Assembly: GCA_011319805.1 (NCBI GenBank)
Contig: SJRY01000252.1
Span: forward strand, 1 to 64,000
Source of the DNA: Macrocybe gigantea
Taxonomy: Eukaryota > Basidiomycota > Agaricomycetes > Agaricales > Callistosporiaceae
Direction: 5' to 3'
Length of the DNA stretch: 64,000 nucleotides
The notes below the pieces were generated by a model. That model was not told the origin of the DNA. It searched no databases and saw nothing but the letters and a program-made list of their open reading frames with translations. How positions within the stretch are numbered: position 1 is the stretch's first letter; each line of letters begins with the position of its first letter. A program made the position numbers and the translations under genes. Shown in pieces: positions 1 through 64,000 of the stretch.

Positions 1-303
1 CACTCAAAGGACCATTCATTTTCCTATCTTATCTTTCCCACATCCCTTATCTCCCCCGTCATGCTGCGCAGCATGCAGCCATCGAGTCATCCCACTTCCC
101 AGTCATTCTGAGTCATCTCCTTCCGTCTTACTCATCCGCAAGTCTACAGCATTGTGCACCCATGGTCCGTGCTCGAGTACTGTAGTGTATATAAGGACTC
201 CCAGATGTACCAGTAACGCTAGGCTTAATATTCCTTTTGCATCATCTCAGACCACTCTCGCTTAGTCTGCCCGAGTCCTTCTGAGATTCGTCTAGCCTAA
301 CAA
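1..303 (+). repeat. LTR-A, gypsy-type LTR lacking its first bases
   Basis: This is a long terminal repeat that ends in ...TCTAGCCTAACA at 303. It matches the LTRs at 62393-62698 and 63157-63476 along most of its length, including the TATA-like GTATATAAGG near 188-197 and the CCAGATGTACCAGTAA block near 202-217. The window opens a few bases inside the LTR, so the TG start and left flank are not visible. The neighbouring sequence is a Helitron-like fragment rather than gypsy internal sequence, so this is either a solo LTR or the 3' LTR of an element lying to the left. Confidence 0.8.
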
Positions 304-1108
304 TCCTCACATTGCATGCTGCAAACCATCCTCTCCACAGTATACCTTTGAATACAGTTTATACACATGCATCCATGGGTATACCAGGCTGATTAATGTC
401 TGTTCTGTCACTGTCAAATCCCCCAACTCTGCAGGCACATTGCCCACCCAAACCCATTTGCCAGTGATAATGGTGGTGGCCCAGCATTGGCTGATTGCAA
501 GTGTTCTAAACATTGCTTGCAACCTTGCACCACAGTGTTGCCTCCTTCCTCATAACTCCTTCTGGTACCAACAAGCATCCATTGTAAAGTATATGCCCAT
601 CATTTTGCTCTGCTGGTCACAGCTTTTGTTTTTCAGAAAACACAGCCCATGCTATGTCCACCACCTTCTCTTTTACTGTCATCAACTCTCAGCCACATAT
701 CACACATGTCTTTGATTCTAGTGCTTTTGCACTTGTCACTTCATAGAATGCCCTCCAATGCTTCTTGTGCTCTTTAGATGTTAGTACTGAAAGGAACTTC
801 TGATAGTCTTGATTGCCCACTGTCTTTACCTTTTTCTTTCCTTCTCTTACTTCAACTGCCCGCCTCCTTTTCTTTACAATCCTCCCTTCTGTGTCACATT
901 GCAAGTCCTCTAACACATCAATAGGAGCTTTCTCCACAATGTAATCTACCAAATCATCCTTGTACCAATGTTCATGTGGAATGGACAACTGGCTACCCAT
1001 GTTTCCAATCAACTCCTTCCATGACAGATGTTTGAGCTGCTCTGCATCGATTCCTCTCCTTGCCTCTCTTTCTCTCTTCCGACCGAAGCATATGACTGCT
1101 TCCTTCAT
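304..1108 (-). pseudogene. Helitron/PIF1-like helicase N-terminal fragment (DUF6570 region)
   Basis: Read on the minus strand, 1108-690 gives a 139-residue basic segment ending in a CVICG motif. After a stop and at least one frame change, 522-307 gives a segment containing GKWVWVGNVPAELGDLTVTE and then SLVYPWMHVYKL. A CxxC pair followed by a W-x-G-x-(V/I)-P-x-E-L-x-x-L-T block is typical of the DUF6570 region that precedes the Rep-type domain in fungal Helitron helicases; this is recognition from family knowledge, not a search. In-frame stops near 688, 580 and 510 show it is dead. It is cut off at 303/304 by LTR-A, so the Rep and PIF1 helicase domains are absent. Moderately sure of the family, sure that it is non-functional. 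Confidence 0.55.
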
Positions 1109-3100
1109 ATAATTTATCCTGTGCTCTGGGTCATCTTGCCTCTCTTTCTTTCACCTGCCTTATACCAATCCTGCTCTCTTCTTTCCTGTTCGCTCACCTA
1201 CTCCTTTTCTCTAAATCATCTTCATCATCTACATGCTCCAAAATGTGGTTGACATTTTGTAGAGGAACATCACCATACTGCTTCATCTCCTTGTCTTTGA
1301 TCTCTTCCATCGAAATCCTATGTGATACTTTCAATGCATCAGCCCCTCTACTGCCTCAAGTGCAAATGCCATGTACCAAATGAGCCTTTCCCTTCCTCAG
1401 GCAATATCACATGTCTCATGTGCTTCACTGTTGTCTTCCTGTCCACAGACATGTTATTCCTGTCACTAATGTATGCACTCAGCTTCTGCTTCTGGCCTGT
1501 CATGCTACCAGCCAGAGTGCCAAACTTGACTGCAGGTGCCATTGTTGTCAATGCCTCTATTCCCTTACCTCTCATCCAGCTTCACCCCTATCCAATGCAC
1601 CACTGTCCAACACAAATTCTGATCATTCTTGCTGCTCCATTATACCAACTCTATTGATCCTCAACCACCCTTGATCAACCATGGCCTTGGCCCCATCATG
1701 CATGTTCCAAATCTACTCTCAATCCATCAATATAATCACCCACTGCTGACCAATCCTCCCCATCCCATAAAATCCCACCTCCCTTTTCCCCTTTCCACAT
1801 TCTTTCTTCTGCATCTACAATGACTGCAATTTCTGACAGCATTCTCAATGACATTCACAATGCTGATCACTATATCAGCACATCTGACTTTGATGCTTCC
1901 CATTACAAGTAGCAGAGCAACAGTGGAAATGGTCAGGTTTTGGTACATCTGTGCTGCTCCTTGCTTCTTTTCCCATTTCACACTCCTCTCATCAGACTTT
2001 TGCTGATGCTGAGGGTGACAAATCTCCTTCTCTGTCTTGCATTATCCACATTATACCTGCTGATTATTGGCTCACATCCTGTGGCATGTCACGTAGACCT
2101 ATCTCTGTTGTTCCTATCTTCACATCTGTAAAACTGGCCTGTACTGGAGCCTGGCCCTCTCAAGATGCCATCTCTACAGACTTCACTCATGCACTTGCCA
2201 ATCTCAAGAACCTCTGCAACCTCACCAAAGCAGGCCATCCATCTCAGCGCAAAGGCTTGCTCACTAGCTGGGCTGCTCCTGAGCTGAAAATCAGATTCTG
2301 CCATTGCCTCTTCTCTGTCAGTGCCTCTCCCTCCATCACTTGCCTCTCATGTCACTCACATCCTTCCAGCCTGCCACTATAGATGATGAAGACAATGATG
2401 ACATCTGTGAGATCCACCTCTTCTTCCTGTCTTCCCAATTCCTCATTCACACCTGCAGCCTTAAACCCTGAACTCACCATTCACCAGTAGCCTGTCACCT
2501 TTTCTGAAGCCCATGAGGCACTCACCACCATCCATGCTAAGTGGTCCCACCACCTCCATCCCTTCCCAGCTTATGACATCAAGAGCAAAATCATCAATCC
2601 CATCCAATACCATCCTCATCTTCAAGGTGCCATTGTCCATATGGATTTCTCCCTTACTTACTGGAACATCAAAGGCAGCCACCTCTTTGCTGCCAATATT
2701 GATGCCATCTGCATCATTCTCCCACCCAGTGCTCCTCCTCCCAAATGCAAGCAGCTCTACTTGACTGATCCTGGCCCTGCCAAAAGAGCCAGGCCTGCTT
2801 GATTCCTCTTGCTCCATCTATCATGTCTAATTGTATTGTTTATGAGTTTCTCTGTGGGTCCCCATATCATTTCATCACTTCTTCATAGTCAGTATATAGC
2901 ACTTCTTCTGCTTCCTTCCCTGTAATACACCTACTTCCAATCAAATGCATGCAACTTGTCTCCTCCGAACATCTGACATTCTCCACTAATGCCTCTCAGA
3001 CACCTACTTCTCTTCCTTCAACTGCATCACCATGGATGACAGCTCCACAATCACCTTCACTGACATTGCATATTATATGATGACAACTATGGCTTGCTTC
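1109..3100. other. Unrecognised, decayed sequence upstream of the Helitron fragment
   Basis: No family is recognised. Several minus-strand frames stay open for 70-120 codons; the longest (2817-2461, 118 residues) is acidic with a plausible protein composition. Because they lie on the same strand and upstream of the Helitron fragment, they may be a decayed leader part of that transposon or a captured gene, but nothing identifies them. The plus strand is pyrimidine-rich with few CpGs, as expected for an old repeat. Confidence 0.3.
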
Positions 3101-4319
3101 CTCAACTGCCTATTCCCGATGTCGACTGAATTCACACACTCCTCTTCTTGTATCACTATGCTCCACCCTCTTTTTACTACTTTTCATTTCTCCTGTTCCT
3201 TCTCAGCCTTCTTTTAAATTCATATATAATGTCTATACAACTTAATGTCTTCTTTACCATCTCCTATCAAATACACAAACTTTGCCTCAGCCTAGTAAGG
3301 TCACAGTTGGCAGATGCTAATGCTTATTTAGTATATATAGTACTCTTGACAGTTTTTCTGACTTTCATGCCTCATGTGGTATGCTTACTAGTCACAGTTT
3401 CATAACTGTTTCCTAACAATAAGAAAAGGTGAATCACTTGCAAAGAAGCTGAACAGGGCAATTTTTCAAGTTCATGAATATCAAGGCTAACATATAGACT
3501 TTTTGTGCACTATTTCAAGGCTGCTACAAGAAAAATAGATAATAGAGCTTTTTGAATAGTTGAAAGACTACTCATTATTGAATTCTTTGGAAAAAAAAAT
3601 TAAAAGTGAGCTAGTTTTCTGCCACTTCCTCCTCACTCTAACCCTTCTTAGCTATCATCCTGCAAGAAGTCCACAAATGACTGGCTCATGAAAATGCAGC
3701 ACAATTGAAGGTAGGAAAGGCTTATGTACTTCATGATGTAGTCTCTGTATCATAACTGAGTATTATGGGCATGGATCTCAAGAAACAACAGTATGTTTCA
3801 TCCTTCTCAGACACTACTTACTAATATCTAATTGTGAATACTGCAGATGCCAAATAGCAGAAAAAACTCAGGCTAACAGTCAATATAGATCTGTGGATTG
3901 AAAGACAAGCTTGAAGGACTAACAAAACATCCTTTATGCATGGATATCAGCCTGGATTGACATTCAGCACCTTTATATTCTCAAACTATATCTTGTGTGG
4001 GAACAGAAGCAAGATGCTCTTCCTGCAGACTCCTCTGAAGCTCTTGTCTCTCAAATTAAGCTGTATTTGCCTTCATCGACTCTGGAACCTGCTTTATGAG
4101 TTCACTGCAATGAATGCTTATTAGCCATTGAGTTTGACTTGTACTGAGCTCAAGTGCAGAATGCCTTATAAGAGCTTAGGGAAGCTCTCTGGCTTCATAG
4201 CCATATTTATCAAGATAAAGAATGGTTCCAACATGGCCAATGCAACAACATGCATTCCAACAGTCTAATTGTCCATCTGCAAGCCAAGGTAAATGTGAGC
4301 TCTTTACACTCCTCTACCA
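3101..4319. other. No recognisable gene
   Basis: A+T-rich sequence with only short open frames (62-85 codons) that resemble no protein I know. There is no clear poly(A) boundary, LTR end or tRNA-like box. I see nothing to annotate. Confidence 0.4.
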
Positions 4320-4715
4320 TTCCAGAAAGACACCAGGAGGAGTCCTTGGAGAATGGAGAAGGACTCCACTAGGAGGTTACAAGGATTACAGAAGGTCTTG
4401 TTCAACTTACTGAGAACAGAATTTTCCTACTGAAGTTCTGCTATAGTTCTTGTAGAGTATCAGTTCTTCTGAAATAATATTGCACTTCAGAAGAACAATT
4501 CTGCAGGAGTCCAGAAAGAATCCAGTAGAACAGGTACTACAGAAGAACTATAGCAGAACTCTAGTAGAACAAGAGAAGAAAGCCTCTGGTTTCCTTCAAG
4601 ACTCCAGAGGAACAGGGACTGCAGTAGGAGTCCAGAAGAATATTAGAAGAAACCAAGGAAAAGGACAAGAAGAATTGTCCAGAAACTGCAGCAGAACTTC
4701 AGGAGAATAACATAG
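4320..4715 (+). repeat. Degenerate purine-rich interspersed repeat (CCAGAAGAAC-like)
   Basis: The words CAGAAGAA, AGTAGAAC, CAGGAGTCCAGAA and GGAGTCCAGAAGAA recur many times in this stretch at irregular spacing. The apparent open frame at 4480-4710 reflects this purine bias. The unit is too degenerate to give a fixed period by eye. Confidence 0.45.
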
Positions 4716-4754
4716 GGTTTGGAGAATAAATTAATTATATACATTAAAAAGTAG

Positions 4755-4840
4755 TAATAACAGGATTTGAACTCAAGTGTGTGGGGAGGAAGGCTTCAAG
4801 AGAGCAGTAAATGACTGAGCCAAGGCAGCTTGTGAGAGTA
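4755..4840 (-). other. Weak tRNA-like (Pol III A/B box) segment
   Basis: On the minus strand there is a TGGCTCAGTCA-like A box (about 4835-4825) and a GAGTTCAAATCCTG B-box-like sequence (about 4783-4770), about 42 nt apart, followed by a run of T near 4750. The T-stem does not pair well, so this is not a functional tRNA gene. It could be the head of an old tRNA-derived SINE whose body would lie to the left. No second copy was found in the window. Confidence 0.3.
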
Positions 4841-5227
4841 GGGCACATCATTCACTAGATAGGCCTTGAGCATGCTACTTGGCATGTGCACAGCATGGGA
4901 CCTCGTTGATCAACATCCTGCTTATTATCCTCACCACTACTTGCCTTTGCTCTCCCCATCCATGTCCACCCATCCTCTCTCACCCTCTCTGTCCCCACCC
5001 ACCCACCACCACTACCCACCTTTTCCTTCCCTTCTCCAGCTCTTCAGCTCAGACCATCACCACCACCATTAGCCAGCCACCCCCACCTCCTGCCTAATAG
5101 TGTTCTCACATTATCCACTACTGCCCTCATATGCTGGTGATGTCCAACAATATCCTCAGCAGCATTCAATGGCACTAGCAATTAGCAATGCTGACATCAA
5201 ATATCAGCATTGCACATTTCATCATCT
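4841..5227. other. Unrecognised C-rich spacer
   Basis: A pyrimidine- and CCACC-rich stretch (about 4925-5095) precedes the LINE fragment. The open frames here are low-complexity Pro/Ser/His-rich and unlikely to be genes. It is probably old repeat DNA that received the LINE at 5228. Confidence 0.35.
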
Positions 5228-7456
5228 GCTGTCTTCGATCCGAAGCAGTTTGGCGGTATCCGTCAGAATTCTACTGAGGATGCCAGAGTCTTCCTTACCC
5301 ATATCATCCGTCAGGGATGGTCTAAGGGATTTAAAACGAGTGTCATTGCCTTTGATGTCACTCAGTATTTCCCTTCACTTAACCACCGCATGTTAGTGAA
5401 GATTCTTCAACACGGAGGCTTTGCACGACAAGTGTCAAAGTTCTTTGAATCATATCTCGTTGGGCGCAAAACTTCTTATGCCTGGCGTAGTGCCATCTCT
5501 CCAGAGTTTGATGCCGACGTTGGAGTCGGTCAAGGCTCTGCACTCTCTCCAGTATTGTTAGCGCTCTACTTAGTGCCAGTGCTGAAACTATATCAGAAAA
5601 CTGGTGGTATGCCAGTAATCATGTCATTCGTTGATGATGGACTGATCATCGCTCAGTCCAAATCCACAGTGGACAATGTTCCGAAACTGCAGAGGGCCTA
5701 TGCATCCGTGCACAACCTCTTCACTGACTTTGGTCTTATTGTTGAACACAACAAGACTGAATTACAGCACTTTTCGCGCAATAGCGCGGACCCTCGTCTG
5801 TCTATCGACTTGGGATTTGCTCCATTTACGGGCAACACCCCACTTCAACCCAAGGATATCTGGTGATACCTAGGTTTCTTTCTGGATGCGCGCCTTTCTT
5901 TTAAGGAGCATGTTCGGTTTTACGCTACGAAGGCCTTGACTATGGCCAGAGCCTTCCAAATGTTGGGCAACTCTGTCCGGGGTTTATCTCCTCAACAGAA
6001 ACGCATTCTCTACCTGTCGTGTGCACGTCCGATCGCAACATACAGCTGTTTATTATGGAATTTCAATGGCATGCGTAATGTCGCACTATTGAAACAACTG
6101 CGCCAGATGCAGCGTAAAGCTTGCATTTGGATTAATGGACAGTTTCGCACCACTCCCAAGGGTGCGGCTGAGACAATGGCCTGTGTTGAACCCATCGGCA
6201 GGTTCATTCAAAGGCTGAAGGTCAGGTCCTCTGCCCGCCTCGCCAATTCCAATCTGAGACATGCTCTCAGGTCAATTAGTATGCCTGCCTCAGTCGGGGG
6301 CGACCCATCTAAAGTGAGAAACCTCGCTGATCTATCGGACAGGCAGCGGTCTGCGCTCAAGTCCCCTCTCAAGGATTTGGTGGATCTGAAACCACCACTC
6401 TTTCTAACCACGGATTACTTTGCTGATGCAAATAACCCGGGCAGGCGACTTGTCGACGAGTTTGGCAGTCGCTTTGGGATTCATAAGTTACTTGGCCGGG
6501 ATGAAGACTCAGTCAAGGCTTATCGCACATCGCTAGACCAGACACTTGCTTTGTGTTCGATCCAGCATGATTGCTCTTATGTGAGTAGTGATGGTTCCGT
6601 GCCCACGAAAGCAGAAGGACCTTTCAAGCAGTCTGTTTCCGCGTCGTGTGTTTATCACGAAGGCAGACTGGTTTCTGAATTTCGTCAGCCAGTTGGCAGA
6701 GCAACGAGCGACGATGCTGAGCTTATTGGATTGCGAATGGCGATCCAAAAGGCTATCACACAAGATGGAGTTAATTCTGTCGTGTGCTTCTTAGACTTGA
6801 TGAATGCAATCAATCGCATCATCGATTGCAATCCCCACTCTGTGCAGGCGCATTCTATTGCACTGTGCAGATCATTGAAGACTTGGCTCTCAGACACGGA
6901 GCAGCGCCGGATCGAACTCTGGCACGTCCCATCAAAGTGGAGGTGGACAATACAAGTCGAGGCTCATGAGTTAGCTTGAAGTCTTGACGTTCCTCTGGGG
7001 CTTCGCCCCCTCTATACCACCGATGGCCTTCGAAAGGAGGCTGACGATGATATGCACAACACTTGGCTCCAGAATTCTGGAAACAAGAAATACATTGGTT
7101 CTTCCATGTTTCATTTTCATGATGCAGGAAAACCAGACTCTTATGAACGTCCCTCTCAGAAGAGGATGGGCTTCATGAAACTTGTGACAGAAAATGAACT
7201 TTATGCTCGCTGTTCACGTCTAGCATGCAGCCATGCTCCGATCAATGCGTATCGGGCATGGTTTAAGTTTGTAGAGAGCGATCTATGCTCATGCGGACGA
7301 GGGCCTGAAGACTCCGTCCACGTTTTGACTCAGTGCTGTAAATGGCACAGGCCAACCGAACGCCAATTTGACGCATTTGTGCGTCACTGGTTTATTAAGT
7401 ACCTGACAGCTAACAAGGCTGCAGGTGCCTTTATTCCGGATCCAGGCAGCGGGTGA
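5228..7456 (+). pseudogene. LINE ORF2 fragment: RT, RNase H, C-terminal Cys-His motif
   Basis: One reading frame (frame 2) covers the region with only two stops, TGA at 5864-5866 and 6977-6979. In sister copies both positions are CGA (Arg), so each is a single C-to-T change at a CpG. The RT active site reads FVDDG (about 5629-5643). RNase H follows with Asp in SSDGS, Glu in DDAELIGL and Asp in FLDLMNAI. The C-terminal CSCGRGPEDSVH...C motif resembles the zinc-binding end of other non-LTR ORF2 proteins. The endonuclease half is missing because of 5' truncation. The frame ends at TGA 7454-7456. RNase H in the polyprotein places the element near Tad1/I-like LINEs by family knowledge; the exact clade is not assigned. 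Confidence 0.88.
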
Positions 7457-7850
7457 CTGCCGTTCTGCAGCGGAGATCGCCCGGGGCAACCTGGACAATC
7501 TTGGAGCAGTTGGATCAGTGACCGAAGCGCTGATCAAGCATTATGCGAACTGCAAGCTTCACAACAGCATCCGTTATAGGTCCTATTGGACCTTTTACGT
7601 GGAATTGACCACAACCAGCCCTCAGGGGCTGGGGGACGGGGCTCGAGTGAGCGAGTACGCACGAGCGCGTGCCTAAAGGCGCGCGCATGGGCAGGAGACA
7701 ACAGGGTGAATATGCCCTCTATGTACATCCCTTCAGTCCGGTTTCCTTCGGACTAGTCGTATTTATTGTAGGTACCAATGTGTATTTACAAGCGGACTGC
7801 CACCGAGCACCGCTATATAAATTGCTGATTTAAAAAAAAAAAAAAAAAAA
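5228..7850 (+). mobile_element. 5'-truncated LINE copy A
   Basis: This copy starts abruptly inside the reverse transcriptase (sequence matching 43390 onward in the longer copy) and runs through RNase H and the 3' UTR to a 19-nt poly(A) at 7832-7850. The 3' terminus (GTATTTACAAGCGGACTGCC ... TATATAAATTGCTGATT) is shared with every other LINE copy here. CpGs are largely preserved, so it is a young copy. I found no convincing TSD; immediately after the tail lies a SINE 3' fragment. Confidence 0.9.
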
Positions 7851-7947
7851 GAGGATCAGGCCTGAAGCTGGGGTAAGCCACCTCTCCCGCAAGGGGGGGC
7901 TAAACTTCATGTCAGCAAAACGATAAGCGATGACTCCAAGCTGATTG
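7851..7947 (+). mobile_element. SINE 3'-end remnant fused to LINE RNase H sequence
   Basis: Positions 7881-7909 carry CCTCTCCCGCAAGGGGGGG followed by CTAAACTTC, the same end found in the tRNA-headed elements at 9853-9880 and 20998-21025. Directly after it, 7910-7947 matches LINE ORF2 in the RNase H region (compare 15447-15484). The piece then stops at an LTR-A end. It is a fragment of a third independent SINE/LINE fusion. Confidence 0.7.
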
Positions 7948-7973
7948 TGAGATTTGTCTAGCCTAACAAGATA
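7948..7973 (+). repeat. Terminal 26 bp of LTR-A (5' LTR remnant of gypsy-1)
   Basis: The sequence GAGATTTGTCTAGCCTAACA equals the last bases of LTR-A at 284-303. It directly precedes the leader of the gypsy-1 element, so it is most simply the surviving end of that element's 5' LTR; the rest has been lost at the junction with the SINE/LINE piece. Confidence 0.6.
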
Positions 7974-8099
7974 TTAAGCCTTGTTGAGACTCGCTCAGAC
8001 TCACACACATACCACGTCATACTTTATCAAAGACTTGATCAATATTTGATGACAAGTGGTCACCGACCCAGCAAGCACCAGCACAAATGATGAGAGCAC

Positions 8100-8501
8100 T
8101 GTTAAAACTAGGCACAGGGAACACTCTGGATGAGCCTTAGAACCTAGAAGTCCTGAGTGAGAACACTGGTAATTGAGTTATGTACAAGTACTTGCCTGAA
8201 GTCCTGAGTGAGAACACTGGGGACTTCAAGGCGCTCTGTGCTACCTATATATATGTGTAGAAGGCTGTGTGTGCAGCCATAGGCTGTGCATTGCTGCGGG
8301 CACAGCTGTAGGCTGTGCACTACTGCGGACACAGCCATTTACTGCGCATTACTGCATGCACAGCTTGTGCTGTGTATTGCTGTGGATGCAGCTACAGGCT
8401 GCGCATTGCTGCGCATACAGCTATAGGCTGTGTGCATTGCTAGGCACATAGCCTGGGTCCTGTCCTATGCACAAGTCCGGACAGAAGGGGCATTTCTAAC
8501 A
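8100..8501 (-). repeat. Solo copia LTR with an internal tandem expansion
   Basis: This LTR starts TGTTAAAACTAGG and ends ...ATTTCTAACA, with the perfect 5-bp TSD AGCAC at 8095-8099 and 8502-8506. It is the reverse orientation of the copia 5' LTR at 38603-38842. It is 402 bp long, against 240-259 bp for the other two copies. The extra length lies at about 8270-8440, where a unit of about 29 bp (GGCTGTGCATTGCTGCG...) is repeated about five times. Confidence 0.9.
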
Positions 8502-8690
8502 AGCACTTGGCTCAGAGAAGTAGACCAGATATTGCAATCCACGCCATTCACAGAGACAGTCCATGCCACCTGCAGAGACACTAGCAACCCAAACAAATGA
8601 AAGAGAGAGCACATGCCTATACCAAGTAGCGAAGAACAGGCATTTCTGAGAGAGTTTGCCTTCACCACCACAGACAAGCCTGGGGCTGGT

Positions 8691-8761
8691 TGGCATAGCG
8701 GTAAACGCGAGTCAGGTAGTCCTGTGGCTGTGGCAAGCCACGAAGCCGCGGGTTCTAGTCC
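8691..8761 (+). promoter_or_regulatory. Internal Pol III promoter (A box and B box) of SINE chimera 1
   Basis: TGGCATAGCGG at 8691-8701 fits the A-box consensus, and GGTTCTAGTCC at 8751-8761 fits the B box. The B box sits in a T-arm-like hairpin. The 50-nt spacing suits a tRNA with a long variable arm. Both boxes are conserved in the second copy (20087-20097 and 20146-20156). Confidence 0.8.
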
Positions 8762-9881
8762 TGGAGGTAGCATCTTCAGGTTTGCATTCGGAAGTGTCCG
8801 GAGCTGGTTCCACGTGACGCAGGCAGGAAGTATCATGACCCTGTGACAGTTGTTCCCACGAGGGAGGTGACTTGGTCATGTGACTAAGCAGCTGGCACAT
8901 GATGTAAGCTGGGTTATGCGTCACACATGTGACTTACCCCACTATGTGGGTCAAGTGTCACATGACCCTAACTCACGTGCAAGCACGTGATCCCCAATCT
9001 AAAAGTGTAGGGCCAAAAGGATAAGGGATTATACCGGAAATTGGGCTGATAACCACCCGATGGCGTTTGAGCCAACAGGGCACCCGGTACCGTGTGAGCT
9101 GCCTGAAGTAGGGGTCCATGGAGGTTAGTCATGGCGCAGTACGCTTTGGCGGAAGTAGATCCAGACCCATTCAGCTAAGGGCTTCTCCTGTGGGAACCTG
9201 TCATGGGAGGACCATGGACCTTGCTGTGATATCGGAGGCCAGTCTGGCAGGCACATGGCAAGACAGAGACCTTGGACAGATGGGGATCCGCGCCCTAAGG
9301 GGCATCAGTGAACCATCTGCCAGAGGACGGGAAGGCAGGACTGGGGGTCACGCCCCAGACACCGCTGGGCCGTAGCAAGGCTGGACAGTCTCCAGTCCTT
9401 GGCTCGAGAGACCTAACTCCTCTGTCGGTGGCCCTGGGATAATACACCCAGGTTGCCGCTTAAGTTGAATCCGAAGTGCGAACTCCTGGGTTCCGTGGGA
9501 CTCTGGGGACCCCAGTGTGTAGGTGAAAGTCCATGCCGACCTACTTGGCAGGCTTAAACGGTTCCCCTTGGCATGGATGGCCTTGGGGTGCAAGTGTCGG
9601 ACAAAAAGCCTTAATCCGGCAGACCGCAGCTGAGTAAGACGGTACCATCCCTGAGTCCACACCCAATTTGGGGAGGCCTCGGCCGTTGGCAAGGGGGGGT
9701 CTGCAGACCAAATAGGGAGGGCATAAGCCCGACGGATGCACACTGGACCCACATAAGGAGTCCTAGGTTAAGGGTTCCCCTGGGCGTGGATGGCCCTGGG
9801 GTGAAAGTGCTGGACAATAGCCTTAATCTGGCAGACCCACCTAGGTAGCAGCCTCCCCTGCAAGGGGGGGGCTAAACTTCG

Positions 9882-10614
9882 TATTGGGTTGCGAATGGCA
9901 ATCCAAAAGGCTATCGCACAAGATGGAGTTAATTCTGTCGTGTGCTTTTTAGATTCAATGAATGCAATTAATCGCATCATCGATTGCAACCCCCACTCTG
10001 TGCAGTCGCACTCTATTGCACTTTGTGCATCACTGGAAGCTTGGCTCTCTGAGTCCAAGCAGCGCCGGATTGAATTCTGGCACGTCCCTTCCAAATGGAA
10101 GTGGGCAATACAAGTCGAGGCTCACGAGTTTGCCCGGAGCCTGGATGTTCCCCTGGGACTTCGTCCCCTCTATACCACCAATGGCCTTCGAAAGGAGGCT
10201 GACGATGATATGCATAGCACTTGGTTCCAGAATTCTGGGAACAAGAAATACATTGGTGCTTCCACATTTCATTTTCACAAAGCAGGAAAGCCAAATTCCT
10301 ATGAACGCCCCTCTCGGAAGAGAATGGGCTTCATGAAGTTAGTGACAGACAACGAGCTTTATGCTCGCTGTTCACGTCTCGCATGCGGCCATGCTCCGAT
10401 CAATGCGTATCAGGCACAGTTTAATTTTGTCGATAGCGATTTATGTTCTTGCGGACGAGGGGTTGAAGACTCCGTCCACGTCATGACTCAGTGCCGTAAC
10501 TGGCACAGGCCAACTGAATGCCAGTTTGACGCCTTTGTGCGTCACTGGTTCATTAAGTATCTCACATCTAATAAAGCTGCAGGTGCTTTCATTCCGGATC
10601 CAGGCGGCAGGTGA
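9882..10614 (+). pseudogene. LINE ORF2 tail carried in SINE chimera 1
   Basis: About 240 open codons run from the RNase H domain (GLRMAIQKAIAQDG, FLDSMNAINR) through the Cys-His motif CSCGRGVEDSVH to the normal ORF2 stop TGA at 10612-10614. There are no internal stops and CpGs are kept, so this part is young. It cannot be expressed as a LINE protein because it lacks a start, the endonuclease and the RT. The 3' UTR follows to 10988. Confidence 0.9.
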
Positions 10615-11394
10615 CTGCCGTTCTGTAGCGGAGATCGTCTGGGGTAACCCGGACAATCTGGAAACAGTCGGGTCAGTGACCAAAGCACTGACCAAGCATT
10701 ATGCGAACTGCAAACTCTGCAACAGTATCGTTATAGGTCCTCTTGGACCTTTTATGTGGAATTGACCACAACCGGCCCTCTGGGGCTGGGGGACGGTGCT
10801 CGAGCGAGTGAGTACGCGCGAGCTCGAGCCATATGGTTCGAGCGCGGGCACGAGAGAACAGGGCAGTGTAGCCCTCCATGTAGCTCCCTTCAGTCTGTTT
10901 TATCTCGGACTAGTCGTATTTATCGTAGATACCTGGGTGTATTTACAAGCAGACTGCCACCGTGCACCGCTATATAAATTGTTGAATTAAAAAAAAAAAA
11001 AAAAAAAAAAACCACAGACAAGCCTGCTGAGATCCTCAGCAAAGGAGCAGCACAACTCATTGCAGAACTTTTCCTAGAAGGAGAATACAGGATAAGCCCA
11101 GAAGAGCTGTGGTCAGACCAGAATCTTCTTGCCGAAGAAGAAGATGAACATATCTGCAAGAAAATGAGAGAAGAATGAACACAAGCCTGAGACTTCAGGT
11201 AACAACAGATTGAGAACTACAATTACTGAACACAGGAGGAAGACATACTGATACAGAGAGGGCATGACGCACAGAGCATATGACAGAACCAATGAGAATG
11301 ACACCAAAGTCAAGGATACATAGGAATGAAACCACCGAACCCCTTCAGAGGACCAATCTGCCGAAGCACTGCATAAGGAGAGAATTGCACCACC

Positions 11395-12537
11395 ATGGCG
11401 AAAGTAAGCAACAGTGACTGGGACAAATACTATCGGTGGAGGGAGCGAAAAGGATTATCAAAGACAAACGGACTGACCATTGCAGAGCGGGCCGATTTCG
11501 AACAAGCTTGTAGAATTGCAGGAGTCGATCTAGACTACTGGAAAGAATAGAGAGAGGAGTAAAGACAGAAACAACTTCAAGAATCGCAAGCCCAAGTACA
11601 AGCACAGCAGACCCAAGAACAACAGATCCAGGAACAGGAAAACCAAGACCAAGATAACGATGAAGAAACTCCTCAAAGAATGACGACAGAATACAAGGGA
11701 ATCATCGCCAACCTGAAATCCTTCACAGAAGATCGAACATCCTTCGACATTTGGTGGAGGAAGATGAAGCTTTATATAACTACACATGGAGACCTCATGG
11801 ATACACAGAAGATCGGAGTGGTCCTGTCTAGAATGACCAATGGACCAGGAGCCCACTGGGCATCAAAGAAGATTGACACCACTACCAACCAAAGCACATG
11901 AGCTGACTTTATAACCGAGATAGAGACATGATTCAGCAACGTCATGTCACCATCACAAGCAGGAAGCAAACTATTCAATATCAGATAGGAAAACTGACCC
12001 ATTGACAAATTTCTGGATGAATTCGTAGACCTTGCAGGAAAAGCAGGAATGACAGGAACAGCCCCTCATTTCCTACTCGAGAAGAGCTTAAACCAAAGGA
12101 CAGCAGAAGCCATACACTCAATCTCCACACTTCCAATAGATGAAGATGAATATATCAAAACAGTTCGAGTAATTGGACAAAACATTGATGAACATAGGAA
12201 TGTGATGAGAGGAGAATTCACAAGCAATCAGTGCAAGCCTGGAAATCCAAGCCGAGGAGCAAGACAGGCCATGGAAGTCAACAAAGTATGAAGCAACAAC
12301 TGCTTCAATTGCAATAAACCAGGGCACCTCTCACAAAACTGCCTGGAACCACAAAAGGGAGCAGCAAATGTCACATGTTTCAATTGTGGCTTAAAGGAAC
12401 ACTATGCACGAAACTGCAAGAAGAAGAAGAAAGGAAAATTCTGAGTCAGAGAAGTGAAAGAAGAAGAAGGAGAGGATGAAGAAGACAAGGACGAGGAAAG
12501 CTCTGACAAAGAGGATTTTGTCGAAAGGTCTGACTAG
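11395..12537 (+). pseudogene. gypsy-1 gag (nucleocapsid with two zinc knuckles)
   Basis: A Met at 11395 opens a frame of about 380 codons (frame 1) ending at TAG 12535-12537, with several internal stops (for example near 11548, 11899 and 12289). A glutamine-rich segment (about 11570-11660) is followed by a retrotransposon capsid-like region and two CCHC knuckles, CFNCNKPGHLSQNC (about 12301-12342) and CFNCGLKEHYARNC (about 12379-12420), then an acidic tail. Gag packages element RNA in cytoplasmic particles in this family. The stops make it non-functional. Confidence 0.82.
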
Positions 12538-12559
12538 GAGGTGCTAAATCACAACCCAT

Positions 12560-15104
12560 ACAACTGAAACAGACTTGCTTTGATACTGGATGTAGATCAT
12601 CCCATACTCTGAAATATACCATTCTCACCAAGCGATCTGAAGCACCAAGGAAAACCATCCCAGGGGACAAACCACCAAAGAGGAAAGAACTCGCAGTACC
12701 AGCTAGGATACAAATGCAAAAAAGAATAACAATGATAATACTGGAAGTTGATAGCGGAGCAGATAGGACCTGCATCAACACTGCAATAGTAGTGGAAACA
12801 GGGCTGAAGACATGACAAATCAAGAAGATTCCAATTATAAATGCAGATGGATCACCCAACTGCCAGAAAACAGCAGACTGAGTAGCGGAGGTCCACATTG
12901 ACATTAAAGGATACAAGGAGCATATGGAAGCCATCGTACTCAATATCGGAAAGACTGACATGCTACTAGGATATGACTGGCTTGTCTACTACAATCTAAT
13001 CATCAAATGGAGGACAGGAGAAGTTGTCTTCGACAGATGCCCTAAAACATGTAAAATAAACCACCAGATGATTAAGATACAGAAGATGGCTGAACCAGTG
13101 AAAACCACAGCCAGCGACAAGACAGGAACCCAGATACCTCCATACCTGATCAGATTCAAACACCTCTTCAAGGAGAAGAACTTTGATCATTTACCAGACT
13201 ACAAAGAATGGGACCATGAAATAAACTTAATGAAAGATGCATCCAAAACGATACCGAGTAAGGTCTATCCAATGATGCAGAAGGAACTAGAGGAACTAGA
13301 TGCCTTTGTCAAAGAAGAATTAAGAACAGGAAAAATACGCCCATCGAAATCACCTTATGCAGCACCCTGCTTCTTTCACAACAAGAAGGACAGAAGCAAA
13401 CAACTCATCCAAGACTACCAGGAAATAAACAAATATATGGTCAAGGACAAGTTCCCACTACCATGCATTAGCGAGCTCCTCGACGTACTACAAGGAGCAA
13501 AGTACTTTAGCAAGATCAATATTATCTGGGGATACAATAATATATGCATCTGGAAAGGAGACGAATGGAAAGCAGCCTTCCTAACAGCAAGAGGACTCTT
13601 CGAACCGACAGTTATATACTTTGGGTAGTGCAATGCACCAGGCACTTTTAGCTGAATGATGGCAAGCCTCTTCCAAAACCAAATATGAAGAAGAGTGTGC
13701 ATAATCTATATGGACAACATCATAATCATCAGACAAATATGAGAGGAACTCTAAAAGAATACTATAGAAGTCATGGAGATACTAAACAAAAATGACCTAT
13801 TCATCAAAGGACCAAAATGCATCTGGGAATCATCAAAAGTCCCAGTGCTAGGATACATTATAGGAGAAGGAAAAGTAGAGATGGAATCAGAGAAGATCGC
13901 AGCTGTACAATTCTGGCTGACCCCAAAAATGAAGAAAGAACTACAAAAGTTCTTGAGATTCATAAACTTTTACCAATGATTCATCAAGGGATATGCAAAG
14001 GTTGCTGAACCTCTGACAGAGCTAACTGGAAACATAACATTCCAGTGAACAGACAAGCAACAAGATGCTTTCAAAGAGCTAATTCGACACATAACCTCAG
14101 CACCCATTCTAGCACTACCACAAACAGAAGGAAAATTCTGAGTCAAAACAGACACCTCAGGATATGCCATCAGAGCAGTACTATTATAAAATAGCAGGAA
14201 GGACTATGGCACCTGATCGCCTTTATTTTGAGATGCATGACCCCAGCAGAGCAAAACTATGAAATCTATGACAAGGAACTTCTTGCGATAATGGTTGCAC
14301 TAAAGACATGGAGACAATACCTCCTTGAAGCTTGAGAGAAGTTCGAGATATTGATAGATCACAAAAACCTATCATATTTCTGGAAACCACAGCAATTCAA
14401 TTCGAGACAGATCAGCTGGTACCTGAAATTACAGGAATATGACTACGAACTACGACACGTACCAGGAAAGGCGAATGGAAAAGCGGATGTCCTGTCACGA
14501 ATGGCAGGATATGAAGAAAACCTAGCAGAGAAGGATGACATACAAATGATCAAAGAAGCAGCATTCATTCGACATCTGGAAGAGAATAATGAATGAGACT
14601 TCGAATTTATGATGTTCGAGGATGAACACCCACAAAAAGAAGAAGCAGAAAATAATAAAGCAATACAAACAAGAGGAATCACAATGATCGAATCCTCAAG
14701 GATAGAACAAATTCGACAATGCACACAAAGGGAGATGATCGTAATAATAGGACTGAAGGAAAAACCACACTGGTTCACAGAAGAAGACCACATTGTATAT
14801 GTAGGAGGAAAAATCTACATTCCTCCAGATAACAAACTGAAGGAAGACATTATGTTTGAACACCATGACACATCCATCGGAGGACACCTAGGATAATACC
14901 ACATGCATGAGCTCATAAACTGCACCTATTGGTAGCCATCAATGTTAACGGATATCAAGAAGTATATTAATAGATGTGAAACATGTCAGTGAAACAAAAT
15001 CATCCAACAAAAGAAACATGCACCCCTACACCCACACGAGGTCCCACAACAACTATGGGAAGATATTGGAGTAGATCTCATAGGACTGCTACCCAGCTCG
15101 AGCA
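12560..15104 (+). pseudogene. gypsy-1 pol: protease, RT, RNase H, start of integrase
   Basis: The frame begins as frame 0, with a protease motif containing DSGADRTCIN (about 12750-12780) and an LLGYDWL flap-like segment. The RT runs from about 13190; its active site reads YMDN (13707-13718) where the family has YMDD, so even a repaired frame would lack the second catalytic Asp. RNase H is marked by [11 protein letters not shown] and IDHKNLSYF in a different frame (frame 2). The integrase zinc region (HHDTSIGGHLG, then CETCQ) follows, and the sequence ends early in the integrase core at 15104. Many TGA/TAG stops and at least one frameshift are present. Confidence 0.85.
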
Positions 15105-16633
15105 AGCGTACTGCACTCAAATCCCCTCTCAAGGATTTGGTGGACCTTAAACCATCTAACTTTTTATTCATACTATTTCACAGATGCGAATAATCCAGGC
15201 AGGCAGCTCATTGACCAGTTCAGCAGCCGCCTTGAAATCTATAAGCTTCTTGGCAAAGATGAAGACTCTGTCAAGGCTTATCATGCATTGCTCAAACAGG
15301 CACTTGCTGAATGCCAGCTTGAGCCCAACTGCATATATACCAGTAGTGATGGCACCGTGCCCATGAAAGCAGATACACTCAGACAATCAGTGTATTCGTC
15401 CTGGGTCTACTGAGGCAATACACTTGTCTTCGAAACTCATCAGCCTGTCAGTAAAGTGACAAGCGATGACTCCGAGCTGATTGGATTGTGTATGTCAATC
15501 CAGAAGGCTATCACACAGGATGGAGCTACATCCATCATGTGCTTCCTCGACTCGATGAATGCAATCAATTGCATCATCGATTGCAACCCTCACTCTGTGC
15601 AGTCACATTCTATTGCACTGTGCACCTCACTGCATGCTTGGCTTACCCAATCCGAGCTGCACAGGATTACATTCTGGCACATCCCCTCCTCTTGGAAGTG
15701 GGCTATTCAAGTCGAAGTGCATGAGTCTGCGTGTGGCCTCGACATATCTCAGGGACTCTGTCCCTTGTTTACCATGGATGCACTCTGGATGGAGGCAGAT
15801 GATGACATGCATGCCTCCTGGTTCCATGACACTGGAGTCAAGAAATATATTGGCACCTCCACGTTTCAGTTCCACGATGCTGGAAAGCCTGATTCCTATG
15901 AGTGCCCGCTTCGTAAAAGAATGGGTTTCATAAAGTTGGTAACAGGCAATGAGCTGTTTGCTTGCTGCTGTCGCATTGCATGCGGACATGCGCTGATCAA
16001 TGCATATTGAGCACGGTTCAATTTTGTTGAGAGTGATGAATGCTCTTGTGGATGTGGGCCTGAGGACTCCATCCATGTTATGACTCTGTGCCATAACTGG
16101 GACAGACCAACCGAACGCCAGTATAATGCCTTTGTACGCTCCTGGTTTGTTAAGTACCTAACATCTAATAAGGCAGCGGGTGCTTTTATCCCGGATCTGG
16201 AGGGTGGGTAACTGCCTCTTTGCAGCGAGGGATGCTCAGAGTTATAGCTCCTCACGGGGCCTTTGCGCAGAAGCAACTGCAGCTGGCCTTTGGACTGGGG
16301 GACCCAGAGCATCAATTCAACATGGTGTTTGATGAAAGCAAACACCAAGCTTCATTGCATATTGCAGTCTCTGTGACACCTGTCATTATGGGCCCTTTTG
16401 GACTCTTTATGTGGAACTGACCACATCCGGCTCCTAGGAGTTGGGGGACGCAGGCTGAACAGGCAAGTCAGTGCGGGCATAGGCATGAGAGAACAGGGTT
16501 AATGCGCCCTCCATGTCCATCTCCTCAGTCTGGGCTTCTTCAGACTAGTTGTATTTATCATAGGTACCTGTGTGTATTTACAAGCGGACTGCCATCGAGC
16601 ACCACTATACAAATTGTTGATTTAAAAAAAAAA
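15105..16633 (+). mobile_element. 5'-truncated LINE copy J
   Basis: It starts in the ORF2 linker between RT and RNase H, just upstream of the ALKSPLKDLVDLK block, and ends with the usual LINE 3' terminus and a short poly(A) at 16624-16633. ORF2 sequence runs to TAA 16209-16211 with stops at about 15410 and 16007. CpG loss is intermediate: many TpG and CpA where copy A has CpG. No TSD was found and gypsy-1 does not resume on the right, so the insertion was probably accompanied or followed by a deletion. Confidence 0.85.
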
Positions 16634-17130
16634 TGAGATGATACAGTTACTTTATGCTCATCTCTTTCAGATCACCAGCTCCAGATACAAAGCATGAGGA
16701 ATTGTTGTGCATATATAGGATCATGCAGCAGTCAATCAATGGTTTTAAAGATTACATGGGCAAACTGATGGCACAGCTGCATCAACTGGTGGACTTGGCA
16801 GACAAGGTAATCATCTGCACATATATCCAAACTGGCACTAACTGCATGCTCTGTCAGATAAAGAACTCAGCAAGCCAGGCTCACAGTGAAGATATGTCAA
16901 GCCTCAAAGACATGTTTGTCGATCTTATCACCAGGAATATTCCAGATCAGCAAATAGACCCCCCATTCTCGTGGGTGACAGTAAGGAGGTGTTAGATTGT
17001 ATGTATTCAGGCACATTATTGTCTCCACTAATATCAAAGATACCAAAGAACCTAGACCAAATAGTGTCTCAGGGTGAAGGTATATAGGATGAGGTGGTTG
17101 TAAATACAACTTTGAAGTTAATCTATCAGG
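16634..17130 (+). other. Unidentified sequence with a 113-codon open frame
   Basis: The frame at 16654-16995 encodes a protein with a stretch like DYMGKLMAQLHQLVDLADK, loosely reminiscent of retrotransposon gag capsid helices, but no zinc knuckle or other diagnostic motif follows. It could be a fragment of an LTR-element gag. I would not name it further. Confidence 0.3.
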
Positions 17131-17205
17131 CATGATAGCTCAGTGGTAGAGCTACTGGTATATGTTCAGAAGGTTCTGGATTCAATTCCCAGTCAGATCA
17201 TCTTT
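17131..17205 (+). other. tRNA-derived sequence (decayed tRNA or SINE head)
   Basis: TAGCTCAGTGGTAGAGC at about 17136-17152 is a near-perfect A box with a paired D-stem (GCTC/GAGC). GGATTCAATTCCC at about 17177-17189 is a B box. The T-stem keeps four of five pairs and the acceptor arms pair only partly. It looks like a decayed tRNA or the head of an unknown SINE; no poly(A) boundary was seen downstream. Confidence 0.45.
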
Positions 17206-17977
17206 TCTGTTTAACAGGAGGGCTGTTACAGATTTCATCATCTGGTTCTAGCATGGTTGCTTTGCCTAGTTGATTATCTTGAGGAATTTGATGCCAATCC
17301 AGAGAGGCAAGTTTTCTATTATTCAAAGTTCAAATGCTACTAACTATAATATTACTCAGTACTCTGCACTGACATGATCAAGAGACTTATGTGCATTGCT
17401 GCATATGTAATGCTTGCTGGCATCACCTCCTTTATCCTGTGTTTCTTTGCTTGACTTGAATGGATTCTGGTTCACCCAGGTGCTTCCTTCAATGCTGAAG
17501 ATGGCAATGTGAACAAGTGTTTCCAGATCTGTAAAGGGCGGCAGTCCAATCAAAAATCACAAAACCTGCAGATCATGTATGTGGACAAGAAGTAGCCCTT
17601 TGCAAAGGCCATGCCCTATATTGGCCATATTGAAATTATCCCCATTCTCTTCATACATGAATACAACAGGGTCCTGTGGATTCAGAAGGCTATCATTGAG
17701 GAACCTGTGCTACTAGTCCATTTCTTAGATGTGATATCTCCTCTCAGATCAAAAGGATTGGCGACTAGATGAAGCGACTTGGGGGAATGCACAATTCTAT
17801 GAAATGGTGCTCAGTCTGTTCAATAACAAGCAATGAAAATGGTGTATCGACACCTTAGACTGGTAGAACAGGTACGATCTCATATTATTGGATAAGATGT
17901 AGTTATTACAGAGTTACACAATCCAATAGGCAGGTATTCTCCACAGGGCAACTCACACTTAACAGCAAGCAGGTGCA
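17206..17977. other. No recognisable gene
   Basis: Open frames are short (a 65-codon minus frame at 17553-17356) and interrupted on both strands. A plus-strand stretch at about 17515-17770 has protein-like composition with stops, perhaps an old coding fragment, but I cannot identify it. Confidence 0.35.
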
Positions 17978-17991
17978 GGCTCATCCCTCAG

Positions 17992-18797
17992 GGCCCCAGT
18001 AGCCCAGTGGTTATCATCACTACCAAAGACTGGAGAGGTAGCTATGCACCACTGGAAGGATTGGGGTTTAATTTCCCTCATTCTCAGTACCCAAAAAGCT
18101 GGAAAAGGCATGTGACCTGTCAGAGGTTATCATCACATGCTTGGTTTACATGAGTCAGGTGATGCTGACACCATGGGAAAGATTGGTTGCATTAATCACC
18201 TGGCCTGGGTGCAGTGCCTGAATTGATAACTCAGGGCCCAGTTTCAAGGAGTCATGTGACATTTACACAATAGCACATGATCTAGGTGGGAGTGATTGAT
18301 CATACCCTAAAGTGGCACACTAGATCTTAAGTCTGGTATCCCATGCCTAAAATGGTCATGTGATATCATGTGATCAAGTAGGGAGCGAAAGCATAGGGGG
18401 TGGTAAGTGGGGTAGAATTTATACAGAACAAGCCAAATGTTTGAGTGATTCCAGGTCAGGCCATTCCCCACTACAGACAAGTAGGGATCCACATTGATGA
18501 TAAAAGTGAACCACTTGCTCTGGAATGGGAAATGGTAGTAAGCAGGGCTCTCTGTGAACTCCTTGCTGAAGAGTGAGCCATGGCAGGCTGGGACAGTCTC
18601 CTGCAACCTGGCTAGAGTGGTGCTAACAAACTCCTCTATTGGTTCATGGACTAATGAGGTCCATTGGGTCTGAGTTGATTCCAGGATGTACTGTAATAGT
18701 GGGCTCTTCCTCACAAGAGTGGGTGAAGTACAGGGCTCTGCTATATGCAAGGCCCTGAATCTTGAAAATTGCTAATTTTAGAAAAAAAAAAAAAAAA
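17992..18797 (+). mobile_element. SINE-2 copy a (tRNA-headed, about 0.8 kb)
   Basis: The A box TAGCCCAGTGG is at 18000-18010 and a decayed B box (GGTTTAATTTCC) at about 18065-18076. The body matches the minus-strand copy at 45722-53536. It ends CCCTGAATCTTG followed by a short LINE-like terminus and a poly(A) ending at 18797. The TSD is GGCTCATCCCTCAG (17978-17991) against GGCTTGTCCCTTGG (18798-18811), differing only as CA against TG at two former CpGs. No coding sequence is evident. Confidence 0.85.
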
Positions 18798-18821
18798 GGC
18801 TTGTCCCTTGGCTCTTCTTTT

Positions 18822-19080
18822 TGTTAAAACTAGGCACAGAGAACACTCTGGACGAGCCTTAGAACCTAGAAGTCCTGAGTGAGAACACTAGTAATTGAGT
18901 TATGTACAAGTACTTGCCTAGAAGTCCTGAGTGAGAACACTGAGGACTTTAAGGTGCTCTATGCTACTTATATATATATGTAGAAGGCTGTGTGTGCAGC
19001 CATAGGCTATATGCATTGCTAGGTGCATAGCCTGGGTCCTGTCCTATGCACAAGTCCGGATAGGAGGAGCATTTCTAACA
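18822..19080 (-). repeat. Solo copia LTR
   Basis: A 259-bp LTR starts TGTTAAAACTAGG and ends ATTTCTAACA, flanked by the perfect TSD CTTTT at 18817-18821 and 19081-19085. It is the reverse orientation of the copia 5' LTR at 38603-38842 and has only one copy of the unit that is expanded at 8270-8440. Confidence 0.9.
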
Positions 19081-19085
19081 CTTTT

Positions 19086-20061
19086 AGCTTTCTAGGAACA
19101 AGGAGAACTCATAAACTCAATACATGGCCTGACTGGCAGTGAGTCCAAGATTCAGAGCATGATGTCTAAGGCAGTGATACTCTACAGCTGGAAATCAAGC
19201 TACAGTATACAAATGGTCATACAGACTGCTGTTGTCAAGCATGGTGAGCAGCACTTGTCAGTCCTGGTGCACCTCCAGCCTACTGCTATGATGCAATGAA
19301 GACAAAGACAAAGAGGAAGATGAAGATGAAGATGATGATAAAGACAAAGACAAAGATGATGACCATAGCACTCGAGGCAATAGCAGCCATGGCCAGCACA
19401 ATAAAGATGAAGTCAAAGACAATGACTATTACAGGCACCTCTTCTGACACTATGACAACCATGACCAACATCCTCCTTTACTGAGGACCAAGCCCCTGGT
19501 AATTCAGGCAGGCTGCCACTAGCAGGATTGGTCATAAGATGACTAGGATAAGCCAGGATATGGCCATTGTGGCTATAGTGGGCACTCCATGCAAGAAGAT
19601 TTGCAACACATGAACCCAATATATCAAGTTCCTCTTGTTGAATACACACTGCTCAGAGAAAGGCACAGGCTTCAAGATCTCACAAAAAATATCTGTCACT
19701 CAATTAACAATCTCCAAATCCCTCTGAAAATGAGAACGAGATCAACATGTGATAATCTTGTGACAATATTATCTGGCAGAGTTGTCAAATATTCTCTCTC
19801 TTGTGCAACAGATGATATCCAGAACTCAAAGACTGATGCAACTACCCATTCAATAGGGTCAGCTGCTCTCCAAGCCTCATTATAGCCCTAACATTACTTC
19901 ACCCCAGAGCAATGATGTACAGAATGACTTGCTTTCTGGAGATGTTACAAAGGGGACAGGACCTGAACCTCAGCAAGCAGGGCCTCTGCAGAGCCCCAAG
20001 GCTATCCAAGGTTCATCTCAATATTCATTTCTGATTAGACTAATTCTATCTACACAGATGC
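19086..20061. other. Unidentified decayed sequence with an Asp/Lys/Glu-codon microsatellite
   Basis: Positions about 19297-19372 are a GAAGAT/AAAGAC-type trinucleotide repeat that would encode alternating acidic and lysine residues. The sequences on both sides have protein-like stretches with stops, and this region appears to continue on the other side of the SINE inserted at 20078. It may be a decayed host or transposon gene; I do not recognise it. Confidence 0.35.
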
Positions 20062-20077
20062 AACTGGCAATGTCACA

Positions 20078-21449
20078 AGGGCTGGTTGGTATAGCGGTAA
20101 ATGCAGTCAGGTAGTCCTGTGGATGTGGCAATCCATGAAGCTGCAGGTTCTAGTCCTGGAGGTGGCATCTTCAGGTTTGCATTCGGAAGTGTCCGGAGCT
20201 AGTTCCACGTGATGCAAGCAGGAAGTATCATGATCCTGTGACAGTTGTTCCCATGAGGGAGGTGACTTGGTCATATAACTAAGCAACTGGCATGTAATGT
20301 AAGCTGGGTTATGCATCACACATGTGACTTACTCCACTATGTGGGTCAAGTGTCACATGACCCTAACTCAAGTGACCTGGTTTCCCTTGGTGTGGATAGC
20401 CTTGGGATGTAAGTGCTGGACAATGCCTTAATCCAGCAGACCATATGTGATCCCCGATCTTAAAAGGTAGGGGCTGAAAGGATAAGGGACCATACCGGGA
20501 ATTAGGCTGATAACTACCTGATAGCGTTTGAGCCAACAGGGTACCCGGTAAAGTGGGAGCCATTGGCAATGATCATGAACTGGTTAGTCACCTGCAGTAC
20601 GTCACCTGCTTAAGTTGGTGGAAGCAGATCCAGACCTGTTCAGTAAGGGCTTCCCCTGTGGGAACCTGTCATGGGAGAACCATGGATCTTGCTGTGATAT
20701 CGGATGCCAGTCTGGGAGGCATGTGGCAAGACAGAGACCTTGGACAGATGGGGATCCGTGCATGTAATGCATCTGCGAACCATCTGTTGAGGGACAGAAA
20801 GGCAGGCACGGAGTAGCGACCCAGATACCGCTGGGCCATAGCAAGGCTGGACAGTCTCTAGTCCTTGGCTTGAGAGACCTAACTCCTCTGTCGGTGGTCC
20901 CTGGATAATACATCCAGGTAACTGCTTAAGTTGAAGCTGGAGTGCGAAACTCCTGGGCTAAACAGTCTGATCATAAGACTGAGCCCTGGTTAGCAGCCTC
21001 CCCCACAAGAGGGGGCTAAACTTCGTTGGGTTATGGCTCCTTACAGGGCCTTTGCATGGAAATAACTGCAGCCAGCCTGCAGGCTGGGGGACCTAGAACA
21101 TCAAGTCAGCATGGTGTTTGATGAAAGCAGACACCAAGCTTCATTGTGATTTGCAAGCCCCATGATGCCTGTTCATTATGGGCCCTTTTGGACCCTTTAT
21201 GTAGAATTGACCATATCTGGCTCCTAGGAGCTGGAGGATGCAGGTCTAGCAAGCAAGTCAGCATGAGCATGTGCCTAAGTGGCATGCACACAGGCAGGAG
21301 ACAGCAGGATTAGTGCGCCCTCTATGTATATCCTCTCAGTCTGGTTTTGGTTGGACTAGTTGTATTTATTGTAGGTACCTTTGTGTATTTACAAGCGGAC
21401 TGCTACCAAGCACTGCTTTATAAATTGTTGAATTAAAAAAAAAAAAAAA
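20078..21449 (+). mobile_element. tRNA-headed SINE fused to a 0.4-kb LINE 3' UTR (chimera 2)
   Basis: The TSD AACTGGCAATGT(C/T)AC lies at 20062-20076 and 21450-21464. The tRNA-like head has its A box at 20087-20097 and B box at 20146-20156. The body matches chimera 1, and the SINE end GGGGGCTAAACTTCG reaches about 21025. LINE sequence then begins at the GGGTTATGGCTCC point of the 3' UTR and runs to the poly(A). The LINE part is therefore about 0.7 kb shorter than in chimera 1, although the SINE end is identical. CpG decay is advanced. Confidence 0.9.
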
Positions 21450-21464
21450 AACTGGCAATGTTAC

Positions 21465-22071
21465 TCCCCACCATACACCTGACTGCAATTGCAATGACTA
21501 GACCCAGTCTCTATCAGAGAAAGAACCATGACTCCAATTTGATGATGACATGCTGCAGGTGCCTACGACACTAAAAGATGACATGTCTGATATGCTCCCA
21601 AGTCCTATAAGTGACCTGTCCAATCATGAATAAGAACCTGTCAATATGCTGCCTGTGGCACCAAGTGTCTGCAGCACTAAAAGGTTGGCTGCAAGTACTC
21701 ACAGACATGGCAGATCAAAAAGAGCATGTGGATGCAGCAGAGTGACCAATATGCAAGGACACCCTGCAATTTCAATACCCAATATGACTATCAGTGAATT
21801 GCTCATGGTGCAAGGCTGAGGCTGAGAATATGCAAAGAGAGGTGCAGTGATATCGCAAAAGAAGAATTGATGGTGGCTTCATATGTATTCTCTCCCTCCC
21901 TTCCTCCATACTTGATGTGCTCCTTTTCTGTCTTTCCTTTTTTATTGCATGTATATAATATTGATAATGATATATTTTTACTGATCAATGTGGGATTATA
22001 AGAAACCTAATGCCAGCATAAAAAAAAAGCCCATAATCCAGGCTTTCTTCCATTGAAATATATTGCAATGT
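21465..22071. other. Unidentified sequence, possibly the end of an old transcript
   Basis: The stretch after the SINE TSD continues the unidentified region left of 20062. From about 21880 it becomes A+T-rich with TATATAATATTGATAATG-like motifs. A short open frame near 21690-21790 has no recognised similarity. Confidence 0.3.
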
Positions 22072-22206
22072 AGAGTTGTAACAATCTTGTATGGTAGAAA
22101 TAAAATTGGATACATTGTATAGTAGAGATAATCTTGTATGGTTGAGCTAAAAATGGATAATATTGTATAGTAGGGATAATCTTGTATGGTCAAGCTAAAA
22201 TTGGAT
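22072..22206 (+). repeat. Tandem repeat of about 50 bp; target of the outer LINE
   Basis: The unit ATAATCTTGTATGGT...AAATTGGATA(C/A)ATTGTATAGTAG occurs about two and a half times here and resumes at 61938 after the outer LINE, where GCTAAAATTGGAT is followed by AACATTGTATGGTAGG. This continuity shows that everything between 22207 and 61937 was inserted into the repeat. Confidence 0.75.
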
Positions 22207-22402
22207 GTCACCTCTTTCCACAATGCCCACTTGTAAATAAATATAAATAACTCACCTTCATTGTCTTCATTATTCCACACCATCATCAACTGGGCTGATT
22301 TTGAATCAAGTTGCAGATCTGAGATTCACATACTCTTGAGCACTCCTTTTTTTCATATCATGAAAATCAGCTGAAAATCAACTGAAATATCAGAGTTTCT
22401 TG

Positions 22403-23523
22403 ATGAGCAATGACCCACTCAACATTATAGATGGTGGTGGGGGCTCCAGTCCTCCACTACTCAATCTGCATTCTAGATGTCCTGGTCCATCCAATCTACA
22501 GCCTCCACCATCTAACAAGGGCCTTCTATTCCAAAGGAATGATGGCCTCATAGAAACTGATGAACCCCAGCCTTCCTCTATGCACTCAAGCACCCCCTCA
22601 TTCCCATCTATGGTGTTACAATGATGACTCTATTGGTATCACAACCTTCCCAGAGAGAATCCGTCTCCTCTACAGTGAAGTGAAGGCTGCTACCAAATCT
22701 CTTGCCAGCCTTAAGGATTGGTTCTGAAAGGTTGGGTCTTCTCCTATCTCCATCCCAGCAGGTTATCAATATGCCCTCACTGAAGGGATTGTGGCCTTGA
22801 TCACTACTGCTGGTTTCCCACTCTGAATGGGCCCCAACAGCGCTCAAGCTTGCTATTCCTACAAGTGTTTCCTATATGAAACTGCTCGACATACCCTACT
22901 TCAATATCGATGGCAGCATCATTACTGCTCAGCAAGCCTATGAGATCCTCTGAGACTCTTCATTCTCAGATCTCATCACCCTTGTTGGAGTTCTATGCAT
23001 CATGCACAACTCCAAAAATTCTGATACTGCAACTGTTTGATTCAATATCAAAGATACATCAACTGGCCAGAATATTAAAGCTCTGGACAACTGTATAGTT
23101 ATGGTCTGCAACTGGTGCTGCCAGTTCTGAGCTGCTTTATCATCACCAGAGTCTCCCCTCTGTGATCACTGTTGGCACTGGGGACACTCTTCATTGAAGT
23201 GCAACCAGCAATCTCTTCAGTGCCTGCTGTGCAGTGAAGCACACAGAAAGGAGCATCATCACATGCTCACATCCTACTATAAGGCAAGACCTAAAGCTAA
23301 CCCTCCCTATGAGACAACTCTGGCAGGTCAACCCTGCTCCCATCCACCCAAGTGTCTTAGCTGTGGCAAAGACCATTCTACTAATGACCAGAAGTATGCC
23401 TTTTGGAAGAACTGTTTCAATCCTGAGTAGATCAAACAACACTATCAGCTGGTACGTGATCAAGTGCGTCCTAAACATTCTAATGCCTCCTTACAGTACA
23501 ATGTGGAGGCCGACACATCATGA
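22403..23523 (+). pseudogene. ORF1 of LINE F (gag-like, zinc knuckles), decayed
   Basis: It starts ATG AGC AAT GAC, like the other copies (MSDDPLNI), and ends at the TGA 23521-23523 that overlaps the ORF2 ATG. Stops and frameshifts are frequent. The Cys/His-rich end is still readable: CNQQSLQCLLCSEAHRKEHH at about 23202-23261 and a later CLSCGKDHSTND. It retains sequence in the region that is deleted from copies L2 and K, so the segment is ancestral. It would have bound element RNA. Confidence 0.85.
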
Positions 23524-25842
23524 GTAACATCTCCAGTGGGGCAGTCCTAGCTGTTATCCCTGGGTCAGATGGGCACTCATTGATTTCTTCCTTTCATATT
23601 TTCTCTCAGAATGTAAATAGAAAATATGTACATATGGACGTTCTTCTCTCCACTCTTGGAGAGGACTATGATATTCTATTCTTCCAAGAGCCTGCTTGGA
23701 ACTTGATAAGACACACCCCATCTCTGCATTCAGTTGAAGGTGAGGCAGTTAGAGAAGGTTCCAGTCATCTTGACTGGACCTGTATTATGTGGCGATCATC
23801 ATATGAAGATCCCCCTCGAGTGATGGCCTATGTTTATAATTGACTACATTGACTATGTCCATCTCTTAGATATGACTTGGTCAACAGTTGTGACCTAATG
23901 ATCATTAGCTTTGCCACTCCTGGCAAACTTCTTTTTCTTGCTAATGCCTACTCCGACATCAACAGTAGTGCTATCTACCTTTTGCATGATTGCATGGAAT
24001 GATCTGATTTCCCTAATCTGTCTTATCTTAGAGGGAATTTCAATTGTCACTATGAGCTCTGGGATGGAGTTCATACATCTCAGTGCACACAACGTGAGAT
24101 GCTGTGCAACGCAGCACTCGACCTCAGGCTGGATTGGGCAGAACCATCTAACCATAGTCCAATCTTTATTTCTCATAACCCAGAGCTCCGTCCTTCAGTT
24201 ATTAATTTGATGTTCATGCCTGTTGATCTAGTAGGCATGATTCCAAGCATTATTGATGCTTACAGGTTGACATTGGATCATTTTCCACTGTCCCTATCAT
24301 TAGATATTCTACTGGTGGATCTTTCTGATCCACAACAGACTCTGCCTAAAGACAGTGTGCCTGAGTTCATCTCTGATATTGCTGGTGACCTGCTCAATAT
24401 GGACTTGGTACCAATCGAGACTGCTGACAACCTGGAGAGCATTTTTCAAACCCTCTCCAGGTCAGTTGATCGAGCCTGGGATCTCCATTCTAAGGAGTGC
24501 AAGCTGTCAACCAGCATTGCTCTGAAACTTTGGATATCTTCAGACAGACCTGATCTGAAAGGGACCATCATATCTAGTAATGAGCTATTAAGAATGCTAA
24601 ACATGTCTTCTTTGATCAGCAAATCAAAGAAGTTGCTGAAAAGTCACAATGTCCATGGGATTTAGCTATATGGACAAAGCAAGTACCGCTCCCTGCCTAC
24701 AAGGTAATCTCCTTTTGGATTCAACCTTGTAACTCGATTGAGTTGCTCTGGAATGCACTTGACAAATGTTATAATGCTGCATCTGAGTGACTAGTGAATT
24801 TGGATAAACTCAATGATCTCAAGTCTCATCTGGTTCAGGATTGGGTCCCGTTCTCTGCTGCAGAACTCCAAGAGTCCTTAGAGCCCTGTAGCAACACATC
24901 TGCCCCAGGTCCTGATCATCTGTCTTGGGCCTACATCAAGTAGCTAGTGAAATTCCCTTACTTGGCTGGTTTTGTCTTGAACATTCCTAATGCATGGTTG
25001 GAACTGGGCCACTAGCCCTGGTACTTTAAGCAGAGCCTGTCATTCATCATTCCAAAGCCCAGCAAGCCTGCATATGACACTCTGAAGGCCTTTCATCTGA
25101 TTGTGCTTTTGAATATGCTCAGTAAACTCATTGAGAAAATGTGGCATGGCATATGCAGTATGAAGTGACCAAATTCTCTGTTTTTGATCCGAAGCAGTTT
25201 GGCAGTATCCAGCAGAACTCTATGGAGGATGCTGGTGTCTTCCTGACCCATATCATCCAGCAAGGCTGGCTAAAGAGTCTAAAAATGAGTGTCATCACTT
25301 TCGATGTCGCTCAATATTTTCTCTTGCTCAACCATTGTATGTTGGTGAGGATACTTCAATACAAAGGCTTTGCACATCAAGTGTCAAGGTTTTTTGAATC
25401 GTAACTTATTAGGTGTAAGACCTCATATGCCTAGCATAGTGCCATCTTACCTGGGTTTGATGCTGACATTGGCATCAGCCAAGGTTTGGCTTTATCCCCT
25501 ATACTGTCCACTCTTTATTTGGCACCAGTGCTGAAGATATACCAGAAGGCCAGTGATATGCTGACTATCATGTCATTTGTGGATGATGGACTAATCATTG
25601 CTCAGTCCAAGTCCATCCTGGACAATGTTCCAAAGCTTCAGAGGGCATATGCATATGTGCATAACCTCTTCACAGACTTTAGTCTTGTTGTTGAGCATAA
25701 CAAAACTGAATTGCAGCACTTCTCATATAATAAAGCAGACCCCCGTCCATCTATTGATTTGGGATTTGCTCTGTTCACAGGCAACACCCTTTTACAATCC
25801 AAGGATGTCTGGAGATACCTGGGGTTTTTCTTGGATATGTGC

Positions 25843-26971
25843 TGATAACTATCAGGAAACACTAGCCTACAAACCAACAAGGTGGAATGAAGGAATCATC
25901 AGTCCTTATCTGAGGCTGTATAAACTATGAGCTGTCCAAGTCGCAGAGTAACCCAAGGGACTGTAGAATAAAGAGGGGAATGGAATGGAGTGATTATGGA
26001 TAGTTTCGAGCAGATTTCGGAATTTTCAAAACAAGATGGTGTAGACTTAGCTGAGTTTCCGAGTGATATCGGGGGCTTCAGTGAGGGTTTCGAAAGGGTT
26101 TTGACAATAGTGACTTCCATGCGAAGTCAGGGACACTGATTTTGAGACTAAGTATTGTGGCTCAACACAAGCATAACACTTTAGGATCAGAAAACACAAG
26201 GACTCCACATGAGCCATAGACTGCGAGACTGCTGAAGGACTGAGACGGTAACTTTTTCTATGTTGTTACAAATGCCAAGTACATGGGTTTTTATAGGTAA
26301 GAAGATTTCGAGTATCAGAATAACCAGCAAAGTCGAAACCAAATGAGAGAACATATCATATAATTTTGAAAGGGTCGTTTTATGGCTGAAACGTCAGGGA
26401 AATGTAAGTCTGTTCGAAATCTGAATATAAAAGGCAAAATAGTAGGTAAAAGAACATCCCGAAGCTGGTACCATGCATTGTAGAATGGAATGTGAAAATA
26501 ATCTAAGGAACATAGAATGTCTCAGTGAAATATGAGTCATGAATTTTAAAATGAGAGTGGATGAAATGGTAGCGTGCTCAAAATCCCTTGTTTCGAATGT
26601 ACTGTGGCAAGGCAGTGTCGGGAATGTGGAAAGGCATGAGGCAGTATGATACCGAAAATGGTAGTAGTCTTGCCATATCAGAATCTGGGAATCAAGGGAG
26701 GTGCATAGGAATAGGACTGCCAGATCAGATTGGGTGGTATAGGAAGCACAGAATGTTCAGAATGTACAGGTGCGATGCATTTGGTGAAGTGTCCAGGATC
26801 TGGAATGGAAGTCTCACAGAGTTGTTGACATTCCAAGTACTCGAACAAGAAGTCAGCGGCTGGACTGTGGTATCATGCTGAGGGGGCTGAGTAGTGCTAG
26901 TGATTTTGAATGCAGGAGCAGGATTACCAGATTAGGACTTATTGGCAGTCAGCAGTGCAAAGCACTCATCA
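25843..26971. mobile_element. Unidentified 1.13-kb TG...CA insertion, possibly a solo LTR
   Basis: The LINE RT frame stops at 25842 and resumes at 26972, and GTGC flanks both sides (25839-25842 and 26972-26975). The insert begins TGATAACTATCAGG and ends CACTCATCA, so it has TG...CA ends. It contains a TATA-like TTTTTATAGG near 26290 and keeps some CpGs, so it is younger than its host. There is no coding sequence longer than about 100 codons. A solo LTR of an unknown element is the simplest reading; terminal inverted repeats were not convincing. Confidence 0.5.
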
Positions 26972-27998
26972 GTGCCTGTCCTTTAAGAAGCACATCCACT
27001 TTTATATAATAAAGGCACTGACAACAGCCAGAGCCTTCCAAATGCTGGACAATTCTGTTTGGGGCTTATCCCTCCAACAGAAGCACATTTTCTACCTGTT
27101 GTGTGTGCATCCCATTATGATATATGGCTGTTTACTTTGGAACTTCAGCGGTATGTGCACTGTCACACTGATAAAGCAACTGTGCCAGATGTAGCATAAA
27201 GCCTGCATCTGGATCAATGGTCAGTTTCACACCACTCTGGAGGGTGTGGCTGAAATGATAGCCTATGTCAAGCCTATTACTGGATTCATCAAACATTTAA
27301 AAGTCAGGTCCTCTGTCCATCTGGCTAACTCTAACCTGAGACATGTGCTCAGGTCACTAACCACCCCACCTGTGGCAGGGGAGGATCCTTCCAGGTTAAA
27401 GAATCTGACCTTTCTCTCAGACAGATAGTGTGCCTTACTGAAATCCCCTCTCAAGGACTTGGTGGATCTTAAACCACCAAACTTTCTATCCACAGATTAT
27501 TTTGCTGATGCAAATAACCTGGGCAGGCAGCTCATTGATGAATTTGGGGACCACCTTTTTTTTTTTTTTTTTTTTTTTTTTTATATCAACAATTTATAGA
27601 GCAGTGCTCAGTGGCAGTCCATTTGTAAATACACAATGGTACCTACAATAAATACACGAAGTTTAGGGCCCTCCAAGTAGAGGACCCTTATCACTATTTC
27701 CTTTGCAGGATAGGTGCTAGACTAAATGGTGGAATTCTGTGTCTAGACCCCGGAATCAACTTGGATTCAAAGCCTGGATTAGTCATCCAGGTGAACCGGC
27801 AGAGGATGAGTCCTCTCAGGCCAGAGTCAGGGGACTGCCCTAGTCCACCACAGTTCAAATTTCGGCCAGGGAGCAAGTTACCAAGAGGCCAAGCTGACAG
27901 CAAGCTGGGTATTGGTAAGCCCCACCTACTTTACTTTTCCCATTCCTGAGCATGTGGTTCACTGATGCCCAGAGGGTGCAGATCCCCAATTATGTTCC

Positions 27999-28412
27999 TG
28001 TTATGATTTCAGGCTAATCGTTATCTTGACAATGGGCACGTGACTCAAAAGCCACATGACGAACATGTGATAGACGTGATGCGACAAACAAGATACAATA
28101 CAGCGACTCGAGAAAACCCTGTGACAATGACGTGTCAGCGCTGACTAGGGCAAAGGGTTATCATGCAGCACCTGTAGGACAACACATAGAGCGCAGTCGG
28201 ATCCTGACTCACACAGACAAGGGCTTAGGGTTTCACATAGCATGAGGCTAGCATAGTCATGGTCCGTGCTCAGTAGTCATAATGTATAAATACCTAAATT
28301 GTACCTAGTAGAATCCAGCTTCGAGCTGGCTTATAATAGCACTCTTATCCCTGCCTCTCATCTCTAAGTGACAGTTAGAGTGACCTGCGTGCAGAGTTGG
28401 TTTTGCGTAGCA
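27999..28412 (+). repeat. 5' LTR of gypsy-2
   Basis: It starts TGTTATGATTTCAGG and ends TTTGCGTAGCA. The TATA-like GTATAAATACC at about 28284-28294 marks the likely promoter. It contains the short direct words ACGTGACTC and CACATGACGAACATGTG. I could not match the sequence after it (AAAGCTCGAAGCTAGC) to a tRNA primer-binding site. Confidence 0.95.
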
Positions 28413-29346
28413 AAAGCTCGAAGCTAGCACTAACGCACCTCACTCTACTCTTCCACTCCATGCCCTTCCTTCGTTGCCAGATGGCCCCGAGTGCCGTGCG
28501 ACCAAAGGAACCCACTACGTCGCTACAACCCTTTCTCTTCACACAACTAACATTTTTACCTTTTCACCACTACTCCCCACCCCACGCCAACTTGGTTCTG
28601 GTCTCTGTCATTGGTCATTGTTCATTGCATTTGGAAGTGCAAGAGGACTAAGGGAAACGTTGAGCCCATCCCTGTCCGAATCGAACATCATAAGGCTGTG
28701 CTAGGGCAATCTTCGGAGAACCCTACCACACGTCTGACCGGGTAGTTTGCTAACCCAGGGCGTACCAAAGCAAGAGAGACCAGAGGACTCAGATGTGTGG
28801 ACAGTCCCCACCCATCGACCACCCCTCAAACATGCCCCTGAAGTTCATTGTCGGGAATGTGTGTTGACCCGAAACAAGAAAGGGATTGCTAGACCGCTAG
28901 AATCTCTGACGACGAAACCTTCCTTGACTGCCGTTTGGGGCATCCCCATTGCAACGAGGATTTGAGCCGACCCATCCGCAGTTTAACAGGCACCACCCTT
29001 CCCTCTGGATCCAACCAAAGCAGGAGTCGACGGTCGCGCGCCGCCTGCATGGTACTAATCGACTACTCTATCATACAAAATCACCCCGTTTCCAACCTTG
29101 CTTCCTTCCGCACGAGAATCCGCCATAACCCCCTTTACCAATGACACATCGGATACACCCTTATCCGAAAAGACCTTTACCTCCGAAACCGCACAGTCCA
29201 GGTTGAGTACGAGTACTGGACCAATTATTATCCCAACCTCTCTCCCCGACGCAACCCTTCTGTTTTCATCTGGACGAAGACCCCCCGGAACTTGAATTCT
29301 ATCCCTGACTTCACCGACGAAGGGAAACCTCCGAACGACACCCATA
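28413..29346 (+). other. Long untranslated leader of gypsy-2
   Basis: About 930 bp separate the 5' LTR from the gag ATG. Open frames here are short and on the wrong strand or frame. No known domain is present. Leaders of this length carry packaging signals in other LTR elements; here that is only an inference. Confidence 0.6.
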
Positions 29347-30501
29347 ATGGAATTCGTTGCCACTCTCTTCGCCTTCATCACTATAATCCTTACCACCCTC
29401 TTCGCCGCAAACCCACTTGCCTTAGCTTGGGGCACTCTCCGAAACAACCCTCAACAAGCCGAACAGGTTCAGAATGCGACACGGACTTTGGTCGATGCGA
29501 TCAAAGAAGAATTAGATTTGGGCAAGAAGCCCAAGAGAACGAAATCGGAACTGCCGGATCCATACAAAGGAGATCCTGGCCTGATCGGAAGCTGGCTTCG
29601 ACATATGGAAGTCTACTTCGACAAGGAGGAGATCACCAATAAATGGGATATGATCACCTATGCACTACAATGGATCATGGGAGGCAAGGCTGAACGTGCA
29701 CAGAACTGGGTGGACTCAAAGCTACAAGAGTGGCTAGAGTTCAAAACGGAATTGAATGGACGCAGGCAGGAGTTCAGAAACCACTCCACCTATGATGATT
29801 GGGAACACGGCTGCATCGTTACACCGGCAACGGCTAATACTCCGGAAGTCAGGACGGACCCCCTTGGACACCTCCCACCATTCAAGGATTGGGAGAACTT
29901 CAAGGCAGAAGCCCGCGAGTTCTTCATGACTATGGAGACTAGGAACGATGTGATAATCCGGATTAAGGAACTGTCGCAACGCTGACGACCGGTCGAGGAC
30001 TACATCGTTGAATTCCGGAGCTGGGCTCCCTTGACGGAATACAACGACATCGCCCTCATCAACATTTTTAAACATGGACTCGACCAGGTGCTCGGATGAT
30101 GCATCATTGAACTAGGAGGTGTCCGCGAGGAGGACATCAACTGGTGGTACAAGCGCGCAACGGAACTGGACCGGCAATATCGCCAGACCCAAAAGGAATT
30201 CGGTGCGAAGGAGCGATTCGCTCCCAAGCAAACACAGAAACCAGCACAGGGAACCGCGGCACCTAAGGAGCAAACTCCGGCACTAGCAACCGGTAATGCT
30301 CAAGGAACGCCTGACCCGAATGCCATAGATGTCGACCGGATGAGGCGCGAAGGCCGCTGCTTCCGGTGCGGACAGAAAGGACATATCGGATGTAATTGCC
30401 CGATGAACCCCCGGCTGAAATATGTTACAAGGAACGTAGAAACGCAGGACGAGACTACTGTCGCTACCGCTAAGATCGAAGAGCTAAAACAGGGTTTTTG
30501 A
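29347..30501 (+). pseudogene. gypsy-2 gag
   Basis: The frame (frame 1, about 385 codons) starts at ATG 29347 after an upstream in-frame TGA (29293) and ends TGA-TAG at 30499-30504. Two internal TGAs (29983-29985 and about 30097) stand where CGA is expected. The N-terminus has a hydrophobic stretch. The middle, with LPDPYKGDPGLIGSWLRHME and a later MTMETRNDVI, matches fungal gypsy capsid proteins. The knuckle CFRCGQKGHIGCNC is at 30358-30399 (CX2CX4HX4C). Gag would form cytoplasmic particles with element RNA. The last codons contain a frameshift heptamer. Confidence 0.88.
30492..30498 (+). promoter_or_regulatory. Candidate -1 ribosomal frameshift heptamer GGGTTTT (gag to pol)
   Basis: In the gag frame the codons read CAG GGT TTT TGA TAG, so the heptamer is phased G-GGT-TTT, the X-XXY-YYZ pattern used for -1 frameshifting. 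It abuts the gag stop. Slipping back one base continues as TTG ATA GAG into the pol frame, which is open from here. No downstream pseudoknot was worked out. Confidence 0.7.
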
Positions 30502-33500
30502 TAGAGCTGGGAAGAAGCACCGCTTCGCCGGCTGATTATGTATCATCGAATATGAATATAAGGGACATTCCCAACCTTAAAGAATATTTCGAACGAGAAG
30601 GTGCACGAGAGTTCGGTCTCATAAAAGGATACACTCTACCCTGGGTGGCTCAACAGATTTATCGGCAGGACAAGTCTAAAGTGTACTCGATCCTTAAGGC
30701 ATGGACAGATCAATCGTGACAGAAGGACATCTCATTGGAAAAGCTTCATGAGATCAATCAGATGAACGACCACGATGCACTCCACATGCTACTCGACCTC
30801 AGACAAAAACCACGATTTGTCAGAGGCGGCAATGGAAATCAAATGGATGTACCTTTAATGATCACAACTTTGGATACTGGACGGATATACAGTATGAAAG
30901 CCTTGCTTGACACGGGATGTACCGGATCTTGCATAGATCAGAAGTTCATTAAGGAAAAGAAGATCAATACAAAAAGATATCCAATTCCTATTCCGGTCCA
31001 CAATGCAGACGGAACCCGTAACATGGCAGGTGATATATGTGAATATGTGGAATTAAGAGTCCGGGTCCAGGACCACGTCGAGCGAATGGTCTTTTCGGTT
31101 ACTGAACTTGGAAAGGGCCAGATCTTCATCGGTTACGAGTGGGTTAAGCATCACAACCCTCGGATCGATTGGAAGACAGAGAAGATCACTTTTGATCGAT
31201 GCCCCGAAGAGTGTCAGCGAATTGTCCAAAAAGGAAACCCCGAAGATGACGACACCTCTATTGAGACAAATGAGGTAGACTTTGAAAACGGAGAAAAACT
31301 CTTGATGATCAACATGAACCAAGAGTTTCATCTGAGGGCTTTCCAAACAATGGCTTCCAAATTGGCCGAAGCAATGGTGAAAGTGACAAAGGCTAAAACC
31401 TTTGAAGAAATCGTACTGGAAGAATACCACTGTTTCAAGGATTCAGTGTTCGGAAAAGAGTCGTTCGATGAACTACCACCTCAACGACCTTAGGACCATG
31501 CAATCGAACTTATCCCAGGAGCTAAACTCTAGGATTGCAAGGTCTATCCCCTGACGCTAGATGAACAGAAACAGTTGGACGCCTTCTTAGATGAAAATCT
31601 GAACACCGGATGAATCAGACCATCGAAGTCGCCAATGGCCTCGCCTTTCTTCTTCGTAAAAAAGAAGGACAGATCCCTATGGCCCGTACAGGACTATTGG
31701 AAGTTAAACGACATGATGATAAAGAACAAGTACCTGCTCCCCCTGATCCAAGAATTGATCGACAAACTCAAGGGAGTGAAGTACTTCATGAAACTTGACA
31801 TCTGATGGGGATATAATAACATCCGCATGAAAGAAGGTGACGAATGGAAAGCTGCATTTCGGACAAACTGGGGAATGTTCGAACCCCTGGTCATATTCTT
31901 CGGACTGACAAACTCACCGGCTACTTTCCAAACTATGATGAATATGATCTTTAAAGACAAAATCGATCAGGGACACGTAGTAATCTACATGGATGACATT
32001 CTCATCTTCAATAAGGATTTGAATGAACACAGACGACTCGTCCAATGCGTGTTGGAAAAGCTAAAGAATAACAAGCTTTACCTGAAACCTGAGAAATGCT
32101 CGTTTCATCAATTGGAAGTAGAGTATCTTGGAATGATCGTCTCGGAAAACGGCATTAAGATGGATCCCGTTAAGGTCGAAGGTGTCAAAGGATGGCCGAA
32201 ACCCACTTGCAAAAGAGACGTCCAGCAATTTCTAGGCTTTTGCAACTTCTACCGGCGTTTCATCGAGGGATTCGCAAAAATCGTGAAACCTTTGATGGAA
32301 CTGACCAGAAAAGCCAACTGGACATGGGGAAAAACCCAAGACGATACATTCGACGGATTAAAAAACCGGATTAGCTCAGCGCCAATCATTTCTATGCCCC
32401 GAGATGACAGAAAGTTCTGAATGGAAGTTGATGCCTCGAACTATGCAATCGGAGGCGTCCTTTCACAGGAACAATCCAATGGTACTTGGAGACCGGTAGC
32501 TTTCATGTCAAAGTCATTAAACCCGACGGAACGAAACTACGAGATCTACGACAAAGAGATGCTCGCGATTATGACCGGACTTGAGGAATGGCACCAATAC
32601 CTCTGCAGCACTAAACAGAAATTTGAGATTTGGACAGATCATAAAAATCTCAAATATTTCCGGAAGCCTCAGAAGCTGAATCGCCGGCAAGCTCGCTGGA
32701 TCTCGGAACTACAGGACTATGATTTCATTCTGGAGCACAAACCCGGGAAGTCAATGACAAAGGCAGACAGTCTGTTGAGACGACCAGACCATGAGAAGGG
32801 GGAGAACGATAATGAAAATGCCGTACTCCTAAAGCCAGAGAATTTTCGCCGGATTTTCATGGCGAAGATCACACCGACACCGGAATTTCAGGACATTCTA
32901 GACCAAATCAAAAGGGCTTGGAAACAAAGAGAGCCTGAGATCCAGAAACGTCTTGACGAAGGCGAACACGGCTGGGAGGAAAATGACCAAATCGTTACAT
33001 GGCTGAAACGGTACTACGTTCCCAAGAGCCAAAAGATAAGGGAACGGATCATTGAAATCTACCATTCAGATCAGATCTCGGGACACCCAGGACAGACAAA
33101 GACGCATGAGTTAATCACGTGCAACTTCTGGTGGCCCAAAATGATGAATGACGTCAAAGCGTATGTCAAAGGATGTGACAAATGCCAACGGACAAAGATC
33201 ATCAGAGATCGGAAACATGCCCCACTCCATCCGAATGAGATACCGAAAGAACCATGGGAGATCATATCTGTAGATCTCATCGGACCCCTCCCCGAATCTC
33301 ATGGATTCAACGGCGTAATGGTGACGGTAGACTGGTTCACAAAAGGAGCCAAGTTCATACCAGTCAACATGGAGATTATGGCAGAAGGAGTCGCTCGCAA
33401 TCTACACGACACCATATTCTTGAGTTATGGACTTCCAAAGAAAGTCATTAGCGATAGAGGAAGACAATTCGTCTCCGTGTTCATGATGGACCTCTACACG

Positions 33501-34619
33501 CTTTTAGGAATTAAAGGAGCCCCCTCGACGCCGTATCATCTACAGACCGATGGACAGACAGAACGAGTTAATCAGGAATTAGAACAATACCTGAAACTCT
33601 TCGTAAACTATCGGCAAAATGACTGGGTGGATTGGCTACCTATGGCCGAATTCTCCTACAACAATCGAATTCACTCGGCGACTGGATACTCCCCATTTTA
33701 TTTGAACCACAGGTGACATCTGTATACTGGAAAAGAACCTCCGAAGCACAATGCTAAGTCGCAAACTACTGAAGAGTTCACCGAGATGATGAAGGAAATC
33801 CGGACCAAGGCCGAAACCTCCTTATTGAAAGCTGCAGAGACAATGAAACGGACCTATGACCGCAAACAGAAACCTGCCCGAGAGTACCATGAGGGCGACC
33901 AGGTCTGGCTGGAAGGAACAAACATTACAACTGACCAGCCGACTGATAAGTTAAACGACAAACGGTTTGGTCCTTTCAAAGTCAAACGGCGAATCGAAGA
34001 ATCGGCGTACGAACTCGAACTACCAGAACACTGGCGAATTCATCCTGTCCGAAACAAGTCTGAACTGACCCCATACACGGCACTGGTGTTTCCGTGACAA
34101 AAAACGGTAATGATTCTCAAACGGCCTCCTCCCATTATTGTGGAAGGAGAGAAACAGTACGAAGTAGAGGCTGTGATAAATTCTCGATGGAACCGAGGAA
34201 AGTTACAGTACAGAATACATTGAAAGGGATACCCTCTCGAGAACGCCACCTGGGAACCCGCTGAAAATGTTAACGGAGATGCGCCGGATGCGGTCGCGAA
34301 ATTTCATCACGAGAACCCCAAGGCGCCATCCCTAGAAAGAGGACAACGTCAGCTGCCACCCCGACCCGCACCAAAAAAGGTAATACGCACCCGCCTCCAT
34401 CAAACCCAGTCGCCAAAGGTCTTGTTCGACCACACAGCTGATGAAGTCTGGGTCTGCCTACGAGGTCAACAAATGAAAATGCTCCCGAGGAAGAGGACCC
34501 TTACCGGCTGGATGTCGGATCTGAGCGAGGTCGAAGATCGCCTGGACGTGGCTTGGCAGGCATGGCAACAACGTCGGAACAAAGAAATCATAGGCGAGGA
34601 CGAGCGCCAAAAGAACTAG
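30498..34619 (+). pseudogene. gypsy-2 pol with C-terminal chromodomain
   Basis: One frame (frame 0, about 1370 codons) runs through the whole region, broken by seven TGA and two TAG stops but no frameshift. In order: protease with LLDTGCTGSCID (Asp at 30909); RT from about 31590 with YMDD at 31986-31997, intact; RNase H with EVDASNYAIGG (32424) and WTDHKNLKYF; integrase zinc region (HSDQISGHPGQ...CDKCQ, 33064-33189); integrase core with Asp in SVDLIGPL, Asp in ISDRGRQF and Glu in ERVNQELE; then a chromodomain at 34155-34271 (QYEVEAVINSRW ... KGYPLENATWEPAENV), which in related elements directs integration to heterochromatin. Most TGAs replace CGA Arg codons; the stop inside the chromodomain (34221) replaces its conserved Trp. 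Confidence 0.92.
34155..34271 (+). other. Chromodomain coding segment of gypsy-2
   Basis: The pattern YEVEAV-x-SRW-x-RG-x-LQY...KGY-x-x-x-x-ATWEPAENV is diagnostic of chromodomains at the integrase end of Ty3/gypsy chromodomain elements. The aromatic-cage Trp of ATWEP is kept. The Trp expected before KGY is the stop TGA at 34221-34223. A basic tail of about 115 residues follows to 34619. Confidence 0.88.
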
Positions 34620-34677
34620 GAGGATGATAAAGAAGAAGAACATGATTGCGAGGACGCAATCCCTAAGAAGGGGGTAA

Positions 34678-35091
34678 TGTTACGATTTCAGGCTAATCAT
34701 TATCTTGACGATGGGCACGTGACTCAAAAGCCACATGACGAACACGTGATAGATGCAACATGACAAACAAGATACAATACAGCGACTCAAGAAAACCCTG
34801 CGACAATGACGCGTCAGCGCTGACTAGGGCAAAGGGTTATCATGCAGCACCTGTAGGACAACACATGGAGTGCAGTCGGATCCTGACTCACACAGACAAG
34901 GGCTTAGGGTTTCACATAGCATGAGGCTAGCATAGTCGTGGTCCGTGCTCAGTAGTCATAACGTATAAATACCTAAATTGTACCTAGTAGAATCCAGCTT
35001 CAAGCTGGCTTATAATAGCACTCTTATCCCTGCCTCTCATCTCTAAGTGACAGTTAGAGTGACCTGCACGCAGAGTTGGTTTTGCGTAGCA
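34678..35091 (+). repeat. 3' LTR of gypsy-2
   Basis: It has the same length as the 5' LTR (414 bp) and starts TGTTACGATTTCAGG. It is preceded by the polypurine tract AAGAAGGGGG (about 34665-34674) and followed by TSD GTTCC. Differences from the 5' LTR are paired CG/TG or CG/CA changes in both directions. Confidence 0.95.
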
Positions 35092-36734
35092 GTTCCAAGT
35101 GTCTGCCTTGCTAGCATCCAGCCCCAGTGTGCACCCCTAGACCTAAGGCCTAGGCTGGGGAGTTCTATACCCATGCTTAACCCGGTTATGTATGCCCCAT
35201 AAGGAGGTCTCAGGCTCCTACCTGAGCAGTGCTTTATGATTATGTGGTGGCTACCCCTGGGCCTGGGGACTCCCCAAGTATGCCCAAGGACCGGTCCACA
35301 CTACCAACACTGACTAATGACCAGGTTCCCAGCCTAATCCAGTTGGTTAGACTGGGCATGAGATTAACCAGTGAGGGGTGTCCTGTCCTAAGCTCGCAGT
35401 CTGAAGAGACTCCCTATTACAGAGTGTGCGGCACCTTCTGGAAGCGCGCATGCTCTGGACTGCCCCATTACAGGGTGTGTATTATAGGTCGGGTGGTTCT
35501 CAAGTTCTTCCCCTGCTTACCACGCCCTGTGCTTTCGCTCCCTACTTGATCACATGATTAATCATGTGACCATTTCAGGCACAGCCTATCAGAGGTCACC
35601 TGACCTGCTACTTTGGGCTTCCATGATCATCCCTATCATGTGACCAGGTTACCACCCTAGTTATGGAAGGTCACATGACCATGGTACTGCCTCAGAGTTG
35701 ATTACCAACCTGAGTTACCGAGCACATGACTGTAACCGATGATGGGTCACATGCCTATCCCTACTTAAAGGTATAGGGGATGAGTAAGAATCAAACCCAC
35801 AACCTTTCCAGTGGCTGCACAGCCACCTCTCCAGTCTTTAGTGGTGATTAAACCACTGGGCTACTGGGGCCCCTTGGGGACCGCCTTGAGATCCATAAGC
35901 TCCTTGGCAAGGATGAAGACTCTGTCAAGGCTTACTGTGCATCCCTTGAGCAGGCACTCATTGAATGCTGGCTTGAGCCACACTGTATTTATGCCAGTAA
36001 TGATGGCACCATGCCTATGAAAGCAAATGCACTCAATAAACAGTTAGTGTATTCTTCCTGGATCTACTGGGGCACTAGACTCATTTAGAAAATTCGTCAG
36101 CCTATTAGGAAAGCGACCAGCAATGAGTCTGAGCTTATTGAACTATGTATATCGATCCAAAAGGCTATTGCACAAGATGGAGTTACATCTGTTGTGTGCT
36201 TTCTTAACTCGATAAATGTGATAAACTGCATTGTTGATTGTAACCCCTACTCTGCACAGTCACATTCTATTGCTCTGTGCATTTTTTTTTTTTTTTTTTT
36301 TAATTCAACAATTTATAAAGTGGTGCTTGGTGGCAGTCCACTTGTAAATACATGAAGGTACCTACAATAAATACAACTAGTCCAACCAAAATCAGACTGA
36401 GGGGATATACATAGAGGGCACACTAACCCTGCTGTCTCCTGCCTGTGTGCATGCCACTTAGATGCATGCTTGTGCTAACTCGCTTGCTAGAACTGCATCC
36501 CCCAGCTCCTAGGAGCTAGATGTGGTCAATTCCATATAAAGGGTCCAAATGGGCCATAACGAACAGGCATCACAGAGCTTGTGCATCGCAATGAAGCTTG
36601 GTGTCCGCTTTCATCAAATGCCATACTGACTTGATGCTCTAGGTCTCCCAGTCCGAAGGCTGGCTGTGGTTACTTCCACACAAAGGCCCCACAAGGAGCC
36701 ATAACCCAGAGCATTCCCCGCTACAAAGGGGCAG

Positions 36735-38602
36735 TTACCCGCCCCCCAGATCTGGGATAAAAGCACCCACCGCCTTGTTCAATATTAGGTACTTAACAAA
36801 CCAGAAACGCACAAAGGCATCATACTGGTGTTCAGTTGGTCTGTCCTAGTTACAGCACAGAGTCATAATGTGGACAGAGTCTTCAGGCCCCCATCCACAA
36901 GAGCATTCATTGCTCTCTGTGAAGTTGAACCGTGCTTGATATGCATTGATCAGCGCATGTCTGCAAGCAATGCTACAGCAGCAAGCAAATAGCTTGTTGC
37001 CTGTCACCAACTTCATGAAGCCCGTTCTTTTATGAAGTGGGCGCTTATAGGAATTTGGTTTCCCCATGTCATGGAAATGGAATGTGGAAGCGCCAATATA
37101 TTTCTTGATTCCAGATTCATAGAACCAAGAGGTATGCATTTCATCGTCTGCCTCCTTATGGAGTGCATCAGTGGTATAAAAGGGACAAAGTCCCTGAGGG
37201 ATGTTGAGGCCACGTGCTGAGTCATGTGCTTTGACTTGAATAGCCCATTTCCAGGAGGAAGGGATGTGCCAGAATGTAATCTGGTGGAGCTCAGATTGGG
37301 CAAGTCAAGCCTGCAATGAAACACACAGTGCAATAGAATGCGACTGCACAGAGTAGGGATTACAGTCGATAATGCGATTGATTGCATTCATCGAGTCGAG
37401 AAAGCACACGATGGATATAGCTCCATCCTGTACAATAGCCTTTTGGATTGACATGCACAATCCAATCAGCTCGGAGTCATCACTTGTTACTTTGCTGACA
37501 GGCTGACGAGTTTCGAAAACAAGCATATTACCTCGATAAACCCGTGATGAATACACTGACTGTCTGAGTATATCTGCTTTCATGGGCATGGCACCATCGC
37601 TACTTGTATATACACAATTAGGCTTGAGCTGGCACTCAGCAAGCACCTGTTCAAGCAATGCACGATAAGCCTTGACAAAGTCTTCGTCTCTGCCAAGCAG
37701 CTTATAGATCTCAAGGTGACTGCTGAATTCATCAACAAGCTGCCTGCCCGGATTATTCGCATCTGCAAAATAGTCCATGGATAAAAAGTTAGGTAGTTTA
37801 AGGTCCACCAAGTCCTTGAGAGGGGACTTGAGCACACTACACTGCCTGTCCGAGAGGGAGGTCAAATTCTTCGACCTTGAAGGATCACCCTCCACCACAG
37901 GCAGGGCAGTAAGAGACCTGAGGGCATGCCTCAGGTTGGAATTAGCAAGACAGGCAGAGGACCTGACTTTAAGATGCTTGATGAACCCAGCGATAGGCTC
38001 GACACAGGCCATCGTTTCAGCTGCACCCTCCAGAGTGGTGTGAAACTGACCATTAATCCAAATGCAAGCCTTGCGCTGCATCTGGCATAGTTGCTTCAAC
38101 AGTGCAACATTGTGCATACCATTGAAGTTCCATAGCAAACAGCCATATGTTGCGATAGGATGCGTGCATGACAGGTAGAGAATGCGCTCCTGTTGAGGGG
38201 ATAGACCTCACACAGAATTGCCCAGCATCTGGAAAGCTCTGGCCATAGTCAGCGCTTTCGTTGCATAGAAACGGACGTGCTCCTTGAAGGATAGGTGCGC
38301 ATCCAAGAAGAACCCAAGGTATCTCCAAACATCCTTAGGCTGTAAGGGAGTGTTGCCCATGAACGGGGCAAAACCTAAATCAATGGAAGGACGGGGATCC
38401 TTACTATTGCATGAGAAATGCTGCAGTTCAGTTTTGTTGTGTTCAACGACAAGACCGAAGTCCGTAAAGAGGTTGTGCACAGATGCATACGCCCTCTGAA
38501 GTTTCGGAACATTGTCTGGGATGGATTTAGACTGAGTGATAATCAGCCCATCATCTACAAATGACATGATGGTTGGCATATTGTCAACCTTCTGGTATAT
38601 TT
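36735..38602 (-). pseudogene. LINE I ORF2: RT active site to C-terminus
   Basis: The minus strand reads from the FVDDGLIITQS active site (about 38565-38533), through the linker and RNase H (SSDGAMPMKA, SDDSELIGL, FLDSMNAINR), to the Cys-His motif CSCGWGPEDSVH and stop TAA 36737-36735. Two long stretches, 38138-37305 and 38579-38208, are open, and stops and frameshifts separate them. CpG loss is intermediate. The copia LTR cuts it at 38602/38603. Confidence 0.85.
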
Positions 38603-38842
38603 TGTTAGAAATGCCCCTCCTGTCCGGACTTGTGCATAGGACAGGACCCAGGCTATGCGCCTAGCAATGCACACAGCCTTCTACATGTATATATAGGTAG
38701 TACAGAGCGCCTTGAAGTCCCCAGTATTCTCACTCAGGACTTCTAGGCAAGTACTTGTACATAACTCAATTACTAGTGTTCTCACTCAGGACTTCTAGGT
38801 TCTAAGGCTCGTCCAGAGTGTTCCCTGTGCCTAGTTTTAACA
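38603..38842 (+). repeat. 5' LTR of the copia element
   Basis: It starts TGTTAGAAATG and ends CTAGTTTTAACA (240 bp). A TATA-like ATGTATATATAGG is at about 38684-38696. GCCTAGAAGTCCTGAG-type words occur twice inside (near 38730-38750 and 38785-38800 in complement). It is followed directly by the primer-site candidate, which fixes its orientation. Confidence 0.88.
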
Positions 38843-38857
38843 GGTTATGGGCCCTGG
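38843..38857 (+). promoter_or_regulatory. Candidate primer-binding site for a half initiator-Met tRNA
   Basis: GGTTATGGGCCCTGG lies directly after the LTR end. Its complement resembles the anticodon arm of eukaryotic initiator tRNA-Met (around CAUAACC), the internal site used by copia-type elements that prime from a tRNA half. The match is good for the first seven bases and partial after that. Confidence 0.55.
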
Positions 38858-39330
38858 CCTCTAACAGCCTTATCAGACATACACCAAGAGTCTGGATTTT
38901 CCTCCATCTTTCCCCTTCCTTGACTGTACTAGCCTGGAGTTCACTGTCCTTATAGGGTGTGTGTCTAAGTTTAGTAGTTAGGAGCACCAACTGTTGGGAC
39001 TGGTCTTCATTTGAAGCAGTCTTTACTCCACCAGTAGAAAACCAGGTAGTCATTCCTGTGACTCTGGGGTTAGGCCTTTGTGCTGACAACTAGGTGCTTA
39101 GTAGATAGTCCTTTTACTTTACTTAAGTAGACCAAGGGCACTTTCAGTAGCTAGACCTTTCTTGACACACACTCTCCTGAGGGCAAGGCCAGTAGCACAG
39201 TCCTTCTGTTGTGGAACCCTGCCCAAGCAAGAGGATTGTGGTTGTATTCCCAACCTCCCATTATTCCATTCCATTCCATCTCCTTGCCTCTATCCCTTTG
39301 CCATCTCCCTGCCTCTAGCATTTTGCCATC

Positions 39331-39898
39331 ATGTCTTCCTCTACCTCCATGCCTTCATTCACCAAACTCAACTCCACCAACTATCCTACTTGGTCTGGAG
39401 AAATGGAGGCCTGGCTCAGAGCCTGTGGCCTTTGGAGGATTGTCTCTGGTTCAAATCCAAGACCAGTAGACTCAACTTCTGCTGAAGCATGGGACCTAAA
39501 GTCAGACAAAGCAGCTGGCCAGCTCTACCTTATGGTGGAGCAGGAACAAAGAATTCATTTCCATGGGATTAAAGATGATCCTATGAAGATGTAGGCTGCT
39601 TTGGAAAAGGTCTATCTTCAAAAGAAGCCTGGCTCTAGGTTCAATGCCTATGATGATCTCTTCTCTATCAGGAAGAAGGAGGATGAAACTCTGCAATCCC
39701 TTATGAACAGAGTTGAGGACTGTCTGATCAAAATCCAAAATTTTCACCCAGCAGACTTCACTCTATCTAGCCTGGATAGTGAACTTGCTTCCATGGCCTT
39801 GATCAGAGCTCTTCCTGAGGAGTACAACTCCTTTGTCTCCTCCCTCCTTCTTCATGACAAGCTTGACAAAGATACTATCAAACAAGCCTTTGTTACTG
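39331..39898 (+). pseudogene. copia gag, N-terminal part
   Basis: ATG 39331 opens MSSSTSMPSFTKLNSTNYPT, with the K-L-N-x-x-N-Y-x-T-W motif typical of copia gag starts. The frame has one stop (TAG near 39592, after DDPMKM) and otherwise continues into LQSLMNRVEDCLIKI and LPEEYNSFVSSLL. It is broken at 39898 by the LINE L2 insertion in the codons for FVTA. Translation resumes at 44767 with EEIQRTRRSADAAE. Leader sequence without a gene occupies 38858-39330. Confidence 0.88.
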
Positions 39899-40097
39899 CA
39901 ACGCTTCTCTTTCCACAACCCCCACTTGTAAATAACTGTAAACAACTCTCACAAATCGCACTCCTCGTTCTACGGCGACAACACTTGGGACGATCTTTGA
40001 TCAGGTTGCAGATCTGGATACCTATATCCTTGAGCACTCCCCGTTCTTAAAATCGCGAAAATCGGGTGAAAATCCACCGATTTATTAGAGTTTTTCA

Positions 40098-41714
40098 ATG
40101 AGCGACGATCCGCTCAACATTGTTGGCGGCGGTGGGCCTCCACCGCTAAATCCGCACCCTGGGCGGACCCCTGCAGGCCCCTCTCGACTCTCCGCTCCTT
40201 CCCCCTCGGGGGACAGGAGCCTTCTCTTCCAAGGCGGCGATGGTTTAATGGATACCGACGACGCTGGCCCCTCGAATCAGACTGGGTCTACCGAACCCCC
40301 ATTCCTCCATCTCCGTCAATGCTGTCTACGGAGGCAGCCTACAATGACAATTCTATCGGTATTGCGATCTTTCCTGAAGGGCATCGGTTCCTTCACAGCG
40401 AAGCGAAGGCCGCCACCGAGTCCCTCGCCGCCCTTAAGGATTGGATCCTCAAGGTCGGCAAAGCATCTGTCTCCATCCCGGCGGGCTACCAGTATGCCAT
40501 CGCTGAGGGTATTGTGGCCTTGGTCGCTACTGCTGGCGATGTTAACATGTTCTCCGGGACGTGGACCGCCTCCTCCGGTTAATAGGGCTACTCGCCCATC
40601 TTCCGGTAAGCGCTCCTATGCGCAAGCCTTGGCCCAACCGGCCAACACTCCTGCCGAGGCTATTGTAGCCTTGGCAAAGACATTCCCACACCTCCCCGCA
40701 GAGAAGATTGTCTCCTTGCAAAAGGAAGCAACCGGGGAGCCGTCTGGACCACCTAAGAAGAAGGCAAAGTCCACTTCTCACGGACCGTCCCGTCGTAACG
40801 TCCGGGTCAGCTACTCTTTTCTGGCTGACAACGATTCTGTTGCCGCCGGAGCTCTCCTTAATGCCCTTAATAGGGCGTTGACCTCTGGTAAGTCCTGGAT
40901 TCGGTGCGAATCTATCCAGGATCATTCCGCCTCCTCGTTCTCTTGCTTGATGATGAGGGTGGCTTCTCTGAAAGACCTCAGCATTTTGCGTGAGGCTGCT
41001 CTCCGCTGTGCTCTGGCAGGATCTACTGTCGAGCTTGCAATTCCGATGAGCGTTTCTTATCTGAAACTGCTCGACGTCCCTTATTTCAATGCCGATGGTA
41101 GCATTATCACTGCCCGGCAGGCTTACGAGATTCTTCGAGACTCTTCCTTCTCAGATCTCATTACTCTCGTTGGGGTACCGCATGTCATGCGCAACTCCAA
41201 GAATTCCGATACTGCAACCGTCTGGTTCAACATCGAAGACACGTCAACTGGCCAGAACGTAAAGGCTCTGGACAATTGTACAGTTATGGTCAGGAATTGG
41301 CGTTGCCGATTCAAGGCCGCTCTCTCTTCGCCGGGAGTTCCTCTTTGTGAACGCTGCTGGCGCTGGGGGCACTCTGTGTTGAAGTGCAACCAGCAATCTC
41401 TCCGCTGCCCGATCTGTGGGGAATCTCACAGAAAGGAACACCATCGTACCCTGGCGTCGTGCTGCAAGGCTCGACCCAAGGCTAACCCTCCTCGCGAGGC
41501 TACTCCGGCGGGCCAGCCCTGCCCTCATCCTCCTAAGTGTCTCAGCTGTAGCCGAGACCATTCCACTGACGACCGGAAGTGTCCCTTCTGGAAAAATCGC
41601 TTTGATCCAGATTGGATCAAGGAACACTATAAGCTGGTATGTGATCGCAAACGATCAGGTAGCAATCATCCTAATGCCTCCCCGCAGCGTAATGCGGAGG
41701 CCGACACATCATGA
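40098..41714 (+). CDS. LINE L2 ORF1 protein (zinc-knuckle RNA-binding protein), 538 codons
   Basis: The frame is open from MSDDPLNIVGGGGPPPLNPH to TGA 41712-41714. The N-terminus is Pro/Ser-rich. A conserved middle follows (KSWIRCESIQDHSASSFSCL, about residues 265-290). The C-terminus has three Cys/His clusters: CERCWRWGHSVLKC, CPICGESHRKEHH and CLSCSRDHSTDDRKC. Such proteins bind element RNA in cytoplasmic RNPs. Residues of roughly 70-155 are out of frame compared with copy C: a C-run at 40296-40300 is one base shorter and a 236-bp segment is missing at about 40553, which together restore the frame. The protein may therefore be only partly native. The stop overlaps the ORF2 start as ATGA. 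Confidence 0.85.
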   Translation: MSDDPLNIVGGGGPPPLNPHPGRTPAGPSRLSAPSPSGDRSLLFQGGDGLMDTDDAGPSNQTGSTEPPFLHLRQCCLRRQPTMTILSVLRSFLKGIGSFTAKRRPPPSPSPPLRIGSSRSAKHLSPSRRATSMPSLRVLWPWSLLLAMLTCSPGRGPPPPVNRATRPSSGKRSYAQALAQPANTPAEAIVALAKTFPHLPAEKIVSLQKEATGEPSGPPKKKAKSTSHGPSRRNVRVSYSFLADNDSVAAGALLNALNRALTSGKSWIRCESIQDHSASSFSCLMMRVASLKDLSILREAALRCALAGSTVELAIPMSVSYLKLLDVPYFNADGSIITARQAYEILRDSSFSDLITLVGVPHVMRNSKNSDTATVWFNIEDTSTGQNVKALDNCTVMVRNWRCRFKAALSSPGVPLCERCWRWGHSVLKCNQQSLRCPICGESHRKEHHRTLASCCKARPKANPPREATPAGQPCPHPPKCLSCSRDHSTDDRKCPFWKNRFDPDWIKEHYKLVCDRKRSGSNHPNASPQRNAEADTS

Positions 41715-44356
41715 GTGTCTCCTCGGGTAGCACAGCCTCGGCTGTAGTCCCTGGTTCAAGGGGACGCTCATTGATTTCTTCTTTTCGTATTTTCTCTCAG
41801 AATGTAAATAGAAAATATGTACACATGGACATGCTCCTCTCTACTCTCGGGAGGGATTATGACATTCTGTTTTTCCAAGAACCCGCTTGGAATCTCATAA
41901 GACATGCTCCGTCTGCCCTCAATGTTGAGGGCGAGGCAGTAATTGGTGGTCCCACTCATCCAGACTGGACCTGTATCGTCCGCTGATCATCTCTCTAGGA
42001 TCCTCCTCAGGTTATGGCCTACGTACATAACAGGCTTCGTCGCCTGCATCCATCCCTTCGTCGTGACCTAGTTGATAGTCGCGATCTTATGATTGTTAGC
42101 TTTGCCACCCCTGGCGAGCCTCTCTTTCTCGCTAATGCATACTCTGATGTGGATGCTAGCGCCATCCGTCTCTTGCATGATTGTGCAGAGCGTCCCGATT
42201 TCCCCAACTTGATTTATCTCGGAGGGGACTTCAATTGTCATTATGAACTCTGGGATGGAGTTCATAATTCGCAGCGCTCTCGAGGAGAGATGCTGTGTAA
42301 TGCAGCTCTTGACCTCGGTCTAGAATGGTCGGAACCTAGTAATCCTGGACCGACTTTCATTTCACATAACCCGGAGCTTCGGCCCTCGGTTATCGACCTG
42401 ATGTTCGTCCCCATCGATAGTGGGGATTGTCATCCTCGCATGATAGATGCACTCAAGCTAACATCAGACCATGTACCGATGTCACTTGTACTGGACGTTC
42501 CTCTGCTAGACTTATCCATCCAGCGACGAACGCTAAGCAAAGACAGCGTGCCGGAGTTTATCTCCGATATTGCTGGTGATCTTCTCGGAATGGACAGTGT
42601 CCCTATTGAGACTAACAATGACCTCGAAGTGTCCTGTCGACACTATCAAAGGCCATTGATCGAGCCTGGAATCGACATTCTAAGGAATGTAAGCTCTCAA
42701 AACGGAGTAAGGGTTGGTGGAACCAGCACTGCTCCGAGACTCTTGATACTTTCAGACAAACCCGGTCTGAAAGAGATCATCGCATCTGGCGGCGAGCTGT
42801 CAAAGATGCTAAACATGCCTTCTTTGATCAACGGATCAAGGAAGTTGCAGAAAAGTCTCGTCGTCCATGGGATTTAGCTGCATGGACGAAACAGAGACCT
42901 CTACCCGACTACGAAGCTATCTCTTTCCAGGGACAGCCTTGCAACTCTATCGAAGCGCTTTGGAATGCGCTTGATAAGTCTTATAACGCTGCATCTGACC
43001 GTGTAGTTAACTTGGACTGCCTCAATGACCTTGAAGCGCATCCAGAGCGGGATTAGGTCCCGTTCTCTGCTACAGAGCTCCGAGAGTCCTTGGAGCCCTG
43101 TAGCAATACATCGGCTCCGGGACCAGATCATCTGTCTTGGAGCCATGTCAAGCAGCTTGTGAAATTCCCTCACATAGCTGCATTTATCTTAAACATTTCC
43201 AATGCATGTTTAGACCTGGGGCATTGGCCCTCTTACTTCAAGCAGAGCTTGTCGGTTATCATTCCGAAGCCTGGCAAACCTGCATACGATACCCCAAAAG
43301 CCTTTCGTCCGATTGTGCTTTTGAACACCCTCGGCAAGCTTGTCGAAAAGATGCTGGCACGACGTATGCAATACGAAGCGACCAAGTTTGCTGTCTTCGA
43401 TCCAAAGCAGTTCGGCGGTATCCGTCAGAATTCTACTGAGGATGCCGGAGTCTTCCTTACCCATATCATCCATCAGGGATGGTCTAAGGGATTTAAAACG
43501 AGTGTCATTGCCTTTGATGTCGCTCAGTATTTCCCTTCACTTAACCATCACATGTTAGTGAAGATTTTTCAACACGGAGGCTTTGCACGACAAGTGTCAA
43601 AGTTCTTTGAATCATACCTCGTCGGGCGCAAGACTTCTTACGCCTGGCGTAGTGCCATCTCTCCAGAGTTTGATGCCGACGTTGGAGTCGGTCAAGGCTC
43701 TGCACTCTCTCCAGTATTGTCAGCGCTCTACTTAGCGCCAGTGCTGAAACTATATCAGAAAACTGGTGATATGCCAGTAAGCTTGGCTCTCCGAGTCCGA
43801 GCAGCGCCGGATTGAATTCTGGCATGTCCCTTCCAAATGGAAATGGGCAATACAAGTCGAGGCTCACGAGTTTGCCCGGAGCCTGGATGTTCCCCTGGGA
43901 CTTCGTCCCCTCTATACCACCGATGGCCTTCGAAAGGAGGCTGACGATGATATGCATAGCACTTGGTTCCAGAATTCTGGGAACAAGAAATATACTGGTG
44001 CTTCCACGTTTCGTTTTCATGAGGCAGGAAAGCCAAATTCCTATGAACGCCCCTCTCGGAAGAGAATGGGCTTCATGAAACTTGTGACAGAGAATGGGCT
44101 TTATGCTCGCTGTGCACGACTTGCATGCGGCCATGCCCCGATCAATGCGTATCGGGCACGGTTTAATTTCGTGGAGAGCGACTTATGCTCTTGCGGATGA
44201 GGGCCCGAAGACTCCGTCCACGTCATGACTCAGTGCCGCAACTGGCACAGGCCAACTGAACGCCAGTTTGACGCCTTTGTGCATCACTGGTTCATTAAGT
44301 ATCTCGCATCTAATAAAGCTGCAGGTGCTTTCATTCCGGATTTAGGCAGCGGGTGA
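41711..44356 (+). pseudogene. LINE L2 ORF2, internally deleted
   Basis: It starts at ATG 41711-41713, overlapping the ORF1 stop by 4 bases. The APE-type endonuclease begins FSQNVNRKYVHMDMLLSTLG and includes GDFNCHYELWD and SDHVPMSL. A TGA at 41984-41986 (CGA in sisters), a frame break after about 42630 and a TAG at about 43054 interrupt it. The RT proceeds to LKLYQKTGDMPV (about 43776), then jumps to AWLSESEQ-like RNase H sequence in another frame, so the FVDDG core and the first RNase H catalytic residues are gone. The tail ends at TGA 44354-44356. Confidence 0.88.
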
Positions 44357-44766
44357 CTGCCGTTCTGTAGCGGAGATCGTCCGGGGTGACCTAGGCAATC
44401 TTAAAACAGTCGGACCAGCGACCCAAGCGCTGATCGAGCACTATGCGAAACGCAAACTTCGCGACAGTATCCGTTATAGATCCTCTTGGACCTTTTACGT
44501 GGAACTGACCACATCCGGCCCTTTGGGGCTGGGGGACGGTGCTCGAGCGAGTGAGTACGCGTGAGCTCGAGTTATATGGTTCGAGCGCGGGCACGAGAGA
44601 GCAGGGCAGTGCAGCCCTCTATGTATTTTCCTTCAGTCTGGTTTGGATCGGACTCGTCGTATCTATAGTAGGTACCTGTGTGTATTTACAAGCGGACTGC
44701 CATCGTGCACCGCTATATAAATTGTTGATTTAAAAAAAAAAAAAAAAAAAAAAGCCTTTGTTACTG

Positions 44767-45706
44767 AAGAGATCCAAAGGACTAGAAGATCTGCTGATGC
44801 TGCAGAGTCTGCCTTAAAGGCCACCACCACTTCTTCCCATTCCTCCAATTCATCTAAACAGAAGAACTCCAACTCCAATACATCACAGAAAAAGGACAAA
44901 ACATGCAGATTCTGTGGTCTGGATCACTTCTGGAGGAATTGCCAACTTTACAAGGAGGCTCAAAAGGTGGCTAGGCAAAAGACTAAAGGGCAGGAGCAAG
45001 CCAACAAGGCTACAGAGTCCGAAGTAACCGAATTTGCAGGCAATGCAAGTGCCAAACTCTCTCATCTACTCCAACTGGATGCTGACTTTGATTGGATCAC
45101 AGACACAGGGGCCACTTCTCATATGACCCCTCATAAACACTGGGTTAGAAACTATACCCCTCTCAAGATTCCAATCAAGTTGGCAGATAGTTCTATTATT
45201 TATTCAGCTGGAGTGGGGACTGTGATTTTCAATCCAGTCATTAGAGGCAAACCAGCCCAATCTGTAGAGTTTACCAGGGTTTTGCATGTGCCAGAACTCC
45301 GAAACAATCTATTGTCCTGTCTATATCTCTCCAAACACAAAGCCTTCAGGATTGTCATTGATGATTCCTGCATAGACTTTCATTCCAAATCGCTCAACAG
45401 GATACTGTTCTCTGCTCATATCACTCCCAACAACACTGCTCAGTTGGAATTTCAGAGTTTGCAAACCTTGCTAGCACACTTCCTTTGGACCTTAGCTTAT
45501 GGCATAGGAGATTGGCTCATTTCAGTTATGACACTGTCAAACTAATGGCCAAGGATAACTTGGTAACTGGATTGGATCTCAAAACCTTGGACAAGCCAGA
45601 CCCCATCTGTGAACCATGTCTTGCAGGCAAAATGTCTTCAAACCCATTCCCCTCCTCAGATAGTCATGCTTCTCAACCCCTAGAACTCGTCCATTCTGAC
45701 CTTTAT
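44767..45706 (+). pseudogene. copia gag end, protease and integrase zinc region
   Basis: This continues gag after LINE L2: a Ser/Lys-rich segment, then the zinc knuckle CRFCGLDHFWRNC (about 44908-44946). The protease motif WITDTGATSHMT (about 45095-45130) and the conserved LHVPELRNNLLS follow. A one-base frameshift near 45480 moves the reading into LDLSLWHRRLAHFSYD, the GAG-pre-integrase zinc region (H, H, then CEPCLAGK). LVHSDLYGPLSV supplies the first catalytic Asp of integrase just before the SINE interrupts at 45707-45721. Confidence 0.88.
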
Positions 45707-46235
45707 GGCCCTCTTTCTGTTTTTTTTTTTTTTTTTTTTTAATTCACCAATTTACGAGATTCAGGGCCCTGCATATAGCAGAGCCCTGCGCTTCGCCCGC
45801 TCTTGCGAGGGGAGCCCACCATTACAGTGCATCCCGGAGTCTTTTTTTTTTTTTTTTTTAATTCAACAATTTATATAGCGGTGCATGGTGGCAGTCCGCT
45901 TGTAAATACACCAAGGTATCTATGATAAATACGACTAGTCCGAGAAAAAACCAGACTGAAGGGAGCTACATGGAGGGCTACACTGCCCTGTTCTCTCGTG
46001 CCCGAGCTCGAACCATATGGCTCGAGCTCACGCATATTCACTCGCTCGAGCACCATCCCCCAGCCCCAGGGGGCCGGTTGTGGTCAATTCCACGTAAAAG
46101 GTCCAAGAGGACCTATAACGGATACTGTTGCGGAGTTTGCAGTTCGCATAACGCTTGGTCAGTGCTTTGGTCACTGACCCGACTGTTTCCAGATTGTCCG
46201 GGTTACCCTGGACGATCTCCGCTACAGAACGGCAG

Positions 46236-49200
46236 TCACCTGCCGCCTGGATCCGGAATGAAAGCACCTGCAGCCTTATTAGATGTCAAGTACTTAATGA
46301 ACCAGTGACGCACAAAGGCGTCGAACTGGCATTCAGTTGGCCTGTGCCAGTTACGGCACTGAGTCATGACGTGGACGGAGTCTTCAACCCCTCGTCCGCA
46401 AGAACATAAATTGCTATCGACAAAATTAAACCGTGCCCGATACGCATTGATCGGAGCATGGCCGCATGCGAGACGTGAACAGCGAGCATAAAGCTCGTTG
46501 TCTGTCACTAACTTCATGAAGCCCATTCTCTTCCGAGAGGGGCGTTCATAGGAATTTGGCTTTCCTGCTTCGTGAAAACGAAAAGTGGAAGCACCAATAT
46601 ATTTCTTGTTCCCAGAATTCTGGAACCAAGTGCTATGCATATCATCGTCTGCCTCCCTTCGAAGGCCATCGGTGGTATAAAGGGGATGAAACCCCAGAGG
46701 AACGTTCAGGCTTCGAGCGAACTCGTGAGCCTCGACTTGTATTGCCCACTTCCATTTGGAAGGGACGTGCCAGAATTCAATCCGGCGCTGCTCAGACTCT
46801 GAGAGCCAAGCTTTCAATGATCTACAAAGTGCAATAGAATGCGACTGCACAGAGTGGGGATTGCAATCGATGATGCGATTAATCGCATTCATCGAATCCA
46901 GAAAGCACACGATGGAGTCAACTCCATCTTGTGTGATAGCCTTTTGGATTGCCATTCGCAATCCAATAAGCTCGGCATCATCGCTCGTTGATTTGCCAAC
47001 AGGCTGACGAATTTCGAAAACCAGCCGGCCCTCGCGATAAACACGCGAAGCTGACACAGACTGCTTAAATGGCACTTCTGCTTTCGCAGGCACGGAGCCA
47101 TCACTACTCACATAAGAGCAATCATGCTGGGTCGAACACTGGGTAAGTGTTTGATCCAGCAATGCGCGATAAGCCTTGACCGAGTCCTCGTCCTGGCCAA
47201 GTAACTTATGAATCTCAAAGCGACTGTCAAACTCATCGACAAGCCGCCTGCCCGGGTTATTTGCATCAGCAAAATAATCCGTGGTTAAAAGAGTGGTGGT
47301 TTCAGATCCACCAAATCCTTGAGTGGGGACTTAAGCGCAGAACGCTGTCTGTCTGACAAAGAAGCGAGATTTCTCACTTTAGATGGGTCGCCCCCAGACG
47401 AGGCGGGCGTACTAATTGACCTGAGAGCATGCCTCAGATTGGAATTGGCGAGGCGGGCAGAGGACCCGACCTTCAGCCTTTGGATGAACCCGCCGATGGG
47501 TTCGACGCAGGCCATTGTCTCAGCCGCACCCTCGGGAGTAGTGCGAAACTGTCCATTTATCCAGATGCAAGCTTTACGCTGCATCTGGCATAGTTGTTTC
47601 AACAGTGCGACATTACGCATGCCATTGAAGTTCCATAATAAACAGCCGTATGTTGCGATGGGACGCGCGCACGACAAGTAGAGAATGCGTTTCTGCTGAG
47701 GGGATAAGCCCCGAACAGAATTGCCCAACATTTGAAGGCCTGGCGGTAGTCAAGGCCTTCGTAGCATAGAATCGAACATGCTCCTTGAAAGAAAGGCGCG
47801 CGTCCAAAAAGAAACCAAGGTATCGCCAGACATCCTTGGGTCGAAGAGGGTATTGCCTGTGTACGGAGCAAATCCCAAGTCAATAGACGGACGAGGGTCC
47901 ATACTATTGCGCGAAAAGTGCTGTAGTTCAGTCTTGTTGTGTTCTACAACAAGGCCGAAGTCAGTGAAGAGGTTATGCACAGAGGCATAAGCCCTCTGCA
48001 GTTTCGGAACATTGTCCATGTGGATCTGGACTGAGCGATGATCAGTCCGTCATCGACGAATGACATGATTACTGGCATATCACCAGCTTTCTGGTAAAGT
48101 TTCAGTACCGGCGCCAAGTAAAGCGCTGACAATACTGGGGAGAGTGCAGAGCCTTGACCAACTCCCACGTCAGCCTCGAACTCTGGAGAGATGGCACTAT
48201 GCCAGGCATAAGAAGTTTTGCGCCCAACGAGGTATGATTCAAAGAACTTTGACACCTGTGGTGCAAAGCCTCCGTGTTGAAGAATCTTCACCAACATACG
48301 ATGGTTGAGTGAAGGAAAATACTGAGCGACATCGAAAGCGATGACACTCGTTTTAAATCCCTTAGACCACCCCTGACGGATAATATGGGTAAGGAAGACC
48401 CCAGCATCCTCAGTTGAGTTCTGACGGATGCCGCCGAACTGCTTCGGATCGAAGACAGCAAATTTCGTCGCTTCGTACTGCATACGTCGCGCTAGCATCT
48501 TCTCGATGAGCTTGCCGAGGGTATTCAAAAGCACAATCGGACGAAAGGCTTTCGGGGTATCGTATGCAGGTTTGCCAGGTTTCGGAATGATCACTGACAA
48601 ACTCTGCTTGAAGTAAGAGGGCCAGTGCCCCAAATCCAGACATGCGTTTGCAATGTTCAAGATGAATGCAGCTATGTGAGGAAATTTCACCAGCTGTTTG
48701 ATGTGGCTCCAAGACAGATGATCTGGTCCGGGGCCGATGTATTGCTACAGGGCTCCAAGGACTCTCGGAGCTCTGTAGCAGAGAACGGGACCCAATCCCG
48801 CTCTGGATGCGCTTCAAGGTCATTGAGGCGATCCAAATTAACTGTGCGATCAGACGCAGCATTATAAGACTTATCAAGCGCATTCCAAAGCGCTTCGATA
48901 GAATTACAAGGCTGTCCCTGGAACGAGATAGCTTCGTAGTCAGGTAGGGGTCTCTGCTTTGTCCATGCAGCTAAATCCCATGGACGACAAGACTTTTCTG
49001 CAACCTCCCTGATCTGTTGATCAAAGAAGGCGTGCTTAGCATCTTTGACAGCTCGCCGCCAGATGCGATGATCTCTTTCAGACTGGGTTTGTCTGAAAGT
49101 ATCAAGAGTCTCAGAGCAGTGTTGGTTCCACCAACCCTTGCTCCGTTTTGAGAGCTTGCATTCCCTAGAATGGAGATTTCAAGCTCGATCAATGGCCTTT

Positions 49201-50138
49201 GATAGTGTCGATAAGACGCTCTTGAGGTCGTTATTAGTCTCGATAGGGACAATGTCCATTCCGAGAAGATCACCAGCAATGTCGGATATAAACTCCGGTA
49301 TGCTGTCCTTACTTAACGTTCGTCACTGGATGGATAGGTCTAGCAGAGGAACATCCAATACAAGTGACAATGGGACATGGTCCGATGTCAGCTTGAGCAC
49401 ATCAATCATGCGAGGATGGCAATCCCCACTATCAATGGGGATGAACATCAAGTCAATAACCGAGGGCCGAAGCTCGGGGTTATGTGAAATGAAAGTTGGC
49501 CCAGGGTTGCTAGGTTCCGACCATTCCAGACCGAGATCGAGAGCTGCATTACACAGCATCTCCCCACGAGACCGCTGCGAATTATGAACTCTATCCCAGA
49601 GTTCATAATGACAATTGAAATCCCCTCCGAGATAAAGTAAGTTGGGGAAGTCGGGGCGCTCAGCACAATCATGCAAAAGACGAATCGCGCTAGCATCTAC
49701 ATCAGAGTAGGCGTTAGCGAGAAAGAGTGGCTCGCCAGGGGTGGCGAAGCTAACAATCATAAGATCGCGACTATCAACTAGGTCGCGACGAAGGGATGGA
49801 CGTAGGCGACGAAGCCTATTATGTACATAGGCCATGACTCGAGGAGGGTCCTCGAGCGATGATCGGCGAACGATACAGGTCCAATCTGGATGAGTGGGAC
49901 CACCGATTACTGCCTCGCCCTCAACATTGAGGGCAGACGGAGCGTGTCTTATGAGATTCCAAGCAGGTTCTTGGAAAAACAGAATATCATAATCCCTTCC
50001 GAGAGTAGAGAGGAGCATGTCCATGTGTACATATTTTCTATTTATGTTCTGAGAGAAAATACGAAGAGATGAAATCAATGAGCGTCCCCTTGAACCAGGG
50101 ACCACAGCCGAGGCTGCACTACCTGAGGAGACACTCAT
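46236..50138 (-). pseudogene. LINE K ORF2 (endonuclease, RT, RNase H, Cys-His), broken
   Basis: It starts at ATG 50138-50136, overlapping the ORF1 stop. The endonuclease is open to TGA at about 49323 (CGA in sisters). Its complete extent, about 1300 codons, is present without the large deletions of L2 and C, making it the best guide to the intact layout: APE endonuclease (about residues 20-250), RT with GQGSALSPVL and FVDDGLIIAQS, RNase H with SSDGS, DDAELIGL, FLDSMNAI, and the C-terminal CSCGRGVEDSVH. Frameshifts occur near 48680, 48030, 47740 and 47285, mostly single-base changes, so it is recently dead. Confidence 0.9.
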
Positions 50139-51749
50139 GATGCGTCGGCCTCCGCATTACGCTGCGGGGAGGCATTAGGATAATTGCTACCTGATCGTTT
50201 GCGATCACGTACCAGCTTATAATGTTCCTTGATCCAATCTGGATCAAAGCGATTTTTCCAGAAGGGACACTTCCAGTCGTCAGTGGAGTGGTCTCGGCTA
50301 CAGCTGAGGCACTTAGGAGGATGAGGGCAGGGCTGGCCCGCCGGAGTAGCCTCACGAGGAGGGTTAGCCTTGGGTCGAGCTTTGCAGCAAGACGCCAGGG
50401 TGCGATGGTGTTCCTTTCTGTGAGATTCCCCACAGATCGGGCAGCGAAGAGATTGCTGGTTGCACTTCAACGCAGAGTGCCCCAGCGCCAGCAGCGTTCG
50501 CAAAGAGGAACTCCCGGAAGAGAGAGCGGCCTTGAATCGGCAATGCCAATTCCTGACCATAACTGTACAATTGTCCAGAGCCTTTACGTTCTGGCCAGTT
50601 GACATGTCTTCGATGTTGAACCAGACGGTTGCAGTATCGGAATTCTTGGAGTTGCGCATGACATGCGGTACCCCAACGAGAGTAATGAGATCTGAGAAGG
50701 AAGAGTCTCGAAGAATCTCGTAAGCCTGCCGGGCAGTGATAATGCTACCATCGGCATTGAAATAAGGGACGTCGAGCAGTTTCAGATAAGAAACGCTCAT
50801 CGGAATTGCAAGCTCGACAGTAGATCCTGCCAGAGCACAGCGGAGAGCAGCCTCACGCAAAATGCTGAGGTCTTTCAGAGAAGCCACCCTCATCATCAAG
50901 CAAGAGAACGAGGAGGCGGAATGATCCTGGATAGATTCGCACCGAATCCAGGACTTACCAGAGGTCAACGCCCTATTAAGGGCATTAAGGAGAGCTCCGG
51001 CGGCAACAGAATCGTTGTCAGCCAGAAAAGAGTAGCTGACCCGGACGTTACAACGGGACGGTCCGTGAGAAGTGGACTTTGCCTTCTTCTTAGGTGGTCC
51101 AGACGGCTCCCCGGTTGCTTCCTTTTGCAAGGAGACAATCTTCTCTGCGGGGAGGTGTGGGAATGTCTTTGCCAAGGCTACAATAGCCTCGGCAGGAGTG
51201 TTGGCCGGTTGGGCCAAGGCTTGCGCATAGGAGCGCTTACCGGAAGATGGGCGAGTAGCCCTATTGACCGGAGGAGGCGGTCCACGTCCCGGAGAACATG
51301 TTAACATTGCCAGCAGTAGCGACCAAGGCCGCAATACCCTCAGCGATGGCATACTGGTAGCCCGCCGGGATGGAGACAGATGCTTTGCCGACCTTGAGGA
51401 TCCAATCCTTAAGGGCGGCGAGGGACTCGGTGGCGGCCTTCGCTTCGCTGTGAAGGAACCGATGCCCTTCAGGAAAGATCGCAATACCGATAGAATTGTC
51501 GTTATAAGCTGCCTCCGTGGACAGCATTGACGGAGATGGAGGAACGGGGGGTTCGGTAGACCCAGTCCGATTCAAGGGACCAGCGTCGTCGGTATCCATT
51601 AAACCGTCGCCGCCTTGGAAGAGAAGGCTCCTATCCCCCGAGGGGGAAGGAGCGGAGAGTCGAGAGGGGCCTGCAGGGGTCCGCCCAGGGTGCGGATTTA
51701 GCGGTGGAGGCCCACCGCCGCCAACAATGTTGAGCGGATCATCGCTCAT
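50135..51749 (-). pseudogene. LINE K ORF1 with the 236-bp deletion uncompensated
   Basis: ATG 51749 opens MSDDPLNIVGG and reads the native N-terminal frame (STEPPVPPSPSMLSTEAAYNDN ...) to NMFSGTWTASSGQ and a stop at about 51261. The native C-terminal frame (GRGPPPPVNRATRPSSG onward) continues separately to TGA 50137-50135. The break is caused by loss of 236 bp (not a multiple of three) relative to copy C. The zinc-knuckle region is also altered near 50505-50520 by a small frameshift. Confidence 0.88.
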
Positions 51750-51947
51750 TGAAAAACTCTAATAAATCGGTGGATTTTCAGCCGATTTTCGCGATTTTAA
51801 AAACGGGGAGTGCTCAAGGATATAGGTATCCGGATCTGCAACCTGATCAAAGATCGTCCCAAGTGTTGTCACCGTAGAATGAGGAGTGCGATTTGTGAGA
51901 GTTGTTTACAGTTGTTTACAAGTGGGGGTTGTGGAAAGAGAAGCGTT

Positions 51948-52551
51948 ACCCTCAGGAGTGGTGCGAAACTGTCCATTGATCCAAATGCATGCTTTGCGCT
52001 GCATTTGGTGTAGTTGTTTCAACAGTGCGACATTATGCATGCCATTGAAGTTCCACAATAAACAGCCGTACGTTGCGATGGGACGCGCGCACGACAAGTA
52101 GAGAATGCGTTTCTGTTGAGGGGATAAGGCCCGAACAGAATTGCCCAACATTTGGAAGGCCCTGGCGGTAGTCAAGGCCTTCGTAGCATAGAATCGAACA
52201 TGCTCCTTAAAAGAAAGGCGCGCGTCCAAAAAGAAACCAAGGTATCGCCAGACATCCTTGGGTCGAAGCGGGGTGTTGCCCGTAAATGGAGCAAAACCCA
52301 AGTCAATAGATGGACGAGGGTCCATACTATTGCGCGAAAAGTGCTGTAATTCAGTCTTGTTGTGTTCTACAACAAGACCGAAGTCAGTGAAGAGGTTATG
52401 CACAGAGGCATAAGCCCTCTGCAGTTTCGGAACATTGTCCGATGTGGATTTGGACTGAGCGATGATCAGTCCGTCATCGACGAATGACATGATTACTGGC
52501 ATATCACCAGCTTTCTGATAAAGTTTCAGTACTGGCGCCAAGTAAAGCGCT
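51948..52551 (-). mobile_element. 5'-appended ORF2 segment of LINE K
   Basis: About 200 open codons read LAPVLKLYQKAGDMPVIMSFVDDG to INGQFRTTPEG, in the same orientation as the following full-length LINE. The segment lacks any 3' UTR or poly(A) at 51948 and is inside the K TSD. It is nearly identical to the matching part of copy C (57530-58120). Confidence 0.9.
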
Positions 52552-53449
52552 GTGCATCCCGGAGTCAACTCAGACCCAATGGACCTCATCAGTCCATGAA
52601 CCGACAGAGGAGTTTGTTAGCACCACTCCGGCCAGGTTGTGGGAGACTGTCCCGACCTGCCACGGCTCGCTCTTCAGCAGGGAGTTCACAGAGAGCCCCG
52701 CTTACTACCGTTTCCTGTTCCAGGGCAAGTGGTTCGCTTTATCATCAATGCGGATCCCCACTTGTCCCTGGTCTCTGCCTTGCCACCAGCCAGCCCTGGT
52801 TGTGCTCTCCCGAAGGAGCCAGGGATTGGTTTCTGACACCAGGAGCCCCCCCCGTTTAGTTCCGAGGAACCCAGGACTCGACTCATTCCCACACCCTCCC
52901 CTGGAGTCCCCGAGTGTTCATGGACCCGGTCCTTGAGTTTCTTTTCAGGGAGCGGCCCACTTTGCAGGTACTCACAGGTGTCATACTACTGGGACTAACG
53001 ACCACTCTATGTCAGCGGATGGCTCCGGTGATACCGGACCGTGACTGTCTGTGGTGAGGGATGGCCTGGCCTGGAATCACCCAGACATTCGGCTTGTTCT
53101 GTATATATTCTACCCTGCTTACTGCCCCCTATGCTTTCGCTCCCTACTTGATCACATGATACCACATGACCATTTCAGGCACGGGACACCAGACTCAAGG
53201 TCTAATGTGCCACTTTGGGGTACGATCAATCACTCCCACCTGGATCATGTGCCATCCTATAAATGTCACATGACTCCTTGAACCCGGGCCCCAAGTTATC
53301 AATTCAGGCACCGCACCCAGGCCAGGTGATCAATGCGACCAATCTTTCCCACGGTGTCAGCATTACCTGACCTGTGTGAACCGAGCATGTGATAGTAACC
53401 TCTGATAGGTCACATGCCTTTCCCAGCTTTATGGGTACTGAGGATGAGG

Positions 53450-53525
53450 GGAATCAAACCCCAACCCTTCTGGTGGTGCACAGCCACCTCTCCAGTCTTT
53501 GGTGGCGATGATAACCACTGGGCTA
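53450..53525 (-). promoter_or_regulatory. Internal Pol III promoter of SINE-2 copy b
   Basis: On the minus strand, TAGCCCAGTGG (A box, 53525-53515) and GGTTTGATTCC (B box, 53460-53450) both fit consensus, with about 54 nt between them. It is the best-preserved of the three SINE-2 heads in the window. Confidence 0.8.
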
Positions 53526-53551
53526 CTGGAGCCCACGGCCCTCTTTCTGTT

Positions 53552-54617
53552 AAATCCCACTCTGGATTCAAGTATTGGATTACTTTCATTGATGATTGTA
53601 CCAGATTCAGAGTGGTGATACCTCTTAAACAGAAGAGTGATGCATTTGATGCCTTTAGACAGTTTAAGGCCTATGCTGAAAACCAACTTGGCTTAAAGAT
53701 CAAAGCTTTACAGGATAACAAGGGTGGAGAGTACATGTCCAATGCCTTTATCAAATTCACCAATGACTGTGGCATTATCCGGAGACATACTGTTAGGAAT
53801 AGGCCTCAACAGAATGGAGTTGCAGAAAGAGCTAATCGGACTATGGCAGAAGAGTTAACTGCTATGCTATCTGAATCCAAGCTGCCTGCTTCATTCTGGG
53901 GAGATGGTCTTGCTTCTATAGTGCATATTTGGAATAGAGTACCTACTTCTGCTCTGTCTGGGACTACACCTTATCAGGCTTGGTTTGGAAAGAAACCAGA
54001 TGTCAGTCATCTGAGAATCTGGGGATGCACTGCATATGTCTTTGTGCAAAAGGATCAGAGGAAGAAACTCCAATCACACTACCAGAAATGCGTCTTTATT
54101 GGCTATCCTGATGGTTACAAGGGTTGGAAGTTTTACAATCCTACCACCAAAAAGACCATTATCTCAGAGAGGGCTGAATTTGATAAGAGATACTTCCCTG
54201 GTACCTCTCAGAAACATTACAGCACTCCACCTTCTCTTGTCCTTCCTCTTGACCCATCTGCTTTGCAACCAGTTTCTCCAGACTCAGCTGTGTTGGAGTT
54301 AGGAGGGTTGGAGTTAGGAGGAGGCTTTGATGCACCAAACCCTATTGTGCAAGCAGCTCCCTCTACTCCTGATCCAGATCCTACCCCTCCACAGAGTCCA
54401 AATCTTCGTCCTAGAACACCTCCTGCTATTCACCAGGATGATAACCTGCTCCACACACCTCCTGTTAGATACAGAGTACCAACTCCACTACCTCTTCCCA
54501 AAACTCCACCCATTGCTGTCAGAAAACCAGTCAGAAATGTCAAACCACCTGGTAATTGGTGGGTCATCAGACCTTCTCCACCACCAGTTCGAGATGATTC
54601 TGATTCAGAAGCCTCAA
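53552..54617 (+). pseudogene. copia integrase core and Pro-rich linker
   Basis: It resumes after SINE-2b with KSHSGFKYWITFIDDCTRFR. The second catalytic Asp lies in ALQDNKGGEYMSNAF and the Glu in NGVAERANRTMAEELTAML, so the D,D-35-E set is present once joined with 45707. The domain continues with PYQAWFGKKPDVSHLRIWGC and the VFIGYPDGYKGWKFYNP block typical of copia integrase ends, then a Pro/Ser-rich linker (about 54230-54600). It is cut by LINE E at about 54617 before the RT. The frame is open throughout; few CpGs are present. Confidence 0.9.
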
Positions 54618-55221
54618 TTCATGTCCACATTATGACTCTGTGCTGTAACTAGGACAGACCAACTGAACACCAGTATGATGCCTTTGTGCGTTTCTGGTTT
54701 GTTAAGTACCTAATATTGAACAAGGCGGTGGGTGCTTTTATCCAGATCTGGGGGGCGGGTAACTGCCCCTTTGTAGCGGGGAATGCTCTGGGTTATGGCT
54801 CCTTGTGGGGCCTTTGTGTGGAAGTAACCACAGCCAGCCTTCGGACTGGGAGACTAGAGCATCAAGTCAGTATGGCATTTGATGAAAGCGGACACCAAGC
54901 TTCATTGCGATGCACAAGCTCTGTGATGCCTGTTCGTTATGGGCCCATTTGGACCCTTTATATGGAATTGACCACATCTAGCTCCTAGGAGCTGGGGGAT
55001 GCAGTTCTAGCAAGCGAGCTGGCACAAGCATGCACCTAAGTGGCATGCACACAGGTAGGAGACAGCAGGGTTAGTGTGCCCTCTATGTATATCCCCTCAG
55101 TCTGATTTTGGTTGGACTAGTTGTATTTATTGTAGGTACCTTCATGTATTTACAAGTGGACTGCCACCAAGCACCGCTTTATAAATTGTTGAATTAAAAA
55201 AAAAAAAAAAAAAAAAAAAAA
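54618..55221 (+). mobile_element. 5'-truncated LINE copy E
   Basis: It begins in the C-terminal Cys-His region (HVHIMTLCCN), passes the ORF2 end (TAA 54760-54762, one base shifted) and the 3' UTR, and ends with a 26-nt poly(A) at 55196-55221. The left flank is copia linker, the right flank is LINE I ORF1, and no TSD is present. This fits an insertion accompanied by a target deletion. Confidence 0.85.
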
Positions 55222-55547
55222 GAAGGCTTGCATTTCCTGAGGGGGGAGGAGGAGCAGGGGAGTGGGATGGGCCAGCAGTAGGCCATCCTGGGTGCGGGTT
55301 GAGTGGTGCATGACTGCCGCCACCAATAATGTTGAGCAGGTCATTGCTCATCAAAAACCTCTAATAGATCAGTTGATTTTTAGCCGATTTTCGCAATATA
55401 AGAAACAGAAGTGTTCAAGAGTGTTTAGAACTCGGGTTTGCAACTCGATACATGATCGGCCCAGTTGATGCTGGTGTAGAACGAGGATGACGATGAGGAG
55501 GATTATTTACACTTATTGACAAATGGGCATTGCAGACAAAGGTGACG
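55222..55547 (-). pseudogene. 5' UTR and ORF1 start of LINE I
   Basis: On the minus strand, 55547-55352 is the 5' UTR and ATG 55351-55349 starts MSNDLLNIIGGG...SGNASLL, clearly ORF1. It stops at 55222 against the poly(A) of LINE E. CpG-poor, like the rest of LINE I. Confidence 0.85.
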
Positions 55548-56234
55548 TGCTCTGTGCACTTCATTGCATGCTTGGTTAGCCCAATCTGAGCAGCACCAGA
55601 TTATGCTCTGGTACATTCCTTCCCATTGGAAGTGGGCCATTCAGGTCGAGGCACACAAATTTGCACATGGGCTTGACATTCCTCAGGGACTTCATCCTCT
55701 TTATATCACCAATGCACTCCACAAGGAGGTGGACAATGATATGCATGCCTCTTGGTTCCATGATTCTGGAATCAAGAAATACATTGGTGCCTCCACATTT
55801 CATTTCTATGATGTGGAAAAGCCAGAGTCCTATGAGCACTCTTTTTTTTTTTTTTTTTTAAATCAACAATTTATATAGCGGTGCACGATGGCAGTCCGCT
55901 TGTAAATACACCCAGGTACCTACTATAAATACGACGAGTCTGATCCAAACCAGACTGAAGGAAAATACATAGAGGGCTGCACTGCCCTGCTCTCTCGTGC
56001 CCGCGCTCGAACCATATGACTCGAGCTCGCGCGTACTCACTCGCTCGAGCACCGTCCCCCAGCCCCAAAGGGCCGGATGTGGTCAGTTCCATGTAAAAGG
56101 TCCAACAGGACCTATAACGGATACTGTCGCGAAGTTTGCATTTCGCATAGTGCTCGATCAGCGCTTCGGTCGCTGGTCCGACTGTTTTAAGATTGCCTAG
56201 GTCACCCCGGACGATCTCCGCTACAGAACGGCAG

Positions 56235-59056
56235 TCACCCGCTGCCTAAATCCGGAATGAAAGCACCTGCAGCTTTATTAGATGTGAGATACTTAATGAA
56301 CCAGTGACGCACAAAGGCGTCAAACTGGCGTTCAGTTGGCCTGTGCCAGTTACGGCATTGAGTCATGACGTGGATGGAGTCTTCGGGCCCTCGTCCGCAA
56401 GAGCATACGTCGCTCTCCATGAAATTAAACCGTGCCCGATACGCATTGATCGGAGCATGGCCGCATGCAAGACGTGAACAGCGAGCATAAAGCTCGTTGT
56501 CTGTCACTAACTTCATGAAGCCCATTCTCTTCCGAGAGGGGCGTTCATAGGAATTTGGCTTTCCTGCTTCATGAAAACGAAATGTGGAAGCTCCAATGTA
56601 TTTCTTGTTCCCAGAATTCTGGAACCAAGTGCTATGCATATCATCGTCAGCCTCCTTTCGAAGGCCATCAGTGGTATAGAGGGGGCGACGTCCCAGGGGA
56701 ACATCCAGGCTCCGGGCAAGCTCGTGAGCCTCGACTTGTATTGCCCACTTCCATTTGGAAGGGACGTGCCAGAATTCAATCCGGCGTTGCTCGGACTCAG
56801 AGAGCCAAGCTTTCAGTGATGCACAAAGTGCAATAGAATGCGACTGCACAGAGTGAGGGTTGCAATCGATGATGCGATTAATTGCATTCATCGAATCTAA
56901 AAAGCACATGACAGAATTAACTCCATCTTGTGCGATAGCCTTTTGGATTGCCATTCGCAGCCCAATGAGCTCAGCATCATCGCTCGTTGATTTACCAACT
57001 GGCTGACGAATCTCGGAGACCAGCCTGCCCTCGCGATAAACATGCGAAGCTGACACAGACTGCTTAAGAAGCACTTCTGCTTTCGCAGGCACGGAGCCAT
57101 CACTACTCACATAGGAGCAATCATGCTGGATCGAACACCGGGAAAGTGTTTGATCCAGCGATGTGCGGTAAGCCTTGACCGAGTCCTCGTCTCGGCCAAG
57201 TAACTTATGGATCTCAAAGCGACTGCCAAACTCATCGACAAGCCGCCTGCCCGGGTTATTTGCATCAGCAAAATAATCCGTGGTTAGAAAGAGTGGCGGT
57301 TTCAGATCCACCAAATCCTTGAGTGGGGACTTAAGCGCAGCACGCTGTCTGTCTGACAAAGAAGCGAGATTTCTCACTTTAGATGGGTTGCCCCCAACTG
57401 AGGCGGGCATACTAATGGATCTGAGGGCATGCCTCAGATTGGAGTTAGCTAAGCGGGCAGACGAGCCAACTTTCAGTCTTTTAATGAACGCGCCGATAGG
57501 TTCGACGCAGGCCATTGTCTCAGCTGCACCCTCAGGAGTGGTGCGAAACTGTCCATTAATCCAAATGCATGCTTTGCACTGCATTTGGCGTAGTTGTTTC
57601 AACAGTGCGACATTACGCATGCCATTGAAGTTCCACAATAAACAGCCGTACGTTGTGATGGGACGCGCGCACGACAAGTAGAGAATGCGTTTCTGTTGAG
57701 GGGATAAGCCCCGAACAGAATTGCCCAACATTTGGAAGGCCCTGGCGGTAGTCAAGGCCTTCGTAGCATAGAATCGAACATGCTCCTTGAAAGAAAGGCG
57801 CGCGTCCAAAAAGAAACCAAGGTATCGCCAGACATCCTTGGGTCGAAGCGGGGTGTTGCCCGTGAATGGAACAAAACCCAAGTCAATAGATGGACGAGGG
57901 TCCATACTATTGCGCGAAAAGTGCTGTAGTTCAGTCTTGTTGTGTTCTACAACAAGACCGAAGTCAGTGAAGAGGTTATGCACAGAGGCATAAGCCCTCT
58001 GCAGTTTCGGAACATTGTCCGATGTGGATTTGGACTGAGCGATGATCAGTCCGTCATCGACGAATGACATGATTACTGGCATATCACCAGCTTTCTGATA
58101 AAGTTTCAGTACCGGCGCCAAGTAAAGCGCTGACAATACTGGGGAGAGTGCAGAGCCTTGACCAACTCCCACGTCGGCATCGAACTCTGGAGAGATGGCA
58201 CTACGCCAGGCATAAGAAGTTTTGCGCCCAACAAGATATGATTCAAAGAACTTTGACACCTGTCGTGCAAAGCCTCCATGTTGAAGAATCTTCACCAACA
58301 TACGATGGTTGAGTGAAGGAAAATACTGAGCGATATCGAAAGCGATGACACTCGTTTTGAATCCCTTAGACCACCCCTGACGGACGAGGGCCGAAGCTCG
58401 GGGTTATGTGAAATGAATGTCGGCCCAGGGTTGCTAGGTTCCGACCATTCCAGACCGAGATCAAGAGCTGCATTACACAGCATCTCCCACGAGACCGCTG
58501 CGAATTATGAACCCTATCCCAGAGTTCATAATGACAATTGAAATCCCCTCCGAGATAAACTAAGTTGGGGAAATCGGGGCACTCAGCACAATCATGCAAA
58601 AGACGAATCGCGCTAGCATCTACATCAGAGTAGGCGTTAGCGAGAAAGAGTGGCTCGCCAGGAGTGGCGAAGCTGATAATCATAAGATCGCGGCTATCAA
58701 CTAGTCGCGACAAAGGGATGGACGTAGGCGACGAAGCCTATTATGTACAATAGGCCATGACTCGAGGAGGGTCCTCGACGAGATCGCGGACGATGCAGGT
58801 CCAATCCGGATGGGTGGGACCTCCGATTACTGCCTCGCCCTCACATTGTGGGCAGATGGGCATGTCTTATGAGATTCCAAGCGGGGCTCTTGGAAAAACA
58901 AAATATCATAACCCTCCCCAAGAGTAGAGAGGAGCATGTCCATATGTACATATTTTCTATTTACGTTCTGAGAGAAAATACGAAAGAAGAGATCAATGAG
59001 CGTCCCCTTGAACCGGGAACCACAGCCGAGGCTGTGCTACCCGAGGAGACACTCAT
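56235..59056 (-). pseudogene. LINE C ORF2: endonuclease part, deletion, then 688 open codons
   Basis: It starts at ATG 59056-59054, with endonuclease sequence carrying small frameshifts up to NPELRPS (about 58386). The sequence then jumps into the RT, removing the end of the endonuclease and the start of the RT (about 1.1 kb). From 58301 to 56235 the frame is fully open: GQGSALSPVL, FVDDG (residues 80-84 of this stretch), a linker with GRRLVDEFGSRFEIHKLLG, RNase H (SSDGS, DDAELIGL, FLDSMNAI) and CSCGRGPEDSIHVMTQC near the end. It is the longest intact C-terminal half in the window. Confidence 0.9.
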
Positions 59057-60904
59057 GATGCGTCAGCCTCCGCATTACGCTGCGGGAGGCATTAGGATGA
59101 TTGCTACCTGATCGTTTGCGATCACGTACCAGCTTATAGTGTTCCTTGATCCAATCTGGATCAAAGCGATTTTTCCAGAAGGGACACTTCCGGTCATCAG
59201 TGGAATGGTCTCGGCTACAGCTGAGACACTTAGGAGGATGAGGGCAGGGCTGGCCCGCCGGAGTAGCCTCGCGAGGAGGGTTAGCCTTGGGTCGAGCCTT
59301 GCAGCAAGACGCCAAGGTGCGATGGTGTTCCTTTCTGTGAGATTCCCCACAGATCGGGCAGCGGAGAGATTGCTGGTTGCACTTCAATGCAGAGTGCCCC
59401 CAGCGCCAGCAGCGTTCGCAAAGAGGAACTCCCGACGAAGAGAGAGTGGCCTTGAATCAGCAACGCCAATTCCTGACCATAACTGTACAATTGTCCAGAG
59501 CCTTTACGTTCTGGCCAGTTGACGTGTCTTCGATATTGAACCAGACGGTTGCAGTATCGGAATTCTTGGAGTTGCGCATGACATGCGGTACCCCAACGAG
59601 AGTGATGAGATCCGAGAAGGAAGAGTCTCGAAGAATCTCGTAAGCCTGCCGGGCAGTGATAATGCTACCATCGGCATTGAAATAGGGAATGTCGAGCAGT
59701 TTCAAATAAGAAACGCTCATCGGGATTGCGAGCTCGACAGTAGATCCTGCCAGAGCACAGCGGAGAGCAGCCTCACGCAAAATGCTGAGGTCTTTCAGAG
59801 AAGCCACCCTCATCATCAAGCAAGAGAACGAGGAGGCGGAATGATCCTGGATAGATTCGCATCGAATCCAGGACTTACCAGTGGTCAACGCCCTATTAAG
59901 GGCATTAAGGAGAGCTCCGGCGGCAACAGAATCGTTGTCAGCCGGAAAAGAGTAACTGACCCGGACGTTACGATGGGACAGTCCGTGAGAGGTGGACTTT
60001 GCCTTCTTCTTAGGTGGTCCAGACGGCTCCCCGGTTGCTTCCTTTTGCAAGGAGACAATCTTCTCTGCAGGGAGGTGTGGGAATGTCTTTGCCAGGGCTA
60101 CAATAGCCTCGGCAGGAGTGTTGGCCGGTTGGGCCAAGGCTTGCGCATAGGAGCGCTTGCCGGAAGATGGGCGAGTAGCCCTATTGACCGGAGGAGGCGG
60201 TCCACGTCCAGGAGTCGGGAACGAGATCGCGCGCGAGGGGTGGAGGAGGGCGGTTTGGGTTCCGAGCCGTCTCGGAGGCGGGGCGCCCTGGTTCGAACGT
60301 GAGTCCTCCGGTCGCACTGTACCAGAGGGGAGTGAGTGAGGGGGATCGGCAAAGCGAGTTGATTTCCCGCGCGAGGGAAGATGCGCATTTACAATACTCT
60401 GCAAGCGCGCTCCGAGTTCATGCTGAGGTCCCTGGAGAGTAGGGACGGAGAACATGTTAACATCGCCAGCAGTAGCGACCAAGGCCGCAATACCCTCAGC
60501 GATGGCATACTGGTAGCCCGCCGGGATGGAGACAGATGCTTTGCCGACCTTGAGGATCCAATCCTTAAGGGCGGCGAGGGACTCGGTGGCAGCCTTCGCT
60601 TCGCTGTGAAGGAACCGATGCCCTTCAGGAAAGATCGCAATACCGATAGAATTGTCATTGTAGGCTGCCTCCGTGGACAGCATTGACAGAGATGGAGGAA
60701 TGGGGGGTTCGGTAGACCCAGTCCGATTCGAGGGGCCAGCGTCGTCGGTATCCATTAAACCATCGCCGCCTTGGAAGAGAAGGCTCCTGTCCTCCGAGGG
60801 GGAAGGAGCGGGGGTCGAGAGGGGCCTGAGGGGGTCCGCCCAGGGTGCGGATTTAGCGGTGGAGGCCCACCGCTGCCAACAATGTTGAGCGGATCATCGC
60901 TCAT
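59053..60904 (-). pseudogene. LINE C ORF1, longest version, with small lesions
   Basis: ATG 60904 begins MSDDPL; after a small frameshift the frame 60755-59457 (432 codons) covers the N-terminal half including 79 codons deleted in L2 and K (VPTLQGPQHELGARLQSIVN onward). TGA at 59459-59457 replaces a CGA before the zinc knuckles. The knuckles (CPICGESHRKEHH, CLSCSRDHSTDDRKC) are in 59387-59037, and a lost C in a C-run shifts the end. The ORF1 stop TGA overlaps the ORF2 ATG at 59053-59056. Confidence 0.88.
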
Positions 60905-61315
60905 TGAAAAACTCTAATAATTCGGTGGATTTTCAGCCGATTTTCGCGATTTTAAGAACGGGGAGTGCTCAAGGATGTAGGTATCCGGATCTGCAACCTG
61001 ATCAAAGATCGTCCCAAGTGTTGTCGCTGTAGAATGAGGAGTGCGATTTGTGAGAGTTGTTTACAGTTGTTTACAAGTGGGGTTGTGGAAAAAGAAGCGC
61101 TTGGATCGTCGCTCATTGAAAAACTCTAATAAATTGGTGGATTTTCAGCCGATTTTCGCGATTTTAAGAACGGAGAGTGCTCAAGGATGTAGGTATCCGG
61201 ATCTGCAACCTGATCAAAGATCGTCCCAAGTGTTGTCACCATAGAACGAGGAGTGCGATTTGTGAGAGTTGTTTACAGTTGTTTACAAGTGGGGGTTGTG
61301 GAAAGAGGTGGACGG
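60905..61315 (-). repeat. Tandemly duplicated LINE 5' UTR
   Basis: The 5' UTR (TTTCCACAACCCC(C)ACTTG ... TTAGAGTTTTTCA) occurs twice. The proximal copy (61099-60905) leads into ORF1. The distal copy (61315-61100) contains the whole UTR plus the first five codons of ORF1 (ATG AGC GAC GAT CC) before changing to the start of the proximal copy. Confidence 0.9.
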
Positions 61316-61329
61316 TCCTATGAGCACTC

Positions 61330-61630
61330 ATCTCACAAGAGAATGGGCTTTATGAAGTTAGTAACAGGCAATGAGCTATATGCTTGTTGCTGTTGCATTG
61401 CTTGTGGGCATGCACTGATTAATGTGTATTGAGTGCAGTTCAATTTTGTCAAGAGTGATGAATGCTCATGCAGATGAGGGCCAGAAGACTCCATCCACAT
61501 TATGACTTTGTGCTACAACTGGCACTGGCCAGCTGAACGCCAGTACAATGCCTTTGTATACTCATAGTTCATTAAGTATCTAATATCAAATAAGGCAGCA
61601 GGTGCTTTCATTCCAGATCCAGGGGGTGGG
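61330..61630 (+). pseudogene. C-terminal end of LINE F ORF2
   Basis: It resumes after LINE C with KRMGFMKLVTGNELYACCC and the decayed Cys-His motif (SDECSCR-stop-GPEDSIHIMTLC), ending at the TAA near 61630. The 3' UTR and poly(A) (61923-61937) follow. It joins 55841 in sequence once LINE C is removed. Confidence 0.85.
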
Positions 61631-61950
61631 TAACTGCCCTTCTGTAGCAGGGGATTCTCTGGGTTATGGCTCCTTATGGGGCCTTTGTGCAGAAGTAACT
61701 GCAACTGGCCCTTGGGCTGGGGGATATGGACCTAGAAAACAAGTAAGCATGGGTATGAGCCTTAGTAGCATAGGCATAGGCAGGAGACATCAGGGTTAGT
61801 ACACCCTCTATGTTTATCCCTTTGCTTCTGTATCATTAGATGCATTGTATTTATCATAGATACCCTCATGTATGTACAAGTGGACTACCATTGAGCACTG
61901 CTATAGAAATTGTTGATTTTTTAAAAAAAAAAAAAAAGCTAAAATTGGAT

Positions 61951-62164
61951 AACATTGTATGGTAGGAACAATCTTGTATGGTCTTACAATTTTGCTAATA
62001 TCCTTGCAAGGTCTACTATCTTAAGTTTACTATATAATGTTAATACAAATTGCCTAGTCATTGTTGCCTTGTGAGGCAATGTATACTAGCCTAATAAAAT
62101 TGGATACAATGTGGACAATAGTGACAATATATTGCAATGTATTGTAATGTATTTTACAAGACAT
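61951..62164. repeat. Continuation of the A+T-rich repeat target
   Basis: ATTGTATGGTAGGAACAATC and ATTGGATACAATGTGGACAA resemble the repeat at 22072-22206. ATTGCAATGTATTGTAATGT is an imperfect short tandem. There is no gene. Confidence 0.45.
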
Positions 62165-62392
62165 TTTGCTGATATAAATGATGAAGAAGAGTATGAAGTT
62201 AAAGAAATTCTGAAAAAGAAAAAGTAAGGGAGAGGAATACTATTTTTGGTCAAATAGAAAGGCTATGGATATGAAAAAAATACATGGGTCAAAGAGACAG
62301 ACCTGGAAAATGTATAGCAAGCTCTGCATTGCTTCAAAAGGGCCTTGGAGCAGGCTAAAAGAGCTATAACAGGAGAAAACAAAGCAAAAAAT
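62165..62392 (+). pseudogene. gypsy-3 pol C-terminus with a decayed chromodomain
   Basis: The reading frame starting at GAG 62189 gives EYEVKEILKKK-stop-GRGILFLVK-stop-KGYGYEKNTW and continues to DLENV. The order of conserved residues (YEV-x-x-I, GRG-x-x-x-LVK, KGY, NTW, LEN) is that of a chromodomain. The second stop is TAG where the conserved Trp before KGY is expected. A purine-rich stretch (AGGAGAAAACAAAGC) precedes the LTR at 62393, as expected for a pol end next to a 3' LTR. Confidence 0.75.
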
Positions 62393-62698
62393 TGTTACAG
62401 ATAGCACAATTTCTTATCTTATCTTTCTTCTATCCCTTGTCTCCTATCATGCAGCACTGTGCAGTGCACAGCCCATCAAGTCATTTCCTTTCTCTAGTCA
62501 TTCTGAGTTACTTCCTGCTAGCCTTACTCATCTGCAGTCCATAGCATTACACAGTCCATGGTCTGTGCTTGTATACTATAATATATATAAAGGCTTCCAG
62601 ATGTACCAGTAATGCTAGGCTTAATATTCCTTTTGCCATTGTCCCAAACTGCTCTCACACTTAGTCTGCTCAAGTTCTTAGATTCATCTAGCTGAACA
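62393..62698 (+). repeat. LTR-A copy (probable 3' LTR of gypsy-3)
   Basis: It starts TGTTACAGATAGC and ends CTAGCTGAACA, 306 bp, matching 1-303 and 63157-63476. TATA-like ATATATATAAAGG is at about 62580-62592. CpG-poor. Confidence 0.85.
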
Positions 62699-63156
62699 AA
62701 AATTGTACACCATGACCACCAATACCCCCAAGGGCCCATCAGTATCAGTAGCAGTGATGATACCCATGCACCCACCTCAAACCAAGCTAATGATTTTGAA
62801 AACCTAATAAGGACCCTCAATGCTAGTAACTTCATAGATCCTCTGGCTATTATACTCAGTGCCTACTTACACTGTGTTATAACCATCTGTATCCACCTAT
62901 GGTCAGGATAGATCCCTAATAGAACTGAACCTACTCTACTTGAGTGCATTGCACTCTATGAAGCCATGAATCTCCTCTATTTTGAAAACCAATGACTTAA
63001 ACTCCTCTCTACTATCTTATACCATATTTATGCCTATAATAAAGAGCTTATTCATACATGGGCACTCTATGCAGCATCCATGTGGGATTCCAATAATGGA
63101 TAGGAATAGCTGGATTAGAAAGAGCTCACAAGGATACAAATCTAAGGAGAGGGTAA
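62699..63156 (+). mobile_element. Short internal region between two LTR-A copies
   Basis: These 458 bp contain decayed, gag-like N-terminal coding sequence (for example ANDFENLIRTLNASNFIDPL in one frame) with many stops, and end with polypurine AAGGAGAGGG before the next LTR. This is either a deleted element sharing an LTR with gypsy-3 or a short non-autonomous derivative. Confidence 0.55.
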
Positions 63157-63476
63157 TGTTACAGATGCTAAATGAATCCTACATTTTCTTATCTTATCTT
63201 TTCTCCTATTTCTTATCTCCTATCATATAGCACTGTATAGCATGCAGTTCCATCAAGTCATTCTCCATCTCTAGTCATACTGGCTCACCTCTGTTAGTTT
63301 TACTCATCTGCAGTCCACAGCATTGTACAGTCTATAATCCATGCTCATATACTATAATGTATATAAGGGCTCTCAGATGTACCAGTAATACTAGGCTTAA
63401 TATTTCTTTTGCTGTCATCTCAAACTGCTCTTGCACTTAGTCTGCCTGAGTCCTTTGAGATTCATCTAGCCTAACA
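63157..63476 (+). repeat. LTR-A copy (3' LTR of the short element)
   Basis: It starts TGTTACAGATGCT and ends TCTAGCCTAACA, 320 bp, with TATA-like ATGTATATAAGG at about 63357-63368. It is preceded by a polypurine tract. The flanking CATCT does not match the 5 bp before 62393. Confidence 0.85.
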
Positions 63477-64000
63477 CATCTGGCTCTATAGATGTGGCAG
63501 TACTGTGAGACATTGAGTAGTGACTGGGCTTGATGATGCAGCTTAGTTCAGAATCTGAGCTGGATTGATTGCAATCATGCCCACATTTGATCTATTTGAC
63601 CTTCTTTACATGCAAAGTGGTAGCAGGATCTCCTTTGGTAGATTTATCTGTAATGTCAACATCTATTAGCATATCTTTGTGAAAATGACAATCAATACCC
63701 AAAAAAATAGAGCAATTTTGAACTCTACCTGTGATTGGCTTTTCTTTCATCACCTCCACATCATTCTCACTTTTCTCATCAACATCATCTGGAAAATCAT
63801 GAGAATTTATACATGTAAGAAAATTTGCAAACTCAACTTGCAACTTGGCCTTTCATACTTTCCTCCTTCTCCTTCTCTTTTTCCTCCTCTTCTACCTCCT
63901 CTTCCTTCTCATCCTCCTCCTTCTCCTCTTCCTTCTCTTTCTTATTCTCAAGACCATCTTTAGCATCTTTATTATTCAAGTTCTTGTCATCTTCTCTAGT
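63477..64000 (-). other. Unidentified coding-like sequence, minus strand
   Basis: The frame 63843-63592 encodes 83 residues including PITGRVQNCSIFLGIDCHFH, and upstream (63860-64000) the minus strand is GAA/GAG-rich and would encode a strongly acidic stretch. I do not recognise the protein. It runs off the window, so it may be part of a larger gene or transposon. Confidence 0.35.

Follow-up and report, generated by a model that had tools for sequence, protein, structure and literature searches.

The described system closest to the one reported here is that of the MINE elements of Magnaporthe (Gogvadze et al. 2007, PMC2104539), in which a non-coding 5' part of about 1.1-1.2 kb, WEIRD, is present at full length and is joined to a 5'-truncated LINE 3' part at varied sites, some of them used twice. 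In the available portion of that account WEIRD has no solo copies, is fused to a SINE as well, lies in units with target-site duplications (TSDs), and is termed not a transposable element and without relatives. Its junctions with MGL and Mg-SINE carry GCC*A/U; by our own count of Table 3 in the same paper, G occupies position -3 in 17 of 18 rows and a pyrimidine position -1 in all of them, and four pairs of rows share a site (PMC2104539). In mammals, U6/L1 and related chimeras likewise carry an acceptor RNA on the 5' side and a truncated LINE on the 3' side, in the same orientation and with TSDs, according to the portion of the text available to us (PMC13174262). Template switching has furthermore been proposed as the origin of new SINEs in birds, in the excerpt at hand (PMC5729268).

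We analysed a 64,000-nt stretch of a basidiomycete genome (the window; C251:1-64000) together with genome-wide matches drawn from the 41.2 Mb assembly, to whose contigs the C-numbers refer. Three repeat families, termed SINE-1, SINE-2 and SINE-3, were distinguished, which the first-pass annotation of the window had pooled as one group. SINE-1 is a non-coding repeat of 0.9-1.2 kb with a fixed 3' end and a LINE fragment behind it. The features of the three families and of the partner LINE are as follows.

8683..9881, + strand: SINE-1 form A, full length, ending in CTAAACTTCG; 3' border as in genomic copies
8691..8701, + strand: A-box match TGGCATAGCGG in form A, pattern TRGYNNARNNG
8751..8761, + strand: B-box match GGTTCTAGTCC in form A, 10 of 11 positions of GGTTCGANTCC
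9850..9881, + strand: 3' module of form A, hairpin and single-stranded tail by folding; stability no greater than that of composition-matched shuffles (z -1.57)
9882..10988, + strand: LINE 3' part behind form A, from LINE position 4980 to the 3' end; poly(A) to about 11010
8667..8682, + strand: left TSD of the form A unit, ACCACAGACAAGCCTG, 16 nt
11011..11026, + strand: right TSD of the form A unit, 16 nt, pairing with 8667..8682
20079..21025, + strand: SINE-1 form B, full length, 947 nt
21026..21434, + strand: LINE 3' part behind form B, about 410 nt, from a diverged LINE subfamily
20062..20076, + strand: left TSD of the form B unit; right copy at 21450-21464, one mismatch
7870..7909, + strand: 5'-truncated SINE-1 3' remnant, about 40 nt, followed by about 38 nt resembling the LINE RNase H region; weak
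27657..27995, - strand: SINE-3 3' part, ending in GGAGGGCCCTAAACTTCG, a family distinct from SINE-1
27583..27656, - strand: fixed LINE tail of SINE-3 (LINE about 6015 to the end), with the same junction in 47/49 fetched copies
35101..35873, - strand: SINE-3 5' part, with the tRNA-like head common to SINE-2; borders by eye
17991..18764, + strand: SINE-2 copy a, ending in CTGAATCTTG, then a short LINE-like tail; A box at 18000; borders by eye
45755..45841, - strand: SINE-2 copy b, 3' part, ending in CTGAATCTCG, then TAAATTGGTGAATT and poly(A); upper border by eye
45842..51947, - strand: copy of the partner LINE that supplies the reference coordinates, 6088 nt excluding poly(A)

SINE-2 ends in GGGCCCTGAATCTCG or a variant of it. 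SINE-2 and SINE-3 have a tRNA-like head in common (by eye), and SINE-3 and SINE-1 share short stretches of their bodies (E 4e-7 and 1e-6). The reference LINE carries what we take to be ORF1 zinc knuckles, an endonuclease, a reverse transcriptase (RT) and an RNase H region, and of 120 listed relatives of the RT those that bear a name belong to Agaricales fungi. SINE-1 units own 11 of the 40 best-scoring LINE 3' ends (best 40 of 393 candidates), and for this reason the SINE-1/LINE system is not marginal in this genome.

Several other elements were observed on the way. At 17129-17200 the window contains a tRNA-like sequence above the Rfam tRNA threshold, which precedes SINE-2 copy a by about 800 nt. 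Repeats resembling LTRs (TTAAAACTAGGCACAGGGAACACTCTGG...) lie close to the two SINE regions, at 8106-8520 and 18827-19080, and Gypsy- and Copia-type polyprotein-like open reading frames were recognised by eye at 12924-13628, 29347-33716 and 53414-54652. At 43779 of the window a LINE copy skips from LINE position 3879 to 5135, by internal deletion or by a LINE-LINE switch, and two LINE copies elsewhere (L024 and L153) carry an inverted LINE 5' end on their 5' side, like twin-priming inversions. An RPB2 fragment from the genome is 95% identical to that of a Marasmius sp., its best match bearing a name, and 97% identical to entries without one, in keeping with an Agaricales-like fungus. At C291:161697-163026 (L150) lies another RPB2-like sequence, interrupted by several stop codons, which looks like either a decayed copy or an intron-containing, diverged paralogue.

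The first-pass annotation had claimed that one and the same SINE end is followed in the window by LINE sequence starting at widely different places. This was borne out for the two complete SINE-1 units. Behind 9881 the LINE follows from position 4980, and behind 21025 about 410 nt of LINE 3' end are found, taken from another LINE subfamily (127/154 identical to the LINE at 16241-16395). The single TSD and single poly(A) that it had noted for three of the fusions were also recovered around both, with 16 nt for the 9881 unit and 15 nt with one mismatch for the 21025 unit. The junction placed at 7910 is a weak case: about 40 nt of the SINE 3' end do remain there, but the LINE match is short (28/38, LINE 4947-4984) and stops there.

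A genome-wide search with the SINE-1 body yielded 31 near-full copies, the query included (92-98% identity, 40 scored of 142 candidates). All 31 stop at query position 1195-1208, and the SINE border is thus fixed. Exceptions to the usual end are a body copy at C143:439482, which is without it, and the SINE-1 at C235:803267, which stops at CTAAAC with an altered tail. When the end itself was used as a pattern with at most one mismatch, 104 genomic places were matched versus 9 for the reversed pattern. Of these 104 matches 100 were read, for most of which about 35 nt of SINE were fetched and the family was judged on the last 30 nt or so; 97 are SINE-1 and three are chance matches without SINE sequence upstream. 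The 97 ends are followed by LINE in 84 cases, by 5'-truncated SINE-3 in 12 (one of these fusions duplicating another) and by the poly(T) of an opposite-strand LINE in one, and no solo SINE-1 was found among them. All 84 LINE pieces have the same orientation as SINE-1; they comprise 76 junctions mapped first, of which four rest on an alignment beginning 24-45 nt further on, five mapped later, and three that are weak or from another subfamily (7895 and C103:48762, short and weak; 21011, other LINE subfamily). Among 23 copies picked by their 3' end only, 18 have a complete SINE 5' end, starting from SINE position 1.

The positions at which these LINE pieces begin are widely scattered. In the 72 best-mapped junctions, aligned within 10 nt of the SINE end, 59 distinct positions were counted, from LINE 6 to 5996 of the 6.1 kb LINE, and no dominant SINE-1 junction was found among them: the largest class, at LINE 4439, holds 4/72 copies, two of which are a segmental duplication. 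With 59 positions among 72, SINE-1 has no 3' tail, LINE-derived or A-rich, that is conserved as part of the element. Few LINE parts are near full length, four junctions lying at LINE 7-24. The spread is not uniform (KS p = 1e-5; 29/70 in the 4-5 kb bin), 13 coincident pairs occur among 70 junctions versus an expected 0.4 under uniformity or 3.1 if only G(-3)Y(-1) sites are used, and part of the repeated use of positions is shared between dissimilar LINE subfamilies. The recurrence and the non-uniform spread point to hot spots or to some re-amplification, and for some SINE-1/LINE units the source may be re-amplification of an existing chimera and not a fresh joining. SINE-1A copies are 97-98% identical to the window copy, and the LINE pieces attached to them 86-98% identical to the reference LINE.

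Three individual arrangements are worth recording. The SINE-1 end at C224:129272 (L046) is the one abutting the poly(T) of an opposite-strand LINE, and it has no LINE piece of its own. At C143:392675-392729 (L029) a SINE-1 end is followed by about 24 nt of LINE, a second 20-nt SINE-1 3' end and then LINE from 4926, probably a nested, strongly truncated SINE-1/LINE insertion. The SINE-1 copies at C224:121889, C224:186981 and C235:803267 share nearly the same junction (LINE 5995-5999), with a LINE tail of about 90 nt, and are possibly a nascent tailed SINE.

The sister families behave in the opposite way. The LINE junction of SINE-3 lies at 6014/6015 in 47 of 49 fetched places (of 50) and at 6034 in the other two, it being noted that some SINE-3 copies are duplicates of each other, and for SINE-2, among 10 places read, eight were real and all eight carry the same short LINE-like tail. 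SINE-2 and SINE-3 are conventional SINEs with inherited LINE-derived tails, and since each gives one junction, the method does detect a fixed junction where there is one. The junction at 27657, which the first-pass annotation had counted in the variable group, accordingly belongs to SINE-3 with its constant LINE position, and those at 18780 and 45741 to SINE-2 with its constant tail. The check set beforehand, by junction coordinates and enclosing TSDs, came out for switching in SINE-1 (59/72 positions, largest class 4/72, TSDs 16/30) and against it in SINE-3 and SINE-2 (one junction each), and these opposite outcomes indicate that the group as first drawn was mixed.

One TSD of 11-17 nt encloses the whole SINE-1/LINE unit in about half of the units that could be tested (16/30, one of which depends on an A-rich match), as compared to 1/870 when left and right flanks from different units were mismatched as a control. 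In the other 14 no TSD was found, and these units may be rearranged or nested.

On the donor side the junctions obey a sharp rule. At the 35 distinct well-aligned LINE sites, the third nucleotide before the junction (-3) is G in 31 (background 24%), A is never found at -2 and G never at -1. GCC and GCT are the commonest triplets, followed by GGC and GTC, and the motif can be summarised as G[C>T=G][C>T>A], abbreviated G-Y-Y below, with a +1 position that is not limited to A/U. The motif weakens when the set is widened to 55 sites that are less well aligned: 40 of them have G at -3, and one has G at -1. When SINE-3 is the donor, G is found at -3 in 9/11 cases, contexts being taken by eye from related copies. 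LINE 5' ends without SINE and with a TSD have G at -3 in 0/5 cases versus 31/35 (Fisher p = 2e-4), albeit in a small sample. The joins are mostly made without extra bases, the alignment beginning directly after CTTCG in 53/76.

Three candidate sources of this rule were rejected. Stopping of the RT at hairpins is not supported for this LINE, since local RNA structure did not differ between the 35 junctions and 250 other G-Y-Y sites of the reference LINE (p = 0.49; one LINE copy, 200-nt windows). Pairing of the donor GYY with the GGC of the SINE hairpin was discarded, neighbouring positions being without clear complementarity by eye. A nick by the LINE endonuclease was set aside as well: G is at -3 in only 6/18 hand-read insertion sites, a weak count, since TSDs with A as their first letter have no clear starting point.

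On the acceptor side, SINE-1 ends as CCTCCCC-loop-GGGGGGG CTAAACTTCG, and the last 34 nt form a hairpin followed by 7-9 unpaired nucleotides in 94/95 SINE-1, 45/49 SINE-3 and 8/8 SINE-2 ends, a conservation that is partly selected, the patterns searched for having already specified some of the tail and of the stem's 3' strand. The stem sequences differ; apart from a few variants, the tail reads TAAACTTCG or TGAATCTCG. Compared with shuffled sequences the SINE-3 and SINE-2 hairpins are unusually stable (z -4.2, -3.2 and -2.5), whereas the SINE-1 hairpin does not exceed composition-matched shuffles in stability (z -1.57 for form A, -0.59 for form B). The tail varies by a change of the last G to A or of the preceding C to T. 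Such changes are expected of CpG decay, and the final G was therefore counted as SINE and not as LINE. As to the head, the first-pass description of the group as tRNA-promoted holds for SINE-1 insofar as internal A and B boxes are present as consensus matches, but a covariance search gave no match of the tRNA model to SINE-1. Known ribozymes and RNA families were likewise discarded, the four hits in SINE-1 (E 6.8-9.9) including neither a tRNA nor a ribozyme. TTTT is absent from SINE-1, about two being expected from its T content by our own estimate, which is not significant. We saw no source gene that has a natural 3' end.

In our view SINE-1 is very probably a Pol III-type, tail-less element whose RNA 3' end is defined at the hairpin, and which is joined to 5'-truncated LINE or SINE-3 RNA and inserted with it as one unit. 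A SINE-1 copy would be transcribed from a Pol III-type promoter, as its A and B boxes suggest, and the transcript of a genomic copy would read into the adjoining LINE piece. Because the SINE end is constant whatever LINE piece follows, we suppose that each round starts with the RNA 3' end being made again, most likely through processing at the hairpin module. Next, this tail-less RNA, usually full length, would be joined to RNA of a LINE or of SINE-3 whose 5' side had been cut off or abandoned at G-Y-Y, and the composite would be inserted as a single unit by target-primed reverse transcription with the LINE machinery. The LINE part would thereby serve as a disposable insertion ticket, its junction being made anew for most copies.

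The joining step itself could take two forms. The RT, moving along the LINE RNA, may halt before G-Y-Y or come off a broken 5' end and resume on the 3' end of the SINE-1 RNA, a reading that we regard as having an even chance of being right. A template jump of this kind would account for a mostly full-length acceptor, a truncated donor in the same orientation and one TSD in 16/30 units, as is argued likewise for MINE in the available portion of that paper (PMC2104539), and for the near-full-length LINE junctions at positions 7 and 24. The R2 RT does switch templates in vitro, as stated in the accessible part of the report (PMC8857657), but it jumps best with an overhang of 1-2 nt complementary to the acceptor end (PMC8857657), whereas the present joins display no microhomology and have G at -1 in 0/35 although the acceptor ends in G. 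A strict G at -3, a template position left unread, would moreover be odd for pausing, and the junction sites have no extra local structure (p = 0.49).

Alternatively, the LINE or SINE-3 RNA may be cut after G-Y-Y and ligated, in the manner of a tRNA ligase, to the processed SINE-1 3' end, after which ordinary target-primed reverse transcription would copy the chimera. For U6/LINE-1 chimeras two mechanisms are named in the excerpt available, and RNA ligation is among them (PMC13174262). It would agree with joins that mostly lack extra bases (53/76 right after CTTCG), with a sharp rule on the cut side only, and with the missing G(-3) rule at the five solo LINE 5' ends with a TSD (0/5 vs 31/35, p = 2e-4), a control that is small (n=5). 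We know of no nuclease of G-Y-Y specificity, which counts against such RNA joining, and we hold it to be possible while leaning away from it. Cutting and ligation are favoured by joins that show no microhomology and by a motif that is sharp and confined to one side, and the jump is favoured by R2-type RT enzymology; the template switching named in the first-pass annotation is plausible as the enzymatic step, and RNA joining before reverse transcription also fits.

An ordinary SINE with an inherited LINE tail, diversified by later deletions, is a true description of SINE-3 (47/49 at one junction) and SINE-2 (8/8) and a highly improbable one of SINE-1, for which the predicted dominant junction was not found and 59 positions are combined with one SINE border and outside TSDs in 16/30, when deletions would not respect a single border. 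Splicing of a transcript of SINE-1 and full-length LINE, from one donor site to many acceptors, would explain the fixed left and variable right border but can be given practically no credence, as AG is found at -2/-1 of the LINE border in 0/35 sites and in the near-full-length fusions CTTCG, the SINE end, is never followed by GT.

We return to the tail-less SINE-1 joined to donor RNA and inserted as one unit. The SINE-1/LINE system is a MINE-type system in a basidiomycete, combining a full-length 5' part, a varied, truncated LINE 3' part directly joined to it, an enclosing TSD and a GCC*A/U-like site. It has in common with MINE the size and non-coding nature of the 5' part, varied sites some of which are used twice, the lack of solo copies, and fusions to a SINE. 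The likeness to MINE drawn in the first-pass annotation proved stronger than first stated, because the junction motif is nearly identical; this match with Magnaporthe is close and independent of this genome. To our knowledge, and from the open-licence literature, this is the second fungal lineage with MINE-type anatomy, and a search of that literature by titles and abstract openings gave no comparable fungal tail-less SINE apart from the MINE study. The two systems differ in the host, here a basidiomycete, in an acceptor that carries A and B boxes, and in the presence here of two sister families that have a similar 3' module and fixed LINE tails; the likeness described here is one of anatomy and motif. 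Unlike the U6/L1 chimeras, one acceptor dominates here (11 of the best 40 of 393 LINE 3' ends) and the donor follows the G-Y-Y rule. With conventional tRNA SINEs that carry LINE tails, such as SINE-2, SINE-3 and, from the part of the source available, PittSINE (PMC5729268), SINE-1 shares a Pol III-type head and mobilisation by a LINE; it differs in having no inherited LINE tail, the tail varying at most insertions. What is new here is the Pol III-type acceptor, the 3' hairpin module common to three families, the fixed-tail sisters and the sharper junction rule.

SINE-2 and SINE-3, with a like 3' module, would have kept one inherited junction and become conventional tailed SINEs, and they look like descendants retaining one early junction near the LINE 3' end. 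Taken further, SINE-1 may be a true tail-less SINE with its own promoter in each copy and a 3' end regenerated at the hairpin, spreading only via new joins at G-Y-Y, under a rule common to an ascomycete and a basidiomycete, with tailed SINEs born from junctions kept near the LINE 3' end; this fuller reading we put forward tentatively, as just short of an even prospect.

Chimeras of LINEs with other RNAs have mostly been treated as by-products. A dominant acceptor, a junction rule and fixed-tail sisters within one genome make it testable whether the RT jumps or RNAs are joined beforehand, and the same setting makes testable whether tailed SINEs arise from such chimeras. The donor motifs of Magnaporthe and of this mushroom-type fungus are nearly identical, which points to a common enzymatic step.
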